Below are positions 1 to 64,000 of a DNA stretch of 64,000 nt, in pieces (the first letter of the stretch is position 1; each line of letters opens with the position of its first letter). Source of the stretch: Siphonodentalium dalli (taxonomy: Eukaryota; Mollusca; Scaphopoda; Gadilida; Siphonodentaliidae); assembly GCA_032622095.1 (NCBI GenBank), contig CP136067.1, positions 81,494,705-81,558,704 of the forward strand, read 5' to 3'. The notes below the pieces were generated by a model. That model made no database searches and had not been told where the DNA came from. It saw nothing but the letters and a program-made list of their open reading frames with translations. The translations under genes were made by a program, and so were the position numbers.

Positions 1-1015
1 TGTTGTGGTTGTTGTTGTTGTTGTGGTTATGGTCGACGTGCTTGTTGTTTCGGTTGTCGTTGTGTTTCTTGTTCTCGTTTGTGTTGTCCTTTTTATTGGC
101 GGTGTTGTAGTTGTCCTTGGTGTTGTCGTTTTTTGTGTTTTCGTTTGTGCTGTCGTTGCTGGTGTTGTCGTGTTTGCTGCTGTCGTTGATGTTGGTGCCG
201 TTGTAGTCGTTGGTGTTGTCGTTGTCATTTGTTTTGTCGTTGTTGGTGTTATGGTTGGTGTTGTTATGATTGATGTTGATGGTGTCTTTGTTGTTATTGT
301 TGTTAGCATTTTCGTATTTGGTGTTTTGGTTGTGCTCGTTGTCGCTGGTGTTGTCGTTGTTGCAGTTTTTGTCGGTGTTGTCGTTGATGTCGTTGGTGTT
401 TTTGTCGTCGTTGTCATTGGTTTTGTGGTTGTTGTAATTTGTATTGTTGTTTGTGGTGTTGTTGTAATTTGTGTCGTTGGTGTTCTTGTTGTGGTTGTTG
501 TCCTTGTCTCAGTTTTTGTCGGTGTTGGTGTTGTCGTTGGCGCTGCCATTGTAGTTGTTGTCGTTGATGCTATCGTTTGTGTTGTATGTGTTGTAGTCGT
601 TGATGTTATTGGCGTGGCAGCTGGTGACGGTTGTGTTGTCGTTGGCGTTGTCGTGGATTTCGTCGTTGTGGTTGTGGTTATTGGTGTTGTTGTCATTGTA
701 GTTGTTGTCGTTGTTGTTGGCGTTTGTGTTGTCGTTGTTGCTGTTGTTGCTGTTGTGGTAGTTGTCGTCGGTTTTGTTGTTGTTGCTTTTTGTGCAGTAG
801 TCGTTGTGGCTGTAGTAGGTGTTGATGTTGGTGGTGGTGGCGTTATGGTTGTTTTGGGTGATGTTGTCGGTGTCGTTGTTGGTTTCGTCGTGGATGTCGT
901 CGTTGGTGTGCTTGTTGTGGTCTTTATCATTGGTGTTGTCGTTGGCGTTGTCGTTGTGGTTATTGCCGTTGTGGTAGCTGTCGGTGTAGTCGTTGCTGTG
1001 GCTGTTGTAGTAGTC

Positions 1016-1060
<45 letters not shown>

Positions 1061-1124
1061 TGTGTTGTTCGTGGAGTGGTTGTTGTTGCTTTCGGTGTAG
1101 GCGTATTTTTGCAGCTGTTGGGAC
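1..1124 (-). CDS. Gene A exon 2 (partial): Thr-rich mucin domain
   Basis: Open on the minus strand through all 374 codons, continuing past the window edge. The acceptor reads ttttctaag|GTCCC, and the exon starts with PNSCKNTPTPKATTTT, matching the start of gene B exon 2 (PNSCKRTTTT). After that nearly every codon is ACN, with scattered Pro, Asn, Lys, Gln and Ser. The plus-strand frame over the same bases is an equally long poly-Val/Cys reading that only mirrors the ACN repeats. Near its start the exon carries an (ACT)n run coding poly-Thr. No Cys is seen beyond the first few residues. Confidence 0.72.
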
Positions 1125-4100
1125 CTTAGAAAATGAGTTGTCGCATATTAGTTCAGCTATGTCGTAGAAGTATCATCAGAGTTTACAAACATCTTCTATC
1201 GGCTAAAATATTCTCATAGCAAAGTAACAGTTATTAGATTCGGTATACACATATATAACATGTATGTACGATTTCTTTATACGGGTCATTTTATATAATA
1301 GTGAGATGATATCGTGATAATACCAACATAATATCTTTTGTTTATATATAATTCAACGCACATCAAAACAACAACCACAGTATTTTTGAAATATTGTGGG
1401 CCAAAATATTAATATTAGACACTAACATACAATGGCCAACCTCCATATACTGCGCTGATGGTTACAATCTCGGAAACCCCATTTATACACCGTACATACT
1501 TTGTGATAGATAGCACAAGTTACGTACCAAAAGTTTTACATTCAGGGAGTAGTGAGTGTTATAGTTGACGACACTGTCATAATCATTGCACAGGAATTAC
1601 CTCCACTTTGAGTATCCAATATAGATACATCTTCTGTAACAGGATTGCCACATCATACCGTTCATATCAGTTTATGAAACATTGTGCACGCTTTTTGTGC
1701 CAATGCGATACTAGCTAGGAGTTCACATCAAGAACGTGTTAGATCGTGTTATGGTGCCAATTTGTTTTCACTATAATTATGTTTGTTACTGAATAGTTAT
1801 CTACCTTTATTGTTGAATTGTATTGGATTGTCTGAAGTTGACCGAATGACCAAGTGACATTAATATATATGTGATTGTTAAAATGGGATGTATTGAAGAT
1901 GTCTTGTCGTAAAATGCGGATAAAGGTATAGTCCAGGAACACTAGGATAAAAAGAACCAAAGTAAGCAAATAAATATCTCTGACGAGTTTATTATGTCAG
2001 CTGATGCGAAATAACATGCCGAAGTCCCATAACATCATATTTGAGCATTTTGAGTTATGCGACATTTTTGGTATCCATGCAATTCCACAAAAATAGGGCA
2101 CAAATTAGCTCATGGAATATAAGCTTCCTTGTTATATAGTTCTTATGTCTAGTATTTCATTGTGTTACTATATATGTGGTTACATATACCTTAATTGTGA
2201 AGAAAAGGGTCCCAGTTGTATATCAGACAAAACGTTTGTTTAATCTTAAAATGACTCATGCCTTGTCAGCACACACAATATAACACATATCACACTTTGT
2301 CAAATATTTGTACACAGAATCTCCAAAAACAACTTGTCCCCACCCCAACAGAATTCTGAATATTGCCATATAGTTATTACTCTTTGTGAAATATGGGACC
2401 AGGATGTATTTTTAGTTGGAATTTATTAGCCCCATCAATTATTGTATAAAAAGGGCCGAAGTCCTATTTTAGGGACCATACCCCGACTTTGGGTTTAGCC
2501 CTATTTTCTGAACATTTGGCCAATACTTGTTTGATATATCTTCATTGTAACGACATGCATACATCATTTCAATTATTTTTCTATACCATTATAGGATGGG
2601 AATGCCCACCATGGAGCACCTTGTCCCCAAAAGTGAGAAACATGTACTGTACATGCGTTATTAGGATAAAATAACCCACCCGCCTCAATTTCAAATTTCA
2701 AATTTGGCCCTTTTTCGTTGCTGAACATTATTTTTGTATTACAAACCATCATTGGTAATTTTGACATAAAATTATATTTCCATCTAAAATTCGAACCTTT
2801 ATGTTATATATCTTATGTATGTAAGCATTTCATTTCAATGGGTATACCTTATTTGGGACCCGTTACCAGAAACACATATTCATTGTAGTTTGGTCACATT
2901 TTGTTGGTTGGAGTATTACATGTTTGCACAATCGCATAATTTGTCCAAGCTAAATAGGGCACATGGAATACCTTGTTTGATCATTTCTATAAATAAAGAA
3001 ATTCCATCAGGTATGTCAATTTAAATTTTACGTGAGATAAACCAAACAAGGTATTCCATGAGACCCTCAAATACATCCACCCTTTCTTCTCAAATAGCTT
3101 CATGCTATCTCATAACAAACATCGTTGTTACTATAAAATACATGCATACTATATAACTGTTTCTATTTGTCTGTTTGTCATAATTCAAATATATATGTTA
3201 TGCCATGTCGATGGATATAATGTCTATAAACTGTCGGGGTCTGCGATTGCCAGGAAAGACGAGATGTGTTTGACTACTTAAAAGTAACACATTTGACATA
3301 CAAATGTAGTATGCTTACATATTGAGCACTTAGGATACAATCATGACAATAATATACAAAAAACTAAATGGGATATGGGTGTTAAATTGGCAGTTACTGT
3401 ATATCATCCAGAGGTGTCGCTATTCTATTCCTAAATTCATTTGAATATAAGATCCATGGCATCAAGCTTGATGAAGTAGGCAATTCTCTTCCATTAGATA
3501 TTGAAATTTCAAATAAGCGTTTCACTTTAATAAATATATATCTTATCAACATTGATTGATTTTTTAAACATTAAAAACGAAACTATAAACACTGATCAAC
3601 CTAAAATTTACGAAAAGGTTAGTGAAATTATGGCCACTCCTGAGGAGTAAAACTTTGTTATATGTGGAGAGTTTAATGTAGCGCTCAACTAGAAGCTTGT
3701 TTCCGGAAAGGCCTATACCACCTAGGTTATTGGACAGATCATTCCATAATCTCTTTAAATTTGAATTTGACGGAATTCATTCGTGGCCGTGGATACTGGA
3801 AATTCAATAACTATTTTGAAAAATGCGGAATGTCACAGAATCTCAGTATTTTGACGAAAATCTAGAACAACTAGAAATTAATAAACAACGTTGTACGAAA
3901 CTCTTATAAAAATACGTAGTAAAACTTTAGAATTATCGTCAAAAATTAAAAGGAACAGAGTGAAAGAAGAAACTGAAGTTATAGCTAAAATTAAAAGATT
4001 AGAAAATTCTAATGAGACATTGGAATAGTTGGAAAGATACCAAACTATCTTAGAAGAAACAAGGACACACACATTAGAAGGTATGATGGAAAGATCTAGA

Positions 4101-7100
4101 GCAAAATGGATTGGCGAAGGACAGAATATTTTTTAAACATTAGAAACGACACTCTACAAATCAATATATGCTACAACACCAGATGGTGAAGTGTTAGAAA
4201 ACAAGAAGATATCCCAAAATGAGGCATGCAAATATTACGGTAAACTATATGAATCAAGAGAAGAAAAACTCTTCTAGACATTTGATTGAATTTTTCTAAT
4301 TAAATTACACAAACGACATCGAGTTAAATAAGCTCCCAGATATAACATATGATAAATTAGATAGTCCAATATCAGATGCTGAAAATTTAAAATTGTTTTT
4401 AAAAGTCCAGGTTATGTTGGCTACTCGGTTGAATTCTGTCAAATGTTTTGGGAAAGCTATGTCATTTTTTAGTGCGCTCTTTGAATTATGGTTTGGCCAG
4501 AGGGGAACTATCTGTAACACAGAAATATGGTGTAGTAGACGACAAGCCATGACATTTTTTAACAAATAGGAGGCCGATACCCCTCTTAAATATAAGCTAC
4601 ATAATTTTGTCAGGAATTATCACTGCCATCTTAAAATGTGTTTTACCAATCTGTATAGATGATCGTCAAAGAGGATTCATACCTGGACGCTACATTGGAG
4701 AACATTCGTTTAATATCAGATTTAATAAATATTACACATAGATTTTTAGAAAGCCTTTGATTCTGTGTCATTGACCTTTATGTCTCTGGTTATGAAAACT
4801 TTTAATTTCAGCAAAACTTTCATAGGATACATAGAAACTATATAAAGGAATCAGCTCTAACCTTCAAGTTAACATCAATGAAAATGTGTCACCATCCTTC
4901 ACCATAAAAGGTTGTTGTAGACAAAGTGACCTAATATCACCGTATATGTTTTTAGTATATGCAGCAGTATTGAGGTTTACAATAAGAACATGTAAGAAAA
5001 TAACAGGAATTGAGATCGATAATTATGAATTCAAAGTTAGCCAGTATGCTGATGACACAACTGTATTCCTCAATGGCGATGCACAGTCCATGGACAGTAC
5101 ATTTGAGCTACTAGAAATGTTTTATTCTATATCCTGACTAAAAGCAGTTACCACAAGACCTTTATAGTTTTGATTGGGAACGAACGTGATTGTATGGAAG
5201 CTATATGTGACAAGTGGAAAATAAAATGGAATCCAGAATACTGTCGGCTTTTGGGGATTAATTTTAACTTATCCGAAGATGACTTTTTTACTGAAGAGTA
5301 TGATAATGTGATGAATGATATAGATACAATTATGCAGAAATGTGAAATATGACCCCTCTAGGACGAATAGTTGTTGTGAAATCTCTCATTTTGTCCAAAT
5401 TAAGATTTATTTTTCAAACTTTACCAAACCCTAGCGTAGGTTATATTAAAGAATTAATGAAGAGAATTAAAAATTTTAGTTGGCAGAAAAAGCCAGATAA
5501 AATTTCACGAAGATTGCTACAACAAGCTTACTTATTCGGAGGTTGCAACATGGTTGATATAGAAAAAATAATGAATTCAACGAGGGGTATTTGGATGAAA
5601 ACCTTATTTTCCAAGTGGTAAATGGCAGAATCTATTTAAATGTTTTTTTGATAATCTTTCACAAAACTGGTTCATAGTGAGCCCCACAGCATTAACCAGG
5701 CAAAGCAAAATTATATCGCGTAAATTGTGGGCCTATGTTAGGGCGCGTACACATGGCCAGCAAGAAAATATCAGGTATGCCCCATGTGACTTACTTGACC
5801 AATGAAATACATAATACCGGAAAATATCCGACGAAGGCAGCGCGCTGATATTTTATCGCCAATTGGTGATATGTGTTCACCTTGATATGTGGCCATCGGT
5901 ATCCGTTAACTAATCTCGCAGGGATATGATCGTAACAATTCAAACACTCGAGTTATGATCCATCAATAGTATTGTCTGTTTCAACATACTACGCATTTCC
6001 ATTTGATATTGGTTGTCAGAACCGCTGATGTATTATATATACATGTATATACGTATGTACAGAGACGTGGCGACAGGGGGGGGGGGGGGGCTTGGGGTGT
6101 GTCTCATCCCCCAACTTTGGTCAATATTTTCAACAGTTGGACAATTCATACCTGCCAAAACATTAGTTGGGAATTTCACACCAACAATAGGTTGAAAATG
6201 TTCTTGTAGTTTGATTTTCCAAAAAATTCTTGGGGGAATTAATTGTTTTTGGACCAATAATTGCATATTTTCCTATTTTTTGTAAAATTTTTGGTCTGAA
6301 ATGGTCATCAGTTGGAAATTTTCCAACCTCAGGGGGGTGACAGGTTGGAAATTTCCAACACTTTGAAAGCTTGTGTCCTGGTCCCTCCCCCGAGGCCAGT
6401 CAAAAGTCAAAAACTGCTAGTTAATTTAAGAAAACAATATTGTCATACATTTGGTCAACATTTTCATTGGAATTGTCATCAGATGTAAATTTTCCAACCT
6501 AAGTGGGGTGTCGGGTTTGAAATGTCCAACTCTAGGAATGATTGAGGCTAGTCTAGATGGTAGGATTTGCGATTTTCTTGTTCAGATTACAAAATTTTCG
6601 CACAACGGGCCGAACCATGGTCTGATATTAGGCCTAAGAGCACTGAGGTGCAAGGGGTGAAAATGGAATTATGGAAAACTTGTGTTTGGTCTGATTCTGA
6701 TTCAAGGGGCGGGGTGCAGATAGAATTTCCCAAGGTGGACACCCCCGAACGGAAACCCTCTGCGTGTATGGGGATGCTTTATAATTTGGTACCTCACATG
6801 CCTTGATTTAGTTGTTTTACTTTAATTTGGACTGTATGCATAGAGGGGATGCATAGATGAACCAAACCAAACACAATTTTGACCAAAAGTAGGAAGATGT
6901 GCAACTAGTTACACTGGTTGGAATATCAAGTAATGAGAACATACATCAGAGCTCACCGCGTCCCTGAACACACATCCCTACTCCAACGACGAGGGCGCGT
7001 TCCTTTCTCGTTAACATAGGTGTTTTATTTTCCATAACACTTTATAACTCTATGAATATTCGATATGGACTATAGGTTGTTTGTCCGCATTAATTCACGT

Positions 7101-9448
7101 CAACAAACACGACTAACACTAGTCACATTGAGCTCAATCAACGTCAACTAACCCGCCGCTTTCTCACGGGCGTAATCTTTGCAGCAATAAAATATCAGAG
7201 TACAATTGTACCTGATATTTTCTTGCAGATATTTTCTTGCAGCTTCATGTGTACGCGCGTAAATTGAAGCATGGGCAAAATTATACAAAGCTATAATCCC
7301 TTAAGCACTTGACCATATAAACATTAATATTATATTACCATCAAAGGGAAAATGTTGATGTCCCAGGTGTTAGAAAAGAAATGTATTTTATTCGTTAACC
7401 ATGATGACCATATGACTCGGGTTGCTGTGGATGTATAGGATATAATATAAAATAGATTTTTAGACACATCACACAGTTTATACAGGTGTAAAAAAAACTT
7501 TCATAGATATATTCGGTTTATGGTCCCACCAAAGAAAGCTTCATTACCCAAGTATGCCTTTTTTAGTTAAGTGTTCTTCAATAAGTTCATTTAAAACATA
7601 TAAATTGGAATGCGTGGACAATATAAAACAGTTAAACCTTTTATGAAGAAATGGTAAATTTAACTAGATCAAATGTTTACAGAGGAATAGGCTAAAATTT
7701 AGATTTCTCCACTTTACAGTTGCTTGGAAACCAAGTACAAACGATTCCAATACCGAATTAGCACACGAATTCTAGGTACTAATGAACTTTTCAGAAAGAT
7801 GGATTATAAAAGCTAGGGCGCATGCTTATTCTGTGGAACAACCAACGAGACAATAAGCCATTTTTTGTTTGCGACTGTCCTACCATTAACTCGCTATGGC
7901 ATGAAATTCAAATGTGGGTTTTTAGACAAACTGGATTTACAATAGATTTGTCACCAAACAATTTAAATGTTGGGAATTCTGAACACTTTGACCTAGCCCA
8001 TTTTTATAGTCATTGTTACGTTTTATATTTACGAATCAAAAATGGGGGGAAAACACCTGATTTGAAACAGTTTAAAATGGATTTAAATTTTATTATAATG
8101 CTGAAGAAAAAAAATTCAATCAATATATTTATGAAAATTTTAGGGATTGTTGGGCTGGTTGGTAGCGCTTAGTCAAATGGTAGGATACTATATATTGTAG
8201 TATATGTTGGATTACTCCTGTTGTTAGTTTGGCTGAGCCTTTCGGCTTAACATCAATATAGAAAGCCTACGTTTCGGCTCTGCCTCATGGAGTATATTGT
8301 CCTTTACTCACTTTCACATAACTTAAATAAAATGTCGGACAATATACTGAGTTCAACCGAGAAAAAAAAAAACTTTCTGAACTAGTCAGTATTTTAATCA
8401 ATAATATTAAAAATCTGATCAAAATTCAGAACCAATCCTAGAACCTGAATATATATATAACACTGAATGTAGCTCATCCATATTGTTCTAACACTACGAC
8501 AAACATCAATATGAAAACAGAATTATTACTATTTAAATCTATTTTTTTTTTTTCACATATTTCTTTTACTACACCCTAAATCTAGTTTATCCAACATTCA
8601 ATCAACCATTGTATGTCCACAGCACCTATCTACGTTGTGTGAAAGGTTGCTTGACAATTTTGTTGGATACACTTTTACACAACGTTGCATATATATTTAC
8701 TACCAACGGTTGTATGTTAATTATACAAAGTTAATTGTACAAAGTTAATTGCCCACAGCACCTATCTACGTTTATTGAACTGTTGTGTGTTGGGTAGGAT
8801 TGGATGACTTTTGTTGATTGGAAAGTTTACCCAATGTTGATTGGAAAGTAAAATGGGCAAGACGCCGTGGATAGCTTTGTCGGTATAGTATACCTTTGTT
8901 ATAATTATTCTTTGTACGATACACTGATTGTGTAGGCTTTATGTGTTGAGTGTATGAGTATACTACTTTAGTCAAATTATTGCCGTCAGCAGTTGTGTAA
9001 ACTTGTAAACTTCCAAATTTGGCAAATATAAATAAATATACACTCAATACATAAAGCCTACATAATCAGTGTATCGTACAAAGAATAATTATAACAAAGG
9101 TATACTATACCAGCAAAGCTATCCACGACGTCTTGTCCCATTCTCCAGTCGCTCAGGAGTTTTTTCACGCAGTCGTCCATCTTGTTTTAAAATATTTGGA
9201 GCCAAAAACTCGCATGCTCGCCCGCACCGGAAACGCGCTGCTATTGGACGACCCGGTCATGTGGCGGTTTTATCCAATGTGGTATGAAAGTAATACCACA
9301 GAATACAGTCCAGGCAATCAGTTGTGTACATCGTACTAAACTGTTGAATAATAAGTATACAACAAATTCGCACCCAACGAGTTGTATACAACGTTCATCC
9401 AACTAGATTTAGGGTGTATCCTTTCTCCTCTTATTTGAACTCTCAAGA

Positions 9449-9483
<35 letters not shown>

Positions 9484-9543
9484 GTTTGTGTGTGTGTGTG
9501 AGGGTGTGTTTGTGGGGGTGGGTGTGGGGGTGTGTCTGGGATG

Positions 9544-9575
<32 letters not shown>

Positions 9576-11658
9576 CCCAAATTTGTACCATGGCCTACAC
9601 TGTGTCTTAAAAGATGACTCACCAAATTTCACGCCGATTGATCAAAGCAAACCTGAGATCTAACATGGTCCCCAAATGAAGTACTTGCACTCTTGAAAGT
9701 ATAGACACTATTTCTTATGATGTTTGTCGAAATGAAGTCACGTGACGTCGCACGCAAACCCACAGTTGCTTTGCTATTGTAGACGAAACTCCCATGCCCT
9801 TTACCAAAGCGTTGTTGGAAATAGGCGCATGTAGTTGGGTGTAGAGTCGAGACTCGAACGCTCTACCATCGTTGGGAATGGGTGCTAATATGGTATTTCA
9901 ATTTGCCAGTTCGGTGTGAACATAAGTAAAGAATGTTCTTTTTTATATGAAAATTGTGCATTGAGTGTGGAGTCGAAGGAGTATCGGTATACCCGGAAGA
10001 TGGCGAATGGACATGCATTATCTGACCTCCCGCCAGTGGGTACCGTTCAGTAGATTCGCCGGAACTCAGTTAGAAAAACCATTCCAGGGCCGGGACTAAT
10101 AATCCACTGTAAACAATACTGCCGACGCTAATTAATGCTCTTTTAATCTTTCAGTTGAGTGCAAATCTGATAAGAATGTTTAAAAGATCAAAATGTGCGC
10201 GAAGCGCGCGCTGTTTAAGATCATATAATGTGCGTGAAACGCACAAAGGGGCCGTAGACCCCCCCCCCCCGCCAAATAAAGGCTCCCGAATGCAATATGT
10301 GCATGCATATATGTGGGTTGGGGAGAGGTGGGGGTAAAAAATACAGTTTTGTTGAAATAAAGTGTTCCTACAAATGGGCCGCAGTGCAGGGGCCTATGAC
10401 CCTCAGGCTGCATGATCCTGCATGATGCATGAATACAGAACTCCAAAGGCGGTCCGTTTAAGATCAAAATGTGCCACAAGCTCGCTTCGTCGCCGAATAA
10501 AGGCTCTTGAATTGAGTATATATGTTTCAGTTAGTATGTAGTATGGGGTTAATATGTGTGGATAGGGCGAATGTGGACCTTTCGTTATACACCAAAAGGA
10601 GCCCTCTATGCGCTGTATTTAAAATTGGATTTTCCGTACGTTACCCCACAAGTCATGCAAACAAAAGATCGCACCTCACAAGTACCCTGTGGTGCGTACG
10701 TCCGTCCATCCGTCCGTCCGTCCGACCTCATAACTCGAACAACTATGAACCAATTTCAATAATTTTTGGTATGCAATCTCCTTAGGACTGCCTCTCCGCA
10801 TGATGCTAATTGCTAATTGCTAATCACTTTTTCGGTTTCCGGATGATATCTCAAGTATGGATCCTTTAATTGCAAATACCGTTTTTGTGTAGATCAGTCA
10901 TATCAAGATACAGGTTTAGTTCGAATTTGATTTTTTCTAGAGTAATGGACTTTTTTCGACTTAGAAAATTAAATTTTACTTGTTTTTTTCTTTGGTTTCC
11001 GGATGATAACTCAAGTTTGGATTGTTTAAATGGAAATTCTGTTTTTTTTTGTGTGGGTCGTTCATATCAAAATACAGGTCAAGTTCGAAATTGAGTTTGA
11101 TCCAATGATTTTTCCCAAAGTAATGGGCCTTTCGACTTTGAATTTTTTTCTTATAATTTTCTGTTTTTCTGTATGAGGGTACGTTCATGGTGTAATCAAC
11201 TCCTCCTACAGTTTGGTCGTAGATAATTGAAACTTCCTTTTTTCTGGATGCTATCACACTCGACAAAAGCCATCTTAGATGTTAAGGTTACTTTTCATTT
11301 TCTACCCTTTTTTGGGTTCGAACAAATATGAACCAATATCAAAATTATTAATCCAAATTTTTCTTTAAAGTTAAAAATCTTTTTTGTTGGGTTTACGGAT
11401 AATGCGGGTTGAATTTGACACGGTGGGGGTATGCTAGCACTCGAGTGCACACCTCTTGTTTGTTTCTGGACCCCCCCCCCCCCCCTCCGAGGATATTCAA
11501 TAACGGCATGATTAATGAGAAGAGATAATTGGTAAAAACTTACTGTTACCGTGGGGGTTGCAACCAGCAGGCCAGTGTTTTCCTCTGTCCTCTTTCACGG
11601 GCACGAGGGACATCGCACCACAGAACAGGGCAAACCAGATTGACACCCGCCACATCAT
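1..11658 (-). CDS. Gene A: mucin-like secreted or membrane protein, 3' end outside the window
   Basis: Two-exon view of a minus-strand gene: exon 1 at 11,544-11,658 and exon 2 from 1,124 to beyond base 1. The junction is phase 1 on both sides (A|GT gives Ser39) and restores a loop reading CNPHGNSPNSC, residues 33-43, almost the same as the junction of gene B. The encoded protein is a signal peptide, a short linker, the Cys loop, then at least 370 residues of Thr-rich sequence, expected to be heavily O-glycosylated. The transmembrane and cytoplasmic exons seen in genes B and C would lie left of the window. The 10.4 kb intron is filled with a dead LINE and MITEs. Pairing the two exons over this distance rests on phase and on similarity to gene B, not on transcript evidence. 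Confidence 0.6.
1012..1059. repeat. Trinucleotide microsatellite inside gene A exon 2
   Basis: About sixteen copies of AGT on the plus strand, (ACT)n on the coding strand, read in frame as a run of Thr. A length change by one unit keeps the frame, so the tract can vary without breaking the gene. Confidence 0.85.
1125..3205. other. Gene A intron, no feature seen
   Basis: AT-rich sequence with no ORF, repeat structure or splice-consistent exon that I can support. Confidence 0.5.
3206..5742 (+). mobile_element. LINE A, degenerate non-LTR retrotransposon (endonuclease and reverse transcriptase part)
   Basis: Decayed L1/Tx1-like element inserted antisense to gene A. The start reads like the beginning of an APE-type endonuclease (ISINCRGLR near 3,220). 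Around 4,660-4,800 the reverse transcriptase motif RGFIPGRYIGE, followed by FRKAFDSVS, is readable across stops. A cleaner piece at 4,886-5,137 contains the catalytic box SQYADDTTVF. It is followed by 5,170-5,352 (LLGINFNL) and 5,349-5,621 (TPLGRIVVVKSLILSKL, then FSWQKKPDKI), which is the usual order downstream of the catalytic box. The frame is broken many times by stops and shifts, so it cannot be active. The element is interrupted at 5,743 and resumes near 7,259. Confidence 0.8.
5743..7258. mobile_element. Terminal-inverted-repeat element nested in LINE A
   Basis: The left end GCGCGTACACATGGCCAGCA and the right end, read on the other strand as GCGCGTACACATGAAGCTGC, form an inverted repeat that continues into a shared GCAAGAAAATATCAGGTA. 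The LINE reading resumes on the far side, so this is an insertion of about 1.5 kb. It has no transposase ORF and is therefore non-autonomous. The decamer GCGTAAATTG occurs at both 5,717 and 7,257, but it is not adjacent to the left end, so the target duplication is unresolved. The first 190 bases are related to 11,821-12,003 in reverse orientation. Confidence 0.65.
7259..8172 (+). mobile_element. LINE A, 3' part
   Basis: Continuation of LINE A after the nested insertion. The stretch 7,822-8,172 translates to a C-terminal piece with the typical CDCPTINSLWHEIQMWVF pattern found after the reverse transcriptase in L1/Tx1-type elements (Cys-x-Cys-Pro, then L-W), followed by a Lys-rich tail and a stop near 8,170. 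The upstream part to 7,820 is recognisable only in broken frames. Confidence 0.65.
8173..8850. other. Gene A intron, LINE A 3' flank and short repeats
   Basis: No gene. The string CACAGCACCTATCTACGTT occurs twice, near 8,620 and 8,757, about 137 bases apart. Short poly-A/T runs near 8,361 and 8,543 may mark retrotransposon tails. Confidence 0.4.
8851..9146. mobile_element. Foldback MITE
   Basis: Two arms of about 105 bases, 8,851-8,955 and 9,040-9,146, are near-perfect reverse complements. Both carry AATAATTATAACAAAGGTAT (or its complement) and GGCTTTATGT. About 85 bases of unique sequence separate them. It would form a long hairpin, and the apparent ORFs in the arms are by-products of the palindrome. 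Confidence 0.75.
9450..9574. repeat. (GT)n microsatellite, compound
   Basis: Interrupted GT/GGGT tract. The His/Thr-rich and Cys/Val-rich ORFs over it are artefacts of the dinucleotide repeat. Confidence 0.95.
10160..10510. repeat. Dispersed repeat with short hairpins
   Basis: The phrase TTTAAGATC(A)AAATGTGC recurs near 10,180 and 10,455, and GTGCGCGAAGCGCGC and GTGCGTGAAACGCAC are small palindromes. C and G homopolymer runs are present. No coding signal. Confidence 0.4.
10690..11430. repeat. Diverged repeat block beginning with (CCGT)n
   Basis: It starts with a CCGT tetranucleotide run at about 10,698-10,723. The phrase GGTTTCCGGATGATA(A/T)CTCAAG then occurs at about 10,836 and 10,996, with similar following sequence up to ATATCAA(G/A)ATACAGG, giving a diverged unit of about 160 bases. 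No coding signal. Confidence 0.5.
11544..11658 (-). CDS. Gene A exon 1: signal peptide and first half of Cys loop
   Basis: Starts with two adjacent ATG codons (11,656-11,658 and 11,653-11,655), then a hydrophobic core WRVSIWFALFCGAMSLV typical of a secretory signal, then a charged linker (KEDRGKHWPAG) and the half loop CNPHGN. It ends at a strong donor, AACA|GTAAGT, in phase 1 after 38 codons. The plan is the same as gene B exon 1: signal peptide, Cys-x-Pro-x-Gly-Asn, phase-1 donor. It is too short for ordinary ORF finding. Which of the two ATGs is used cannot be decided. Confidence 0.68.
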
Positions 11659-11820
11659 CGTCTGGAACCTATATTAGACATGTAGATTTTCGTATAATTA
11701 CTATGTATAGAGCTGTATTGACCCGATTTAATGACATCATCAAAGAGAGGTTCCACCTTTAGAGGCCAAATATTAATTGTCATGACGAATGTCATGCCTT
11801 TCGACCAAGTCGTGAATGTT

Positions 11821-12003
11821 TATGATCGTATCCCTGCGAGACTATTTAACGGATACCAACGACCACCAATCAATGTGGACACATATCATCCACGGGCGAT
11901 TTACTGCCTCCATCGGGTATTTTCTTGTAGTAACTTACGGTTGGTCAAGTAAGTCACATGGGGCATACCTGATATTGTCTTGCCCGTCATGTGAACGTGC
12001 CAT
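11821..12003. repeat. Reverse-oriented copy of the 5,743 element end
   Basis: Its reverse complement follows 5,750-5,935 closely, including GGCATACCTGATATTGTCTTG against the complement of CAAGAAAATATCAGGTATGCC and a shared GGGATA(C/T)GATC segment. Only one end is recognisable. It lies just upstream of gene A exon 1. Confidence 0.6.
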
Positions 12004-13947
12004 ATATAGTCTTATTTCCGCGCCGGTGCGAGATGCCTCGGCGTGACAGCCTCAACATAATATAGGTGTACCAAAACACTTTATTTTCCATTTACTTAAC
12101 AGCAGTTGGTACTGTAGACTACCGTGCGAACGGAAATAACATATCTTTATTACGGAATTAATTGTTATACCTACATGCATCTGATAATCCATAAATATCC
12201 CACTATTTTCTTGAATTCAAAGGAAACACATAATTATGGACAAAGACGCATTCAGGTTCACGACAATTCGGTCATTGCAGATGCATCGGGAAAGTTTCAT
12301 GATGACGTTGTTCGTCGACTTTCTTTGAAATGGACATGGCGACATCTTATGAATGAGATGAACATGATTAAATGAGAACGCGTCTTCATCCAGTATCGCA
12401 AGCGCATAGCTTATATAAAGTCAAGAAATATATTGGTTAAATTCAGTAAAATGGTTCCGTTCCCCTCACGACAACATAGAACTAATTTCACTTTTGAGTA
12501 TACTTTGATGTTGATCTATTTCTTATGTTTTATTGTGGTTTAAAACAGTGAGGTTGTGAATACGTTTTGTACATTATATGAATCTGGGATTTCTCAGATA
12601 CCCGGATGTTTACCAGAGATACCTTACTCTGATACCATGTATAGTCTTTTGGTAAAAGACGACTGTCAATCAAGATAACCTAACCCGCGGATGTACGATT
12701 GACCTAATTTGTACACGAAATTACGATTAGGGGCCGGTCATTCTTTCGACGAACCAGTGTGAACGTGCTGTAATTAATAATAATCACCCACGAAATAAGG
12801 CATTTGTGAATCTTATTTTGTGGGAATCTATAAAACTGAGTTTGATAAGAATTAAAATAAAAAGTCACAGATACCCTCATATTCTGAGTGGTGTATCTTT
12901 GGTTCGTTAGTTACGTTAGCGTAATACTATGGTAATATTAATTCATTCGACGCCATAATTTGATTGGAAGCGGACCGGGATGTGACAAAAGCGAGCATTT
13001 CAGGTTTCATTCCGTCCAATAAGATATGAGATATATACATACCGAGCTAGGCTGTCCTGTTTTTGCTGGATCTACATTAAGTTAACAGCAATGTGACTTA
13101 AAGAGCGATTACTTTCCTCAGGATTCTCGCTCTCTTTCTAGATGTTTATTAATGCACGATTCTGGTGCACAGTGATAATAAATAAAGTGACCTCCGTCGG
13201 AGAAAAGTATATTCTGTATGTGACATTTCACGTAAAACGGTCATGGAATTTTAACACTAATACGTTTGGGAACGTTAAATTGTAACCGAAAGCAGTACAT
13301 CTGATTATGATACGGCCATAATGACCCCCGCGAAGCACTATTTAAATGTCTTCAAATTTATTACTATTTACTCGGGTAAGTTCTGCTGGACTATATCCAA
13401 AGGATATTGGGCGTCGAACTTATATGTTGGTCAACACAGGTCCCAGTAAATCACAAATAATCAATCGAAGATTATACAAAAATCAGATAACAGTATATAT
13501 GGCGAGTAGTTACCGATATACAAAGGTGTCGGTTCTTTCTTTGACAAAATAACATGTAATGGAGGAATAGCGAGGGGTGAATGGCAGTATATGGCAGTTA
13601 GGTCGGTAGTGCATATTGCTCGCCATAAATCAGAGTCTCGGAAACTGCACGATGTCGACTTTGATCTGTTATCAAATATGTAGTTTTCTATTTGATTGCA
13701 CAAGTATGTTAACCCTTTCTATACTAAATACTCATTGACGAGTAGTTCACATAGGAAATGTTCAGATAATAAGTTCAACAAACGGCCATGAGACCGTTAT
13801 CTGAACATTTCCCACCAACAAATAGGAATCCCTTTCCACTTGTCTTATACGTGCATGTATGTCGTTGCTTAAATTTCCCGAACATCCCTCCAAAAAGAAC
13901 AATACACAATTCAAATGTATATATTTATATCCAAGAGTGAGCATGTA
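12004..13947. other. Gene A upstream region, no feature seen
   Basis: No ORF or repeat that I can support. The gene A promoter presumably lies in or near here, but I see no decisive core element. Confidence 0.4.
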
Positions 13948-13951
13948 TTAA

Positions 13952-14209
13952 AGCTTCAATGAGTTTCCTGCCATTTGCGAAAACCCTGTGCCAATGAATG
14001 CTCTTATATATGCGAGTCGGACATAGGGAGCCTCGCATATATAAGAGAATACATTGGCCTAACAATATTATATTTACATTGACACTGTAAGCCATTGCAT
14101 TCTCTTATATCATATATGCGAGTCTCCCTGTGGGCGACTCCTATATATAAGAGGATGCGCTGGCATAATATTTTAATGCCGCACCAGCGCAGCTCCCGTC
14201 ATAAAATGG
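13952..14209. mobile_element. TTAA-type MITE with two internal palindromes
   Basis: A TTAA at 13,948-13,951 precedes the left end, and a degenerate TCAA follows the right end. Inside are two hairpins of about 70 bases, 13,990-14,058 and 14,091-14,164, built on GCCAATGCATTCTCTTATAT and a TATGCGAG stem. Reverse-complemented, it aligns along its length with the better-preserved copy at 46,992-47,255 (shared GCACCAGCG, TTTGCGAAAACCCTGTGCC). No ORF. Confidence 0.7.
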
Positions 14210-14616
14210 TCAAATTGACTCTAGCATGCAATATCTTACTTTTGCTGAGTTTATTGAATCCGAATTGACAAGTACACGAAATGCTCGTATGCTCTGAAAT
14301 ACCTGATGTTACCATACACGAGAATCGTCGCATCAGAGAGAAAAGAAGGATCGCTTTTCTCCAGCATGTCACACTAGAGAGATCGCGGTGGTTCATATCT
14401 TATTATATAAAATAAAGAGCGTTCGTCTAACTTGTGTGCAAGTTATTGAACGCGTGTGATAATGTTTACATCCTCAGGAAATATGTCTGTACTGATCTGT
14501 GAACATATTTCGACCACATGCACATGATATACGCAATCGATTGGTATATTAAAATCACGTCCCCTGACTCCCCTCGCTACATTGGTATGTCCAATGCCAC
14601 AATGTAATTAAATCTA

Positions 14617-14977
14617 ACATTATAAAAATGGTGACGTGGCTCGAGGGCAACATTGCGGATTGTCTCCCCGAGGAACCAATGTCTCCCGAGGAACCAATGT
14701 CTCCCAAATTGTCACGATTCAGACGACTTCCGCATTCTTCAAAGTAAACATCATGGATGCCGGTATCAAATCGAAGCGATTCGCGGATGTTTCACCCGGT
14801 GATATGACATGGTTATTCGGTATAATAAAAACAATGTTGACATGGCTCGAGGGCAACATTGCGGATAGTCTCCCCTTGGAACCAATGTCTCCCTCGTCTC
14901 CGCCTCGGGAGACATTGGTTCCTCGGGGAGACAATCCGCAATGTTGCCCTCGAGCCAGGTCACCATTTTTATAATGT
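14617..14977. mobile_element. Foldback MITE with three copies of its arm motif
   Basis: Terminal arms of about 70 bases start ACATTATAAAAATGGTGAC and contain TGGCTCGAGGGCAACATTGC and GAGGAACCAATGTCTCCC. The right arm is the reverse complement. A third, direct copy of the arm interior occurs at about 14,836-14,893. The ORFs here only read the palindrome in both directions. Confidence 0.75.
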
Positions 14978-16198
14978 GATTTATGTTTGTTATAATTCAT
15001 TCTGATTTGATCTGGTCAGTTTCCAAATGAATATGGACAGTTCGGTTTGTCAGAATAATTCAGAAATAAATTGTACAGGACCAAAGTCATAAATAAAACA
15101 TATATATTATGTATACGTGATGGCAATGTTCAAACCAGCGTAGAAAGGGGACTGAACTCTGTCTTGTACTTTGATGAGTTCTAACGGATAAATTGCCGAG
15201 GGTAGTCTTTTTAGTTATGTGTTGGAAGTATAAGACACGCATGATGTAACATGCACTACTAATAATGTAATTTGGAGCTTCCAGTTTAAAGGTCGAAGCA
15301 CAATGCTGTATCGCATAGGATTGCAATGCTACTGACAATGCGTCAGCATCATTTTTTTTTCTCTCACGGCAACAGGTTATACAGTCTGTAGTGGTGTGGG
15401 TGTTATTTTGGGATACGGCGCTTCACGGTCACACTAATTGTATTACAACGACCGCAGCGCCGTGTCCCTCAATAAAACACACACCGACTACATTAATTTA
15501 TCAGATTGATATAGTTTGTTTAACTTATTCCCATAAAAAGCTGAATGTATTCTTATTTATTATCACAAAGTCTGTCGAGAATTTGAGACTCGCCCGCCCG
15601 CAACCATGTAAACACGACACACCACGATTCACGACCGGATGCATACTGGTATATAGATAATCGTTAATCAACTTCAGTGTGAGAGTTTAATACACAAACA
15701 ACCACAAACAATGCTGGGACCGATTGTCAGCCGCTGAATATTTCTCACTATTTGTATATCGTATTTTCAGTGGGAAAATTATTTCATTGAACAAACTTAT
15801 CCCCAATAAACCAGACTTTTCCAATACATGTCGAAGTATAATCCCGTGTACAATGGGCAGATCATTAATAATACACACCACTGTCAAATATATCCGCATG
15901 GTTTAATATTGCGGCTTTAATTACAGTCCTATTCAATTCTACCGTGTATATACTTTTGCTAATCACGGAAATCGAGTTCAATCATGCCTCTAGCATTGTT
16001 TGTAACTTGGAATCTCACAAGCACACATGGATAAAAAGCTACAGTAATTTTAGATAGGAATAATTCGAATTTTTAAATCTGTGATCCATGTACACATTAA
16101 AATGACTAATTCCCCGACTCTGATATGTCTTCTTGAAAATCTACAACCCGGAAATCAGATCTACTACATAAGGTTCCGTTGCCTTGACCTCCGAGTTC
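14978..16198. other. Spacer between genes A and B, no gene seen
   Basis: No supported ORF. The phrase TCAATAAAACACACAC(C/A) near 15,470 recurs near 31,505, suggesting a dispersed repeat. Any 3' untranslated region of gene B would lie in 15,900-16,198. Confidence 0.35.
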
Positions 16199-16360
16199 TT
16201 ATTGTCCAAAGACAGTAATTCCATCCCCGAATTCTCCACCACTCAAGGATGGCGTTGATCCGTGAATTTCATCGTGGAATGTAACACCTCCCTGGTAGAC
16301 GCTGTTCTCTCCGAAGTCTATGATCGCTCTTTCTGATATGCTCGGTCGGTCAAGTTTGAA
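16199..16360 (-). CDS. Gene B exon 4 (tentative): cytoplasmic tail and stop
   Basis: Acceptor aatcaatttcag|TTC, then 53 open codons to TAA at 16,199-16,201. The reading begins FKLDRPSISERAIIDFGENS and ends GGEFGDGITVFGQ. It is hydrophilic, acidic and Gly-rich, plausible as a cytoplasmic tail. It needs phase-0 entry, which fits exon 3 only if that exon ends at AAG|GC. If exon 3 instead ended in phase 2, the reading here would stop after about 14 codons. It has no match I recognise. Confidence 0.4.
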   Translation of the reverse strand, partial: FKLDRPSISERAIIDFGENSVYQGGVTFHDEIHGSTPSLSGGEFGDGITVFGQ

Positions 16361-19300
16361 CTGAAATTGATTTAAAATAATGTGAAACACTCTGGTATGG
16401 ATCAAATAGAAATGGAGAGTAATCTTACTTAAGTTAGTTATTTTTATGAATATTAATCCCAATTTACAACACACACACTGTCACTCGTATACTTTAATAA
16501 AATGCTATGACTCTCGATCGCGAAATAATTTTCGTTAGTTTATCGCCGATTGTTGCGTTCCGAATCGAGATGTAAATATTTACAATTGAGCGTTGGTCAT
16601 CACCGTCATGTGCAGACGATGTTTTCTATGGAGTGGTATGGTTGATTTCTTTGAGATTTTCGGCAATGTTAGTAGAATGCTACATTCCCAATGGGACCGA
16701 GGCCGCACAGTAGTGCCGCTATTGGCCTCCAACTTGCCCTCATAATTTTAATAATGTACCTGCAATAACATGACACGCAGACCGGACCCACATGTCGCCC
16801 TCATACCACTAAGAACCCCACACACAATTGTAGCGCAACTACCGTCGAATACATTCGCGTAGAAACAAGGGGGAATTGCCCACCATAGTCTGATAATTAA
16901 TCCTCGAAATTCGTCCATCGGAATATGTTTGCCGATAATGAACCCCAACCTTTCACTTGTCCGGAATTGCAATATTGTGTGGAGTTCTTAGCGGTACGAG
17001 GAAGACATGGGGTCCCGTCTGCTTGTCATGTTAAATTGCAGGCACAACTGCATTCTGTCAAGTTAGGGTTTAATAGCGGCACCACTTCTGTGTGGCCGCG
17101 GCTCCCCGTCCGTGTGTGGGTGGGTTTTCGTGAGACAATTTGGACACTCCATAAAATGTTCTCTTGACAGATCCCTGATTGTTCTGTATAGTTCAATACT
17201 AACCGGATGCGGGCCAATCACATCTGATGGAACACCTGTAATGGATAAAGTGATTTACCACATCATCAATCCATGGATCATTTCATATACAGTAATGCTC
17301 TAAGTAATCGACTTCTTAACCACAGCAGAATTATGGGTAACTTTTCAGGATTTAGTCGGAAATATGGCTTGTTGCCATTCATCGGAAAGCTCTCGGGGAA
17401 GTATGTTAATGCAACGTTGAATTGAGTGGGAGTTTGACTCAAATGACCGTGGTGACTCAAATGACAGTATACTGCGTTTACAAGCCATATTGACCGCTGT
17501 TTGCTTCAGAAAGAACTTATTAGATATAGTTTACACTTGATGGGAACAAAGCCTTGATAGAACTCATGTAATGTGAACTGCTATTTGTGTCGAGATGAAA
17601 GTATTCAGTGTTGTCACTAGATAAATGGTGTGTCTCAGACAGGACGAAATATCAAAACTCATCTGATATTGTTGAGAATATATCGTTCCTTGGCGAAATG
17701 TATACATGTATATATGCCGTACCATATTTTACAACATAGCTATATGCATCTGCCTTAGACATCTTCTGGTCGTGGTGGACTTTCAGCCGACGTCGTCTAC
17801 AATTAAATCAAACACCACGGGTTACAATTAAGCATAATCCGTAAATTCCGCATTCACATATATGCGCATGGTCGTTTCCATTGAAGTGCTTTGAAAGTGG
17901 CGTAAATATGCGTTCACTAAATTAATTATGAAATAGTGGTGTACATACATGTAGTTTTTAGTATTATTGTCGGCTTCCGTCATGTGAGGGGATCATTTAG
18001 ACACATGGTTGGAATTGCCGCAAATGGTCAATGGGCGAGGTGCGAAATTATCTGCGAAATTATCTAAGCCCAGAAGTTTCTAATACATAATGTATCTAAT
18101 AGGAAAAAATGTGTGGAGTAGTCCAATGTGTGTGTGCACATAATTGAATCATTTGGACATATGGCCTCTGACCATCGGAGCTAACTTGGTATGAACTATA
18201 TTGTCATTCATTATACTAGTAACTGGCTCTAAGTGGGCAATTTAATTGTAGTTTTGTATTTTTGTTGAATACACTAAATCTTCCAATGGCATATGTGTAC
18301 GAAAACAGCATTGTCGTCGGCAGATAAGAGGAGCACTACTGAGACTTACCTGACGAAAGCGAAGCACAAAACAGAGAACAGAACAAACACAGACGTCCCC
18401 GCAACTCCTATGATAACTGTAAATATGTCGGCATTTATTGGAACATCGTGGCCTGTTATGTGGTTGGTTTCACCTTCAACGTTAAACGTTGGTTTTCCCG
18501 TTGACTTTAGTTCTGAAGTCGCTGTTTCCGTCTTCATCATGGTTACCATCTGTCTGGTAGAACCATTACTACCGGTTGCAATACTAGTTTTGGTAGCGGG
18601 CATAGATGCATGTGATGCCAGTGTGGTTACTGATGGTCCTGGTGTGTCCTTTCCCGTCATCTTTGTGGACGTTGTCCTCGTAGATAGCTTCGTAGAAGTC
18701 GGCGTTTTTCCAATGGTTGTCAGTGTCATCAGCAACGTTGTTTCCCCTGTTATCACTGTTGTTTGTGGTGCAGTTGATGGCTTCACAGTTACCGAACTGT
18801 TGATAATAGACAGATTGGTAGAACTAGCAGTAACTGTCGTATACCCAGTATATGTTGTCAGTGAGGGCGTAACAGTGGACGTCGTCGTCACCATGCTTGG
18901 CGGTGTTGTTGTTTGTTGTACTATGGTATCCGACTGTGCAGTCAAAACGATAGAACTAGCAGTTGTAAACATAGTAGTTTTTGTCATTGAGGGCTTAACA
19001 TGCGTCGTTGTCGTAGATTTTGGCGTTGCGGGTGTACCGGTCGTCGTTATCGTCACCATGCTTGGTTGCGTTGTTCTGTGTTGTACTGTGGTATCCGAGT
19101 GTGCAGTCAAAACGGTAGAACTAGCAGTTGTAGACATAGTAGCTTTTGTCATTGATGGCTCAATAGGCGTCGTTGTCGTAGCTTTTGTTGTTGCGGGTGT
19201 ACCAGTCGTCGTTATCGTCACCATGCTTGGTTGCGTTGTTCTGTGTTGTACTGTGGTATCCGAGTGTGCAGTCAAAACGGTAGAACTAGCAATTGTAAAT

Positions 19301-22300
19301 ATAGTAGCGTTTGTCGTCGTTGTCGTAGCCTTTGTTTGTGAGGACGTAACCTGCGACGTTGTGGTTGATGTCACAATTATACTAGTACATGTAGTATCAA
19401 TTGTTGTAGTAGAAGTATGCGTTGTTGACGTTGTAGAGGTTGGTGTTGCTTCCGTTGTGGTGATTGTCTTCGGTTGTGTTGGATTTGTGGCTGTTGGCGT
19501 TGTAGCTGGTGATGTTGATGGTGTACTTCTGAATTGCGGTGGTGTTGCTGGTGTGTATTCAGTACTATCGTGTGGCGTTTTTACTGCTGCTGTTATTGGG
19601 GTTTGTCTTGTTGTCTTAGTAATTGATTTTGTTATTGCTATTGGCGTTGTTATCGTTGTGAGTTGTGGTGTTGTGTTCGCTGTTGATGTTTTCGATGATG
19701 CAGTTGCTGGCCTTGTTGTTGGGTTTATATTTGTTATTGGGGGTGTTGTAATAGCAGGTGGAGCTGTTTTCATTGTTACTGTTGACGTTGTTGTTGTTGT
19801 TGTTGCTGGAGAAATTTCTGTTGTCGTTTTCATTGGTGATATCGTCGGCGTTGTTGTTGTTGATGTTGTTGGTGTTGACGTTGTCGTCGTTATCGTTGTT
19901 GTCGTTGTGGTCTTTCGTGTTGCTGTTTGTGTTGCCGTTGTGGTTCTTGTTGTATATGTTGTTGTTGCCATTGCTGTTGTCGTTGGTTTTATTGTTATGG
20001 TCGGTGTTATCGTTGTGGTTGTTGTTTTTTGTGTTGTTTCTATTGTTGTTGTCGGTATTTCTGTCGTTGGTTTTGTTATCGTCGTCGTTGAAATTGTTGT
20101 TGTTGTTGTTGTCGACGACATCTTCGTCTGTGTTGTCGTTGGTCTTGTTTTCGGTGTTGTTCTTGCTGTTGCTGTCAGTGTTGTCGGTGCTGTCAATGTT
20201 GTGGTCTTCGGTGTTGTTGTCGTTTGTGTTTTTGTTGTTGTCGCTGTGGTTGTTGTCGTTGTTGTTGTCTTTGGTCTTGTCGTTTGTGTTGCTGTTGTCG
20301 CTGTGGTTGTTGTCGTTGTTGTTGTCTTTGTGGTGGTTGTCGTTTGTGTTGTTGTTGTCGTTGTTGTTTTCTTTGGTCTTGTCGTTGTGGTTGTTGTCAT
20401 CGTCGTTTGTGGTTTTGTTATCGCTGGCGTTGTTATTATGGTTATTGTCGTTTGTGTTGTTGTTGTTGTTGTTGTTGTTATTGTCGTCGGTGTTGTTGTC
20501 GTTGCTGTTGTAGTCTTTGGTGTTGTCGTTGTCGTTGCTGTCGTTGTTGTTGTTGTTGTTGTTGTCGGTGTTGTTGTCGTTGGTGTTGTAGTCGTAGTAG
20601 TCGGTGTCGTCGTCGTCGTTGTTGAAGTTGTTGTTGTTGTCCGTTTGCAGCTGTTGGGACCTGAAGAAGGGAACAAACTGCATGCCGTTAGTGTAAACAT
20701 ATTTTATTGCATAATAATATCGCAACGGGATTGAGACACAAGTTTTACAACTTACAAATGGTCTCTCTCCCCACATAATTGTATTACACAAAATGAACAT
20801 AATATATAATCACACACAAACATTATAATTAATATGTACAACGTCTTTTCACCTATAACAATATAATGATATAATCGCGAGTGTGACAATAACGGTGGAT
20901 ATTTCTCTTTATTGGGGGGGGGGGTGGTTCGTCCTGTGGGTCGGTGGCTCAGGCGAGTCTTCGCCTACTATATATATATGTAGTGATAATACAACATCTT
21001 ACTTTTGCAGCGTAGGTTTGCACATTAAGGTGTTTAATAAAATTTGAACCGCGATGTCGAGGTTATGTATAATTGAACAGCCCTAAATATGTTCCGGTTT
21101 TGTGTACTATTCAGGTTAGTATCTCCAAGGAGGAGTTTCTCGAGATTAATAGTTTGTACACCAATGGTAGCGAGTTGGTGAAACAACAAACATCGTTGAT
21201 CTGTGTAAAATGGACAAACAAAAAAATATTGATTTGCTTCTTCGACCGGGTGACCACAACGACAGCTTGGGTTGTCCGATATGAAGTTAGAAAATTTGTC
21301 AGCGTTTAAATCGCTACAGTAATTTCGAAGTTTGCAATGAATTATGTTTATCGCGCGATTTCCGAAATTAAAATAGTCTGGTGGCGCAAGAACTGGATCA
21401 GTCGTTAGGTATTTTGTTTTTAAAATACTAATGGCAGATGATTCTTTTATTTTATTTTATTTGACAGGGTATTCCATTCCCTAGTTGTATTTGGGGACAA
21501 TGTGTGTTCAAAATGGACAGTTCTTTTCAATGAGTATGGAGGAAAACTTGTTTTATCTCTAAAATCATATCTAGCAGCTGATTCTGGGTGGGTGGGTAAG
21601 AGATTGTTGAGATATTTAGGGGTCTTGTTATTAGTTATTCTGTACATGATATTCATTCTATGAGATTTCCTTCTGTTTATTAACGTTTGCTACCCCAATT
21701 CTACTAGCAAGTTTTTCACAGGAACGGATCGCGTGAGACCTGTAACAATTCGACCCACGTCCGCTTGGATGCGATCTAATTTTGAAATTACATTTGCTGG
21801 GGCGGAGTCCCATACAACGTCAGCGTAATCCACCAAGTGCAATATGTACGCTCGATAAATTGTGTCTAAGGTTTTCCTATTTAAAGAAAATTTCAATTGT
21901 CTTAAATGTGCAAGGCGGCCATATATTTTCTTTGATAACTCATTGATATGTTTGTCCCAGTTTAGGTCACTCTGTATGTTCAAGCCAAGGTGTTTGTGTG
22001 ATTCTACTTGGGTTATAGGTTCACCACTGAGAAAAAGATGTATGTCAGGCTGGGCACCGGTATAAGAAAATGTCATAGATTTAGTTTTACTACTATTGAA
22101 TTTTACTAGCCATTGTTTTGACCATTTATTTATGGCTTTAAGATCAGTATTTACACCGTCCTCAAGGTCCTGGAGACTTCCATTGCTAGCAGTGAGGCAA
22201 GTATCATCCGCATACATTCTAGTGAAAGATTTAATATTTTCAGCGAGATCATTAATATATACCAAGAATAAGAAAGGGCCAAGAATGCATCCCTGGGGGA

Positions 22301-25243
22301 CACCAGCGAGTATCTTTTTATATTCTGAAGACGTGTTATTTACCATCACCCTTTGTTTTCGATCTGAGAGATAATCATTAATGAAAGCAAGAAGTGGTCC
22401 GGAAATTTCACATCGTTCAAGTTTATATTCCAGTCCCTCGTGCCAGACCCTCTCGAATGCCTTAGATATATCACAAAATACAGCACATGTATGCAGTTTA
22501 TTCTCGAGGGCTTGGCTAAGGGAATGGTTAAGTTCTAACAGTTGGAATATAGTTGAATGCCCAGGAAGGAAACCCGATTGGAAATCGTAAAAGAAGCCTT
22601 TGGTCTCGAAATGCTTAAAAAGATATTTAAGAACAACTTTTTCAAAAACTTTCACCAGTTATCGGCAGTAAAGAGATCGGTCTGTAATTCTTAGGATTTG
22701 AGCGATCGTCATTTTTAAATATTGGAATCACATTAGCTTTTTTCCATTCATCGGGGAATTTACACTCTTTGAGAAATAATTTTGAGGGGCTGAACGATGG
22801 CATATTTTGTTTCAAGAAGCATTCTTGCACTTATTCCATCGTGACCGTGTGCCTTGTTAAGTTTAAGAGATGAAATAGCTTCCAATATTTCTTCCGTCTT
22901 TACAGGCACATTACTAATGGTGGGGGGTATAGCCTTAATAATGTTTGGTTTGGCGGTGGGCAGCGCGGAGTTGCCGATAAAACTGTCATTTAACAGAGTT
23001 GCCTTCGATAAATCGTCGACAATAATTTCATAGGAATCGTTCCCAGTTGTTAACTTAACCGGGGGTAGGGATCCGTTTTTGGTTCGGTTCAGAATATTAT
23101 TAACCATTTTCCAAAAATACCTCGGGGAGTCTGCTGATGTTAGATTACGCTGAAGATTGTTTTCAAATTTTTTTCTTGCCTATTTTTTTCATATTATTCA
23201 TGGTATTTCGCGCCTTTTTAAAAGTGTTCCAATCAATTAAATTTCCGCTATGAATAGCCTTTTTCCTCAGTTTATCCCGTTTTCTCAGTTGCTTACGAAT
23301 CTCACTGTTGAACCAGTATTTATCTTTCGGTCTGATGAGAACGACGCGACTAGGTATAGTTTCTCGCATAATAGTTAAAAAATCGTTAGTGAACAGTTCA
23401 ACAGTTTCGTTTACTCCAAAACCTTTCGTCAGTTTAAGCCAGTCCTTATTTTTAATTATTTGATTCAGATTCAGATTCTTTATTAACATAAACACTCTCT
23501 AGGAGCAGTATGCAAGATGAATTACATAAAATATATATATATATACATATAGATTGTGATTTTTTCATTGGATAGTTATGTATTTCAATGTATACATAAA
23601 CAATAAATAAATGTTTACCGAGGCAAACATGTATTGAAAAGATGTCATTTACTGTTATGTATGTTTATAAAGTATTTGGCAATGTATGTAGTTCTTCAGT
23701 TTTAGAAGAAATAAACCTCTCTCTATCTATATTTGTATCAGTCTGCACGTATCTAAATATCTCTCAGTCTCAACTTTTGTGATGCGCGCTGAAAATTAGC
23801 GGCTCCATAATTCTACACTTCATGCCGTTGTTGGGCGACAAAGGGGGGGGGGGGTGGGATATATTGCAGAAGAGGCGAGTTTGCTCAAAGCCAACTATCT
23901 GAAGTATTACTTCAGCTTGCATTGAGTAAACTGGACTAGCATGCGTAGCCGGTCAACCTAATCATGAACTGGGCACAAAATACGGCACACACTGGTAATA
24001 CTATGGTTGCTACTTCCAAGTCCCTCCCGGATGATGAGTCTGTGTTACTGCAAGGGGCGACCAGTGTTAGGGTGTACGGGGAATGTCGTTTTTTGTATTG
24101 TATTAGGTACCTTATGTAATGTGGCCTACATGACAATGTACAACCTTCGATGAGGAAAATTTATAACAGTAAAATCATACCCAGATTTGTTCATATGGCC
24201 TAGTGCAGGCGGCGGCACAATTTCCACCAGGAGATGGGCTAAGATCACATATAATACGCACACGTTTAAAGGTACTCAATCTTTGGCTTCGGGGGTAAAA
24301 TATATTTGATTCGAGTCGAGGAACCCACCCATCAAAGCCCAGAGTGATCAGATGTAGATTTTTCTCGAGATTTGTCATAATATGTGGCCCAGTATCACGT
24401 GGTCAAACGGAGGGTCTCGGACAAAATTGCGGATGAAGATGGATAAATCTAAAATCAAGTGGTAATACGGTCAGATTTCGTGATACTTTAATGATAATAC
24501 GGCCATATTTTGTTGAACAAAATGTTGATAAATATCAAGTTTTGGGAAATTTGATACCATTGTTGACAGTAGTTAGCATTATTTTGATGCAAGAAATCGA
24601 TTCTGATAACTAAAGCGTATCTTGAAGAAATGTTGTTGTTGTTGTTGTTGTTGTTGTATATTGATGGTATGGGAACCGCATGATCGGATTGAGTACCTTT
24701 AAACAGCGAAATACACTTATTCGGAGTTCAAGATTAAATAGCAATTGGTGTACCATCGAGATAACACGTGATGTTAGGATTATATATCGCAAAGAGTATC
24801 CTGAATTAATCGGAAGGTGATAATCCAATATAGAACGTACTTTTAACTAAATAACGGACATTTTCTGAAACTGTTTAAAATACCACAAAAGTTCAACTTT
24901 GGTCGCACATGAGTGCACATCTCCGTTATTTAGATGTCATAATCATTCCAAAATGAGGTATATTTAGTGACTGGTTGGCTCCGGTTTCCCACCTTCCATT
25001 AAATCGGGATACTCATTTTGAAATACTATCCTATCATCGCGTGGCACGTGTTACTCAGATTGGATACGAATCGTTATATAATCGTGAACCCACCATTATA
25101 TATTGTTTTATATATAATCCTTGTCGTATTCGCTTCTGAGATATATACTCACCATTTCCGTTTGGCTTGCATGGTTGCTGTGGTTTAGCGCTGGCTGCAA
25201 GCGATAACAGACCGCAGAATATTGTAAACCATAAATATTTCAT
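16199..25243 (-). CDS. Gene B: Thr-rich mucin-like type I membrane protein
   Basis: Model: exon 1 25,153-25,243; exon 2 18,350-20,660; exon 3 17,754-17,796; exon 4 16,199-16,360; 869 codons with stop. Layout: signal peptide (1-19), Cys loop CKPNGNGPNSC (25-35), a Thr-rich region of about 740 residues including three 55-residue repeats, a transmembrane helix ending FSVLCFAFV (about 776-800), an Arg-rich anchor and an acidic/Gly-rich tail. It should sit in the plasma membrane with a long O-glycosylated ectodomain. Exons 1-2 are strongly supported by phase and by the gene A and C parallels. The exon 3 acceptor is good, but its donor would be a weak GC site, so exon 4 is tentative. A LINE occupies intron 1 on the same strand. 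Confidence 0.68.
16361..17289. other. Gene B intron 3, no feature seen
   Basis: No exon, repeat or ORF that I can support. Confidence 0.35.
17290..17398. mobile_element. Half copy of the CAGTAATGC palindromic MITE
   Basis: Matches one arm of the full palindrome at 39,392-39,604 (CAGTAATGC end, AATTATGGGTAACTTTTCAG, GGAAAGCTCTC at the centre). The second arm is missing. It lies inside gene B intron 3. Confidence 0.75.
17754..17796 (-). CDS. Gene B exon 3: Arg-rich stop-transfer segment
   Basis: Acceptor taattgtag|ACGACG. With the phase-2 end of exon 2 (FAFV, AG|) it reads RRRRLKVHHDQKMSK, a basic cluster directly after the transmembrane helix, as expected for a type I protein and closely parallel to RRRKHKRKHS in gene C. 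The 3' boundary is uncertain: a GC donor at AAG|GCAGAT gives phase 0 and fits exon 4, while a weak GT two codons earlier gives phase 2. Confidence 0.5.
18350..20660 (-). CDS. Gene B exon 2: Thr-rich ectodomain and transmembrane helix
   Basis: Acceptor ttcttcag|GTCCC, donor CAG|GTAAGT, entry phase 1 and exit phase 2; 2,311 bases. It starts (G)PNSCKRTTTT. About the first 330 residues are almost pure Thr with Pro, Lys, Gln and Asn. The composition then diversifies (Ser, Ala, Ile, Val, His). Three 55-residue repeats follow, then a less repetitive juxtamembrane part (TSELKSTGKPTFNVEGE) and the helix IFTVIIGVAGTSVFVLFSVL ending CFAFV. Only the first Cys pairs with the exon 1 Cys, and another Cys lies in the helix. 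Long opposite-strand Val-rich and frame-shifted Asn/Asp-rich readings exist but mirror the ACN repeat. Confidence 0.78.
18870..19330. repeat. Three 165-base in-frame repeats in gene B exon 2
   Basis: The marker GTGCAGTCAAAACG occurs at 18,936, 19,101 and 19,266, exactly 165 bases apart, with high similarity between units. Each encodes a 55-residue block with LTA(H/Q)SDT and PSMVT. The two units nearest the amino end are the most alike, pointing to recent tandem duplication. Confidence 0.85.
21080..23490 (-). mobile_element. LINE B, 5'-truncated non-LTR retrotransposon in gene B intron 1
   Basis: The minus-strand readings run in the right order: a pre-RT linker (23,163-23,495, DKYWFNSEIRKQLRKRDKLR), 22,760-23,107 with LNKAHGHDGISARML, 22,642-22,830 ending RPISLLPITG, and the reverse transcriptase core at 21,690-22,655 with FCDISKAFERVWHEGL, GVPQGCILGPFLFLVYINDL and the catalytic YADDT. 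Thumb and C-terminal sequence then follow to about 21,080, with a Cys-rich CRCGHPVEEANQYFFVC block. At least three frameshifts or stops break it, and no endonuclease is seen, so it is dead and 5'-truncated. It resembles jockey/CR1-type elements. Confidence 0.85.
24270..24698. mobile_element. TTAA-flanked MITE, AGGTACTCAATC family
   Basis: TTAA at 24,266-24,269 and 24,699-24,702 flank inverted ends AGGTACTCAATC and GATTGAGTACCT. The interior begins TTTGGCTTCGGGGGTAAAAT and includes GATTCGAGTCGA(G)GAACC. Related copies lie at 30,006-30,360, 47,877-48,165 and 61,385-61,590. A (TTG)n run at about 24,630-24,657 sits inside. No ORF. Confidence 0.75.
25153..25243 (-). CDS. Gene B exon 1: signal peptide and first half of Cys loop
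   Basis: ATG at 25,241-25,243, then MKYLWFTIFCGLLSLAASA, a clear secretory signal with likely cleavage after ASA, then KPQQPCKPNGN and the donor AATG|GTGAGT in phase 1. A longer upstream in-frame reading exists but lacks an earlier ATG. Joined to exon 2 it gives CKPNGNGPNSC. The reading continues into the intron only by chance. Confidence 0.75.
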
Positions 25244-28200
25244 TTTCAAGATTATCAACGCTCGACTTTTGCATAGCAGGAATCTAGATATGTAGAACTT
25301 TTGGCAACTTTACGGAACTGTATCTATAAACAAAATATAAGACATGTTAAAGATTTTACACCATATGCCACTTATGTGCATGTGTAATCGTTACCAGAAA
25401 CTAATAATATCTCGTCTGTGAGCTAATTAAGGAGGTATTGGTGGTCAAACATTGACTTCCAAGAGAGGTAGCTTTACCACGGTGTTGGTCGGCTATCAAA
25501 ATATTCAAAACATAACCTATGAAAAAGAGCGGTCATCGTCGAATATCAAAGAGCTTGCTATTATTACATATTTATGATTATTTTTTATTATTTTTAATTT
25601 ATGATGACGTATTATTTTGGTAGCTCTTCCGTTTTCGTCATGACTGTGTTATAAATGATGCCAATTTCAAATTGAATATTTGGCGGTAGAATGCTGATAC
25701 TAGTCAAGAACTGCTGACTTTAGCTTTCGAGTCACATGCATCGTCCGCTTAAGCATGAAGCAAGTTTAAGTAGAGTGCACTGCTATCGACAAAGCGTGTC
25801 AATGTGTCATCCCACAGCCAGGATTCGCGTAATCGAGTTCATCTGGATAGTTAGTTTAAACAGTATTTATTTCATGAATAATACAACAACGTAAATTACA
25901 ACATATCATAATATAACACCATGGACCGGATTCGACATCAAACGTGTGGGCATATGCGAGTCGTTTCCGGGAATTAGTTTTATCCATCACACCCAGCGAG
26001 AGAGCGACTGTCTGCTTTGTAAAATATTATGTCGTACGGTATACCATTCTTAGTCCAGATAATATGATCATACGCTAGCATAATTAACGAACCAAAGCTC
26101 AACCACTCACATGAGGGTATCTGTAGCGTCTAAAACAATTCTGATCAAGATCACTGTATAGATTCCCACCAAATAAGATGCACATGCATAAGGTTTATAT
26201 TTCGTGTCGGTAATTATAAATAGTTATATACATGTATGTTGTCGAGAGTGGAACTGGACCTGACCATTATATTAATTGGCGTGCTGGGGGAGCTCCCCGC
26301 TTGAGATACTCAGGCCAGATGGAGAATCGTGTCCATTTCATAATGTTCATTTCATTCATAACATGTCATGATGTCGATTTCAACGACAGTCGACAAACAA
26401 CGTCATCATGTAAGTTTCGAAGAAGACCGAATTCGAGTGGAACTGAATGAATCTTCTGCTTTGTTCATAAGTATCTGATTTCATTCTATTCAAGAAAATA
26501 GGATATATATGGATTAACAGAAGCATGTACGTACTATACAGGCTTGTGATAATAATTAAATATTATGTTATTTCCTTTCGCACAGTATATAGTCTCTACA
26601 GCATCATGCAGTATTGATCAACTGCCGTGCATCAGTTGGAAAATAAAGATTTGAGATACACGTATATCGTGTTGTGACTGTCACGATGGGGCACCTCGCA
26701 AAACTGTCCGCCTCTGACGGAGAGCTATATAGGTCCGATAATTTGATCCAATAGAGTGAGTAGACCTGTTATTAATTCATTATAGACTAGCTACTTGCCC
26801 TTATAAATAACAAAACACATAAATGATTGTTTGACGTTTACATGTATATAAATAGGAGAATGTTGCACATCGACTGATTTGTGTTGTCCTCTTGACAGCC
26901 GATTACGACATTAATGCTTTAAACCCACCGATCTAATGTGCGACATAAGTGGTCGCGAAAATTCAAAACAGCAGTATCGTATTAGATAATAATTGGTGAC
27001 GTCACAAAATCATATATAGTCTATATACGACCCAAAGTGTCCGGCTTTGGATCGTTATGACTGTCATTTCGTGTAGCCGATTATTGCTCTCGCAATGTAG
27101 GATGGGTCTATACGCCAGGTAATGCCATTGTGTAATTGTGTAGAGGACATAAGGAACCAAATGTGTTGGCTATATGTATATATATATATATAATGATGGT
27201 GTATCTCTTCCCTGTTTTCTGTATTGGTTCATTAATGTGTTGTTGATATGGAATATGTTAAATATATTTTTAGTAAAACATAAGAGGGTCTTTTGATTCT
27301 ATTTTAAAGGAAATATAATAACGCATCACGTTCGAAAGGGTTTCATAAAATTGCAGGTTGTTGTTGTTCTTGTTGTTGCTGCTGAAAATGTTGATGTGAA
27401 GAGACAGATCATCAGTAATGATATCGTAATACGGTATACGTCTAAGTTAAGAATTAAGTTAAGCTCAGAGAAGTCATATGGGTTATGCCAGATTAGGGTT
27501 TAGTAGTTTTTAGAATGAGTTGTTGGGGTTTTTGAATGACTATAGGTAACTCGTATCAACGGACTTTACGGCATTGACAGTCGTGTTAATGCTAAGTATT
27601 CATGGTTCTCGTTAGTCTGACAATATTGGATCATGTAACATGGCGATATACAATCTTAGTTGGCGAAACGCTTTGTCCTAGAGATGTATCTCTGTACTTC
27701 TCTGAAAATGGTTGCTTTGGTTTTGATGTTAATTCAGGGGATCCATAAAGATACTTATGTGTTGTCAGGTTGCATATAACATTTAATGACCAGAAAAGTT
27801 AGTTTCTTTCGGATGTATATCTATCGCAAATCATTAGGTAATGGTCGATGTCCTCTATTTGTCCACATAAACAGTACGGGTGGTTGGCGATAAAATGTGT
27901 GTATTTGTGATAATTTAAATCACTGCAGTTGAGTCTGAGGCGGGTGTGGTTATGTTGTGTTTTCTGGTAATAGTTTCATAGTATTGTTGGGGAACTCCCT
28001 CTCTAGTACAACTTAAGTGAATGATGCAAGGGATTCGGATCGGATCCGATGGTAATTTAATACAGGTACATGTACGATTAGCCAGAAAAAAATTGTCCGG
28101 GCACTATTCCGAGTAACACCGTGGAACGTACCAAGATATTTGATCACCATAAAATAATTCCTCACTCCATAGCACGTAAAGCCGATAACAGTTGCTACTC

Positions 28201-30005
28201 GTTCTATTAAAAATTACGATTGACTGATTTACAATGCAGATAAATGTACCCTGTTTCGTTGGATATTCGAATATTTGAGTCTGAAAACAGTTTGTGAATT
28301 CGCCGGCATAATAACAGTAATGCGTTAAAAATATATATTTTCACAAGCAAGTAATGCAATGAATGAACATTTGAGTTATTATTTCAAGGAACGTTCAATA
28401 AGGCAGTTATGATAATGAAATTTATCATGCCTTACATTCGTGAACTTGGCTGTTTATTCTTGTTCTGGGATATCACTTATGAGACGCAATAATCAGTCAC
28501 CAAGGAGATTCCGTCACACTTTATCTCCACAGCCTCCCAAGATGTTATTTTTACGCCCAGCTCATTGGTTCACGCGGCAGATTGACTACTGCCGCTAACA
28601 TATTATAGACACATCTGCATCATTCCTGATGAGATGAGAGGATCTACTAGAAGGTGAACTATAAAACATACTTCCGACCATACGGGTGTGAGATACTGAC
28701 AACATACAATTTTTTAGTTGTATTGTATCTGCCTTTAAGCTCAGAATGCCTCGCAGTTGTATCACACTGTACACAATTGAATGTAAGCCGTTGAATTTTG
28801 CTTACTAGATCTTCACGACATACCAACATAGATTCCATTTACGCCTCCTATATAAAAAAAATTGTCACGTGCGACATTGTATTGCTTACCTAAGGTTATA
28901 ACTCACTTCGCCATACCAATCATAGTCGGTCACATGCATTGTTAGCATTTCCTGACACACTTTGACTCATAAGCAAGCATTCTGAGCTTCCGTTACCTTC
29001 AATGGCCATGAGGCATATCGACTGATGTGTTGTTAAACTTCTACCAACTGGTCCGATGTTTAACGACAGCGCTCATAAATGTTCCAATTATGTTATGTTC
29101 AAACGTGCAGGCCAAAGCGCCAATCTATACAAATCAGAATTACTCTTTTAAACAAAACGTTTTGGGAACATTGGTTTACTTTGTGTTGAATAGATAGTAG
29201 CACCCTCTTCCTGTGGGAATATCTTAAGGGGACAGTCGTTGACATAGAGTTCGCACATATTTTCAATCTGGAGCGAATTTTCAAGCTTTTCCTCCTACAT
29301 GTATTATAACATTTTATTGGAATTCGGTTATTTTGGAAGACATTTCTGTGCAGTTTGTCTTTTCGGTCTATGTTCCTATATTTATTTCACATTCTTGTGT
29401 TGAATACACGCGGAATTAAATGAACATTATCTTAGTATGATTGCCTTTGAGAGAGCAGACGTCATAAATTGCCATGTTGGACCCCATCTTGAATCACAAA
29501 TTTTCCCAGTTTTTTTTATATGGGGTTCTATGGAAATTTGCGCATATCGGAGTACCGAATAGTTTACACCACAGTTTTATCATGCATGTTGATGTCAACG
29601 ACCAGACATATTTTCGATCGTATCATTAAATCTATCTGTTGTTTATCGACCATAAATACATTGAACTAACTGACCTGAAGCAATCTTCAGTTAGGAAACA
29701 CATCGATAGCTATGGGTATGTACTCTTTAGTCAGAATCGGCATCTCCAGTTTAGGTGTGGCCTGTCTGTCTATTAGCGGCACTTTTCTATGTCTTGCTGA
29801 GTCCTCCGATTAGTCGCCCATTGGAGATCATGCATGGGGTGCACTATTAATTCTTAGACCACCATGTACCAAAAATAGCTGTTGGTTTTAAGCTGAAGCG
29901 ATGGCGTTTAACTAAATCATAGCCAAGTGTTCTCTTTATGACATACTCCTAATAAAATCTAGTTTAAATTTTTTTTAATCCGAATTAACGCTCCTAAATC
30001 ACAAT
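25244..30005. other. Upstream of gene B, no gene seen
   Basis: About 4.8 kb without a supported ORF or a clear repeat. It holds short (TA)n and (TTG)n runs (for example near 27,180 and 27,357). The gene B promoter is presumably just above 25,243, but no core element is decisive. Confidence 0.4.
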
Positions 30006-30360
30006 TTCTTTGGCTTCGGGGGTGAAATATATTTTATTCGAGTCGAGAAACCTACCAATCAAAGCTCAGAGTTATCAGATATCGATTTTTGATTCTCTGT
30101 TATTTTGCACCACCTGCAATATTTGGCGGCATAGCTAGCAACTATTCGACGAGCCGACCGACACATACTCTCGATACCAAATTGCATTGAACAAAATCTG
30201 GTATATATAATACGTTTTGGAAAATTTTATACTAGAGTTGATAGTGGTTAGCATTATTTGCGCATGGTAATAAATCGATTGTGATAACTAAAGCGTCTTT
30301 TGAAGACATTTTTTTATGGGAATTTGATGATACAGGGACAATCGGATCGGATTGTGTACC
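30006..30360. mobile_element. Diverged copy of the AGGTACTCAATC MITE family
   Basis: Shares TTTGGCTTCGGGGGTGAAAT, ATTCGAGTCGAGAAACC and, at the right end, GGATTGTGTACCTTTAAA with the 24,270 copy. The left terminus is decayed. Confidence 0.65.
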
Positions 30361-31711
30361 TTTAAACTCGAATAAAACCAGGTCTAGAATAAACCCCAAG
30401 TCTAAACTAGAGTTGCGTATTCGTACCTACAAGTACGGATTCCTCTGATTCAGCATATTGGAGGTATAAAATGTGCTCGCTCTTGCTCGTTCGGCGTAAT
30501 AATATAAACATACCGAGTTACATGTCCTGTTAAATGCATAAATAATGTGATTACTAATCGATTGTCGTCAGTCAGCTTTGATTGTTCTTAATCATTCATC
30601 TCGGAACACTTTCTTTGTTGAAATCATAATATTGGACATCCGAGACGGAAAGCAACGTATCTTGTGGCAAAAAAAGAAATGTTTTCTGGTATTTTTATAT
30701 AAAATATTCACCTGACTCTTCGAACAAAATAAATTCCGGAAGCAGAACATTCAAGTTTACGTTGAATAATATAGTATGTATATTTAGTTCTAAGGGATTG
30801 TAGGGTACATTCCGGTACATGCCACATCGTTCAGAATACTAATGCTCGACGCCAGGACATATCGGGATAAACAGATCTTCGAAATTTATTACTATTTACC
30901 TGGGTGGGTTTTCTCAGACATCTCGGGTGTTCGTCAATAGGAATCGTAATAAATCGTTAAGGCTCAATTGCAGGATAAATAAAACTTAGACGATAGTTAC
31001 TGTCTAGCATTATATATGCTCAAGAAAATTTGCCGATGATGCTTTTTCATAATCTGACACCCAAACATCTGTTTTTTCTTGGTCCAAATATCTAATTGTT
31101 GTGAAGTACACTTATAGATCCTCAGTCTGATTAACAACCAATTAATTAAAAATTGCTTAAGCAGATTTTCCGTTTTCCAGCCGAAAACATCGCAAAAACA
31201 TTCAAAAATATTTACATATCCCGTATGTGTTACACTAAAGCCTGATTTCTGGTTGGTCAACTGTCAAGTTGATCATGTGTATTATACCAAAATACAACAC
31301 ATAATAACACGAACCAACGCCACATTTTGTTGACATGAATCACTAAAACGTTGTTAGAATAAATGGGAGTGCTTGTTAAGCGTGCTACGATTTACTAATC
31401 GATCGTTAACTCGATGGTAGAATGTAGGGCTAATATACAATGCAGCATGGTATAATATCCATACGGCAGACACATTGCGCCCAACGAACACATCTCCGTA
31501 TCCTTCAATAAAACACACACAAACTGCATTCATTTCTTAAGTAATACGTCGAGCTCATAATTGGGAACTCTTTATTACCTACCCCTTGTGAGCGGCGGAA
31601 ACATGGCCGCTTTCATAAGAGTTGATCATTGGAACTAGGTTACAAAATTGTAAACATGTTAAAACTTCCTCTTTTGACAGTCGATATTTGGCCATCAATA
31701 CCTCATCTTAA

Positions 31712-32167
31712 CCCTTTACCCAACAAAACGGCCAAAAACACCCAAATAAAGCTTCAACAGCCTAAAATATCTTCGGTCTGTATCAATAACACCATACAAA
31801 TATGGATATCATTGGAACCGGTTCATTGACCACATTGTCATTGTTACAGTTATACCCTGTGCCAATGCATTCTCTTATATATGCGAGTCGACCATAGGTC
31901 GCCTCGCATATATAAGAGAATGCATTGGCCTAAAAAAATACTTTTTTAACACTTTTTACCATTTTTTCTTACATTCTTTAACAATTTTATAATTTTTTCT
32001 TACATTTTTAAACAATTTTTATAATATTTTTCTACATTCTTTGACAATTTTATCATTTTTAATATGTGTTAAGCCAATGCATTCTCTTATATATGCGAGG
32101 CGACCTATGGTCGACTCGCATATATAAGAGAATGCATTGGCACATGGCCGTTCTGTTGGGTAAAGGG
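31712..32167. mobile_element. TTAA-flanked MITE with paired 70-bp palindromes
   Basis: TTAA at 31,708-31,711 and 32,168-32,171 flanks inverted ends CCCTTTACCCAACAAAACGG and CCGTTCTGTTGGGTAAAGGG. The TTAA target and CCC termini are what piggyBac-type elements show. Two near-perfect hairpins lie inside at 31,861-31,929 and 32,073-32,141 (GCCAATGCATTCTCTTATAT arms, 69 bases each), separated by an AT-rich spacer of short repeats of TTTTTAACAATTTTATAATT type. No ORF. Confidence 0.8.
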
Positions 32168-32171
32168 TTAA

Positions 32172-33337
32172 TAGGCACAGGTGTCCGATATAACTATCTT
32201 CGGGTGTACACAGACCGTACAGATGACGGTTATACGATGTCTAATCGGACAGGGCGTGATTTCCCATCCGATCTGTCAACATTGTTTTCTAAGCCAATAA
32301 TCCGCTTCCCCTGACAGAATGAAACTTACACGTATAGCCAACGAAACATGCGCCAAAAATATTATTATATGTGGCTTCAGTTTTATCAAGATCATTATAG
32401 CTTAGAGGATATATATATAAGGATATTAATAAGGATAATATGCCAGAAAACGAACGCAAAAATGCTCATAAAAAGCATCTGTATATAGTGCCACGTGTAT
32501 AGCGGTGCTATCGACATTTGCATGTAAATCGTGATAGCATGCAATTATCTCACAAGAATCAGTCATACAAGAAGTTGAAGAAAAATATAGTTGCATGCAC
32601 GTATACATGTGGAATTACAGAAATATTACTTCTCATGTCGTTAGCTTTGTTATAGTGCACATTCATATTATGGCACCATATGGTTTTCAATGACGACATG
32701 CCTGCATCAAACACCATGCAAATTTGCCAGTGTTTGAACATACACTAATATAGTGTTTAAAACACATTTCCTTTGTGTTAATATATCATTTTTGTTTTTT
32801 TTGGTAGAACACGGACGCGCCCGGTCAGCGCATTTCTTAATTTCGTGAATTTTCAAATACTCAATACTGATTAATTTTTTCAGACATTATGTAGTTTTAT
32901 GGTGATTTTTCCTCACAAAAATAGTACTTCAAAACATCTTGGGTTTTTAACCACTTTATTAGATAGTTGGAACATATATACCATATTGTGAGGGTAAAGA
33001 GTTTTGTTAATAATACTATAGCATACATCGGTTATAATGGATAATGAATGTTTCTTTCAAATTGTTAGTTTGAAATTCAGATGTTTTGAAAAATCACGAA
33101 GCCTTCTTGACAATATATTGTTGGACTTCTCTCAAAATGACAATGAGGTGATAATCGGACAAAACAATCGTGTATTTTCCCCTCCTCAACGATTGAACTA
33201 CTGCCAGTTTGAGGCTTCAGTGCATGTTGTAAGTCCAAATCAGCATATCTAGTCTGTAAACCTGGTTTTAGTCTAGACCTGGTTTTATTCGAGTTTAAAC
33301 TAGGTTTTAGTAGGAGTTAATCTCGGTTTTATTGGAT
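32172..33337. other. No gene seen
   Basis: AT-rich sequence. Near 33,255-33,335 there are short degenerate repeats of CTGGTTTTA and AACTAGGTTTTA type, echoed near 30,365-30,410. Nothing else is supported. Confidence 0.4.
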
Positions 33338-33570
33338 ACTAGCTAATGTGCCCGACTTCGTCCGTCAAGAACAAAAAATCTATTGTTCGATCGGTCCAGA
33401 AACGTGCCTATATGATCGTTTATGAGCGAGGTCATGGCCAAGGTCAAGGACACGGTCTCTCGTGAAATTGGACCTGCCCATATTGTTCCCGGGATTTAAG
33501 TAGTCCTACATACCAAATTTGAGTCGGATCGGTAAAGAAGATTTCGAGTCTATAACACATAAATACATAC
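33338..33570. repeat. Dispersed repeat beginning ATACTAGCTAATGTGCCCG
   Basis: Begins like the element at 44,098 (ACTAGC, then CCCG and CGTC/CGTT) and ends in an ATACATACATACAT run. It looks like a decayed interspersed repeat whose class I cannot assign. Confidence 0.35.
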
Positions 33571-33929
33571 ATACATTTTTTATTTTTGTTTCATTTCTGA
33601 ATATCTCTGTTATATCTCTGGTGGGCGTGGCGTATTTTTAAAATGTCCGCCTCGATCAAGTTTGGGGACAACCCGGAGCTGATATTAGCATGCGACAACC
33701 ACGTGATTGGATGGCGTTATGTGATTGGCCACAACAGGCAACAAAATCAAGTAAATTTAATCTGCTGCAACGTGCATTGTTGCGTAACAAAATTGTGTTG
33801 CGTGCAACAAGAAACACCATACATGCCACAGCAAACGATGCAACAATGTTGAGCAACTTTGTTGCGCAAATTTGTTCCATCGTTTGCGGTCGGCTTTAGA
33901 ACTTATATATACAAATATATAACATAATT

Positions 33930-34215
33930 TATTACACGCTTGTTCCTAGAATTACAGTGTTATTGCTGTTCCATATTTACAAATCAGTATGGAACGTGTA
34001 CACGTTCCATACGCATCACGTTGACGTACAGTGACGTACGTGACGTTCGCCTCAACCATGAAACTGGAACTATTTAAATAAAAGACGCGAAGCGTGTAAT
34101 AAACACAGAACGACACAATGTGTAAATGGGTTTGTCGATACGGTACTCGTGCTGTCGCGGAAGGATAGAACTCGAGGCGCAAGATTTGGACACAAGCAAT
34201 TTGTAAAAACATATT
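33930..34215. repeat. Dispersed repeat, ACACGCTTGTTCC family, copy 1
   Basis: Shares ACACGCTTGTTCC, TTCCATATTTACAAATC, TATGGAACGT, GTTCGCCTCAACCATG and, downstream, TAAACACAGA(A/C)CGACAC and GAACTCGAGGC with sequences at 55,050-55,400 and 55,455-55,560. Confidence 0.65.
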
Positions 34216-34639
34216 TTATTTGTTCATAATTTGATATATGACAAAAGGGATTGGAGGACAAGTGTTGTAATCACTTAGAATACCCTCCTCTCCCTAGTAT
34301 AATACACTGACAAATATTAACACTGACGACGAACAAACACAAGGTATATAATATACAAACATATAATAAACAATATATGAAAAAATAAACAGAATGGCGA
34401 TTGTGGAGTAGAATCGGAAGTTCGGTACAGTGACGAGATGTGTGTTGACTGTGTGTATGCTTCATCAACACGTCGGTGGTCATTCCCTTGCAACAAGTAA
34501 AATACGATAATACAGGCATAATATTATGTCAATTGTTCAATGCCTTAACAGGGTCATAACTGGGATATATATTATATAGCAAACAAGGTATAAATATAGA
34601 ATATATTCTATTATAAGTAGATTTTAAGTGTAAATGGCT

Positions 34640-35265
34640 TGAGCAAAGTTTTAGGTTCTCTCAAATCGACCGGAATCTCTGATATACGACTGTTCAGCCT
34701 TAAAAATATCACTATTCTCAGTATATGTTAGTTCGGGTTTCCCATAAATAAATATGTCTACAGAGTTAATATTATATTGCATGAGCTTATTATTAAGTCT
34801 TAGACGAGATTCGGTATAATGTTTACATTCAAAGAAAAAATGATTAGCATTTTCTTCCCGGGAGCCACACGAGCATGTTGCGGAATCTGAGATATGATTG
34901 TGTAATTTATCAGACTGTAGGCCACTACATTTACATCGAAGTTGCGTGTGAATAATATTAAAATAACGACTCCCATTTGTGAAATACAAAGGTGGCTTCA
35001 GCTTTGTACCCGCGTAGTACATATGTTTCAATTGCTTCACGAATTCATCATGGGCGAGATTACGAATAGTTAATTTAATGGAGTTCCATTCCTTTGTACA
35101 AACAGGGGAAAAAATGGATTTTAACCTTGCAGAGTCACATCGAATGATAATGAAATCAGAAGCATATTTTGATTCTCGATCGGTCCTATCTCTGAAACGT
35201 TCGGACAAGATGGTGCTTAAGTAACGAGGTGCGTTATTATTTATTATCTTGTGAAGGGTGGATAA
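34640..35265 (-). pseudogene. LINE C: 3' end of a non-LTR retrotransposon
   Basis: A minus-strand reading of about 185 codons from 35,208 to 34,651, extendable upstream to about 35,265 (LHKIINNNAPRYLST). It matches only the region after the reverse transcriptase of the LINE B type. IIHTQLRCKCSGLQSDKLHN followed by CSCGSREENANHFFFEC parallels IIHCKLRNYCSDLNADKF and CRCGHPVEEANQYFFVC in LINE B. No catalytic domain is present, so it is a severely 5'-truncated copy. Its frame is intact, suggesting it is younger than LINE A or B. Confidence 0.75.
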
Positions 35266-35437
35266 CCGTTTAAACGTTTAACGGTTCTTCTGTCCTCTAG
35301 ACTATCCCAGCCTAACTCACCCGGCTACTGTTTACACGTTTTGGTACACGTTGGTTCGATGTCTATAATAATTATTGGCGCTGTAACACTATGTGCCTAT
35401 TCAAACAAAATACATCTCCATATATTATACTGTTAAC

Positions 35438-35648
35438 AATATCCGTAATTTTACGGCACAATGTGCTGGCAATTTTGCTGCCATCACATTTGCTATAAAA
35501 ATACGGAATATCCATAAAATATTTTTTACACATTTGCTATAAAATATGGAATATCCGTAAACAAAAATTACGGATATTCCGTATTTTTCTTAGCAAATGT
35601 GATGGCAGCAAAATTGCGAGCACATTGTGCCGTAAAATTACGGATATT
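35438..35648. mobile_element. Palindromic MITE of 211 bp
   Basis: Arms beginning AATATCCGTAATTTTACGGC are inverted copies of each other for about 75 bases each (GCACAATGTGC, then TTGCTGCCATCACATTTGCT). The centre carries extra GGAATATCCGTAAA units. Target duplication is unclear. Confidence 0.75.
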
Positions 35649-37088
35649 ACTTAATATGAAATTGATCTAAATTAACGATACTTCCGTTTAAATTCAAATT
35701 ACACATTGGATTGTTTCTATCAAAGTGTACCGCTTATAAGATATAATACTGACATATTATAGACTCACTGTAAACTATAGGCCATACATTTTTGCGGTAT
35801 TTTACCGGCAGCACAGTTGCCAGTATAATATACCATGATTGGCATGAAATAAAGAGTACACCATATCGTCCTATACCGTATAGTTAACGGTTATATCGCA
35901 AAATTTACACTACACTGTGTTTTGCTATACTGTAGACTTAACACTCACACCACAAATATTATGTTCGACCGACACAAAATGGCGCAAACACATGGTATCG
36001 CAGACATTTCCATATCTAATGATTGGTGTATGGGTGTAGTAAAGATTAGAGTCATTATACTTCATAATTATACGAACTAAGGTTTCGTTGTTTTAGGTAA
36101 CAAGGCTTGGTCGAATTCACAACTGATGCAATAAAATACACATATGCAATTGTACATTGGTCAAAATGAGGTTACACATAATTAAAAACCTCACTAAAAT
36201 ATGACAATTATTCAGGTTGGTAATTCTAGATATTTGATAGTTGTTGAATGCTACTTGATTCATCAGACCTTCAAATAATCACAAATATGCTATTAAGCTG
36301 AGTCAAATCAGCCATTGGCATATATGTAACAGTAGACAGTATGTCTACACACATTATGCTGAATGATGGGGTACGAATTGCATATAGCAGAGAACAATCA
36401 TAGGGCAATTTCAATCAATATCCAATCTCACAAGAGATCCAATTTAATCCATGTGTGTATATCTATAAGAGTTAAATGAAAACACAGATGTGATTTTGAT
36501 GCATTACTGAATGATCAATTTACAACATACCTACACACTGCATCTATATTCTGAATACAAATATTTCAAGTGAGCTTTTCAATTACAATTAATACTAATT
36601 TTACCAATCTAAGTCATACGAATACAGCCACAAAACCACGTTTCATTGAATATATCGAGAATTATACTAAATTATAGCCCTCGACCGGAGAATGCATCGT
36701 GTGCGCTTCATATAGAAATCGAAGTTAGGCGATAGGCAGCTTCGACATATTCCAGCACCGAAGAAGTAGCTTAAAATTACATTAAAACCTTTGGCGAAAT
36801 TTTGATAAAATAGATGTGAGATTTGCCAACGGTAGGTACTAAAAGCCAGATGGAAGAAGAACTGCTCATTACTGGGTGACAAGCAATTTAAGCAGGGACG
36901 CAGAATAAACCAACATGAATGTATTTTGCGCTGCATGAATACAATCATAACTTGTCATAAGTAATAGAATAGGTAAATATCCGCGGAGTATATTCTTATC
37001 AGTTATATCCATTGTTTCTCTTACGGGATTATATATAAAGGAACACTCGCTGCATGGCTGGATTTGATTGGTCAACGTTTCCCCAAGT
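35649..37088. other. No gene seen
   Basis: AT-rich. A minus-strand reading of 93 codons near 36,670-36,950 has no motif or homolog that I recognise and is probably chance. Confidence 0.4.
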
Positions 37089-37097
37089 GGGCATCTC

Positions 37098-39246
37098 GGG
37101 TCCTACTAAAACCCGACCGCACCCGACCGCACCCGACCGGACCGCCCCCAGGGGTCCGACCGAGATGGGGTGTGCACTATCGTGTAGAATGGACCCGAAT
37201 ATACCAAAGTTCTAATCCCCAAGTCGATAGCTCGAGCGAACACGGCACTGTTAACCCCTGACTTGCGGCCGTTTCCGCCAGGTACGGGAAATCCAAAAAG
37301 GCGCCGACCGCACCACCCCTGACTGCCTGACCACGAAAATGGACATTATATCATGAAGGAAATACGGCTATTCATCCATGCGCGATCGGACAAGTCGCTA
37401 GCTGCAGCGAAAGTGAATAAATTAACTCATACGCTGCTGCCGAATTCGCTATAAATGTACGCAAAAACGCCGAAATTAACACCCGCCGACCGGACCGCCC
37501 CCATGGGTCCGACCGAGATGGGGTTTGCACTATCGTGAAGAATGGATCCGAATGTACCAAAGTTCTAATCCCCAAGTCGATAGCTCGAGCGAACACGGCA
37601 CTGTTAACCCCTGACTTGCGGCCGTTTCCGCCAGGTACGGAAAATCCAAAAAGGCGCCGACCGCACCTCCCCTGACTGCCTGACCACGAAAATGGACATT
37701 ATATCATGAAGGAAATACGGCTATTCATCCATGCGCGATCGGACAAGTCGCTAGCTGCAGCGGAAGTGAATAAATTAACCCATACGCTGCTGCCGAATTC
37801 GCTATAAATGTACGCAAAAACGCCGAAATTAACACCCGCCGACCGGACCGCCCCAGGGGTCCGACCGAGATGGGGTTTGCACTATCGTGTAGAATGGACC
37901 CGAATGTACCAAATTTCCCATCCCCAAGTCGATAGGTCGAGCGAACACGGCACTGCTAACCCCTGACTTGCGGCCGTTTCCGCCAGCTACGGGAAATCCA
38001 AAAAGGCGCCGACCGCACCTCCCCTAACTGCCTGACCACGGAAATGGACATTATATCATGAAGGAAATACGGATATTCATCCATGCGCGATCGGACAAGT
38101 CGCTAGCTGCAGCGGAAGTGAATAAATTAACCAATACGCAGCTGCCGAATTCGCTATAAATGTATGCAAAAACGCCGTACATTCGGGTCCATTCTATACG
38201 ATAGTGCAAACCCCATCTTGCTCGGACCCCTGGGGCGGTCCGGTAGGCGGGTGTTAATAGCGACTTGTCAGATCGCGCATGGATGAATAGCCGTATTTCC
38301 TTCATGATATAATTTCCGTGATCAGGCAGTCAGGGGAGGTGCGGTCGGTGCCTTTTTGGATTTCCGTACCTGGCGGAAACGGCCGCAAGTCAGGGGTTAA
38401 CAGTGCCGTATCCGCTCAAGCTATCGACTTGGGGATTGGAACTTTGGTACATTCGGGTCCATTCTACACGATAGTGCAAACTCCATCTCGCTCGGACCCC
38501 TGGGGCGGTCCGCTCGGCGGGTGTTAATTTCGGCGTTTTTGCATACATTTATAGCGAATTCGGCAGCAGCGTATGGGTTAATTTATTCACTTCCGCTGCA
38601 GCTAGCGACTTGTCCGATCGCGCATGGATGAATATCCGTATTTCCTTCATGATATAATGTCCATTTTCGTGGTCAGGCAGTCAGGGGAGGTGCGGTCGGC
38701 GCCTTTTTGGATTTCCCGTAGCTGGCGGAAACGGCCGCAAGTCAGGGGTTAACAGTGCCGTGTTCGCTCGAGCTATCAACTTGGGGATTAGAACTTTGGT
38801 ACATTCGGGTCCATTCTACACGATAGTGCAAACCCCATCTCGGTCGGACCCCTGGGGCGGTCCGGTCGGCGGGTGTTAATTTCGGCGTTTTTGCGTACAT
38901 TTATAGCGAATTCGGCAGCAGCGTATGGGTTAAATTATTCACTTCCGCTGCAGCTAGCGACTTGTCCGATCGCGCATGGGTGAATAGCCGTATTTCCTTC
39001 ATGATATAATGTCCATTTTCGTGGTCAGGCAGTCAGTTGTGGTGCGGTCGGCGCCTTTTTGGATTTCCCGTACCTGGCGGAAACGGCCGCAAGGCAGGGG
39101 TTAACAGTGCCGTGTTCGCTCGAGCTATCGACTTGGGGATTAGAACTTTGGTACATTCGGGTCCATTCTACACGATAGTGCAAACCCAATCTCGCTCGGA
39201 CCGCTGGCGGCGGTCCGGTCGGGTGCGGTCGGGTTTTAGTAGGACA
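37098..39246. mobile_element. Foldback transposon of about 2.15 kb with internal tandem units
   Basis: Ends are inverted: GTCCTACTAAAACCCGACCG at 37,100 and its complement ending at 39,245. The nonamer GGGCATCTC flanks both sides (37,089-37,097 and 39,247-39,255), a 9-bp target duplication. Inside, a GC-rich unit of about 355 bases recurs three times on the left in one orientation (starting near 37,140, 37,495 and 37,849) and about three times inverted on the right, with the turn near 38,170-38,260. Unit landmarks are GCGGCCGTTTCCGCCAG, CTATCGACTTGGGGAT and GCGCGATCGGACAAGTCGC. No transposase. A 9-bp duplication with long arms is typical of Mutator-like foldback elements. Confidence 0.82.
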
Positions 39247-39391
39247 GGGCATCTCTATCAGATTTGATCGTACCGTGATGCAAAATTACGACAATTTGAT
39301 GTATAGGTATATTACAGCGTACGTAGCGTCCTTCACAAAAATGTTAGCACAGTGTACCATAGGAAGATGGTATTTTCACAGTGCATAGCTA

Positions 39392-39604
39392 CAGTAATGC
39401 CCTAATTAATCGACTTCTTAACCACAGCAGAATTATGGGTAACTTTTCAGGATTTAGTCGGAAATATGGCTTGTTGCCATTCATCGGAAAGCTCTCACCG
39501 AGAGCTTTCCGATGAATGGCAATACGCCATATTTCCGACTAAATCCTGAAAAGTTACCCATAATTCTGCTGTGGTTAAGAAGTCGATTAATTAGGGCATT
39601 ACTG
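39392..39604. mobile_element. Perfect palindromic MITE, TA target
   Basis: A 213-bp near-perfect palindrome flanked by TA (39,390-39,391 and 39,605-39,606), with ends CAGTAATGCCCTAATTAATC and their complement, centre GAAAGCTCTCACCGAGAGCT. Half copies lie at 17,290-17,398 and 42,401-42,509. TA duplication suggests mobilisation by a Tc1/mariner-type transposase. Confidence 0.85.
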
Positions 39605-39606
39605 TA

Positions 39607-42400
39607 TACACTTTACCACGTATTAACACACATTACCGGCTACTCGTACCTGGCTACACATGTCTTATTTAGTGTCGATACTTAAACAGATAACACAAGT
39701 CTTTATGGACTTTTATTTCAACAAATATAAATCAGAAGGATGTCAAAGAAACAACCATTGATAGATCGCTATTTACATAATAGTTATCGTGGGGTTGAAT
39801 GTCAAAGTTGGAGAAGGAGCAGTCACTACCATGAATCAGTGTTAATTGAGCAAATTATCATGGTCCACCGATAGTTATATTCGGTTGCGTTCACACCCTG
39901 ACAAAGTCGCCTGGTAAATGTTCATACATTTCGTAGCAGACGGCGTAACATTAATTTTTTAATGTCAGTATCAAGTTATATCATTACTCCAAAGATCCCT
40001 CTTGGTATCTTTAACAACAGCAAGTTGCATATGTGTACTATAAGCTTTCATCTCAAACCAATCATATACAATTGACGCGTCGGACGGAAACAATTCGAAA
40101 ATAAATTGAGAAATTAAAAGTTCTTTGTTTTTACCAAGTTTTACTGCGTGTTTTGTCCGAGGTCTTATCTTTGGTGCGTTTGACTTTCAAGTGTCAAGGT
40201 TATTAACATTTCTCCTTATCAAAATTGACATAACAGACAAAATTACATATAATACAAGTAATAGCATATGTGACGATATTCTTGCAAGAAAAATGTATGA
40301 TATTTTGTTATGATTTAAATGTGGTTCCAATTTTAATCAAGAGTCCTGGAGATAATACTTAATCACATATTTCTCCTCCGAATGCACACATACACATGTA
40401 AGCTCTCGATGTGATTACAGTGTTTCCGTTGCGTGTTTGATATTTTGTGCGAGATAATCATTTGTATTTTCATGTCCAGTGTTAAATAATTCGTACAACT
40501 TAAATTCATTAGAGTTCGTATGAAAATGCACAATCAGTTGGCACACTTCAGACGCTAGACGGAACCATGTGGCTGGGTATAGCTCGTGTTGTGGTTCATT
40601 CCATGTGCACATCCATTATCCCGTGGACTACAGTCATGACAGCCTGGCAATCAGACCCAGTTGTGTTCGAAAGAACGGGTAGTTGAGCCGTATCTATATT
40701 CCGTACTGGACATACTCTTTACGTCGCGATCCTCAATTTCTGTATGCGGGAGAAGCCAAACTTTATGGTGCCAAGTCGGCTTCATGTGTGCCTAAAATGA
40801 AAGTAAAGCCCTATGGAAATATAACCCGGCTAAGTCTCCCAGTCGGTCTAACATACAGTGCACGCGTACGATGTATCTCAATCTCAATCCATAGAGTTTT
40901 ATAAAATGTATAAAAGTAGGCTAGACAAATGTCTTCCACGCTTCGCAACTTGAATCTCTGGTGTAGGGGCGTTGGTGTGCATAATGAGAAGGTTTATACA
41001 TTACATTCTGTATTCTCTATCATATGAATCAATCACAACCCAACTGCACACATGCATACATTTTGTGAGGCATCGATGAGACGAATACGATCATGCGACA
41101 TGCGGGACGTACAGCACAGAACAAATGATGGACGAGGTATACATCTAACTCCAAGTATTTCCATGTTTCCAAGTATTCCAAGTATTACCCAATTCGGAAA
41201 GATTTAGGTCCTGGATGTTTTAGTTATGATACTGTTCCATTTTTAGAATAACCTAATTCTACATTGTAGTTTAATAACTATAAAATGTATTAAGATTAAA
41301 CAAAATTGTTTTTGTCAACGTCCTGTTCGATTTTGTTCGCACTTTTTATTTAGCGGGAAAATTATTACGCGTAATACGTTAATTTAGTTATTGGGCTGGT
41401 TTATATTTGGATTGGGATTTGATTGGGCTAAAAGATAAGAACACGATAGTCAAGTGAATTAAGAGTGCTAGGTTGATTAGACAGATTATTAGGTTTAAAA
41501 CAAATAAGTAATAAGCATGTATAAAAGAGAATTAGTATAAATTCCTACAAACTTACTTATACATGTAAATATATCACCGTCACAAAAGATTTCGAAAGAG
41601 TTTCGTTGAAAAGAGCTTGTTTTAAGGGGCATGATTCTCTCACGTCATCTATGTATTGGTCTCGACATCTATGTATATCTTGTTCTCTTAATTTATTCTA
41701 TATTTCTCTAGCTAACCCGATATAGCTTGAAGTTAGTGTCATCTATAGCATGGATTTATTTTTGATGAATGCGCGTTGTTGTTGCTCCTCAATATGGATG
41801 GGTTATCTCCTTTACAGAATCATATGGGCTTGATGAATATAGTGTTCGAACTCATTTGATATGGGTGGAAACTTCAATTTTGACTGGTTTATATACATGT
41901 AATGGGTACGCGTGATTCAGGTCATTTTAACAACCCGCTGTTTGTCGGTACTCAGGATGCATATACCCCTATCAGACTGTTTATAGGTATATACGTTCAT
42001 ACACTGGCAAGTTTGCACGGACTTTTTAGCAGCATTTTTCATAGAAAACTAAATGGTGCCAGAATATGAACGGCAACATGCATATACAATGCATATATTA
42101 CCAAGTTAACGACATGAGAAGTAACATTTCTGTATAGTTCCACCTGTAACGGTGCTACTATAACACATTGCCTTAAAATACCTGTGTTATTTATTTTTGC
42201 AAGATAATCGCATCTTATTTACAGGCAAATATCGATAGCATCGCTATACTATTGGAACTACACAGTTGTTACTTTCCACGTAGTTAACTGTGGTATACGG
42301 ATGCATTTTATATGCATCTTTCCGTTAATATTCTGTCACCACATATGGTTTTCTATGAGAAACTGCCAGCAAAACATGCCGTGAAAACTTGCATGTTTAG
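39607..42400. other. No gene seen
   Basis: Several AT-rich readings of 60-75 codons have no recognisable motif. Nothing is supported. Confidence 0.4.
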
Positions 42401-42509
42401 CCCCGAGAGCTTTCCGATGAATGGCAAAAAGCCATATTTCCGACTAAATCCTGAAAAGTTACCCATAATTCTGCTGTGTTTAAGGAGTCGGTTAATTAGA
42501 GCATTACTG
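42401..42509. mobile_element. Half copy of the CAGTAATGC palindromic MITE
   Basis: Contains GAGAGCTTTCCGATGAATGG through to GCATTACTG and a flanking TA. It corresponds to the right arm of 39,392-39,604. Confidence 0.75.
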
Positions 42510-42514
42510 TATTT

Positions 42515-43270
42515 GGTAGCTGGAATGGTACTTTTTATAGCCTTTTGTTTTTCCTTTTTCGGGTCTTGATATATAATGTAACAGACATTCATCGATTAAC
42601 CGTGTCGCATTCGGTCATCAATGGGCCGGAAATAGAGTACTATATATACATGATAATATCAGGTTGTTTGCCGGTATTCAGGATTTATACCCCTGCCTTA
42701 AGGGGGTACTGTACACAAAAATCCGGCAATTTATGGGACCATCTCCTTTTATACTCAACATAATATATGCAACAAATGAATGAATTTTAGTCATGGATTA
42801 GTGCAACATACACTCATAGCTCTATGAGCGATATGCAAACAACACGGTACATGCATGTAATTATAATGAAAATTAATTTATGACTCCAGCCATAAATTCA
42901 TTTTTATTTTAATGACCATATTGTTTGTATCGTTCATATAGAGCACATGAGTGTATTTTTCACTAATCAATGGCTCGAATTCATTTATTTGTTGCATATA
43001 TTCTGTTGAGTATAAAAGGAGATGGTCCCATACTTGGCCGGATTTAGTGTACAGTACCCCTTTAATGGTATTCGGGATTCACATAACAGACAGGTACGCG
43101 ACTTTGGTGGCGTCAAATATGGGTATTTGATAGCTATAATGGTATATTTTATAGCCTTTTTTTATTTTTCGGGTCTTAATATGTTAATTGGGCGCTACAG
43201 TTTTCCCGTGACAGACATTAACTGATCAATCGCGTCACACCGGTCATCAATGGGCCGGGATAAAGAGCAA
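42515..43270. repeat. Diverged direct duplication around a MITE
   Basis: The sequence at 42,515-42,640 (ATAGCCTTTTGTTTTT, TTTTTCGGGTCTT, ACAGACATT, GGTCATCAATGGGCCGG) recurs at 43,125-43,265, so a unit of about 610 bases is present twice, with the 42,702 MITE between the copies. Confidence 0.65.
42702..43061. mobile_element. TTAA-flanked MITE, GGGGTACTGTACAC type
   Basis: TTAA at 42,698-42,701 and 43,062-43,065. The ends GGGGGTACTGTACAC and GTGTACAGTACCCC are inverted, and the arms continue with GGACCATCTCCTTTTATACT and ATATATGCAACAAAT for about 90 bases. No ORF. Confidence 0.75.
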
Positions 43271-44037
43271 TAAGTAAATATCATGGTACAGTTTGGCAGA
43301 TTACTATATTGAGAAAAGTGGTGAAAATAGAAGATATTGAAGTGAGAAATCTATATGTCCTTCACCGCATATTTTCTTATCTAATTAAGGGGCAATGATT
43401 TGTCTTTAGGGTCTTATAAATAATTATCTGCTAAATGGCAAATTGCGTCCATGGTAGTCTCTGGAGAACTGGAAATGCACACATATTTCCCAAGATGACA
43501 GAAATGAGATTCGCGGGTGGCAATATAGAACACAAGAGTGACTTTTTATCGTAGTGGACATGAACGAGAATACAAGATGCCAGAACAAACATGTAACTCC
43601 AATAAGCTAAGAAATATAGGCTATAATTATTATTATACTTCAATGGACTGAAGGCATTCAAAGTGGGTTCATGCGAAATAACATAAAAGTCTGTAAAACA
43701 ATTCTCATCAACAAGTATATTTGAACTGCTAAACGAGATTAGCGACGTTTGTGCACAAATTACTGTAACATTTTTGTTTTTGTTGGCTATCTCCAACGCG
43801 AGAAAAGTGTTATGGTTTGATAACTATAGCCAATATATCGCTCCTGAAGAGGGTGAGTATATTTCTAAAATTAGCCTCTTACAAAAATTGAGATAATAAC
43901 TTACAACTATACTGATGATCTGGCATTGACAGCATTTACATCTATATGTAATTATTCAAGTTATTATATATATTATATATATCACTATTTGTGTGAGTCG
44001 AGTATTATTCATAACTCTCCGTGAATGGAGGAAATAA

Positions 44038-44040
<3 letters not shown>

Positions 44041-44097
<57 letters not shown>
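44041..44097. repeat. (TA)n microsatellite
   Basis: About 28 TA units directly before a repeat that starts ACTAGCAGGGTTACCCGGCG, a phrase I know from dispersed animal repeats but cannot assign to a class. Confidence 0.95.
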
Positions 44098-44099
<2 letters not shown>

Positions 44100-45109
44100 T
44101 AGCAGGGTTACCCGGCGTTGCCCAGGTTAATGTATGTTGTGGATATTTGTTGGGAATAGAGAATGCTCTTGCTTAATTGTCATTCTGTTTATCACGATTA
44201 ATCCGTTCCACCAATAATGAAGTATTTATTTATTTACAACTGCGTATACATTAGACGTTATAATATGATACATGAACATCATAAACACATTAGTTCGATA
44301 AAAGATTATAATTGGGTTTTACATATTGAGAATGTATCAATCAATCTAGTGGGTTGGACTAAGATCTCGAGGACACCTGGCTATCATATATCCATGAAGA
44401 TACATATGTTTCAAAGAAATTTCCAGGTGCTCCTCTGTTCATGGTGCTATATATATTGGCTAAATATTCTTAGTTTAAACGAAATGTTGCTGCGCATATA
44501 TATCAGCTACATGTGCCAGGCACAGTGCGAGATTTTGAGTTGTTTATGTCAGTCGATGAGTCTGTTCTAAAACCCTTGTCAGATGTCAGTATTGGTAGGA
44601 TCCTGAAAAGTCTAGTGCTACTAACTGCATTTTCTTGTATATCAGAAGAAACTATATTTGACTGCACACTGTGACCACTATTTTTGAACAGGCCTTCCAT
44701 ATCTCTTGACAAATTGTAACTTTTTGTGGAAAGTGTATTGAATGGAACAGACTAAATTTTGTTATTATATATATGCAATCCTCTGACGGTTCGAGGTCTC
44801 TCAGTTTGCACGAATATATGTATCTCTTCAATAGAATGATAAATATACGTTTAATGCTTCTTCTAGTTATCTCTTTTTGCTAGCTCATTGTGTGAATGCC
44901 TTGATTGCCATTCCCATATAAATATGACTGTTAAGAAGATATAATTGTTCAAGTGACTTATGTGAATCACCATATGTCGGGATTGTGAAATGTGAACGCC
45001 GAACTACTTAAAATGATATGGAGATGGCCTGGTGACTGTATATAACTTATATGTGGATATCGGCGAATATCAATGATAGTGCATATCCGCTCGCCATCCG
45101 TTACGCAAA

Positions 45110-46799
45110 CGACACCAAATGTGATTTAATTCATGGTATATCATTAGAGAAAAACGTGTATGAATTTGGTGGAATTTGGTTTATTAAATAAATTGTTGAT
45201 GCAACGCTGACTCGAACAACGCCATATTGCGAAGGTGATTATGTATTCGTTTGGTGGAAATCAGCGACAAAACTATTTCACCATATTTTTTAAATTTCCC
45301 CTCCCACCAACAGCGTCATTTTAGAAAATTTTAACCTGCACCATTATCTTCCTTGTAAAAGGTTACCCCTCTTAGAACGCCTTGGTGCCATCTCGATTGT
45401 ACCGCGTGAAGTTATATATAGAACGCACACAGACAGACAAAAAGACAGACAGACAGACAGCACGATTTTATTTCTTGTATCATTTGAGAAGAACGTGTCT
45501 GAATTTGATGGTAATTGGTACTAAAAATATTTTGTATCAGTTTTGGTGACCCCCCCCCCCCCCCCCCGTCCCTATTTCGGACTCAAGCTGCACACACTAA
45601 GACTCATTAGAGATTAGAGATGCATATATATGAAATTGGTGAAAATTGGCGAGTATACAAATTCGTATCAAATTTAAGGTCCCCATATCTCTCACCCATA
45701 GGGCACCAATTTGGTGTATCTAAACCACACGATAAGATTCCTCGTATCACGGAGAAGAATATGTATCAATCTGGTGGAAATCGGCACTAAACATATAGAT
45801 ATAATTTGTTGTGCCCCTCTCATCTCTATACACCACTGACTCGAATGGCCCCACTTGTGACTTCCTTAAACCACACGATTACACTCCTCATATCATGGAG
45901 ATGATTGTTTATAAGTTTGGTAATAATCGGCGACTAAACAATTATTTGATCAAATTTGGTGCCATTCCCTCCCCTCTCCATCTCTCACCCAAACAGCACC
46001 ACTATGGCGTCTTTAAATCACGATTAGATTCCTCGTATCATGGATAAGAACGTGTATCAATTTGGTGGAAATTGGCGCTAAAACAATTGTGCATCAATTT
46101 TGGTGCCCCTGTCCCTTTCAATGCAACCCTGACTCGAATGAGGCCACATTTGACAGATAAAAGTCACACCATCAGACTCCTCATACTAAGGGGATGATTT
46201 TGTATAAGTGTGGTGGCAATCGGCGACTTATTATCAAATTTAGTGCCCACCCCTCCCAATCTCTCATCCAAAAACAACAATTTGGCGTTGTTAAATCGCA
46301 CAATTAGATTCCTTATATCATGAAGAAGAATATATATCAATTTGGTGGAAATCGGCGCTAAAATTAGTTTTATCAATTTTGGTGCCCCTCTCCCCTTCCG
46401 TTTATCCCTGACTTAAACGACGCCACTTTTGACATATTTAAACCACACCGTTGGATTCTTCATATCATGGGAATGATTATATGTAAGTTTCGTGGCTATC
46501 GGCGACAGAACAAAAATCTGCCCCCCCCCCCTTCCGGGCACCCCTGACGCGAACGATGCGACTTTTGCCATATTTAAACCACGCCATTAGATTCCTCATA
46601 TTATGGGGATCATTATATATAAGTTTGGTGGCAATCGGCGACAATTTTTTTTTTCCGCCCCTCCCCCTTTTCTGCCCCTGACAACAACGGCGTCACTTTA
46701 GAAAATTCTAACCCCGACCATTATCTTTCTCGTAAAAAGCTACTCCTAGTAGACCCCTTTGGCATCATTTAGATGGTCCCCTGTGAATTTCTATAGAAC

Positions 46800-46830
<31 letters not shown>

Positions 46831-46850
46831 TTCGCAAATATAGATATAGA
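45110..46850. repeat. Diverged tandem repeat block ending in (ACAG)n
   Basis: The phrases AATTTGGTGGAAATCGGCG, ATTAGATTCCTCATATCATGG and GCCCCTCTCCC recur in order, about once per 140-200 bases, across this span, heavily diverged. An (ACAG)n run occurs at about 45,427-45,460 and again at 46,802-46,831. Several short ORFs are accidental. It may be the body of one or more old retroposons starting at 44,098. Confidence 0.6.
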
Positions 46851-46991
46851 TATAATCCATATGTAATGTGATGCCAAAATGGTTATTGAAATATAGTATG
46901 TACATAGTGTATATATGTTCGTGTATGTTCCACCTTAAATGGTGGCTTTATGCATTAAACAATTCAAAGAAGAAAATGTCCTATTTATTAA

Positions 46992-47255
46992 CCCTTTCGT
47001 GGCGGGGGCTACGCTGGTGCAACAGTAAAGATCATGCGCTAGTGCATTCTCTTATGTATATATAAGAGTCTCCCATATATGGAGCCTCGCGTATATAATA
47101 TAATGCACTGGCTTACAGGGTGAAGGTACATATTGTTAGGCCATTGTATTCTCTTATATATGTGTGGCTCCCTATCGGAGACTCGCATACATAAGAAAAT
47201 GCATTGGCACAGGGTTTTCGCAAAATTTCAGGAAGTTAATTCAGTCATGGAAGGG
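46992..47255. mobile_element. TTAA-flanked MITE with paired palindromes
   Basis: TTAA at 46,988-46,991 and 47,256-47,259. The ends CCCTTTCGTGGC and, inverted, CCCTTCCATGAC agree with a piggyBac-like terminus. Two internal hairpins lie at 47,038-47,112 and 47,140-47,208. Same family as 13,952-14,209, in opposite orientation. Confidence 0.75.
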
Positions 47256-47876
47256 TTAATATGTTCACAAATAACGTCAATACAACAAAAGTTACTATAC
47301 ATATAACATTAAATAATATATAGGAATGACGCTGTGTGTTGGTAATATGGATTTGAACCTTGAGAAAATAACTACTATGAGCCAGATTATTCACAATTCC
47401 CATGCGACTGCCCACATAATGTTCCACGTCACTGTAATCTGTGAAATATGATTGATCGCAATGATTAATATAGATGGTCACAAAATTAACGATCCCTGTG
47501 GTGATTAGATATTATTTTGTTTATTATATCTTTCACCCACTATATCAGGTGGTATACACATGCATAGAAGGCGTTGTAGATTTACATGGAACAATTTCCG
47601 ACCATACATCGTGGGCACAGGCTGTTAGGAAACGGTGTATTGATATTAGTATCGATGAAAGGAGATAATTAACTCAGCAGCTTTGACACACGCAATATAG
47701 TTTGACAAATATATTTTAAAACACTAATAGGGTGGGTGGAGTAGATTAGTAGTTCCAATGCGATCGCCTTGTTTTTTCCGAACTAAAAATGATTGTGTGT
47801 GTATGAGAGGGTGTGTGTGGGGGTGTCTGTGTGTGTGTTTAAAGATGCATTATCCGAATTAACGCTCCTAAATTAC

Positions 47877-48165
47877 TATTTTTTTGGCTTCGGGGTATAC
47901 AAATATTTGATTCGAGTCGATGAACTCACACAAGAAAGCTCAGAGTGATCATATATCGATTTTTGAAGTTTGTTATTTCCCGAGATTATTTGTGGTCCAG
48001 AAAAACGTCGCCAAAAGGACGGTCTCGGACAAAATTGCGGATGGAGATGGATAACTCTAAAATCAAGTAGTAATACGGCCAAATTTCGTGATACTCAAGT
48101 GATAATACGGCCATATTTCGTTGAACAAAATGTTGATAAATAACACGTTTTCGGAAATATTACAT
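47877..48165. mobile_element. Partial copy of the AGGTACTCAATC MITE family
   Basis: Shares TTTTGGCTTCGGGG, GATTCGAGTCGATGAAC and GGACAAAATTGCGGATGGAG with the 24,270 copy. The right end is missing after about 48,165. Confidence 0.65.
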
Positions 48166-48733
48166 ACTGTTACTTACCCCAGAGTCTGTATCTGTAAGGA
48201 GAATATTCAACGTTATTAAAGCGATTAAAGTTCTTTACATGGACGCCTGTACGTCGGGCACTATACCCGCGTAGTCAACGTCAAGTCATGTTCTAGTTAT
48301 CTAATTCACCAACAATTCGAACATGAAGCTTACAACATAATCGTATCATACCAACTGCTGGACTGTTCAACTACAAATGCCCTTCATAAGACGTTAGTAT
48401 AATTCTAGTACAATTCGTTTTACTGAGAACACACATGCGTATCTACACACGACGATGATGATTTATGCTCACGAATTCATGTGCATATTGAGAATAACAG
48501 AGAGCTGTTTACCGATAAACAGTTTAAATGAAACATTAATCGTCGCAAGAATGCGTTGAAATCTAGTTCAATAAACCGAAACGCACAGTATTTAGGTTTG
48601 ATATTGCATGCACGAAAACCCTAAACTGTATCACAATGTGAATTCAACCGAATGTGGCTACTCCGCAAGTTGACGTCGTTCCTGTGAAAATATTGTTCAC
48701 AGTAATGTTTTCATTCCATTTGTACACGCCTTA

Positions 48734-49090
48734 AGCTAGCCACACATGCTTGCGTATGCGTTAGCGAAAATAATCGGATCCGTTCGTCGGATCCGTTTGT
48801 CGTGCCGTTGGGGTCATGCGAACGTTGTCCGATAGTGATCGTTTCAGTCACTTCACAATGGATTTACATGCGAACGCAAACGGAGCGACGATTTCTATCG
48901 GATGGAAAATACGATTATTTTCGGTCCGATAAAAATCGGAGGCATTCGGAGCGTCAGAATAGTTTCGCATCGGAACCGCATGCATGTGTGGGTGCCCGTG
49001 CATTTCTATTTGATTTTCCGTCCGAGAATCGCATGCGATAAAAATAGCGCAACGCACCATACGCATACGCAAGCATATGTGTGGCTAGCT
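48734..49090. mobile_element. MITE of 357 bp with TTA target duplication
   Basis: TTA at 48,731-48,733 and 49,091-49,093. The inverted ends AGCTAGCCACACATGCTTGC and GCAAGCATATGTGTGGCTAG continue through GTATGCGTTAGCG. A 3-bp TTA duplication fits PIF/Harbinger-type mobilisation. A 156-codon plus-strand reading starting at 48,902 crosses the right end and is not a gene. Confidence 0.72.
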
Positions 49091-49395
49091 TTAGTAAATT
49101 GGTGTATTTATGTTCTCAATAATGTTGCCTCCGTTCATTGCTTTCTGCATGCGAGTCCTAAATTTAGCACTACGCCGTTTAGTACACAGCTCTCGACCAA
49201 TCAGATGGCACCATTTCTAGCATCACGTCGTGAACCTTATCCACTCCGCTGGCTACTGAAACCGAGGAGTGGACAACCTCAAGCTCTCTTTGATATGATC
49301 ATGTACGTAAACGTAATTTGCGCCCGCTTGTTACTGTTCATGGGATTATCGGATGAATTGTTATCTGTATAGAAGGAATATGATGATAAACCCTA

Positions 49396-50128
49396 AGGGT
49401 GGATACACACATGCATGTAATCTCTGTAATTATCGTGTATTTGGCCTTTTACATGGATCATACAGACGATGTAATATGTGCCCACTGACAACCCAATCAT
49501 TGCCTACGTGTTGAACGCACTGAGTTCTAGTTACAATTAAGTCGGAATGTAGATAAGCCGTTATCTTGGTCCGAGTCGCCAGGCCACTTAAAATAATTGT
49601 TCGTGGGATAACCCATATGGTAGACTTTCTATTTAAATAATTACCAGTCCTCTCTTATTTATAACAGTGGTGGATTAGGATTTCCCCGACACATGCAGGG
49701 GCTATATATGACCCCGAAAGCTACCAGGCGGGGTGGCTAACTCTGAGCTATTTAAGTAAAACATATCAAATTGTACCAGATTATTCCGACCGATACACTC
49801 AACTAAGTCCCTTAGCGATTTGAAGCTTTCGATACCCCACGCCAAACAAGCATCATGGTTGAAAATGTTCTACATCAAGCCTGTATATGCCAGACGTATG
49901 GCTTCTGGTGTTCGTGCATTAATAAAATGCCATATATGACACAGACTTGACTAATTTCCGCATCCGTAAGAGAAGACATGTTTTTGGACTTGCCTTAAAT
50001 GTACTGATATAAGACAATTTGACTTCGCTTAGCACTACTCACTTGTCTGGCCTGTTAACAATGAACCGCTCGAGCGCAGGTGATTAATGTTTACATACAG
50101 AAATTACATGGATGTGTGTATCCACCCT
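49396..50128. mobile_element. Non-autonomous inverted-repeat element, TA target
   Basis: TA at 49,394-49,395 and 50,129-50,130. The ends AGGGTGGATACACACATGCA and TGGATGTGTGTATCCACCCT are inverted over about 30 bases. The 733-bp interior has no ORF. Confidence 0.7.
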
Positions 50129-50871
50129 TATAATGGGACACAAGAAAATGATATATACAATGTATGTAAATAATCACATATAACGTAAATGTGGATATTT
50201 AGCCTGCCATGTAATACGAGTCTCAGCTGTCTGGCCATCGACGCAGTCCTGTCTGGAATTTTGCGCGCCGGTGTAGGTAGTGACGTCATGATGTACGTCT
50301 TGATATCATGACGCCTTTACTGGTTTCCCCAAGAAGCAATCTTAAAATGACTCTGCGATCTTTCAATCGGAACTTAAAGTTTCCGTTTGTCGGCCTTGAA
50401 CTTTGAGAATATTTCATCAATCTTTTAGGCGGAAATACCGTTAGAAAATTGAAGATAATATGTAAACGGCCAGCAAGGTCGCTAGATTCCTCTTTCGGGG
50501 TAAATATTTTTAATAATTTTATGAAATATGTAAACAAAACTTTTTCATGCAATTTAACTTTTTTGTTAAACAGAGCTTTTGTTCAGTTAACATTTACTTT
50601 TTGAAAATATATTTGGCTTTAGGAGCATGATGTTCCTACATATGATGAAGTATAGCTAACAGTTGCTAGATCAAAGGTTTTTTATTTTTGCTCTGGAGCA
50701 TTTTGCCCAATTACACATTTCGAGGTGGCTTTAATCAATACAAAATGGCGGCCGTCGCCAACAATCATTTTTGGACTCCGCTGACCTTTGAATTATGAAT
50801 AAATTATTCTACTGATTGCGCTATGTGTAAGAAACACGCGAACAAGCATGAGTTTAGTGTGCCTGTCATTT
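50129..50871. other. 3' flank of gene C
   Basis: Holds the possible gene C 3' untranslated region. No other gene is supported. Confidence 0.35.
50681..50686 (-). terminator. Possible polyadenylation signal of gene C
   Basis: AATAAA on the minus strand, about 215 bases after the proposed stop codon. Such hexamers are common in AT-rich DNA. Confidence 0.3.
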
Positions 50872-50963
50872 GCAGAATGAGGTCCCCAGAGGGTGAATTT
50901 TATGATGCTATCCCGAGTAGCAGACTAGCATCAACAAATTCACCCCATGTGACCTCATTCTGC
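50872..50963. repeat. Imperfect hairpin overlapping the gene C stop codon
   Basis: Arms 50,872-50,909 and 50,927-50,963 pair through GCAGAATGAGGT and GGTGAATTT with few mismatches. Degenerate copies of the same motif occur near 50,995-51,045 and 51,203-51,228. Confidence 0.65.
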
Positions 50964-51099
50964 ATGGCCTCATCTGCTATGGGAGACATAGACTCAGAAT
51001 GAAGTTCCCAAAAACATAGACTCAGAATGAAGTTCCCAAAATAATGGTGAATATTGTGATGTAGACCCATTTGGGAACCTAGATTATGCAATGTGTCGC
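50900..51099 (-). CDS. Gene C exon 8: cytoplasmic tail and stop
   Basis: Acceptor ccaaattggcag|GCGAC, phase 1, 65 residues to TAA at 50,900-50,902, ending VTWGEFVDASLLLGIAS. It joins exon 7 as TLSGDTLHN. The exon contains an in-frame direct duplication (GGAACTTCATTCTGAGTCTA twice), and its end lies in an imperfect hairpin whose motif recurs nearby, so part of this coding sequence may be repeat-derived. An alternative last exon cannot be excluded. Confidence 0.5.
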
Positions 51100-54000
51100 C
51101 TGCCAATTTGGGGATATAGAGAAACTAAACTAAAAATGAAATATAATCTTTGTATAGAAATTTGATAATAAAGAAACTTTCCAGAGAAGATGATGCCTAA
51201 GCAGAATGAGGTATCCATAGGGTGAACTTAGTGAAGCTAGCTTTATTAAAATCTTAAATTGTGCATCTCGTGGGCGTATAATGTACTCACCTGACAAGGT
51301 GTCACTTTGGGATGATATCCACTGGGTTTCAGTAGCCGAATGTTTCCTTTTGTGTTTACGCCTCCTGAAAAAGTTGTCGCCGAGATGAACACTCAAAGAT
51401 GGAGTGGAGGGGGACTGTGGGTGAATCGGAAATAAAAACCTGTGATGCAAATGTTTTCAATCAAGATATTTATCAAAAATGAAACAGAAAAAATTAAGAT
51501 ATTTATATCACTTAACAAGGCAATTTTCTGTTATATATGTATATAGGCCCTAGTATGGTAGACACACTGCCTGGATTTATAATGTGGGTCACATTGAACA
51601 AATGTGAATACTGTTAATGCATATGTACTGATAAGAACAGGAGATGTGAATATTATAGGCCTTTTTTCTTAGACGAAATTCATATATATAATGTACAGAT
51701 AAATGTTAGTAATAAGATTGGAGGCAGCTATATGTGGGAATTCGTGTACAATTTATGTTGACGCTTGTAATCTTAATACGAAATTCATATACATAATGTA
51801 CAGATAAATGATAGCAATAAGATTGGAGGCAGCTATATGTGGGAATTCGTGTACAATTTATGTTGACGCTTGTAATCTTAATACGACAATTCGAAATTTA
51901 AATTGCATGGGAGTTGTGTGATTGACACTGTGTCTGCATTCCCCCACACACTGACTCTCGTGTTAATTTAACCGCATTAAATGAGCAGTTGTTAGCTCGG
52001 TTTATTATGAAAGGTCCTTTCCCTCCATGATAGCCGTGTGTATAATGATACTATTTATTTTGAATGCGAGGAAATCCCCATGACGCACCATTAATGCTAT
52101 ATAGCCACATATTAAGTATTGTTAATGCTTATTGCTGGCAAATAGGAACGCCACTTTATTTTTAAAAGAACAAGCAATTGTGTGTTTACACCCTTAGTAC
52201 ATATGCATCATAATATTGTATTTCATTACCTCAGAAACGCAAAGCAGAGCACACAAAATATGACACCAGATAGACAGCCAATCACTCCAACACTTGCTTG
52301 TATTATGGTATGGTCAGCTGCAGAATTAGCGCTCCGAAATCCCTCCGTGTTTGAAGCCCAGCTGACTGACCCGTGGTTCACGGTCGTCACATGTGTATGT
52401 GGATCCATACTTCCCATCGAGCTTAATGTAGTTTGTGGTAATGTTGCAGAATGAGCCTGAGGTGTAACCATCAGGGTGGTCACTGTTTGTGGTTTGGTCA
52501 TCGTCGTGCTCTGCAATATGATGGAAATTGCCTTTGTTAAAGGGCTTGTTGCTGAAGATTCTAAATTTGTCATGGAATGAGTTTTTGTTACTGGCGTTGT
52601 GGTGATGGTTTTGGTAATGCCAGTGCTCGTGGTGATTGGTGTCGATGATTTTGCTATCGGTTTTGCCGTTGATGTTTCTGTGTCGGTGGTGGTAATTGTG
52701 TTGGTAGTGGTAGTTGATATAGTGGTCGTTGTGGTGGTGGTCATCGCCCCCGTGGATGTTTCTGTGTCGTTGGTGGTAATTGTGTTGGTAGTGGTAGTTG
52801 ATATAGTGGTCGTTGTGGTGGTGGTGGTCATCGCCCCCGTGGATGTTACTGTGTCGGTGGTGGTAATTGTGGTGGTAGTTGATATAGTGGTCGCTGTGGT
52901 GGTGGTGGTCATCGCCCCCGTGGATGTTACTGTGTCGGTGGTGGCAAGTGTGGTGGTAGAGGTAGTTGATATAGTGGTCGTTGTGGTGGTGGTCATCGCC
53001 CCCGTGGATGTTACTGCTGACAATGATGGTCTCTTAGATGACCATGCCGTTGGATTTGTTTCCGTTGGATTTGTTTCCGTTGCTGTTGACAGCGTTGTTG
53101 TTCCATGTAACTGTACCGTTGTGCCTGCCCCCATTGTTGTCTTCGTTTCCGTCGTGGTAGATGTTGGTGACTGTTGTGTCGCTGTCGATGTCACATTATG
53201 CACTGGTGGATGTGTTGATTGTTCTTTTATCGCCGTGGACAATAAACTATTAGACTGTTTTGTGTGTGAGACAGTCGACTCCCTCCGTGTCTGAGTTGTC
53301 CATTCCGTTGGTGTCGGTGTTGACGAAATATTCGGTATTGATATCGGTAGCTTGGTCACCGACATCGTTGATGCCGAGGTAGACATAGAGGGTTGTTGCG
53401 ATTGTGCTCTAGTTGCTGCCATGGTCGTCGAGGTCTTTGTTGAGATTACGGTAGACAGTTGTGGCTGTTGCGATTGTGCTAACGTTGAAGTAGCGGCCGC
53501 CCAAGTCTTTGTTGGGGCCTTGGTAGACAGTGAGGGTTGTTGCGATGACCCTATTACCGTGCGTGAGGTCGCGGCCGCTGATGTACTCGGTGGATCCGGG
53601 GTGGATTCAATTTCCCCACGTGATACCATCAGGTGATAATACCATTGGAAGCAGCTGCCTGGACCTGTGCATAAAACACACGAAGACATTATAAATGTAT
53701 CAGGCGACTCTGTCCTTGTAAAAAACCCACTAACGGACTTATCAAGTCAAAAGTGATACGATTTCGGAGAATGTATTCATGTCTGCGCGACGTCATTGAG
53801 GGCAACATCGTCCTCTTGAATATACATGTATATGTGCTTATGCTTCACGACTACTCAATTCGTGAGCTAAAAAATTCAATTAGGAAACCTGATATGAGTT
53901 TGATATATTTGAATAGACTACACCCCTTGTTAACTAAATACGAATGGCCGAACTCCCATGAACGGAAACGTTAATTAAATGTACTCTTCGACGATACCGT

Positions 54001-57000
54001 GGTCCGGGAACAAAAACGAATACTTTCACTTCAAAGTCAGCTCTAATTAATGTCACATGGCGTGATTTTTTCATGAACGTAGCTAGGAACGACAGTATAT
54101 GTAACCATTATCGAACCACGTACATATACATTGGAAGTAATAGTGACATGTAAAATACAGATCGGGATATAATTATCTTATGAATCATAAGCGATTAAAG
54201 TAACTTGCCAGTTCCAAGTGGATTACAGGTAGCGTATATCTCTGTCGATGACATCGTTTCCGTTGAAGTCTGTCCCACTGTCCCAGGATCTCCCGAAGTC
54301 TTCGTTGTGGCCGCATACGTAGTCGACAGTGAGGGTTGCTGCGATGACGCCATCGTTGCGGTCGTGGTAGACAGTAATGTTTTTTGCGATGATATTTTCT
54401 TTGATGTCGTGTCCATTTGTGTCTTGGTCGAGGCTGTTGTAGACCGTGATGGTTTTTCCGATTCCGCTGTAGTCGAACCCATGGTAGACAATGAGGGTTC
54501 TTGCGGTGACCTTATCGTTGATATCGTTGTAGACAGTTGTGTTTCAGGCGATGACGCTATCGTTGATGTGGTAAACAGTGATGGTTGATGCGAAGATATT
54601 ATTGTTGAGGTCTTGCCCTCTGATGTCTTCGTTGAGGTCGTCGTCGATGGTGCCGATTGTTGCGATGATGCTATTGTTGAGGCTTTGGTAACCAGTGGTG
54701 GTTTTTGCGATGACGCTATCTTTGTTGTCTCGCCTGTTGTCGCTGCGGCTGTGGTTGAGTGTTGTGACGTTTTCTGCGATGACGCTACCGTTGATGTCGC
54801 GGCCGCTAATGTACTCGATGGAACCGGGGTTGATTCGATCTTCCCCATTGATACCATCAAGTGATAATACCACTGGAAGCAGCTGCCAGGACCTATCCAT
54901 GTTAAAATTATGATTGAAGAATATTGGAGATACAACTTAATACCTGTTATCATAATTTAATAGTAGCGCGATTAAATTTTTATAATTAGTTATGGTGTAT
55001 CTCCTAAATTCTATATTCGTATATCAACAGGCTTGTGCAGCAATATGATTTATTACACGCTTGTTTCAAGCAATATAGTATTGTATATATATTCCATATT
55101 TACAAATCCGTATGGAACGTACATTCCAGGTGGATCTCTATCGCGTCCACTGAGTACATGGCGTTCGCCTCAACCATGGAATCGTAACTAAAAAATAACG
55201 CCAACATCAAACATGACAAAAACAAGCCATGTATGTGCCCAAATCAACCTTGTTAGTCTGTGCTTTATTGCACGGATGCTAGGACGGTGATAAACACAGA
55301 CCGACACGTGTGTTAATGGGTTTGTTGATATGCCATCGTACAAGTGCCATCGTGCCATTGCAGACGGATATAACTCGAGGCTACTCTTCTCGTTTAATCC
55401 TCACGCCCTAACACTCGTGTCGTATGAACAAACCCAATAACACACTCGTTTCGTTCTGTTACACGCTTGTTCCCAGAATTACAGTGCACCTGCTGTTCCA
55501 TATTTACAAATCCGTACGGAACATACGTTCCATATGCACCCCATTTCATAGCGTCACACACAAATCCATTAACACACTCGTGTCGTTGCATGGTTAGGTG
55601 TACAGGATCATTCATGTTACAATTGTGTAACGTTAGTTTGGGGCAAATGACATCGTTTATTTATCTGAACACCATCAAATTAAAGACGCTATCAGAAATT
55701 CAAACGCAAAGATAACGCTCTTATACCCAATTTGATAACACCGATACCGTAAAAATAATCGGTTTAATATGATCGAGAAATAGAGTAGTGGGGATTGAGA
55801 GACATGGGTAAATAAACCAACAGAGAACGACGAAACGACATGCACTTCTGCATTGGTTCACTGTGTGTCATTCCGCGTCAGTCTATATGACTGCAACTGT
55901 CTAATAAACGCCCATATGGACGGCCAATCGGTCAGCCAGTCCGCTGGGTAGTCCAACTATGCATTTAAACAATAAAATATCAACAAAATGTCCGACAGCA
56001 GGGATGTATTTACTGTACTTAGCTACTTACCGGTTCCATTCACGGAGCACACATATTCCACTGATGCGGTTTTACTCGTACTCTGCCGTGTGGCTGCGGA
56101 TAGATTGGTCGTTGTGTTGGTGGTAAGCTGCTGTCTTGAGCTTCGACTTGTGACTTGAAACTTTGCAGAACTGTGACGATGTGTGTTTGTTCTGCCCAAA
56201 GTTATGGTGTTTTTTGCAGAGCTGGTGGCTGTGAGTTTACTGGGTAAAGTGCCCGTTTGAGAAGATTGATTGGTCGTCAAACGAGAAACAGGCTTTTCTG
56301 AGCCGCCTCTACTGGACAGAGTTATTCCACTTTTGTCACTGCTATTCGTTTTGCTGAATGTAGTTCGTGTTGAGCTTGTTGTCGAAGACGGCGACCTCGA
56401 ACTAGATGAAGTGACTGTCGCAGAGTTGCTTCCGTGTGTACCAACTGATGAACGAGTCTGTTTCCTTGTCGCTTTCGTTTTGAAAACACTTGTTCTCTTT
56501 GAATATTTGGGTACATTTGATTCATAGTGCGCTTTTGAAGGGATGATAATCGTAGTAATTTGCGCTATTAAAGAACTAGGGATGGCTGTCGTAGTTTGCC
56601 TTTGTCTAATGCTGAGAGTATGTGTTTGTTTTGTAACAGAGACTGGGCTCGTACTAGCATCGGGAATACATATGCCTGTAATTATAGTAGGAAAAAATAG
56701 TCCAGTCAATATACACCAAACCTAGAAAAAAACAGAATTTATTTATACGTTTTTCGTTAGAGAAATGTATTGGCTATAACATACTAAAAGTCCAAGTTGA
56801 AGGCATGCTGCTAAATGTATTTTTTTCCAGACATTTCTAATGGAGATCGATATACGCATAGCGCGATAGTAGCTTTGGGGAAGGTTAAGAAGAAACCGCA
56901 TTTTGGCGACATGTATGAACCATAACGGCCCATGTCAATATCATTGTAAAGAGATATGAAAACTGCACACGAATATATCTAGTTCTGCCATCTGGACGAA

Positions 57001-60000
57001 CTGTCATTAAGGTCAAAGGTCTAGTCATTTGGCTGAAAAGGAACCCAAACAGTTTAAGTTACTAATTTGAAACTCATAACGACAGAAATCCCCATTGTGA
57101 TCGTTTAAAGGATACAATTGCCACTACTTCGTGTGTTTAGTATTCAAATATAGTCAAGGTTTGTTTAATAAAGGTGAAGACATGAACATTTAAGCTGGTT
57201 CTTATGTCCATTAAAGGTTGCTGTGCATTCTCACGTCCTAATTTCTTAATAATTAATTACAGCTGCATTGTGAAGATTTGCAGCCTCGTCTGCAACTGCA
57301 GCGAGCTACTTTTAGTAGATGGTGGGGCAGGTGCCTTATCTGACATTTGTGGTATAGATAACGATCTTTCAAAATCCAACCCCAATCGGTTGATATCAGA
57401 CAATCCACTGATTTATATTTTTGAATTTGAAAATAGACCCTCAAACTATGGTACTTCGCTGCATAAGATGCAGGTGACAATTCATTGGGATCTATAGCTG
57501 CTACCGACTGTTCTGCCTTATCCTGGAAACGTTTTGCACGAAGCGCATCAAAGTTGTCAAAAGTGCCGCCATTAGAAAGGCATATTAAATCTTATTACCC
57601 AGCCTGAACAATTTCATCTTTAGATACGTCACTGTTGTTCAGTCCGCGTCAGTATATATGACTGCAACTGTCTCATAAACGCCCATATGGACGGTCAATC
57701 GGTCCGCTGGGTAGTCCAAATATGCATTTAAACCATCAAATATCAACAAAATGTCCGACAACAGGGATGTATTTACTGTACTTAGCTACTTACCGGCTCC
57801 ATTCATGGAGCACACAGATTCCACTGATACGGTTTTACTCGTACTCTGCCGTGTGGCTGCGGATAGATTGGTCGTTGTGTTGGTGGTAAGCTGCTGTCTT
57901 GAGCTTCGACTTGTGACTTGAAACTTTGCAGAACTGTAACGATGTGTGTTTGTTGTGCCCAACGATATGCTGTTTTTGGTAGAGGTGGTGGCTGTGAGTT
58001 TACTGGGTAAAGTGCCCGTTTGAGAAGATTGATTGGTCGTCAAACGAGAAACAGGCTTTTCTGAGCCGCCTATACTGGACAGAGTTATTCCACTCTTGTC
58101 ACTGCTATTCATTTTGCTGAATGTAGTTCGTGGTGAGTTTGTTGTCGGAGACTGTGACAGCGAACTAGATGAAATGGCTGTTGCTGAGTTGCTTCCATGA
58201 ATACCAACTGAAGAACGAGTCTGTTTCGTTGTCACTTTCGATTCGAAGGGACTTGTTTTCGTTGTTAATTTGGGTGCATTTGATTCATTGTGCCCTATCG
58301 AAGAACCAGGGTTGACAGTCGTAGTATCTTGCACTATTGAAGAGCTAGGGAAGGCTGTCATAGTTTGTCTTTGGCTAATGCTGATCGTATGTGTTAATTT
58401 TGTAACTGAGTCTGGGCTCGTAGTAAAACCAACAGGAATGCATGCGCCTGTACAAAAGGAAAATCAGTATTGGAAGTAACACAACACCACAAACTGAAGG
58501 GATATGCTCTCAGTTATAGCTGAGGGTGTAGACAAAAGATAGTTCTACCAGGAAGCACACAATTTATATGACGAGTTGGTTCCATAAATCCTTGGACACT
58601 TTACAATAATCGCCTATCAATTAGCCTAGCAAATACGAAAGGAGAATATTTGGGGGGGGGGGGGGGCTATACCCTATTTTAAGTCTTGACCACATCACGA
58701 AATTAAAGTATTTGTTATTTAATCAGGAACTATACAATTAATATCGATGGGCTCGTTCCCGAATGCCCGGGGTACCTTACAAAAAGTGGATGGCAAATAA
58801 GAAAGGCGATTGTTCGATGGTTAGGGACCGCCTGTACCCTATTTGAGCATTGAACACCCAACGAACTGAATTTGTGACAACATTCTCTCAGCTACACATC
58901 AATATATTTTACTTTTGAGTTATGTCTACTGGTATAAATAACCGAGACAACTGATTACTTTATAATGCATGTACATTGTACAAGAATGACGTTTTGTTAT
59001 GCCAATTTGGTTATGAAATTTATGAGAATGCCCGCTTTGAGAAAGAGTACCAAATTTCCACAGCGGTTGGTTCCACGTCACTTTAGTCTGCGCAACGCCG
59101 GGTCACCATGCTAGTCACAAATAAATCATACCATCGTCAGGTAACACTATCATTAGCGCAGGTATACCGGTGGATATACATATATATACGCATATCAATA
59201 CTGTCACTTTAAATTTCTCATTTGACTGAGCTACTTACTAGCTCCAGCTGTTATTGATATAACGATTGAAATAAATCGATACCGTCACGTCATGATATTC
59301 CTGTTATTAAAAATAACCAGTCAAAAAGTGCCGAAACGTCCAGATGGCAAATGTGTGTCTAGCATTCTTATTTGTTTACAATGCGGACAACGGGCTGGCG
59401 AATTTTAGTCGAGCTACGGCAAGAGAACTATAAAAACTATTGCATGGACCTCGTTTCGAAAACGTATATAACAGACTATCTATAAATGGGAATAAAATAA
59501 AGTAACACCATTTAAGACTCATTTGAGTTTTTAAAAAACACGAGCTTTCGGCTATCTAGTAGCCTTTAATAAGTATGAAGTGAACAAACAGTGAAAGTCG
59601 TTGACGTTGAAAGTGTCCATCACGATGACGTTCATAACAAGAGTGACGGAAAGCAACTACGTCGCGGTTGCTCACCAAACGTAAGGATCTAAGATCGCAG
59701 CATAAAATCGCACCCCATGCATGTTCTTGAAGTGGAAAAAGTTAATCATCTCTATAAGTTCCATATTTTGATTTCACACAATAGTACTCACCAAATCCGG
59801 TTGGTATGCAGTCAAGACGACGGTTCTGTTGGCCAACGTCCCTGCTGCGTAAGATGCGTGAGCGCCGACTCAGACTATAGTTGTCATTGCCGACGATGGT
59901 CTTTCCCCCTGGGTGAAAGAAAAGTTGTGTTTTAAATTTTTTATTTCCAATTCTATACGATATACCGAATAGTATGTATTGATATTGTTCACTGAATATT

Positions 60001-60549
60001 CTGAATAGCATTCTGCTAAGAACTTCACAGACAACAGAAACAATTGTAGGTCCCCGATGTATCACTTGGTAAAGAGCATGGCATGCATGCGCCGTTCGGT
60101 GATGGCGGAGATGTCTGTATTTCAACCCCAACTGTCCTATGCGTCTCACTATTAACAGTATATACATACGGGGGTACATTGGACACTTTTAAAACTCGAG
60201 AAATCAGTTATTACTGGGATACTGCCAGATACTGGCCATTACACTCGTTTTCGTTGTATTGTGTAATGAGTGAAACCGAACAGTTTTGGTATAATTTGTG
60301 ATATCATGCACGGTTAAGAAAACTGTTGCATTAATGCACGCACGCATGTTTATATATTTCAATATTACATACAATATACATTTACACACATACCCAGAGG
60401 ACCGCGACAAATCAGTATATACATTAGAGATGTTTCGGGTAGAGTTGTCACTCACTAGTTTTGTAGTATGGCCCAAAGCTGTCCCACCAGCACGATCCAT
60501 CGCAGACGAGGAACAGCAACAAAATTACGAGCGTAGAACTCTTCTTCAT
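50900..60549 (-). CDS. Gene C: multi-exon mucin-like type I membrane protein, about 1,300 residues
   Basis: Eight exons (60,456-60,549; 59,792-59,908; 57,794-58,447; 56,031-56,675; 54,209-54,892; 52,230-53,664; 51,291-51,364; 50,900-51,099) total 3,903 bases, exactly 1,301 codons, and every phase agrees. Order: signal peptide, basic segment, two duplicated Ser/Thr-rich blocks, two related Thr-rich blocks starting GPGSCFQWYYHLMVS, a transmembrane helix (about 1,184-1,209), a basic anchor and a cytoplasmic tail. Cys loops form at four exon junctions. It is expected to be an O-glycosylated cell-surface protein. It shares the loop and the (V/L)LCFAF(V/L)R membrane exit with gene B. Exons 3-7 are firm; exons 1 and 2 are well supported by phase and signals; exon 8 is weaker. 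I do not recognise a named family. Confidence 0.75.
51291..51364 (-). CDS. Gene C exon 7: basic membrane anchor and start of tail
   Basis: Acceptor aactttttcag|GAGG and donor TCAG|GTGAGT, both strong. Entry phase 2, exit phase 1, 74 bases. Joined to exon 6 it reads RRRKHKRKHSATETQWISSQ and then SDTLS. The Arg/Lys cluster directly after the helix fixes the type I topology. Gene B exon 3 has the same entry phase and place. Confidence 0.75.
51365..52229. other. Gene C intron 6
   Basis: Contains the 105-base tandem duplication at 51,673-51,885 and no other feature. Confidence 0.5.
51673..51885. repeat. Tandem duplication, 105-base unit
   Basis: Two nearly identical units start at 51,673 and 51,778 (ACGAAATTCATATA, GGAATTCGTGTACAATTTAT, GACGCTTGTAATCTTAATACG). 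They differ at about four positions, so the duplication is recent. Confidence 0.9.
52230..53664 (-). CDS. Gene C exon 6: Thr/Ser-rich block and transmembrane helix
   Basis: Acceptor ttttatgcacag|GTCC, donor TGAG|GTAATG, entry phase 1, exit phase 2. It starts GPGSCFQWYYHLMVSRGEIE. Then come SSQQPSLST-type repeats shared with exon 5, a middle part with Trp and charged residues, at least four 28-residue repeats built on TSTGAMTTTTT and TISTTTT, and a juxtamembrane part (HTHVTTVNHGSVSWASNTEG) before TIIQASVGVIGCLSGVIFCV and LCFAFL. The apparent stop straight after AGG is the first base triplet of the intron. Confidence 0.82.
52670..53015. repeat. In-frame repeats of about 84 bases in gene C exon 6
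   Basis: TCATCGCCCCCGTGGATGTT recurs at about 52,741, 52,828, 52,909 and 52,993, spacings 87, 81 and 84, all multiples of three. Unit lengths differ by whole Thr codons. Confidence 0.85.
53665..54208. other. Gene C intron 5
   Basis: 544 bases bounded by a GC donor (54,208 side) and an AG acceptor. Nothing else seen. Confidence 0.6.
54209..54892 (-). CDS. Gene C exon 5: Thr/Ser-rich block with GPGSC start
   Basis: Acceptor aacatggatag|GTCC; 684 bases, phase 1 to 1. It begins GPGSCFQWYYHLMVSMGKIE and ends ATCNPLGTG. Between are imperfect repeats of the type ASSQQPSLST, with Lys and Glu. The donor is GCAAGT, a GC-AG intron with otherwise perfect consensus. The nearest GT would be out of phase with exon 6. 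Its first 60 codons are nearly identical to those of exon 6, showing an exon duplication. Confidence 0.8.
54893..56030. other. Gene C intron 4 with two copies of a dispersed repeat
   Basis: Copies of the ACACGCTTGTTCC family lie at 55,050-55,400 and 55,455-55,560. The part from about 55,870 is duplicated at 57,640. Confidence 0.6.
55050..55560. repeat. Dispersed repeat, ACACGCTTGTTCC family, copies 2 and 3
   Basis: TTCCATATTTACAAATCCGT followed by GGAAC occurs in both. The first copy continues with GCGTTCGCCTCAACCATGGA and ATAACTCGAGGC as in 33,930-34,215. Confidence 0.65.
56031..56675 (-). CDS. Gene C exon 4: Ser/Thr-rich block, duplicate of exon 3
   Basis: Acceptor tataattacag|GCAT, donor ACCG|GTAAGT, 645 bases, phase 1 to 1. 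It starts (G)ICIPDASTSPVSVTKQTH and ends EYVCSVNGTG. Ser and Thr dominate, with basic residues (KRTSVFKTKATRKQTRSSVG) and GITLSSRGGSEKPVSRL. It aligns end to end with exon 3. Its last Cys pairs by position with the Cys of GPGSC in exon 5. Less purely Thr-rich than exon 6, so it may be a stalk with some folded character. Confidence 0.8.
56676..57793. other. Gene C intron 3
   Basis: The part nearest exon 3 (57,640-57,793) repeats 55,870-56,030, so the exon duplication included intron sequence. Readings of 75-97 codons near 57,200-57,500 on both strands have no supporting motif. Confidence 0.5.
57794..58447 (-). CDS. Gene C exon 3: Ser/Thr-rich block
   Basis: Acceptor ccttttgtacag|GCGC, donor GCCG|GTAAGT, 654 bases, phase 1 to 1. 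It starts (G)ACIPVGFTTSPDSVTKLTH and ends ESVCSMNGAG. Central part TSPFESKVTTKQTRSSVG and GITLSSIGGSEKPVSRL as in exon 4. The first Cys closes a loop with the CIPTGF Cys of exon 2; the last opens a loop with exon 4. Confidence 0.8.
58448..59791. other. Gene C intron 2
   Basis: No exon or repeat supported, apart from a poly-G run near 58,650. Confidence 0.45.
59792..59908 (-). CDS. Gene C exon 2: basic segment ending in half a Cys loop
   Basis: Acceptor tctttcacccag|GGGG, donor TTTG|GTGAGT, 117 bases, phase 1 to 1. It reads RGKTIVGNDNYSLSRRSRIL and then RSRDVGQQNRRLDCIPTGFG. RRSR and RILR fit proprotein convertase (furin-type) sites, so the segment may be a pro-region. The Cys-Ile-Pro-x-Gly-Phe pattern repeats at the start of exon 3 (CIPVGF). 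Confidence 0.65.
59909..60455. other. Gene C intron 1
   Basis: 547 bases between a GTGAGT donor and a CAG acceptor. A stretch near 60,050-60,130 has loose tRNA-like features but no complete tRNA. Confidence 0.5.
60456..60549 (-). CDS. Gene C exon 1: signal peptide
   Basis: ATG at 60,547-60,549, then MKKSSTLVILLLFLVCDGSC, a textbook signal peptide, then WWDSFGPYYKT and the donor ACTA|GTGAGT in phase 1 (31 codons plus one base). Joined to exon 2 the split codon is AGG. Longer readings on the opposite strand over this place are shadows. Confidence 0.7.
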
Positions 60550-60615
60550 TTACCTAGAATGGAGCGTGATTGCATGATTTCGAGCATGAAATTCATTCAG
60601 ATATTTACTCTGGTT

Positions 60616-60744
60616 ATAACAGGCTTCATGCGAGAGGCCACCCCAAATAGCACCAAAATAATGAAGGTGTATTTAATTCTATTGTTAAGAGTAAAGTAAA
60701 TCCACATTTGTTCATAAACGTTATCGTTGCTGTTTACTCTGATT
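60616..60744. repeat. Upstream tandem repeat of gene C, unit 1
   Basis: Unit of about 125 bases starting ATAACAGGCTTCATGCGAGA and ending TTTACTCTGATT, less than 70 bases upstream of the gene C start codon. Two more units follow at 62,140-62,261 and 62,262-62,400, on the other side of the inserted element at 60,745. Promoter elements could lie in these units, but none is proven. Confidence 0.75.
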
Positions 60745-62136
60745 AGAGACCTTTCTCATCCTCACGTTTACGATTACGTATACGGATAGCTATTCGTAGT
60801 CGTAAGTCTATCCGTATGTCCAAAAAGTCTTTTCGCAAATCGACTACGCGTTTTGACGAAAATGTACCATCATTATTTCGTACAACTTTTACAACTCAAA
60901 GCGTGTGTTTGGTATACAGTCCCTTAATACTTCACTTATCGTCTCATTCGCAACAATGCGATAATCGTGACCTTTTTATTGTCCATAATTCGACCAGTCA
61001 CAACGTACGACCCGGGATTCTCGTCATACATTGATTCTCGTCGTACATTGATTGTGGTGATACAGGTATAAATGCCAGGTCATATGTGGTAAAAATTCAG
61101 TTCGTTGTTATCATGGATGACCTGATATAGACATTATGCTGATGGAGGATGGGGGGTTCCTGAATTTGGACCTCACATCAACCACGACGCCACCACTTCA
61201 AGACCCTTCCAGTCCGCAATTTGATTTCAATGCGATTTCGGCTTCACAGGCCTATCACCTCTTTTGGTTTAGGAAATCTGACACAAGGTCGATGTGCTCG
61301 CTGTTGTGCATCACTTCTGATTTGGTACTACCAAATCGAAACAGTCGACACGGTTGAAGCGATGTGCATCAGGTGGCATTTTTGTGTCAGATATTTGACA
61401 AACCGGCAAAATTTCGTTGAACAAAATGTTGATAAATAACAGGTTTTGGGCAATTTTATACTATAGTTGACTGTGGTTAGCATTCATTTTGGGCAATTAC
61501 TCGATTCTGATTACAGAAGCGGCATTTTTAAAAAAATGTTGTTGTTGGAATCTGATGATATGGGGACATCTAATCCGATTGAGTACCTTTAAATGCCGCA
61601 TTTGTGCGAATTTTTTTTAATTTTAAATAAATGCAAAGAACAAACCTAACAGATATTGCTGAGCTCTGGTGATGTCGGTGGGTGTGCCAAATATTCCTTT
61701 AGTAACACCAAATCATGTCAGCCCTGGTCAGCCGTGTATTTTTTGGCGACTGGTTTCATAGTGCACTTCTATTACTCCACAATGTTGTGTCGCAGCCAGC
61801 GATGACTATCCGTTGTGAATAGCGATCTTATTTCGCGGGAAGCTCGAGATTCACGACGACGAGTAGAGTGATTGCCAATCTTAACAGCACACCGAAGTCG
61901 TAGCTCAATATAACTGGATGGTTTACATGATATACATAAACAGTCTCGAACGGAATAAAGTGATATATTGCAGAAAATAAATTTCAGGTGTTATTTGAGC
62001 TTATTAGAAACCATGAAATCGTAACCGTTATTACGGATAGTAAAATACGACAACGATTAGAAAGTACACACATGTTGGTGACGTAGTACCCTATCCGCAT
62101 CCGTAATCGTAAACGTGAGTTTTGCGAAAGGTCTCT
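60745..62136. mobile_element. Inverted-repeat element of 1.39 kb inserted in the tandem repeat upstream of gene C
   Basis: The ends AGAGACCTTTCTCATCCTCA and, inverted, AGAGACCTTTCGCAAAACTC continue together through CACGTTTACGATTACG. ATT is present on both sides (60,742-60,744 and 62,137-62,139). The neighbouring intact unit reads CTCTGATTATAAC, which shows the empty site and a 3-bp duplication (ATT, or TTA if the ends are shifted). The interior includes a partial copy of the AGGTACTCAATC family (61,385-61,590) and no transposase. Confidence 0.8.
61385..61590. mobile_element. Partial copy of the AGGTACTCAATC MITE family
   Basis: Right part only: TTCGTTGAACAAAATGTTGA, GGTTAGCATT and the end GATTGAGTACCTTTAAA, as in the 24,270 copy. 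Confidence 0.7.
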
Positions 62137-62139
62137 ATT

Positions 62140-62400
62140 ATAACAAACCGCCAGGCTTCGTATACGAGAGGTCACCCAAATAACACCGAAATAACGAAGG
62201 TGTTTGATCGAAGTATATGCATATTTGTACAGAAACGTTATCGCTGCGGTTTACTCTGATTATAACAATCCGTCAGGCTTCATACGAAATGCCAACCAAA
62301 TAACACAGAAATAACGAAGGTTTATATAATTCTACTGTTAATGAGTAAAGTATGATCCGATACATATATTTGTACAGAAACGTATTCGTTGTTGTTTCTC
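62140..62400. repeat. Upstream tandem repeat of gene C, units 2 and 3
   Basis: Two units of about 122-138 bases with CC(A/G)(C/T)CAGGCTTC, AAATAACAC(C/A)GAAATAACGAAG, TTTGTACAGAAACGT and TTTACTCTGATTATAAC. They continue unit 1 in register. Confidence 0.75.
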
Positions 62401-63300
62401 ATCCATGCATCACATATTCGGAGCAATATGCAGGTATTTTAAGTTGAAAACATATATAATCTTGAAGCAAAATAACAAGGAATATTTATATCTTTAGTTA
62501 TCCCCCATATCATAAGGATGGATGCGGAAACTGTCTCAAATTCCAAACATTCAATAGAATATGAACACTGATATTTGAGAACTATTGCACATTATACTCT
62601 TTAAAAACACTTCTTCAAACATCTCCGTTATTTCGTCTATAATCCTAGCCTCATCCTCGCGTGCCACGTGTTATTGCGATTTACTATCAACTGCTATCTA
62701 ATCGTGAACCCCGATTGAGTATCTGTCGCTGTCCAATTGTGTGCGTGTTGGCTGCATTCGCTTCCTGGTCATTTTTTTTCCTCCATGAAACTTGGCACAG
62801 ATATTTACCTGTGCACCAGCCATTATGAGATTGGTTGGGCTTATTTTAGTTGAGTTATAACGCCGTTTTTTACTTTGTGTATTTGTTTGTTATATAGTTA
62901 CTGTTTTTCTTTGTCATTTCGATCTGCGATTTCAAGTTGCTGCCAAATTACGCATACATAGTTTGAGGACAGAAAGAGACATCTACTTTAATATGGCTAT
63001 ACCCTTTTTGTAGCTCATATGTGCCTTGCGGGGGTTATCATTAGTCCAATTTTGACATTCAGACATCTTGTTTTTCCCATGACACAGGGGTTTCCAGTAT
63101 ATAACTTTCCAAACGTTTTGTAACTTGTGCTATCCATCTATAGTATTGAAGTATGCCCATGCATACTGGAGTTGCAATGCAAATTTTAGGTATATGGAGT
63201 AAACGTTTTGAAGTCCAACAATCTGTTTTAACATCAACTCCACACCTGCTTACTATTGTGAGTTGGGAACACTGAGTCGGAGAACTGTCCTTATATTGCA
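62401..63300. other. No gene seen
   Basis: AT-rich sequence. A 93-codon minus-strand reading near 63,060-63,340 is not supported. Confidence 0.4.
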
Positions 63301-63700
63301 TCCAAATAAAAGTCCCCCAAATCCAAAATGGCACCCACAATGGCGGACAGATTTAGAAAAATCACCGAAAATCCCTCATATTCACATCATTGGGCATTAT
63401 TGTCGAGAAATACTGTGGTGAAGTAATTACCTTACATCCCATGCAAGAAATGGTTTTCCAAATCTAAGATGGCGGCCAAAATGGCGACCGATATTTGAAA
63501 ACACGCCTACATTCAGGACTTTACTTTCTTACGATGGGCGTTATTGTTTCGCGAATTCTACCCACCATTACATGTTGATATGGAATATTGATATGAAGTA
63601 TTCATTTGAGTTTGGCAATTGATATTCAAGGTCAAGATGGCAGCTAAACTGGAGGCCAGACATTGAAAAGAAATCGATATTTTCACATACAAATTTCAAC
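63300..63700. repeat. Diverged tandem repeat with ATGGCGGCC motif
   Basis: Units near 63,325, 63,465 and 63,632 each carry CCAAAT(C)(C/T)AA(A/G)ATGGC followed by a second ATGGCG-like triplet and GACAGAT/GACCGATATT, spacing about 140-165 bases. Non-coding as far as I can tell. Confidence 0.5.
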
Positions 63701-64000
63701 TTTTGTCATAATATCGATATGTATGGACGAAACTATACACACACCATCTATTAGTTCAACTTAAAACGTATCAAAACGCATAACACTGCTTAATTTTCCG
63801 ATGTCTAGCTTAATTAAGATTTAAAATATTTGCTAAATATGGGATTTGTGCGTCATCTTGAACCAGAAAGGCCTATGGTCGATAAGTATACAAGCTTACA
63901 GAAGGTCATCTCTATGTATGTCTTACTCATACCCCATGGGGATAATGACATGTACACCTGGCGAACTTCACAGTTAACTAGTCACTTCTCAATAGATTGT

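Follow-up and report, generated by a model that had tools for sequence, protein, structure and literature searches.

The stretch of DNA analyzed here (the window, 64,000 nucleotides in length) is part of contig C7, in a genome of 2.23 Gb that has been assembled in nine contigs, and contains three neighboring genes, A, B and C, all located on the minus strand. Their anatomy can be read directly from the sequence. Each gene has a signal peptide, at least one Ser/Thr-rich mucin exon and a transmembrane segment, the number of mucin exons being one in A, one in B and four in C. The signal peptides (exons A1, B1 and C0) were called by eye and the transmembrane segments were assigned from sequence and composition. 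Ser, Thr and Pro together account for 45-67% of the residues in each of the six mucin exons. The ectodomain closes in the transmembrane segment with CFAFIR in A, CFAFVR in B and CFAFLR in C, i.e., CFAF[IVL]R is common to all three, and the end of this segment is followed by AG/GTGAGC, AG/GTAAGT and AG/GTAATG, respectively. Every junction described below for these genes was deduced from DNA alone.

Gene A starts with a signal-peptide exon (11544..11658, minus strand) that ends in the donor half loop CNPHGN, in front of the phase-1 donor ACA/GTAAGT. The second exon begins with the acceptor half PNSC, followed by Thr-rich mucin, and occupies positions 1..1124 of the minus strand within the window; most of it lies beyond, extending to window coordinate -1789, and includes the transmembrane segment. 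Gene B has the same arrangement, with a first exon (25153..25243, minus strand) that carries the signal peptide and the donor half CKPNGN before the donor ATG/GTGAGT, and a second one (18350..20660, minus strand) made up of the acceptor half PNSC, Thr-rich mucin and the transmembrane segment, ending at a phase-2 donor (CAG/GTAAGT). Between these two exons there is an open frame of 322 residues (window 21690-22658, minus strand) that matches the Pfam family RVT_1 (2.7e-30) and is probably a fragment of a LINE-type reverse transcriptase. Further downstream in gene B we found a tentative juxtamembrane basic exon (RRRLKVHHDQ..., 17733..17796, minus strand), whose limits were set by eye and whose 3' end is its most doubtful part, and a cytoplasmic tail exon (FKLDRPSISERAIIDFGENS..., 16199..16360, minus strand) that has a counterpart downstream of gene A. 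The tail exons of the two genes are identical at 26 of 54 aligned residues (22 of 50 leaving out the first four, which lie upstream of the inferred acceptor), and the juxtamembrane basic stretches at 8 of 14, a short and weak likeness that includes some intronic positions. This similarity supports that A and B are real and related genes, and both probably have a short cytoplasmic tail as well. The joining of these last exons (juxtamembrane and tail) is tentative in both genes, and least settled in A. On either side of the A and B junctions, stretches of 150 bases were only 45-53% alike where they could be aligned.

Gene C is more complex. Exon C0 (60456..60549, minus strand) encodes the signal peptide, ends at the phase-1 donor CTA/GTGAGT and carries no half loop. 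It is followed on the same strand by the short basic exon C1 (59792..59908), with the donor half CIPTGF at its end, and by the Ser/Thr mucin exons C2 (57794..58447), which runs from the acceptor half AC to the donor half CSMNGA, and C3 (56031..56675), a duplicate of C2 that runs from IC to CSVNGT. An alternative AG upstream of C3, noticed by eye, was discarded, since the phase-1 reading from it soon meets a stop. Exon C4 (54209..54892, minus strand) starts with the acceptor half PGSC and the residues FQWYYHLMVS, continues as mucin and ends with CNPLGT, while C5 (52230..53664, minus strand) has the same start, then mucin and the transmembrane segment. The 3' end of C5, GAG/GTAATG, would be either a splice donor or, if unspliced, an in-frame stop; no tail or juxtamembrane exons like those of A and B were found for gene C. 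The lengths of C1-C4 are all multiples of three and the joined exons C0-C5 give 1210 codons without a stop. At the C4-C5 junction the donor is a non-canonical GC (CTG/GCAAGT, window 54209), and an in-phase GT donor located 18 bases upstream in C4 scored 1.96 compared to 4.67 for the GC donor; if used, it would produce a T/GT split codon (again Cys) and a shorter C-PGS-C. Given the GC donor and its low score, this junction is the least certain of the six. Elsewhere in the window we observed two kinds of repeats. At 37121-39356, within a G+C-rich patch (43-47%), tandem units of ~352 bases stand opposite similar units in inverted orientation, with arms of up to 692 bases that are 97% complementary. 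The second kind, at 13974-14181, 31854-32158 and 47130-47225, is a short palindromic repeat found dispersed, whose ends are like CCAATGCATTCTCTTATATATGCGAG and which resembles a miniature transposable element.

After joining the exons, the loops read CNPHGN-S-PNSC in A, CKPNGN-G-PNSC in B and, along gene C, CIPTGF-G-AC, CSMNGA-G-IC, CSVNGT-G-PGSC and CNPLGT-G-PGSC. The element consists of two Cys in 9-11 residues with a Gly at C+4, the paired Cys being 7 or 9 residues apart, and there is one pair per mucin exon junction. A previous sequence-only reading had described extracellular exons that end in half a loop while the next one starts with its partner, always through phase-1 introns, in such a way that the loop is complete only after splicing. 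These three statements were borne out: six donor halves and six acceptor halves (PNSC twice, PGSC twice, AC and IC) are present on the minus strand, the open mucin frames demand phase 1 at every extracellular junction, and the two halves lie in separate exons at all six loop junctions. The split codon is A/GT (Ser) in A, G/GT in B and at C3-C4 and C4-C5, and G/GC at C1-C2 and C2-C3, whereas C0-C1 joins in phase 1 via A/GG (Arg) and forms no loop; thus, the seven extracellular junctions include five Gly, one Ser and one Arg. The same reading had stressed that the loops are split in Gly or Ser codons, and the splits are indeed there at the six loops, but the choice of Gly or Ser is largely a by-product of the splice consensus. 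In PMC1626468, phase-1 proto-splice sites are said to correspond to Gly codons, phase-1 introns to be in excess around signal-peptide cleavage sites, and extracellular modules to be often bounded by phase-1 introns. The loops of A and B sit near signal-peptide cleavage sites, and on the basis of the Gly proto-splice sites and the phase-1 excess described in that text the split codons found here are unremarkable.

The striking aspect of the pattern, which goes beyond the first observation, is the confinement of Cys to the exon edges. Over the 2800 residues of the six mucin exons, nine out of ten ectodomain Cys are located at six residues or less from an exon end (hypergeometric P 1.8e-15, a post hoc value obtained on related exons, with the transmembrane Cys and the short exons A1, B1, C0 and C1 excluded). 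The lone exception is the Cys at residue 424 of exon B2, far from any junction. The donor side gave a similar picture. The motif C-x3-G-x directly precedes the split codon in six of the seven family donors (the exception is C0) and in none of 67 background candidate donors, nine of which had a Cys 4-7 residues before the split codon. These candidates were GT sites scoring at least 6.5 with 40 open phase-1 codons before them, on both strands of 164 kb (the window plus 50 kb on each side); most of them are surely not true exon ends, the motif was picked after the family had been seen, and C4 (a GC site, 4.67) would itself fail the threshold. By a weight matrix, six of the seven family donors were among the top 3% of GT sites, and C4 was placed at 7.26% of that scale. 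Scanning both strands of the 164 kb with filters tuned on the A/B/C family recovered six family donors and three others, and, for the acceptors, four of the six of the family (C5 in two registers) with no further hits, the acceptors of A2 and C4 having failed the filters. On the minus strand of the left flank, at about -25970 and -30906, CGGKYYYICKRPR and CDEQNAFVCSKPL look like exon ends and precede strong phase-1 donors; their likeness by eye to the ends of C-type lectins was not confirmed by Pfam.

Duplication is directly visible in gene C. Exons C2 and C3 are identical at 165 of 214 aligned residues, and the introns that follow them agree at 135 of 142 aligned bases. The start of C4 recurs in C5, and genes A and B are paralogous to each other. 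The six loops are therefore not independent and derive from fewer origins. As had been predicted, duplication keeps frame and halves: it took place with the halves intact in both C2/C3 and C4/C5. The comparison of C2 with C3 gave a dN of 0.121 and a dS of 0.122, i.e., a dN/dS near 1 with no visible constraint, so that the retention of Cys in this pair proves little. Over the first 33 codons of C4 and C5, dN was 0.088 and dS 0.44 (0.55 and 1.06 for the whole alignment), values that come from few codons in the first case and from a poorly aligned mucin part in the second. The stretch conserved in these two exons after the junction exceeds the half loop (PGSCFQWYYHLMVS.G.IESTP) and, given the low dN compared to dS, PGSCFQWYYHLMVS looks constrained in gene C over more than the half loop.

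We have also searched for relatives. The Pfam models gave no match above cut-off with the six mucin exons (only the in-window part of A2) or with seven pieces taken from junctions and tails; the latter pieces had three matches below threshold (E 0.06, 0.15 and 0.44), which were rejected. In the PDB, which was tried with three of the six junctions, five matches appeared, all of them weak (E 0.42 to 1.4), and we judged them unrelated. Within these searches, the claim that the loop corresponds to no named domain stands. Against a protein database whose coverage of animals is uncertain, the whole gene C had no match at E <= 0.001 among the best 7987 candidates, and neither residues 745-875 of gene B (242 candidates) nor residues 505-590 of gene C (638 candidates) had any at E <= 1. 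Genome searches, which score only the best first-look candidates and may miss divergent relatives, returned only the loci themselves: C4 and C5 with the DNA of the C5 start, C5 with the transmembrane end of gene C, A and B with the tail of A, and C2 and C3 with part of C2. Over the 2.23 Gb, the acceptor pattern AGGTCCNRRCAGCTGC had five matches (22 for the reversed-pattern control), four of them in the A/B/C family; the fifth, in contig C9, reads PSSCMTQLMCVLL followed by a stop and was discarded. The donor pattern TGYNNNCCNNNNGGNAMYRGTRAGT, which covers none of the gene C loops, had 24 matches genome-wide (control 2), two of which are genes A and B. Another 21 belong to a single dispersed repeat, sharing 362-600 of 600 ungapped positions with one of its copies, and were rejected; so was one that follows CYACGCYGHKANVC, which resembles a zinc knuckle and not a mucin or signal-peptide exon. 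The copies of this repeat (L021-L031, L033-L040, L043 and L044) carry TGCTACCCAGGAGGTACTGGTGAGT, which mimics a Cys-containing exon end plus donor, one copy being one base off. Among the papers listed for mucins whose exons are in phase 1, duplicated or divided across a loop, none was on point. The family looks small and lineage-specific, as judged from searches that favor close relatives and took in a single animal genome.

Taken together, we consider it rather probable that A, B and C encode type I transmembrane mucins and make up a tandem family with minimal connectors, each a pair of Cys split by an intron. A different reading is that ordinary class 1-1 exon structure is enough to generate the half loops, the splice consensus supplying Gly codons at phase-1 borders, the few edge Cys going back through duplication to a single ancestral junction, and the loop having no role in cassettes. 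Much of what is described above fits it: the paralogy and exon duplication, the co-occurrence of phase-1 introns, Gly proto-splice sites and signal-peptide cleavage sites (PMC1626468), the five Gly out of seven split codons, as the consensus favors, and the lack of constraint in C2 vs. C3. However, the consensus leaves unexplained the Cys and the Gly located two residues before the split codon (C...G./ was found in 0/67 of the background), and also why the first codons of C4 and C5 appear constrained, and we regard this explanation as somewhat unlikely.

As to how the intron-split connectors might work, the two Cys of each pair would bond with each other, closing a very small hairpin that contains turn-forming residues (PNG, GPGS), and we see the case for such a local disulfide as evenly balanced. 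In A and B the hairpin would cap the mature protein close to its N terminus, and in gene C it would be a connector between mucin blocks. We infer that an early intron landed in a Gly codon beside the signal-peptide exon, as is commonly seen, and the presence of an intron inside the hairpin would be due to this event. Internal class 1-1 exons would then have borne one half at each end, and exon duplication in gene C would have multiplied the loop automatically. The Cys pairs might instead form disulfides between molecules, tying the mucins together in a mesh at the surface. Two points favor such a mesh: the two Cys of every loop stand alone in nearly Cys-free mucin, and gel-forming mucins crosslink by disulfides. 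A distance of 7 or 9 residues between the two Cys, together with turn-prone Gly and Pro, would rather favor a local bond, and we see the mesh as unlikely.

The mucin blocks had also been portrayed as interchangeable cassettes, with skipping of exons preserving frame and loop. When C1-C4 were included or left out in silico between C0 and C5, the 16 resulting forms all kept an open frame with no stop, and 15 of them have at least one C-x(6-9)-C loop, the only form with none being C0-C5. In the eight forms with C1 the ectodomain Cys are exactly twice the number of loops (excluding the first 25 residues, i.e., the signal peptide). However, the eight forms without C1 are left with one unpaired Cys, so C1 would have to be present in every form for skipping to leave no Cys unpaired. 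Hence frame and, with one exception, loops are preserved, but the pairing of Cys is broken in half of the forms, and interchangeable cassettes are shown as a potential of the sequence. That C1-C4 are alternatively spliced, and that the half loops persist because they give each isoform complete connectors, would agree with the open frames and loops and with the GC donor of C4 (PMC2490688 describes such donors as enriched in alternatively spliced genes), but is improbable given the unpaired Cys in 8/16 forms and the fact that symmetric exons alone yield the same frame and loop properties. Similarly doubtful is that the clasps are selected connectors and the mucin exons cassettes with complementary snap-ends, an idea that is possible but not needed. 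Equally hard to credit is its corollary, that alternative splicing (C4 first) and exon duplication would vary the length of the mucin with each Cys keeping a local partner.

If the loop of the probable mucin family is a real disulfide, it would be a minimal connector, below the size of a domain, placed on an exon border, so that duplication or skipping of mucin exons (except C1) would break no element, and exon symmetry would be tied to protein chemistry. If there is no disulfide, the locus would be a clear example of splice consensus and duplication mimicking design.

Among known systems, a close parallel is that of the symmetrical class 1-1 exons of modular extracellular proteins, whose modules are shuffled in phase 1. 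All four of C1-C4 are in phase 1 at both borders, as far as junctions deduced from DNA can tell, and can be duplicated or skipped without loss of frame. In the classical case a folded module lies inside the exon, whereas here the borders halve a small Cys-Cys element and the body of the exon is mucin; C2-C4 read as mucin with one Cys near each end, and not as a complete folding unit within one exon. The three genes also have, judging from sequence and composition, the features of transmembrane mucins in general, i.e., signal peptide, ectodomain rich in Ser, Thr and Pro, and transmembrane segment, to which a short tail can probably be added in A and B. Unlike membrane mucins of the SEA/EGF type, no SEA, EGF or other Pfam domain was found in the A, B and C pieces. 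The CysD domains of gel-forming mucins are Cys-rich interruptions of about 100 residues, with many Cys and their own Pfam model. They share with our loops the role of Cys-containing spacer between mucin blocks, but two Cys in 9-11 residues, with no Pfam match, do not amount to a CysD domain. EGF-like domains have a C-terminal Cys-x2-G-x-x-G-x2-Cys loop, and our loops, likewise small, with a Gly between the Cys and located at a phase-1 border, are reminiscent of them. However, here there is one Cys pair and not three, the Gly is at C+4 and Pfam gave no match; the six Cys in three disulfides of an EGF-like domain are absent, and we have rejected an EGF origin of the loops. The putative intron-split Cys-pair connectors are a variation on ordinary exon-built surface proteins.
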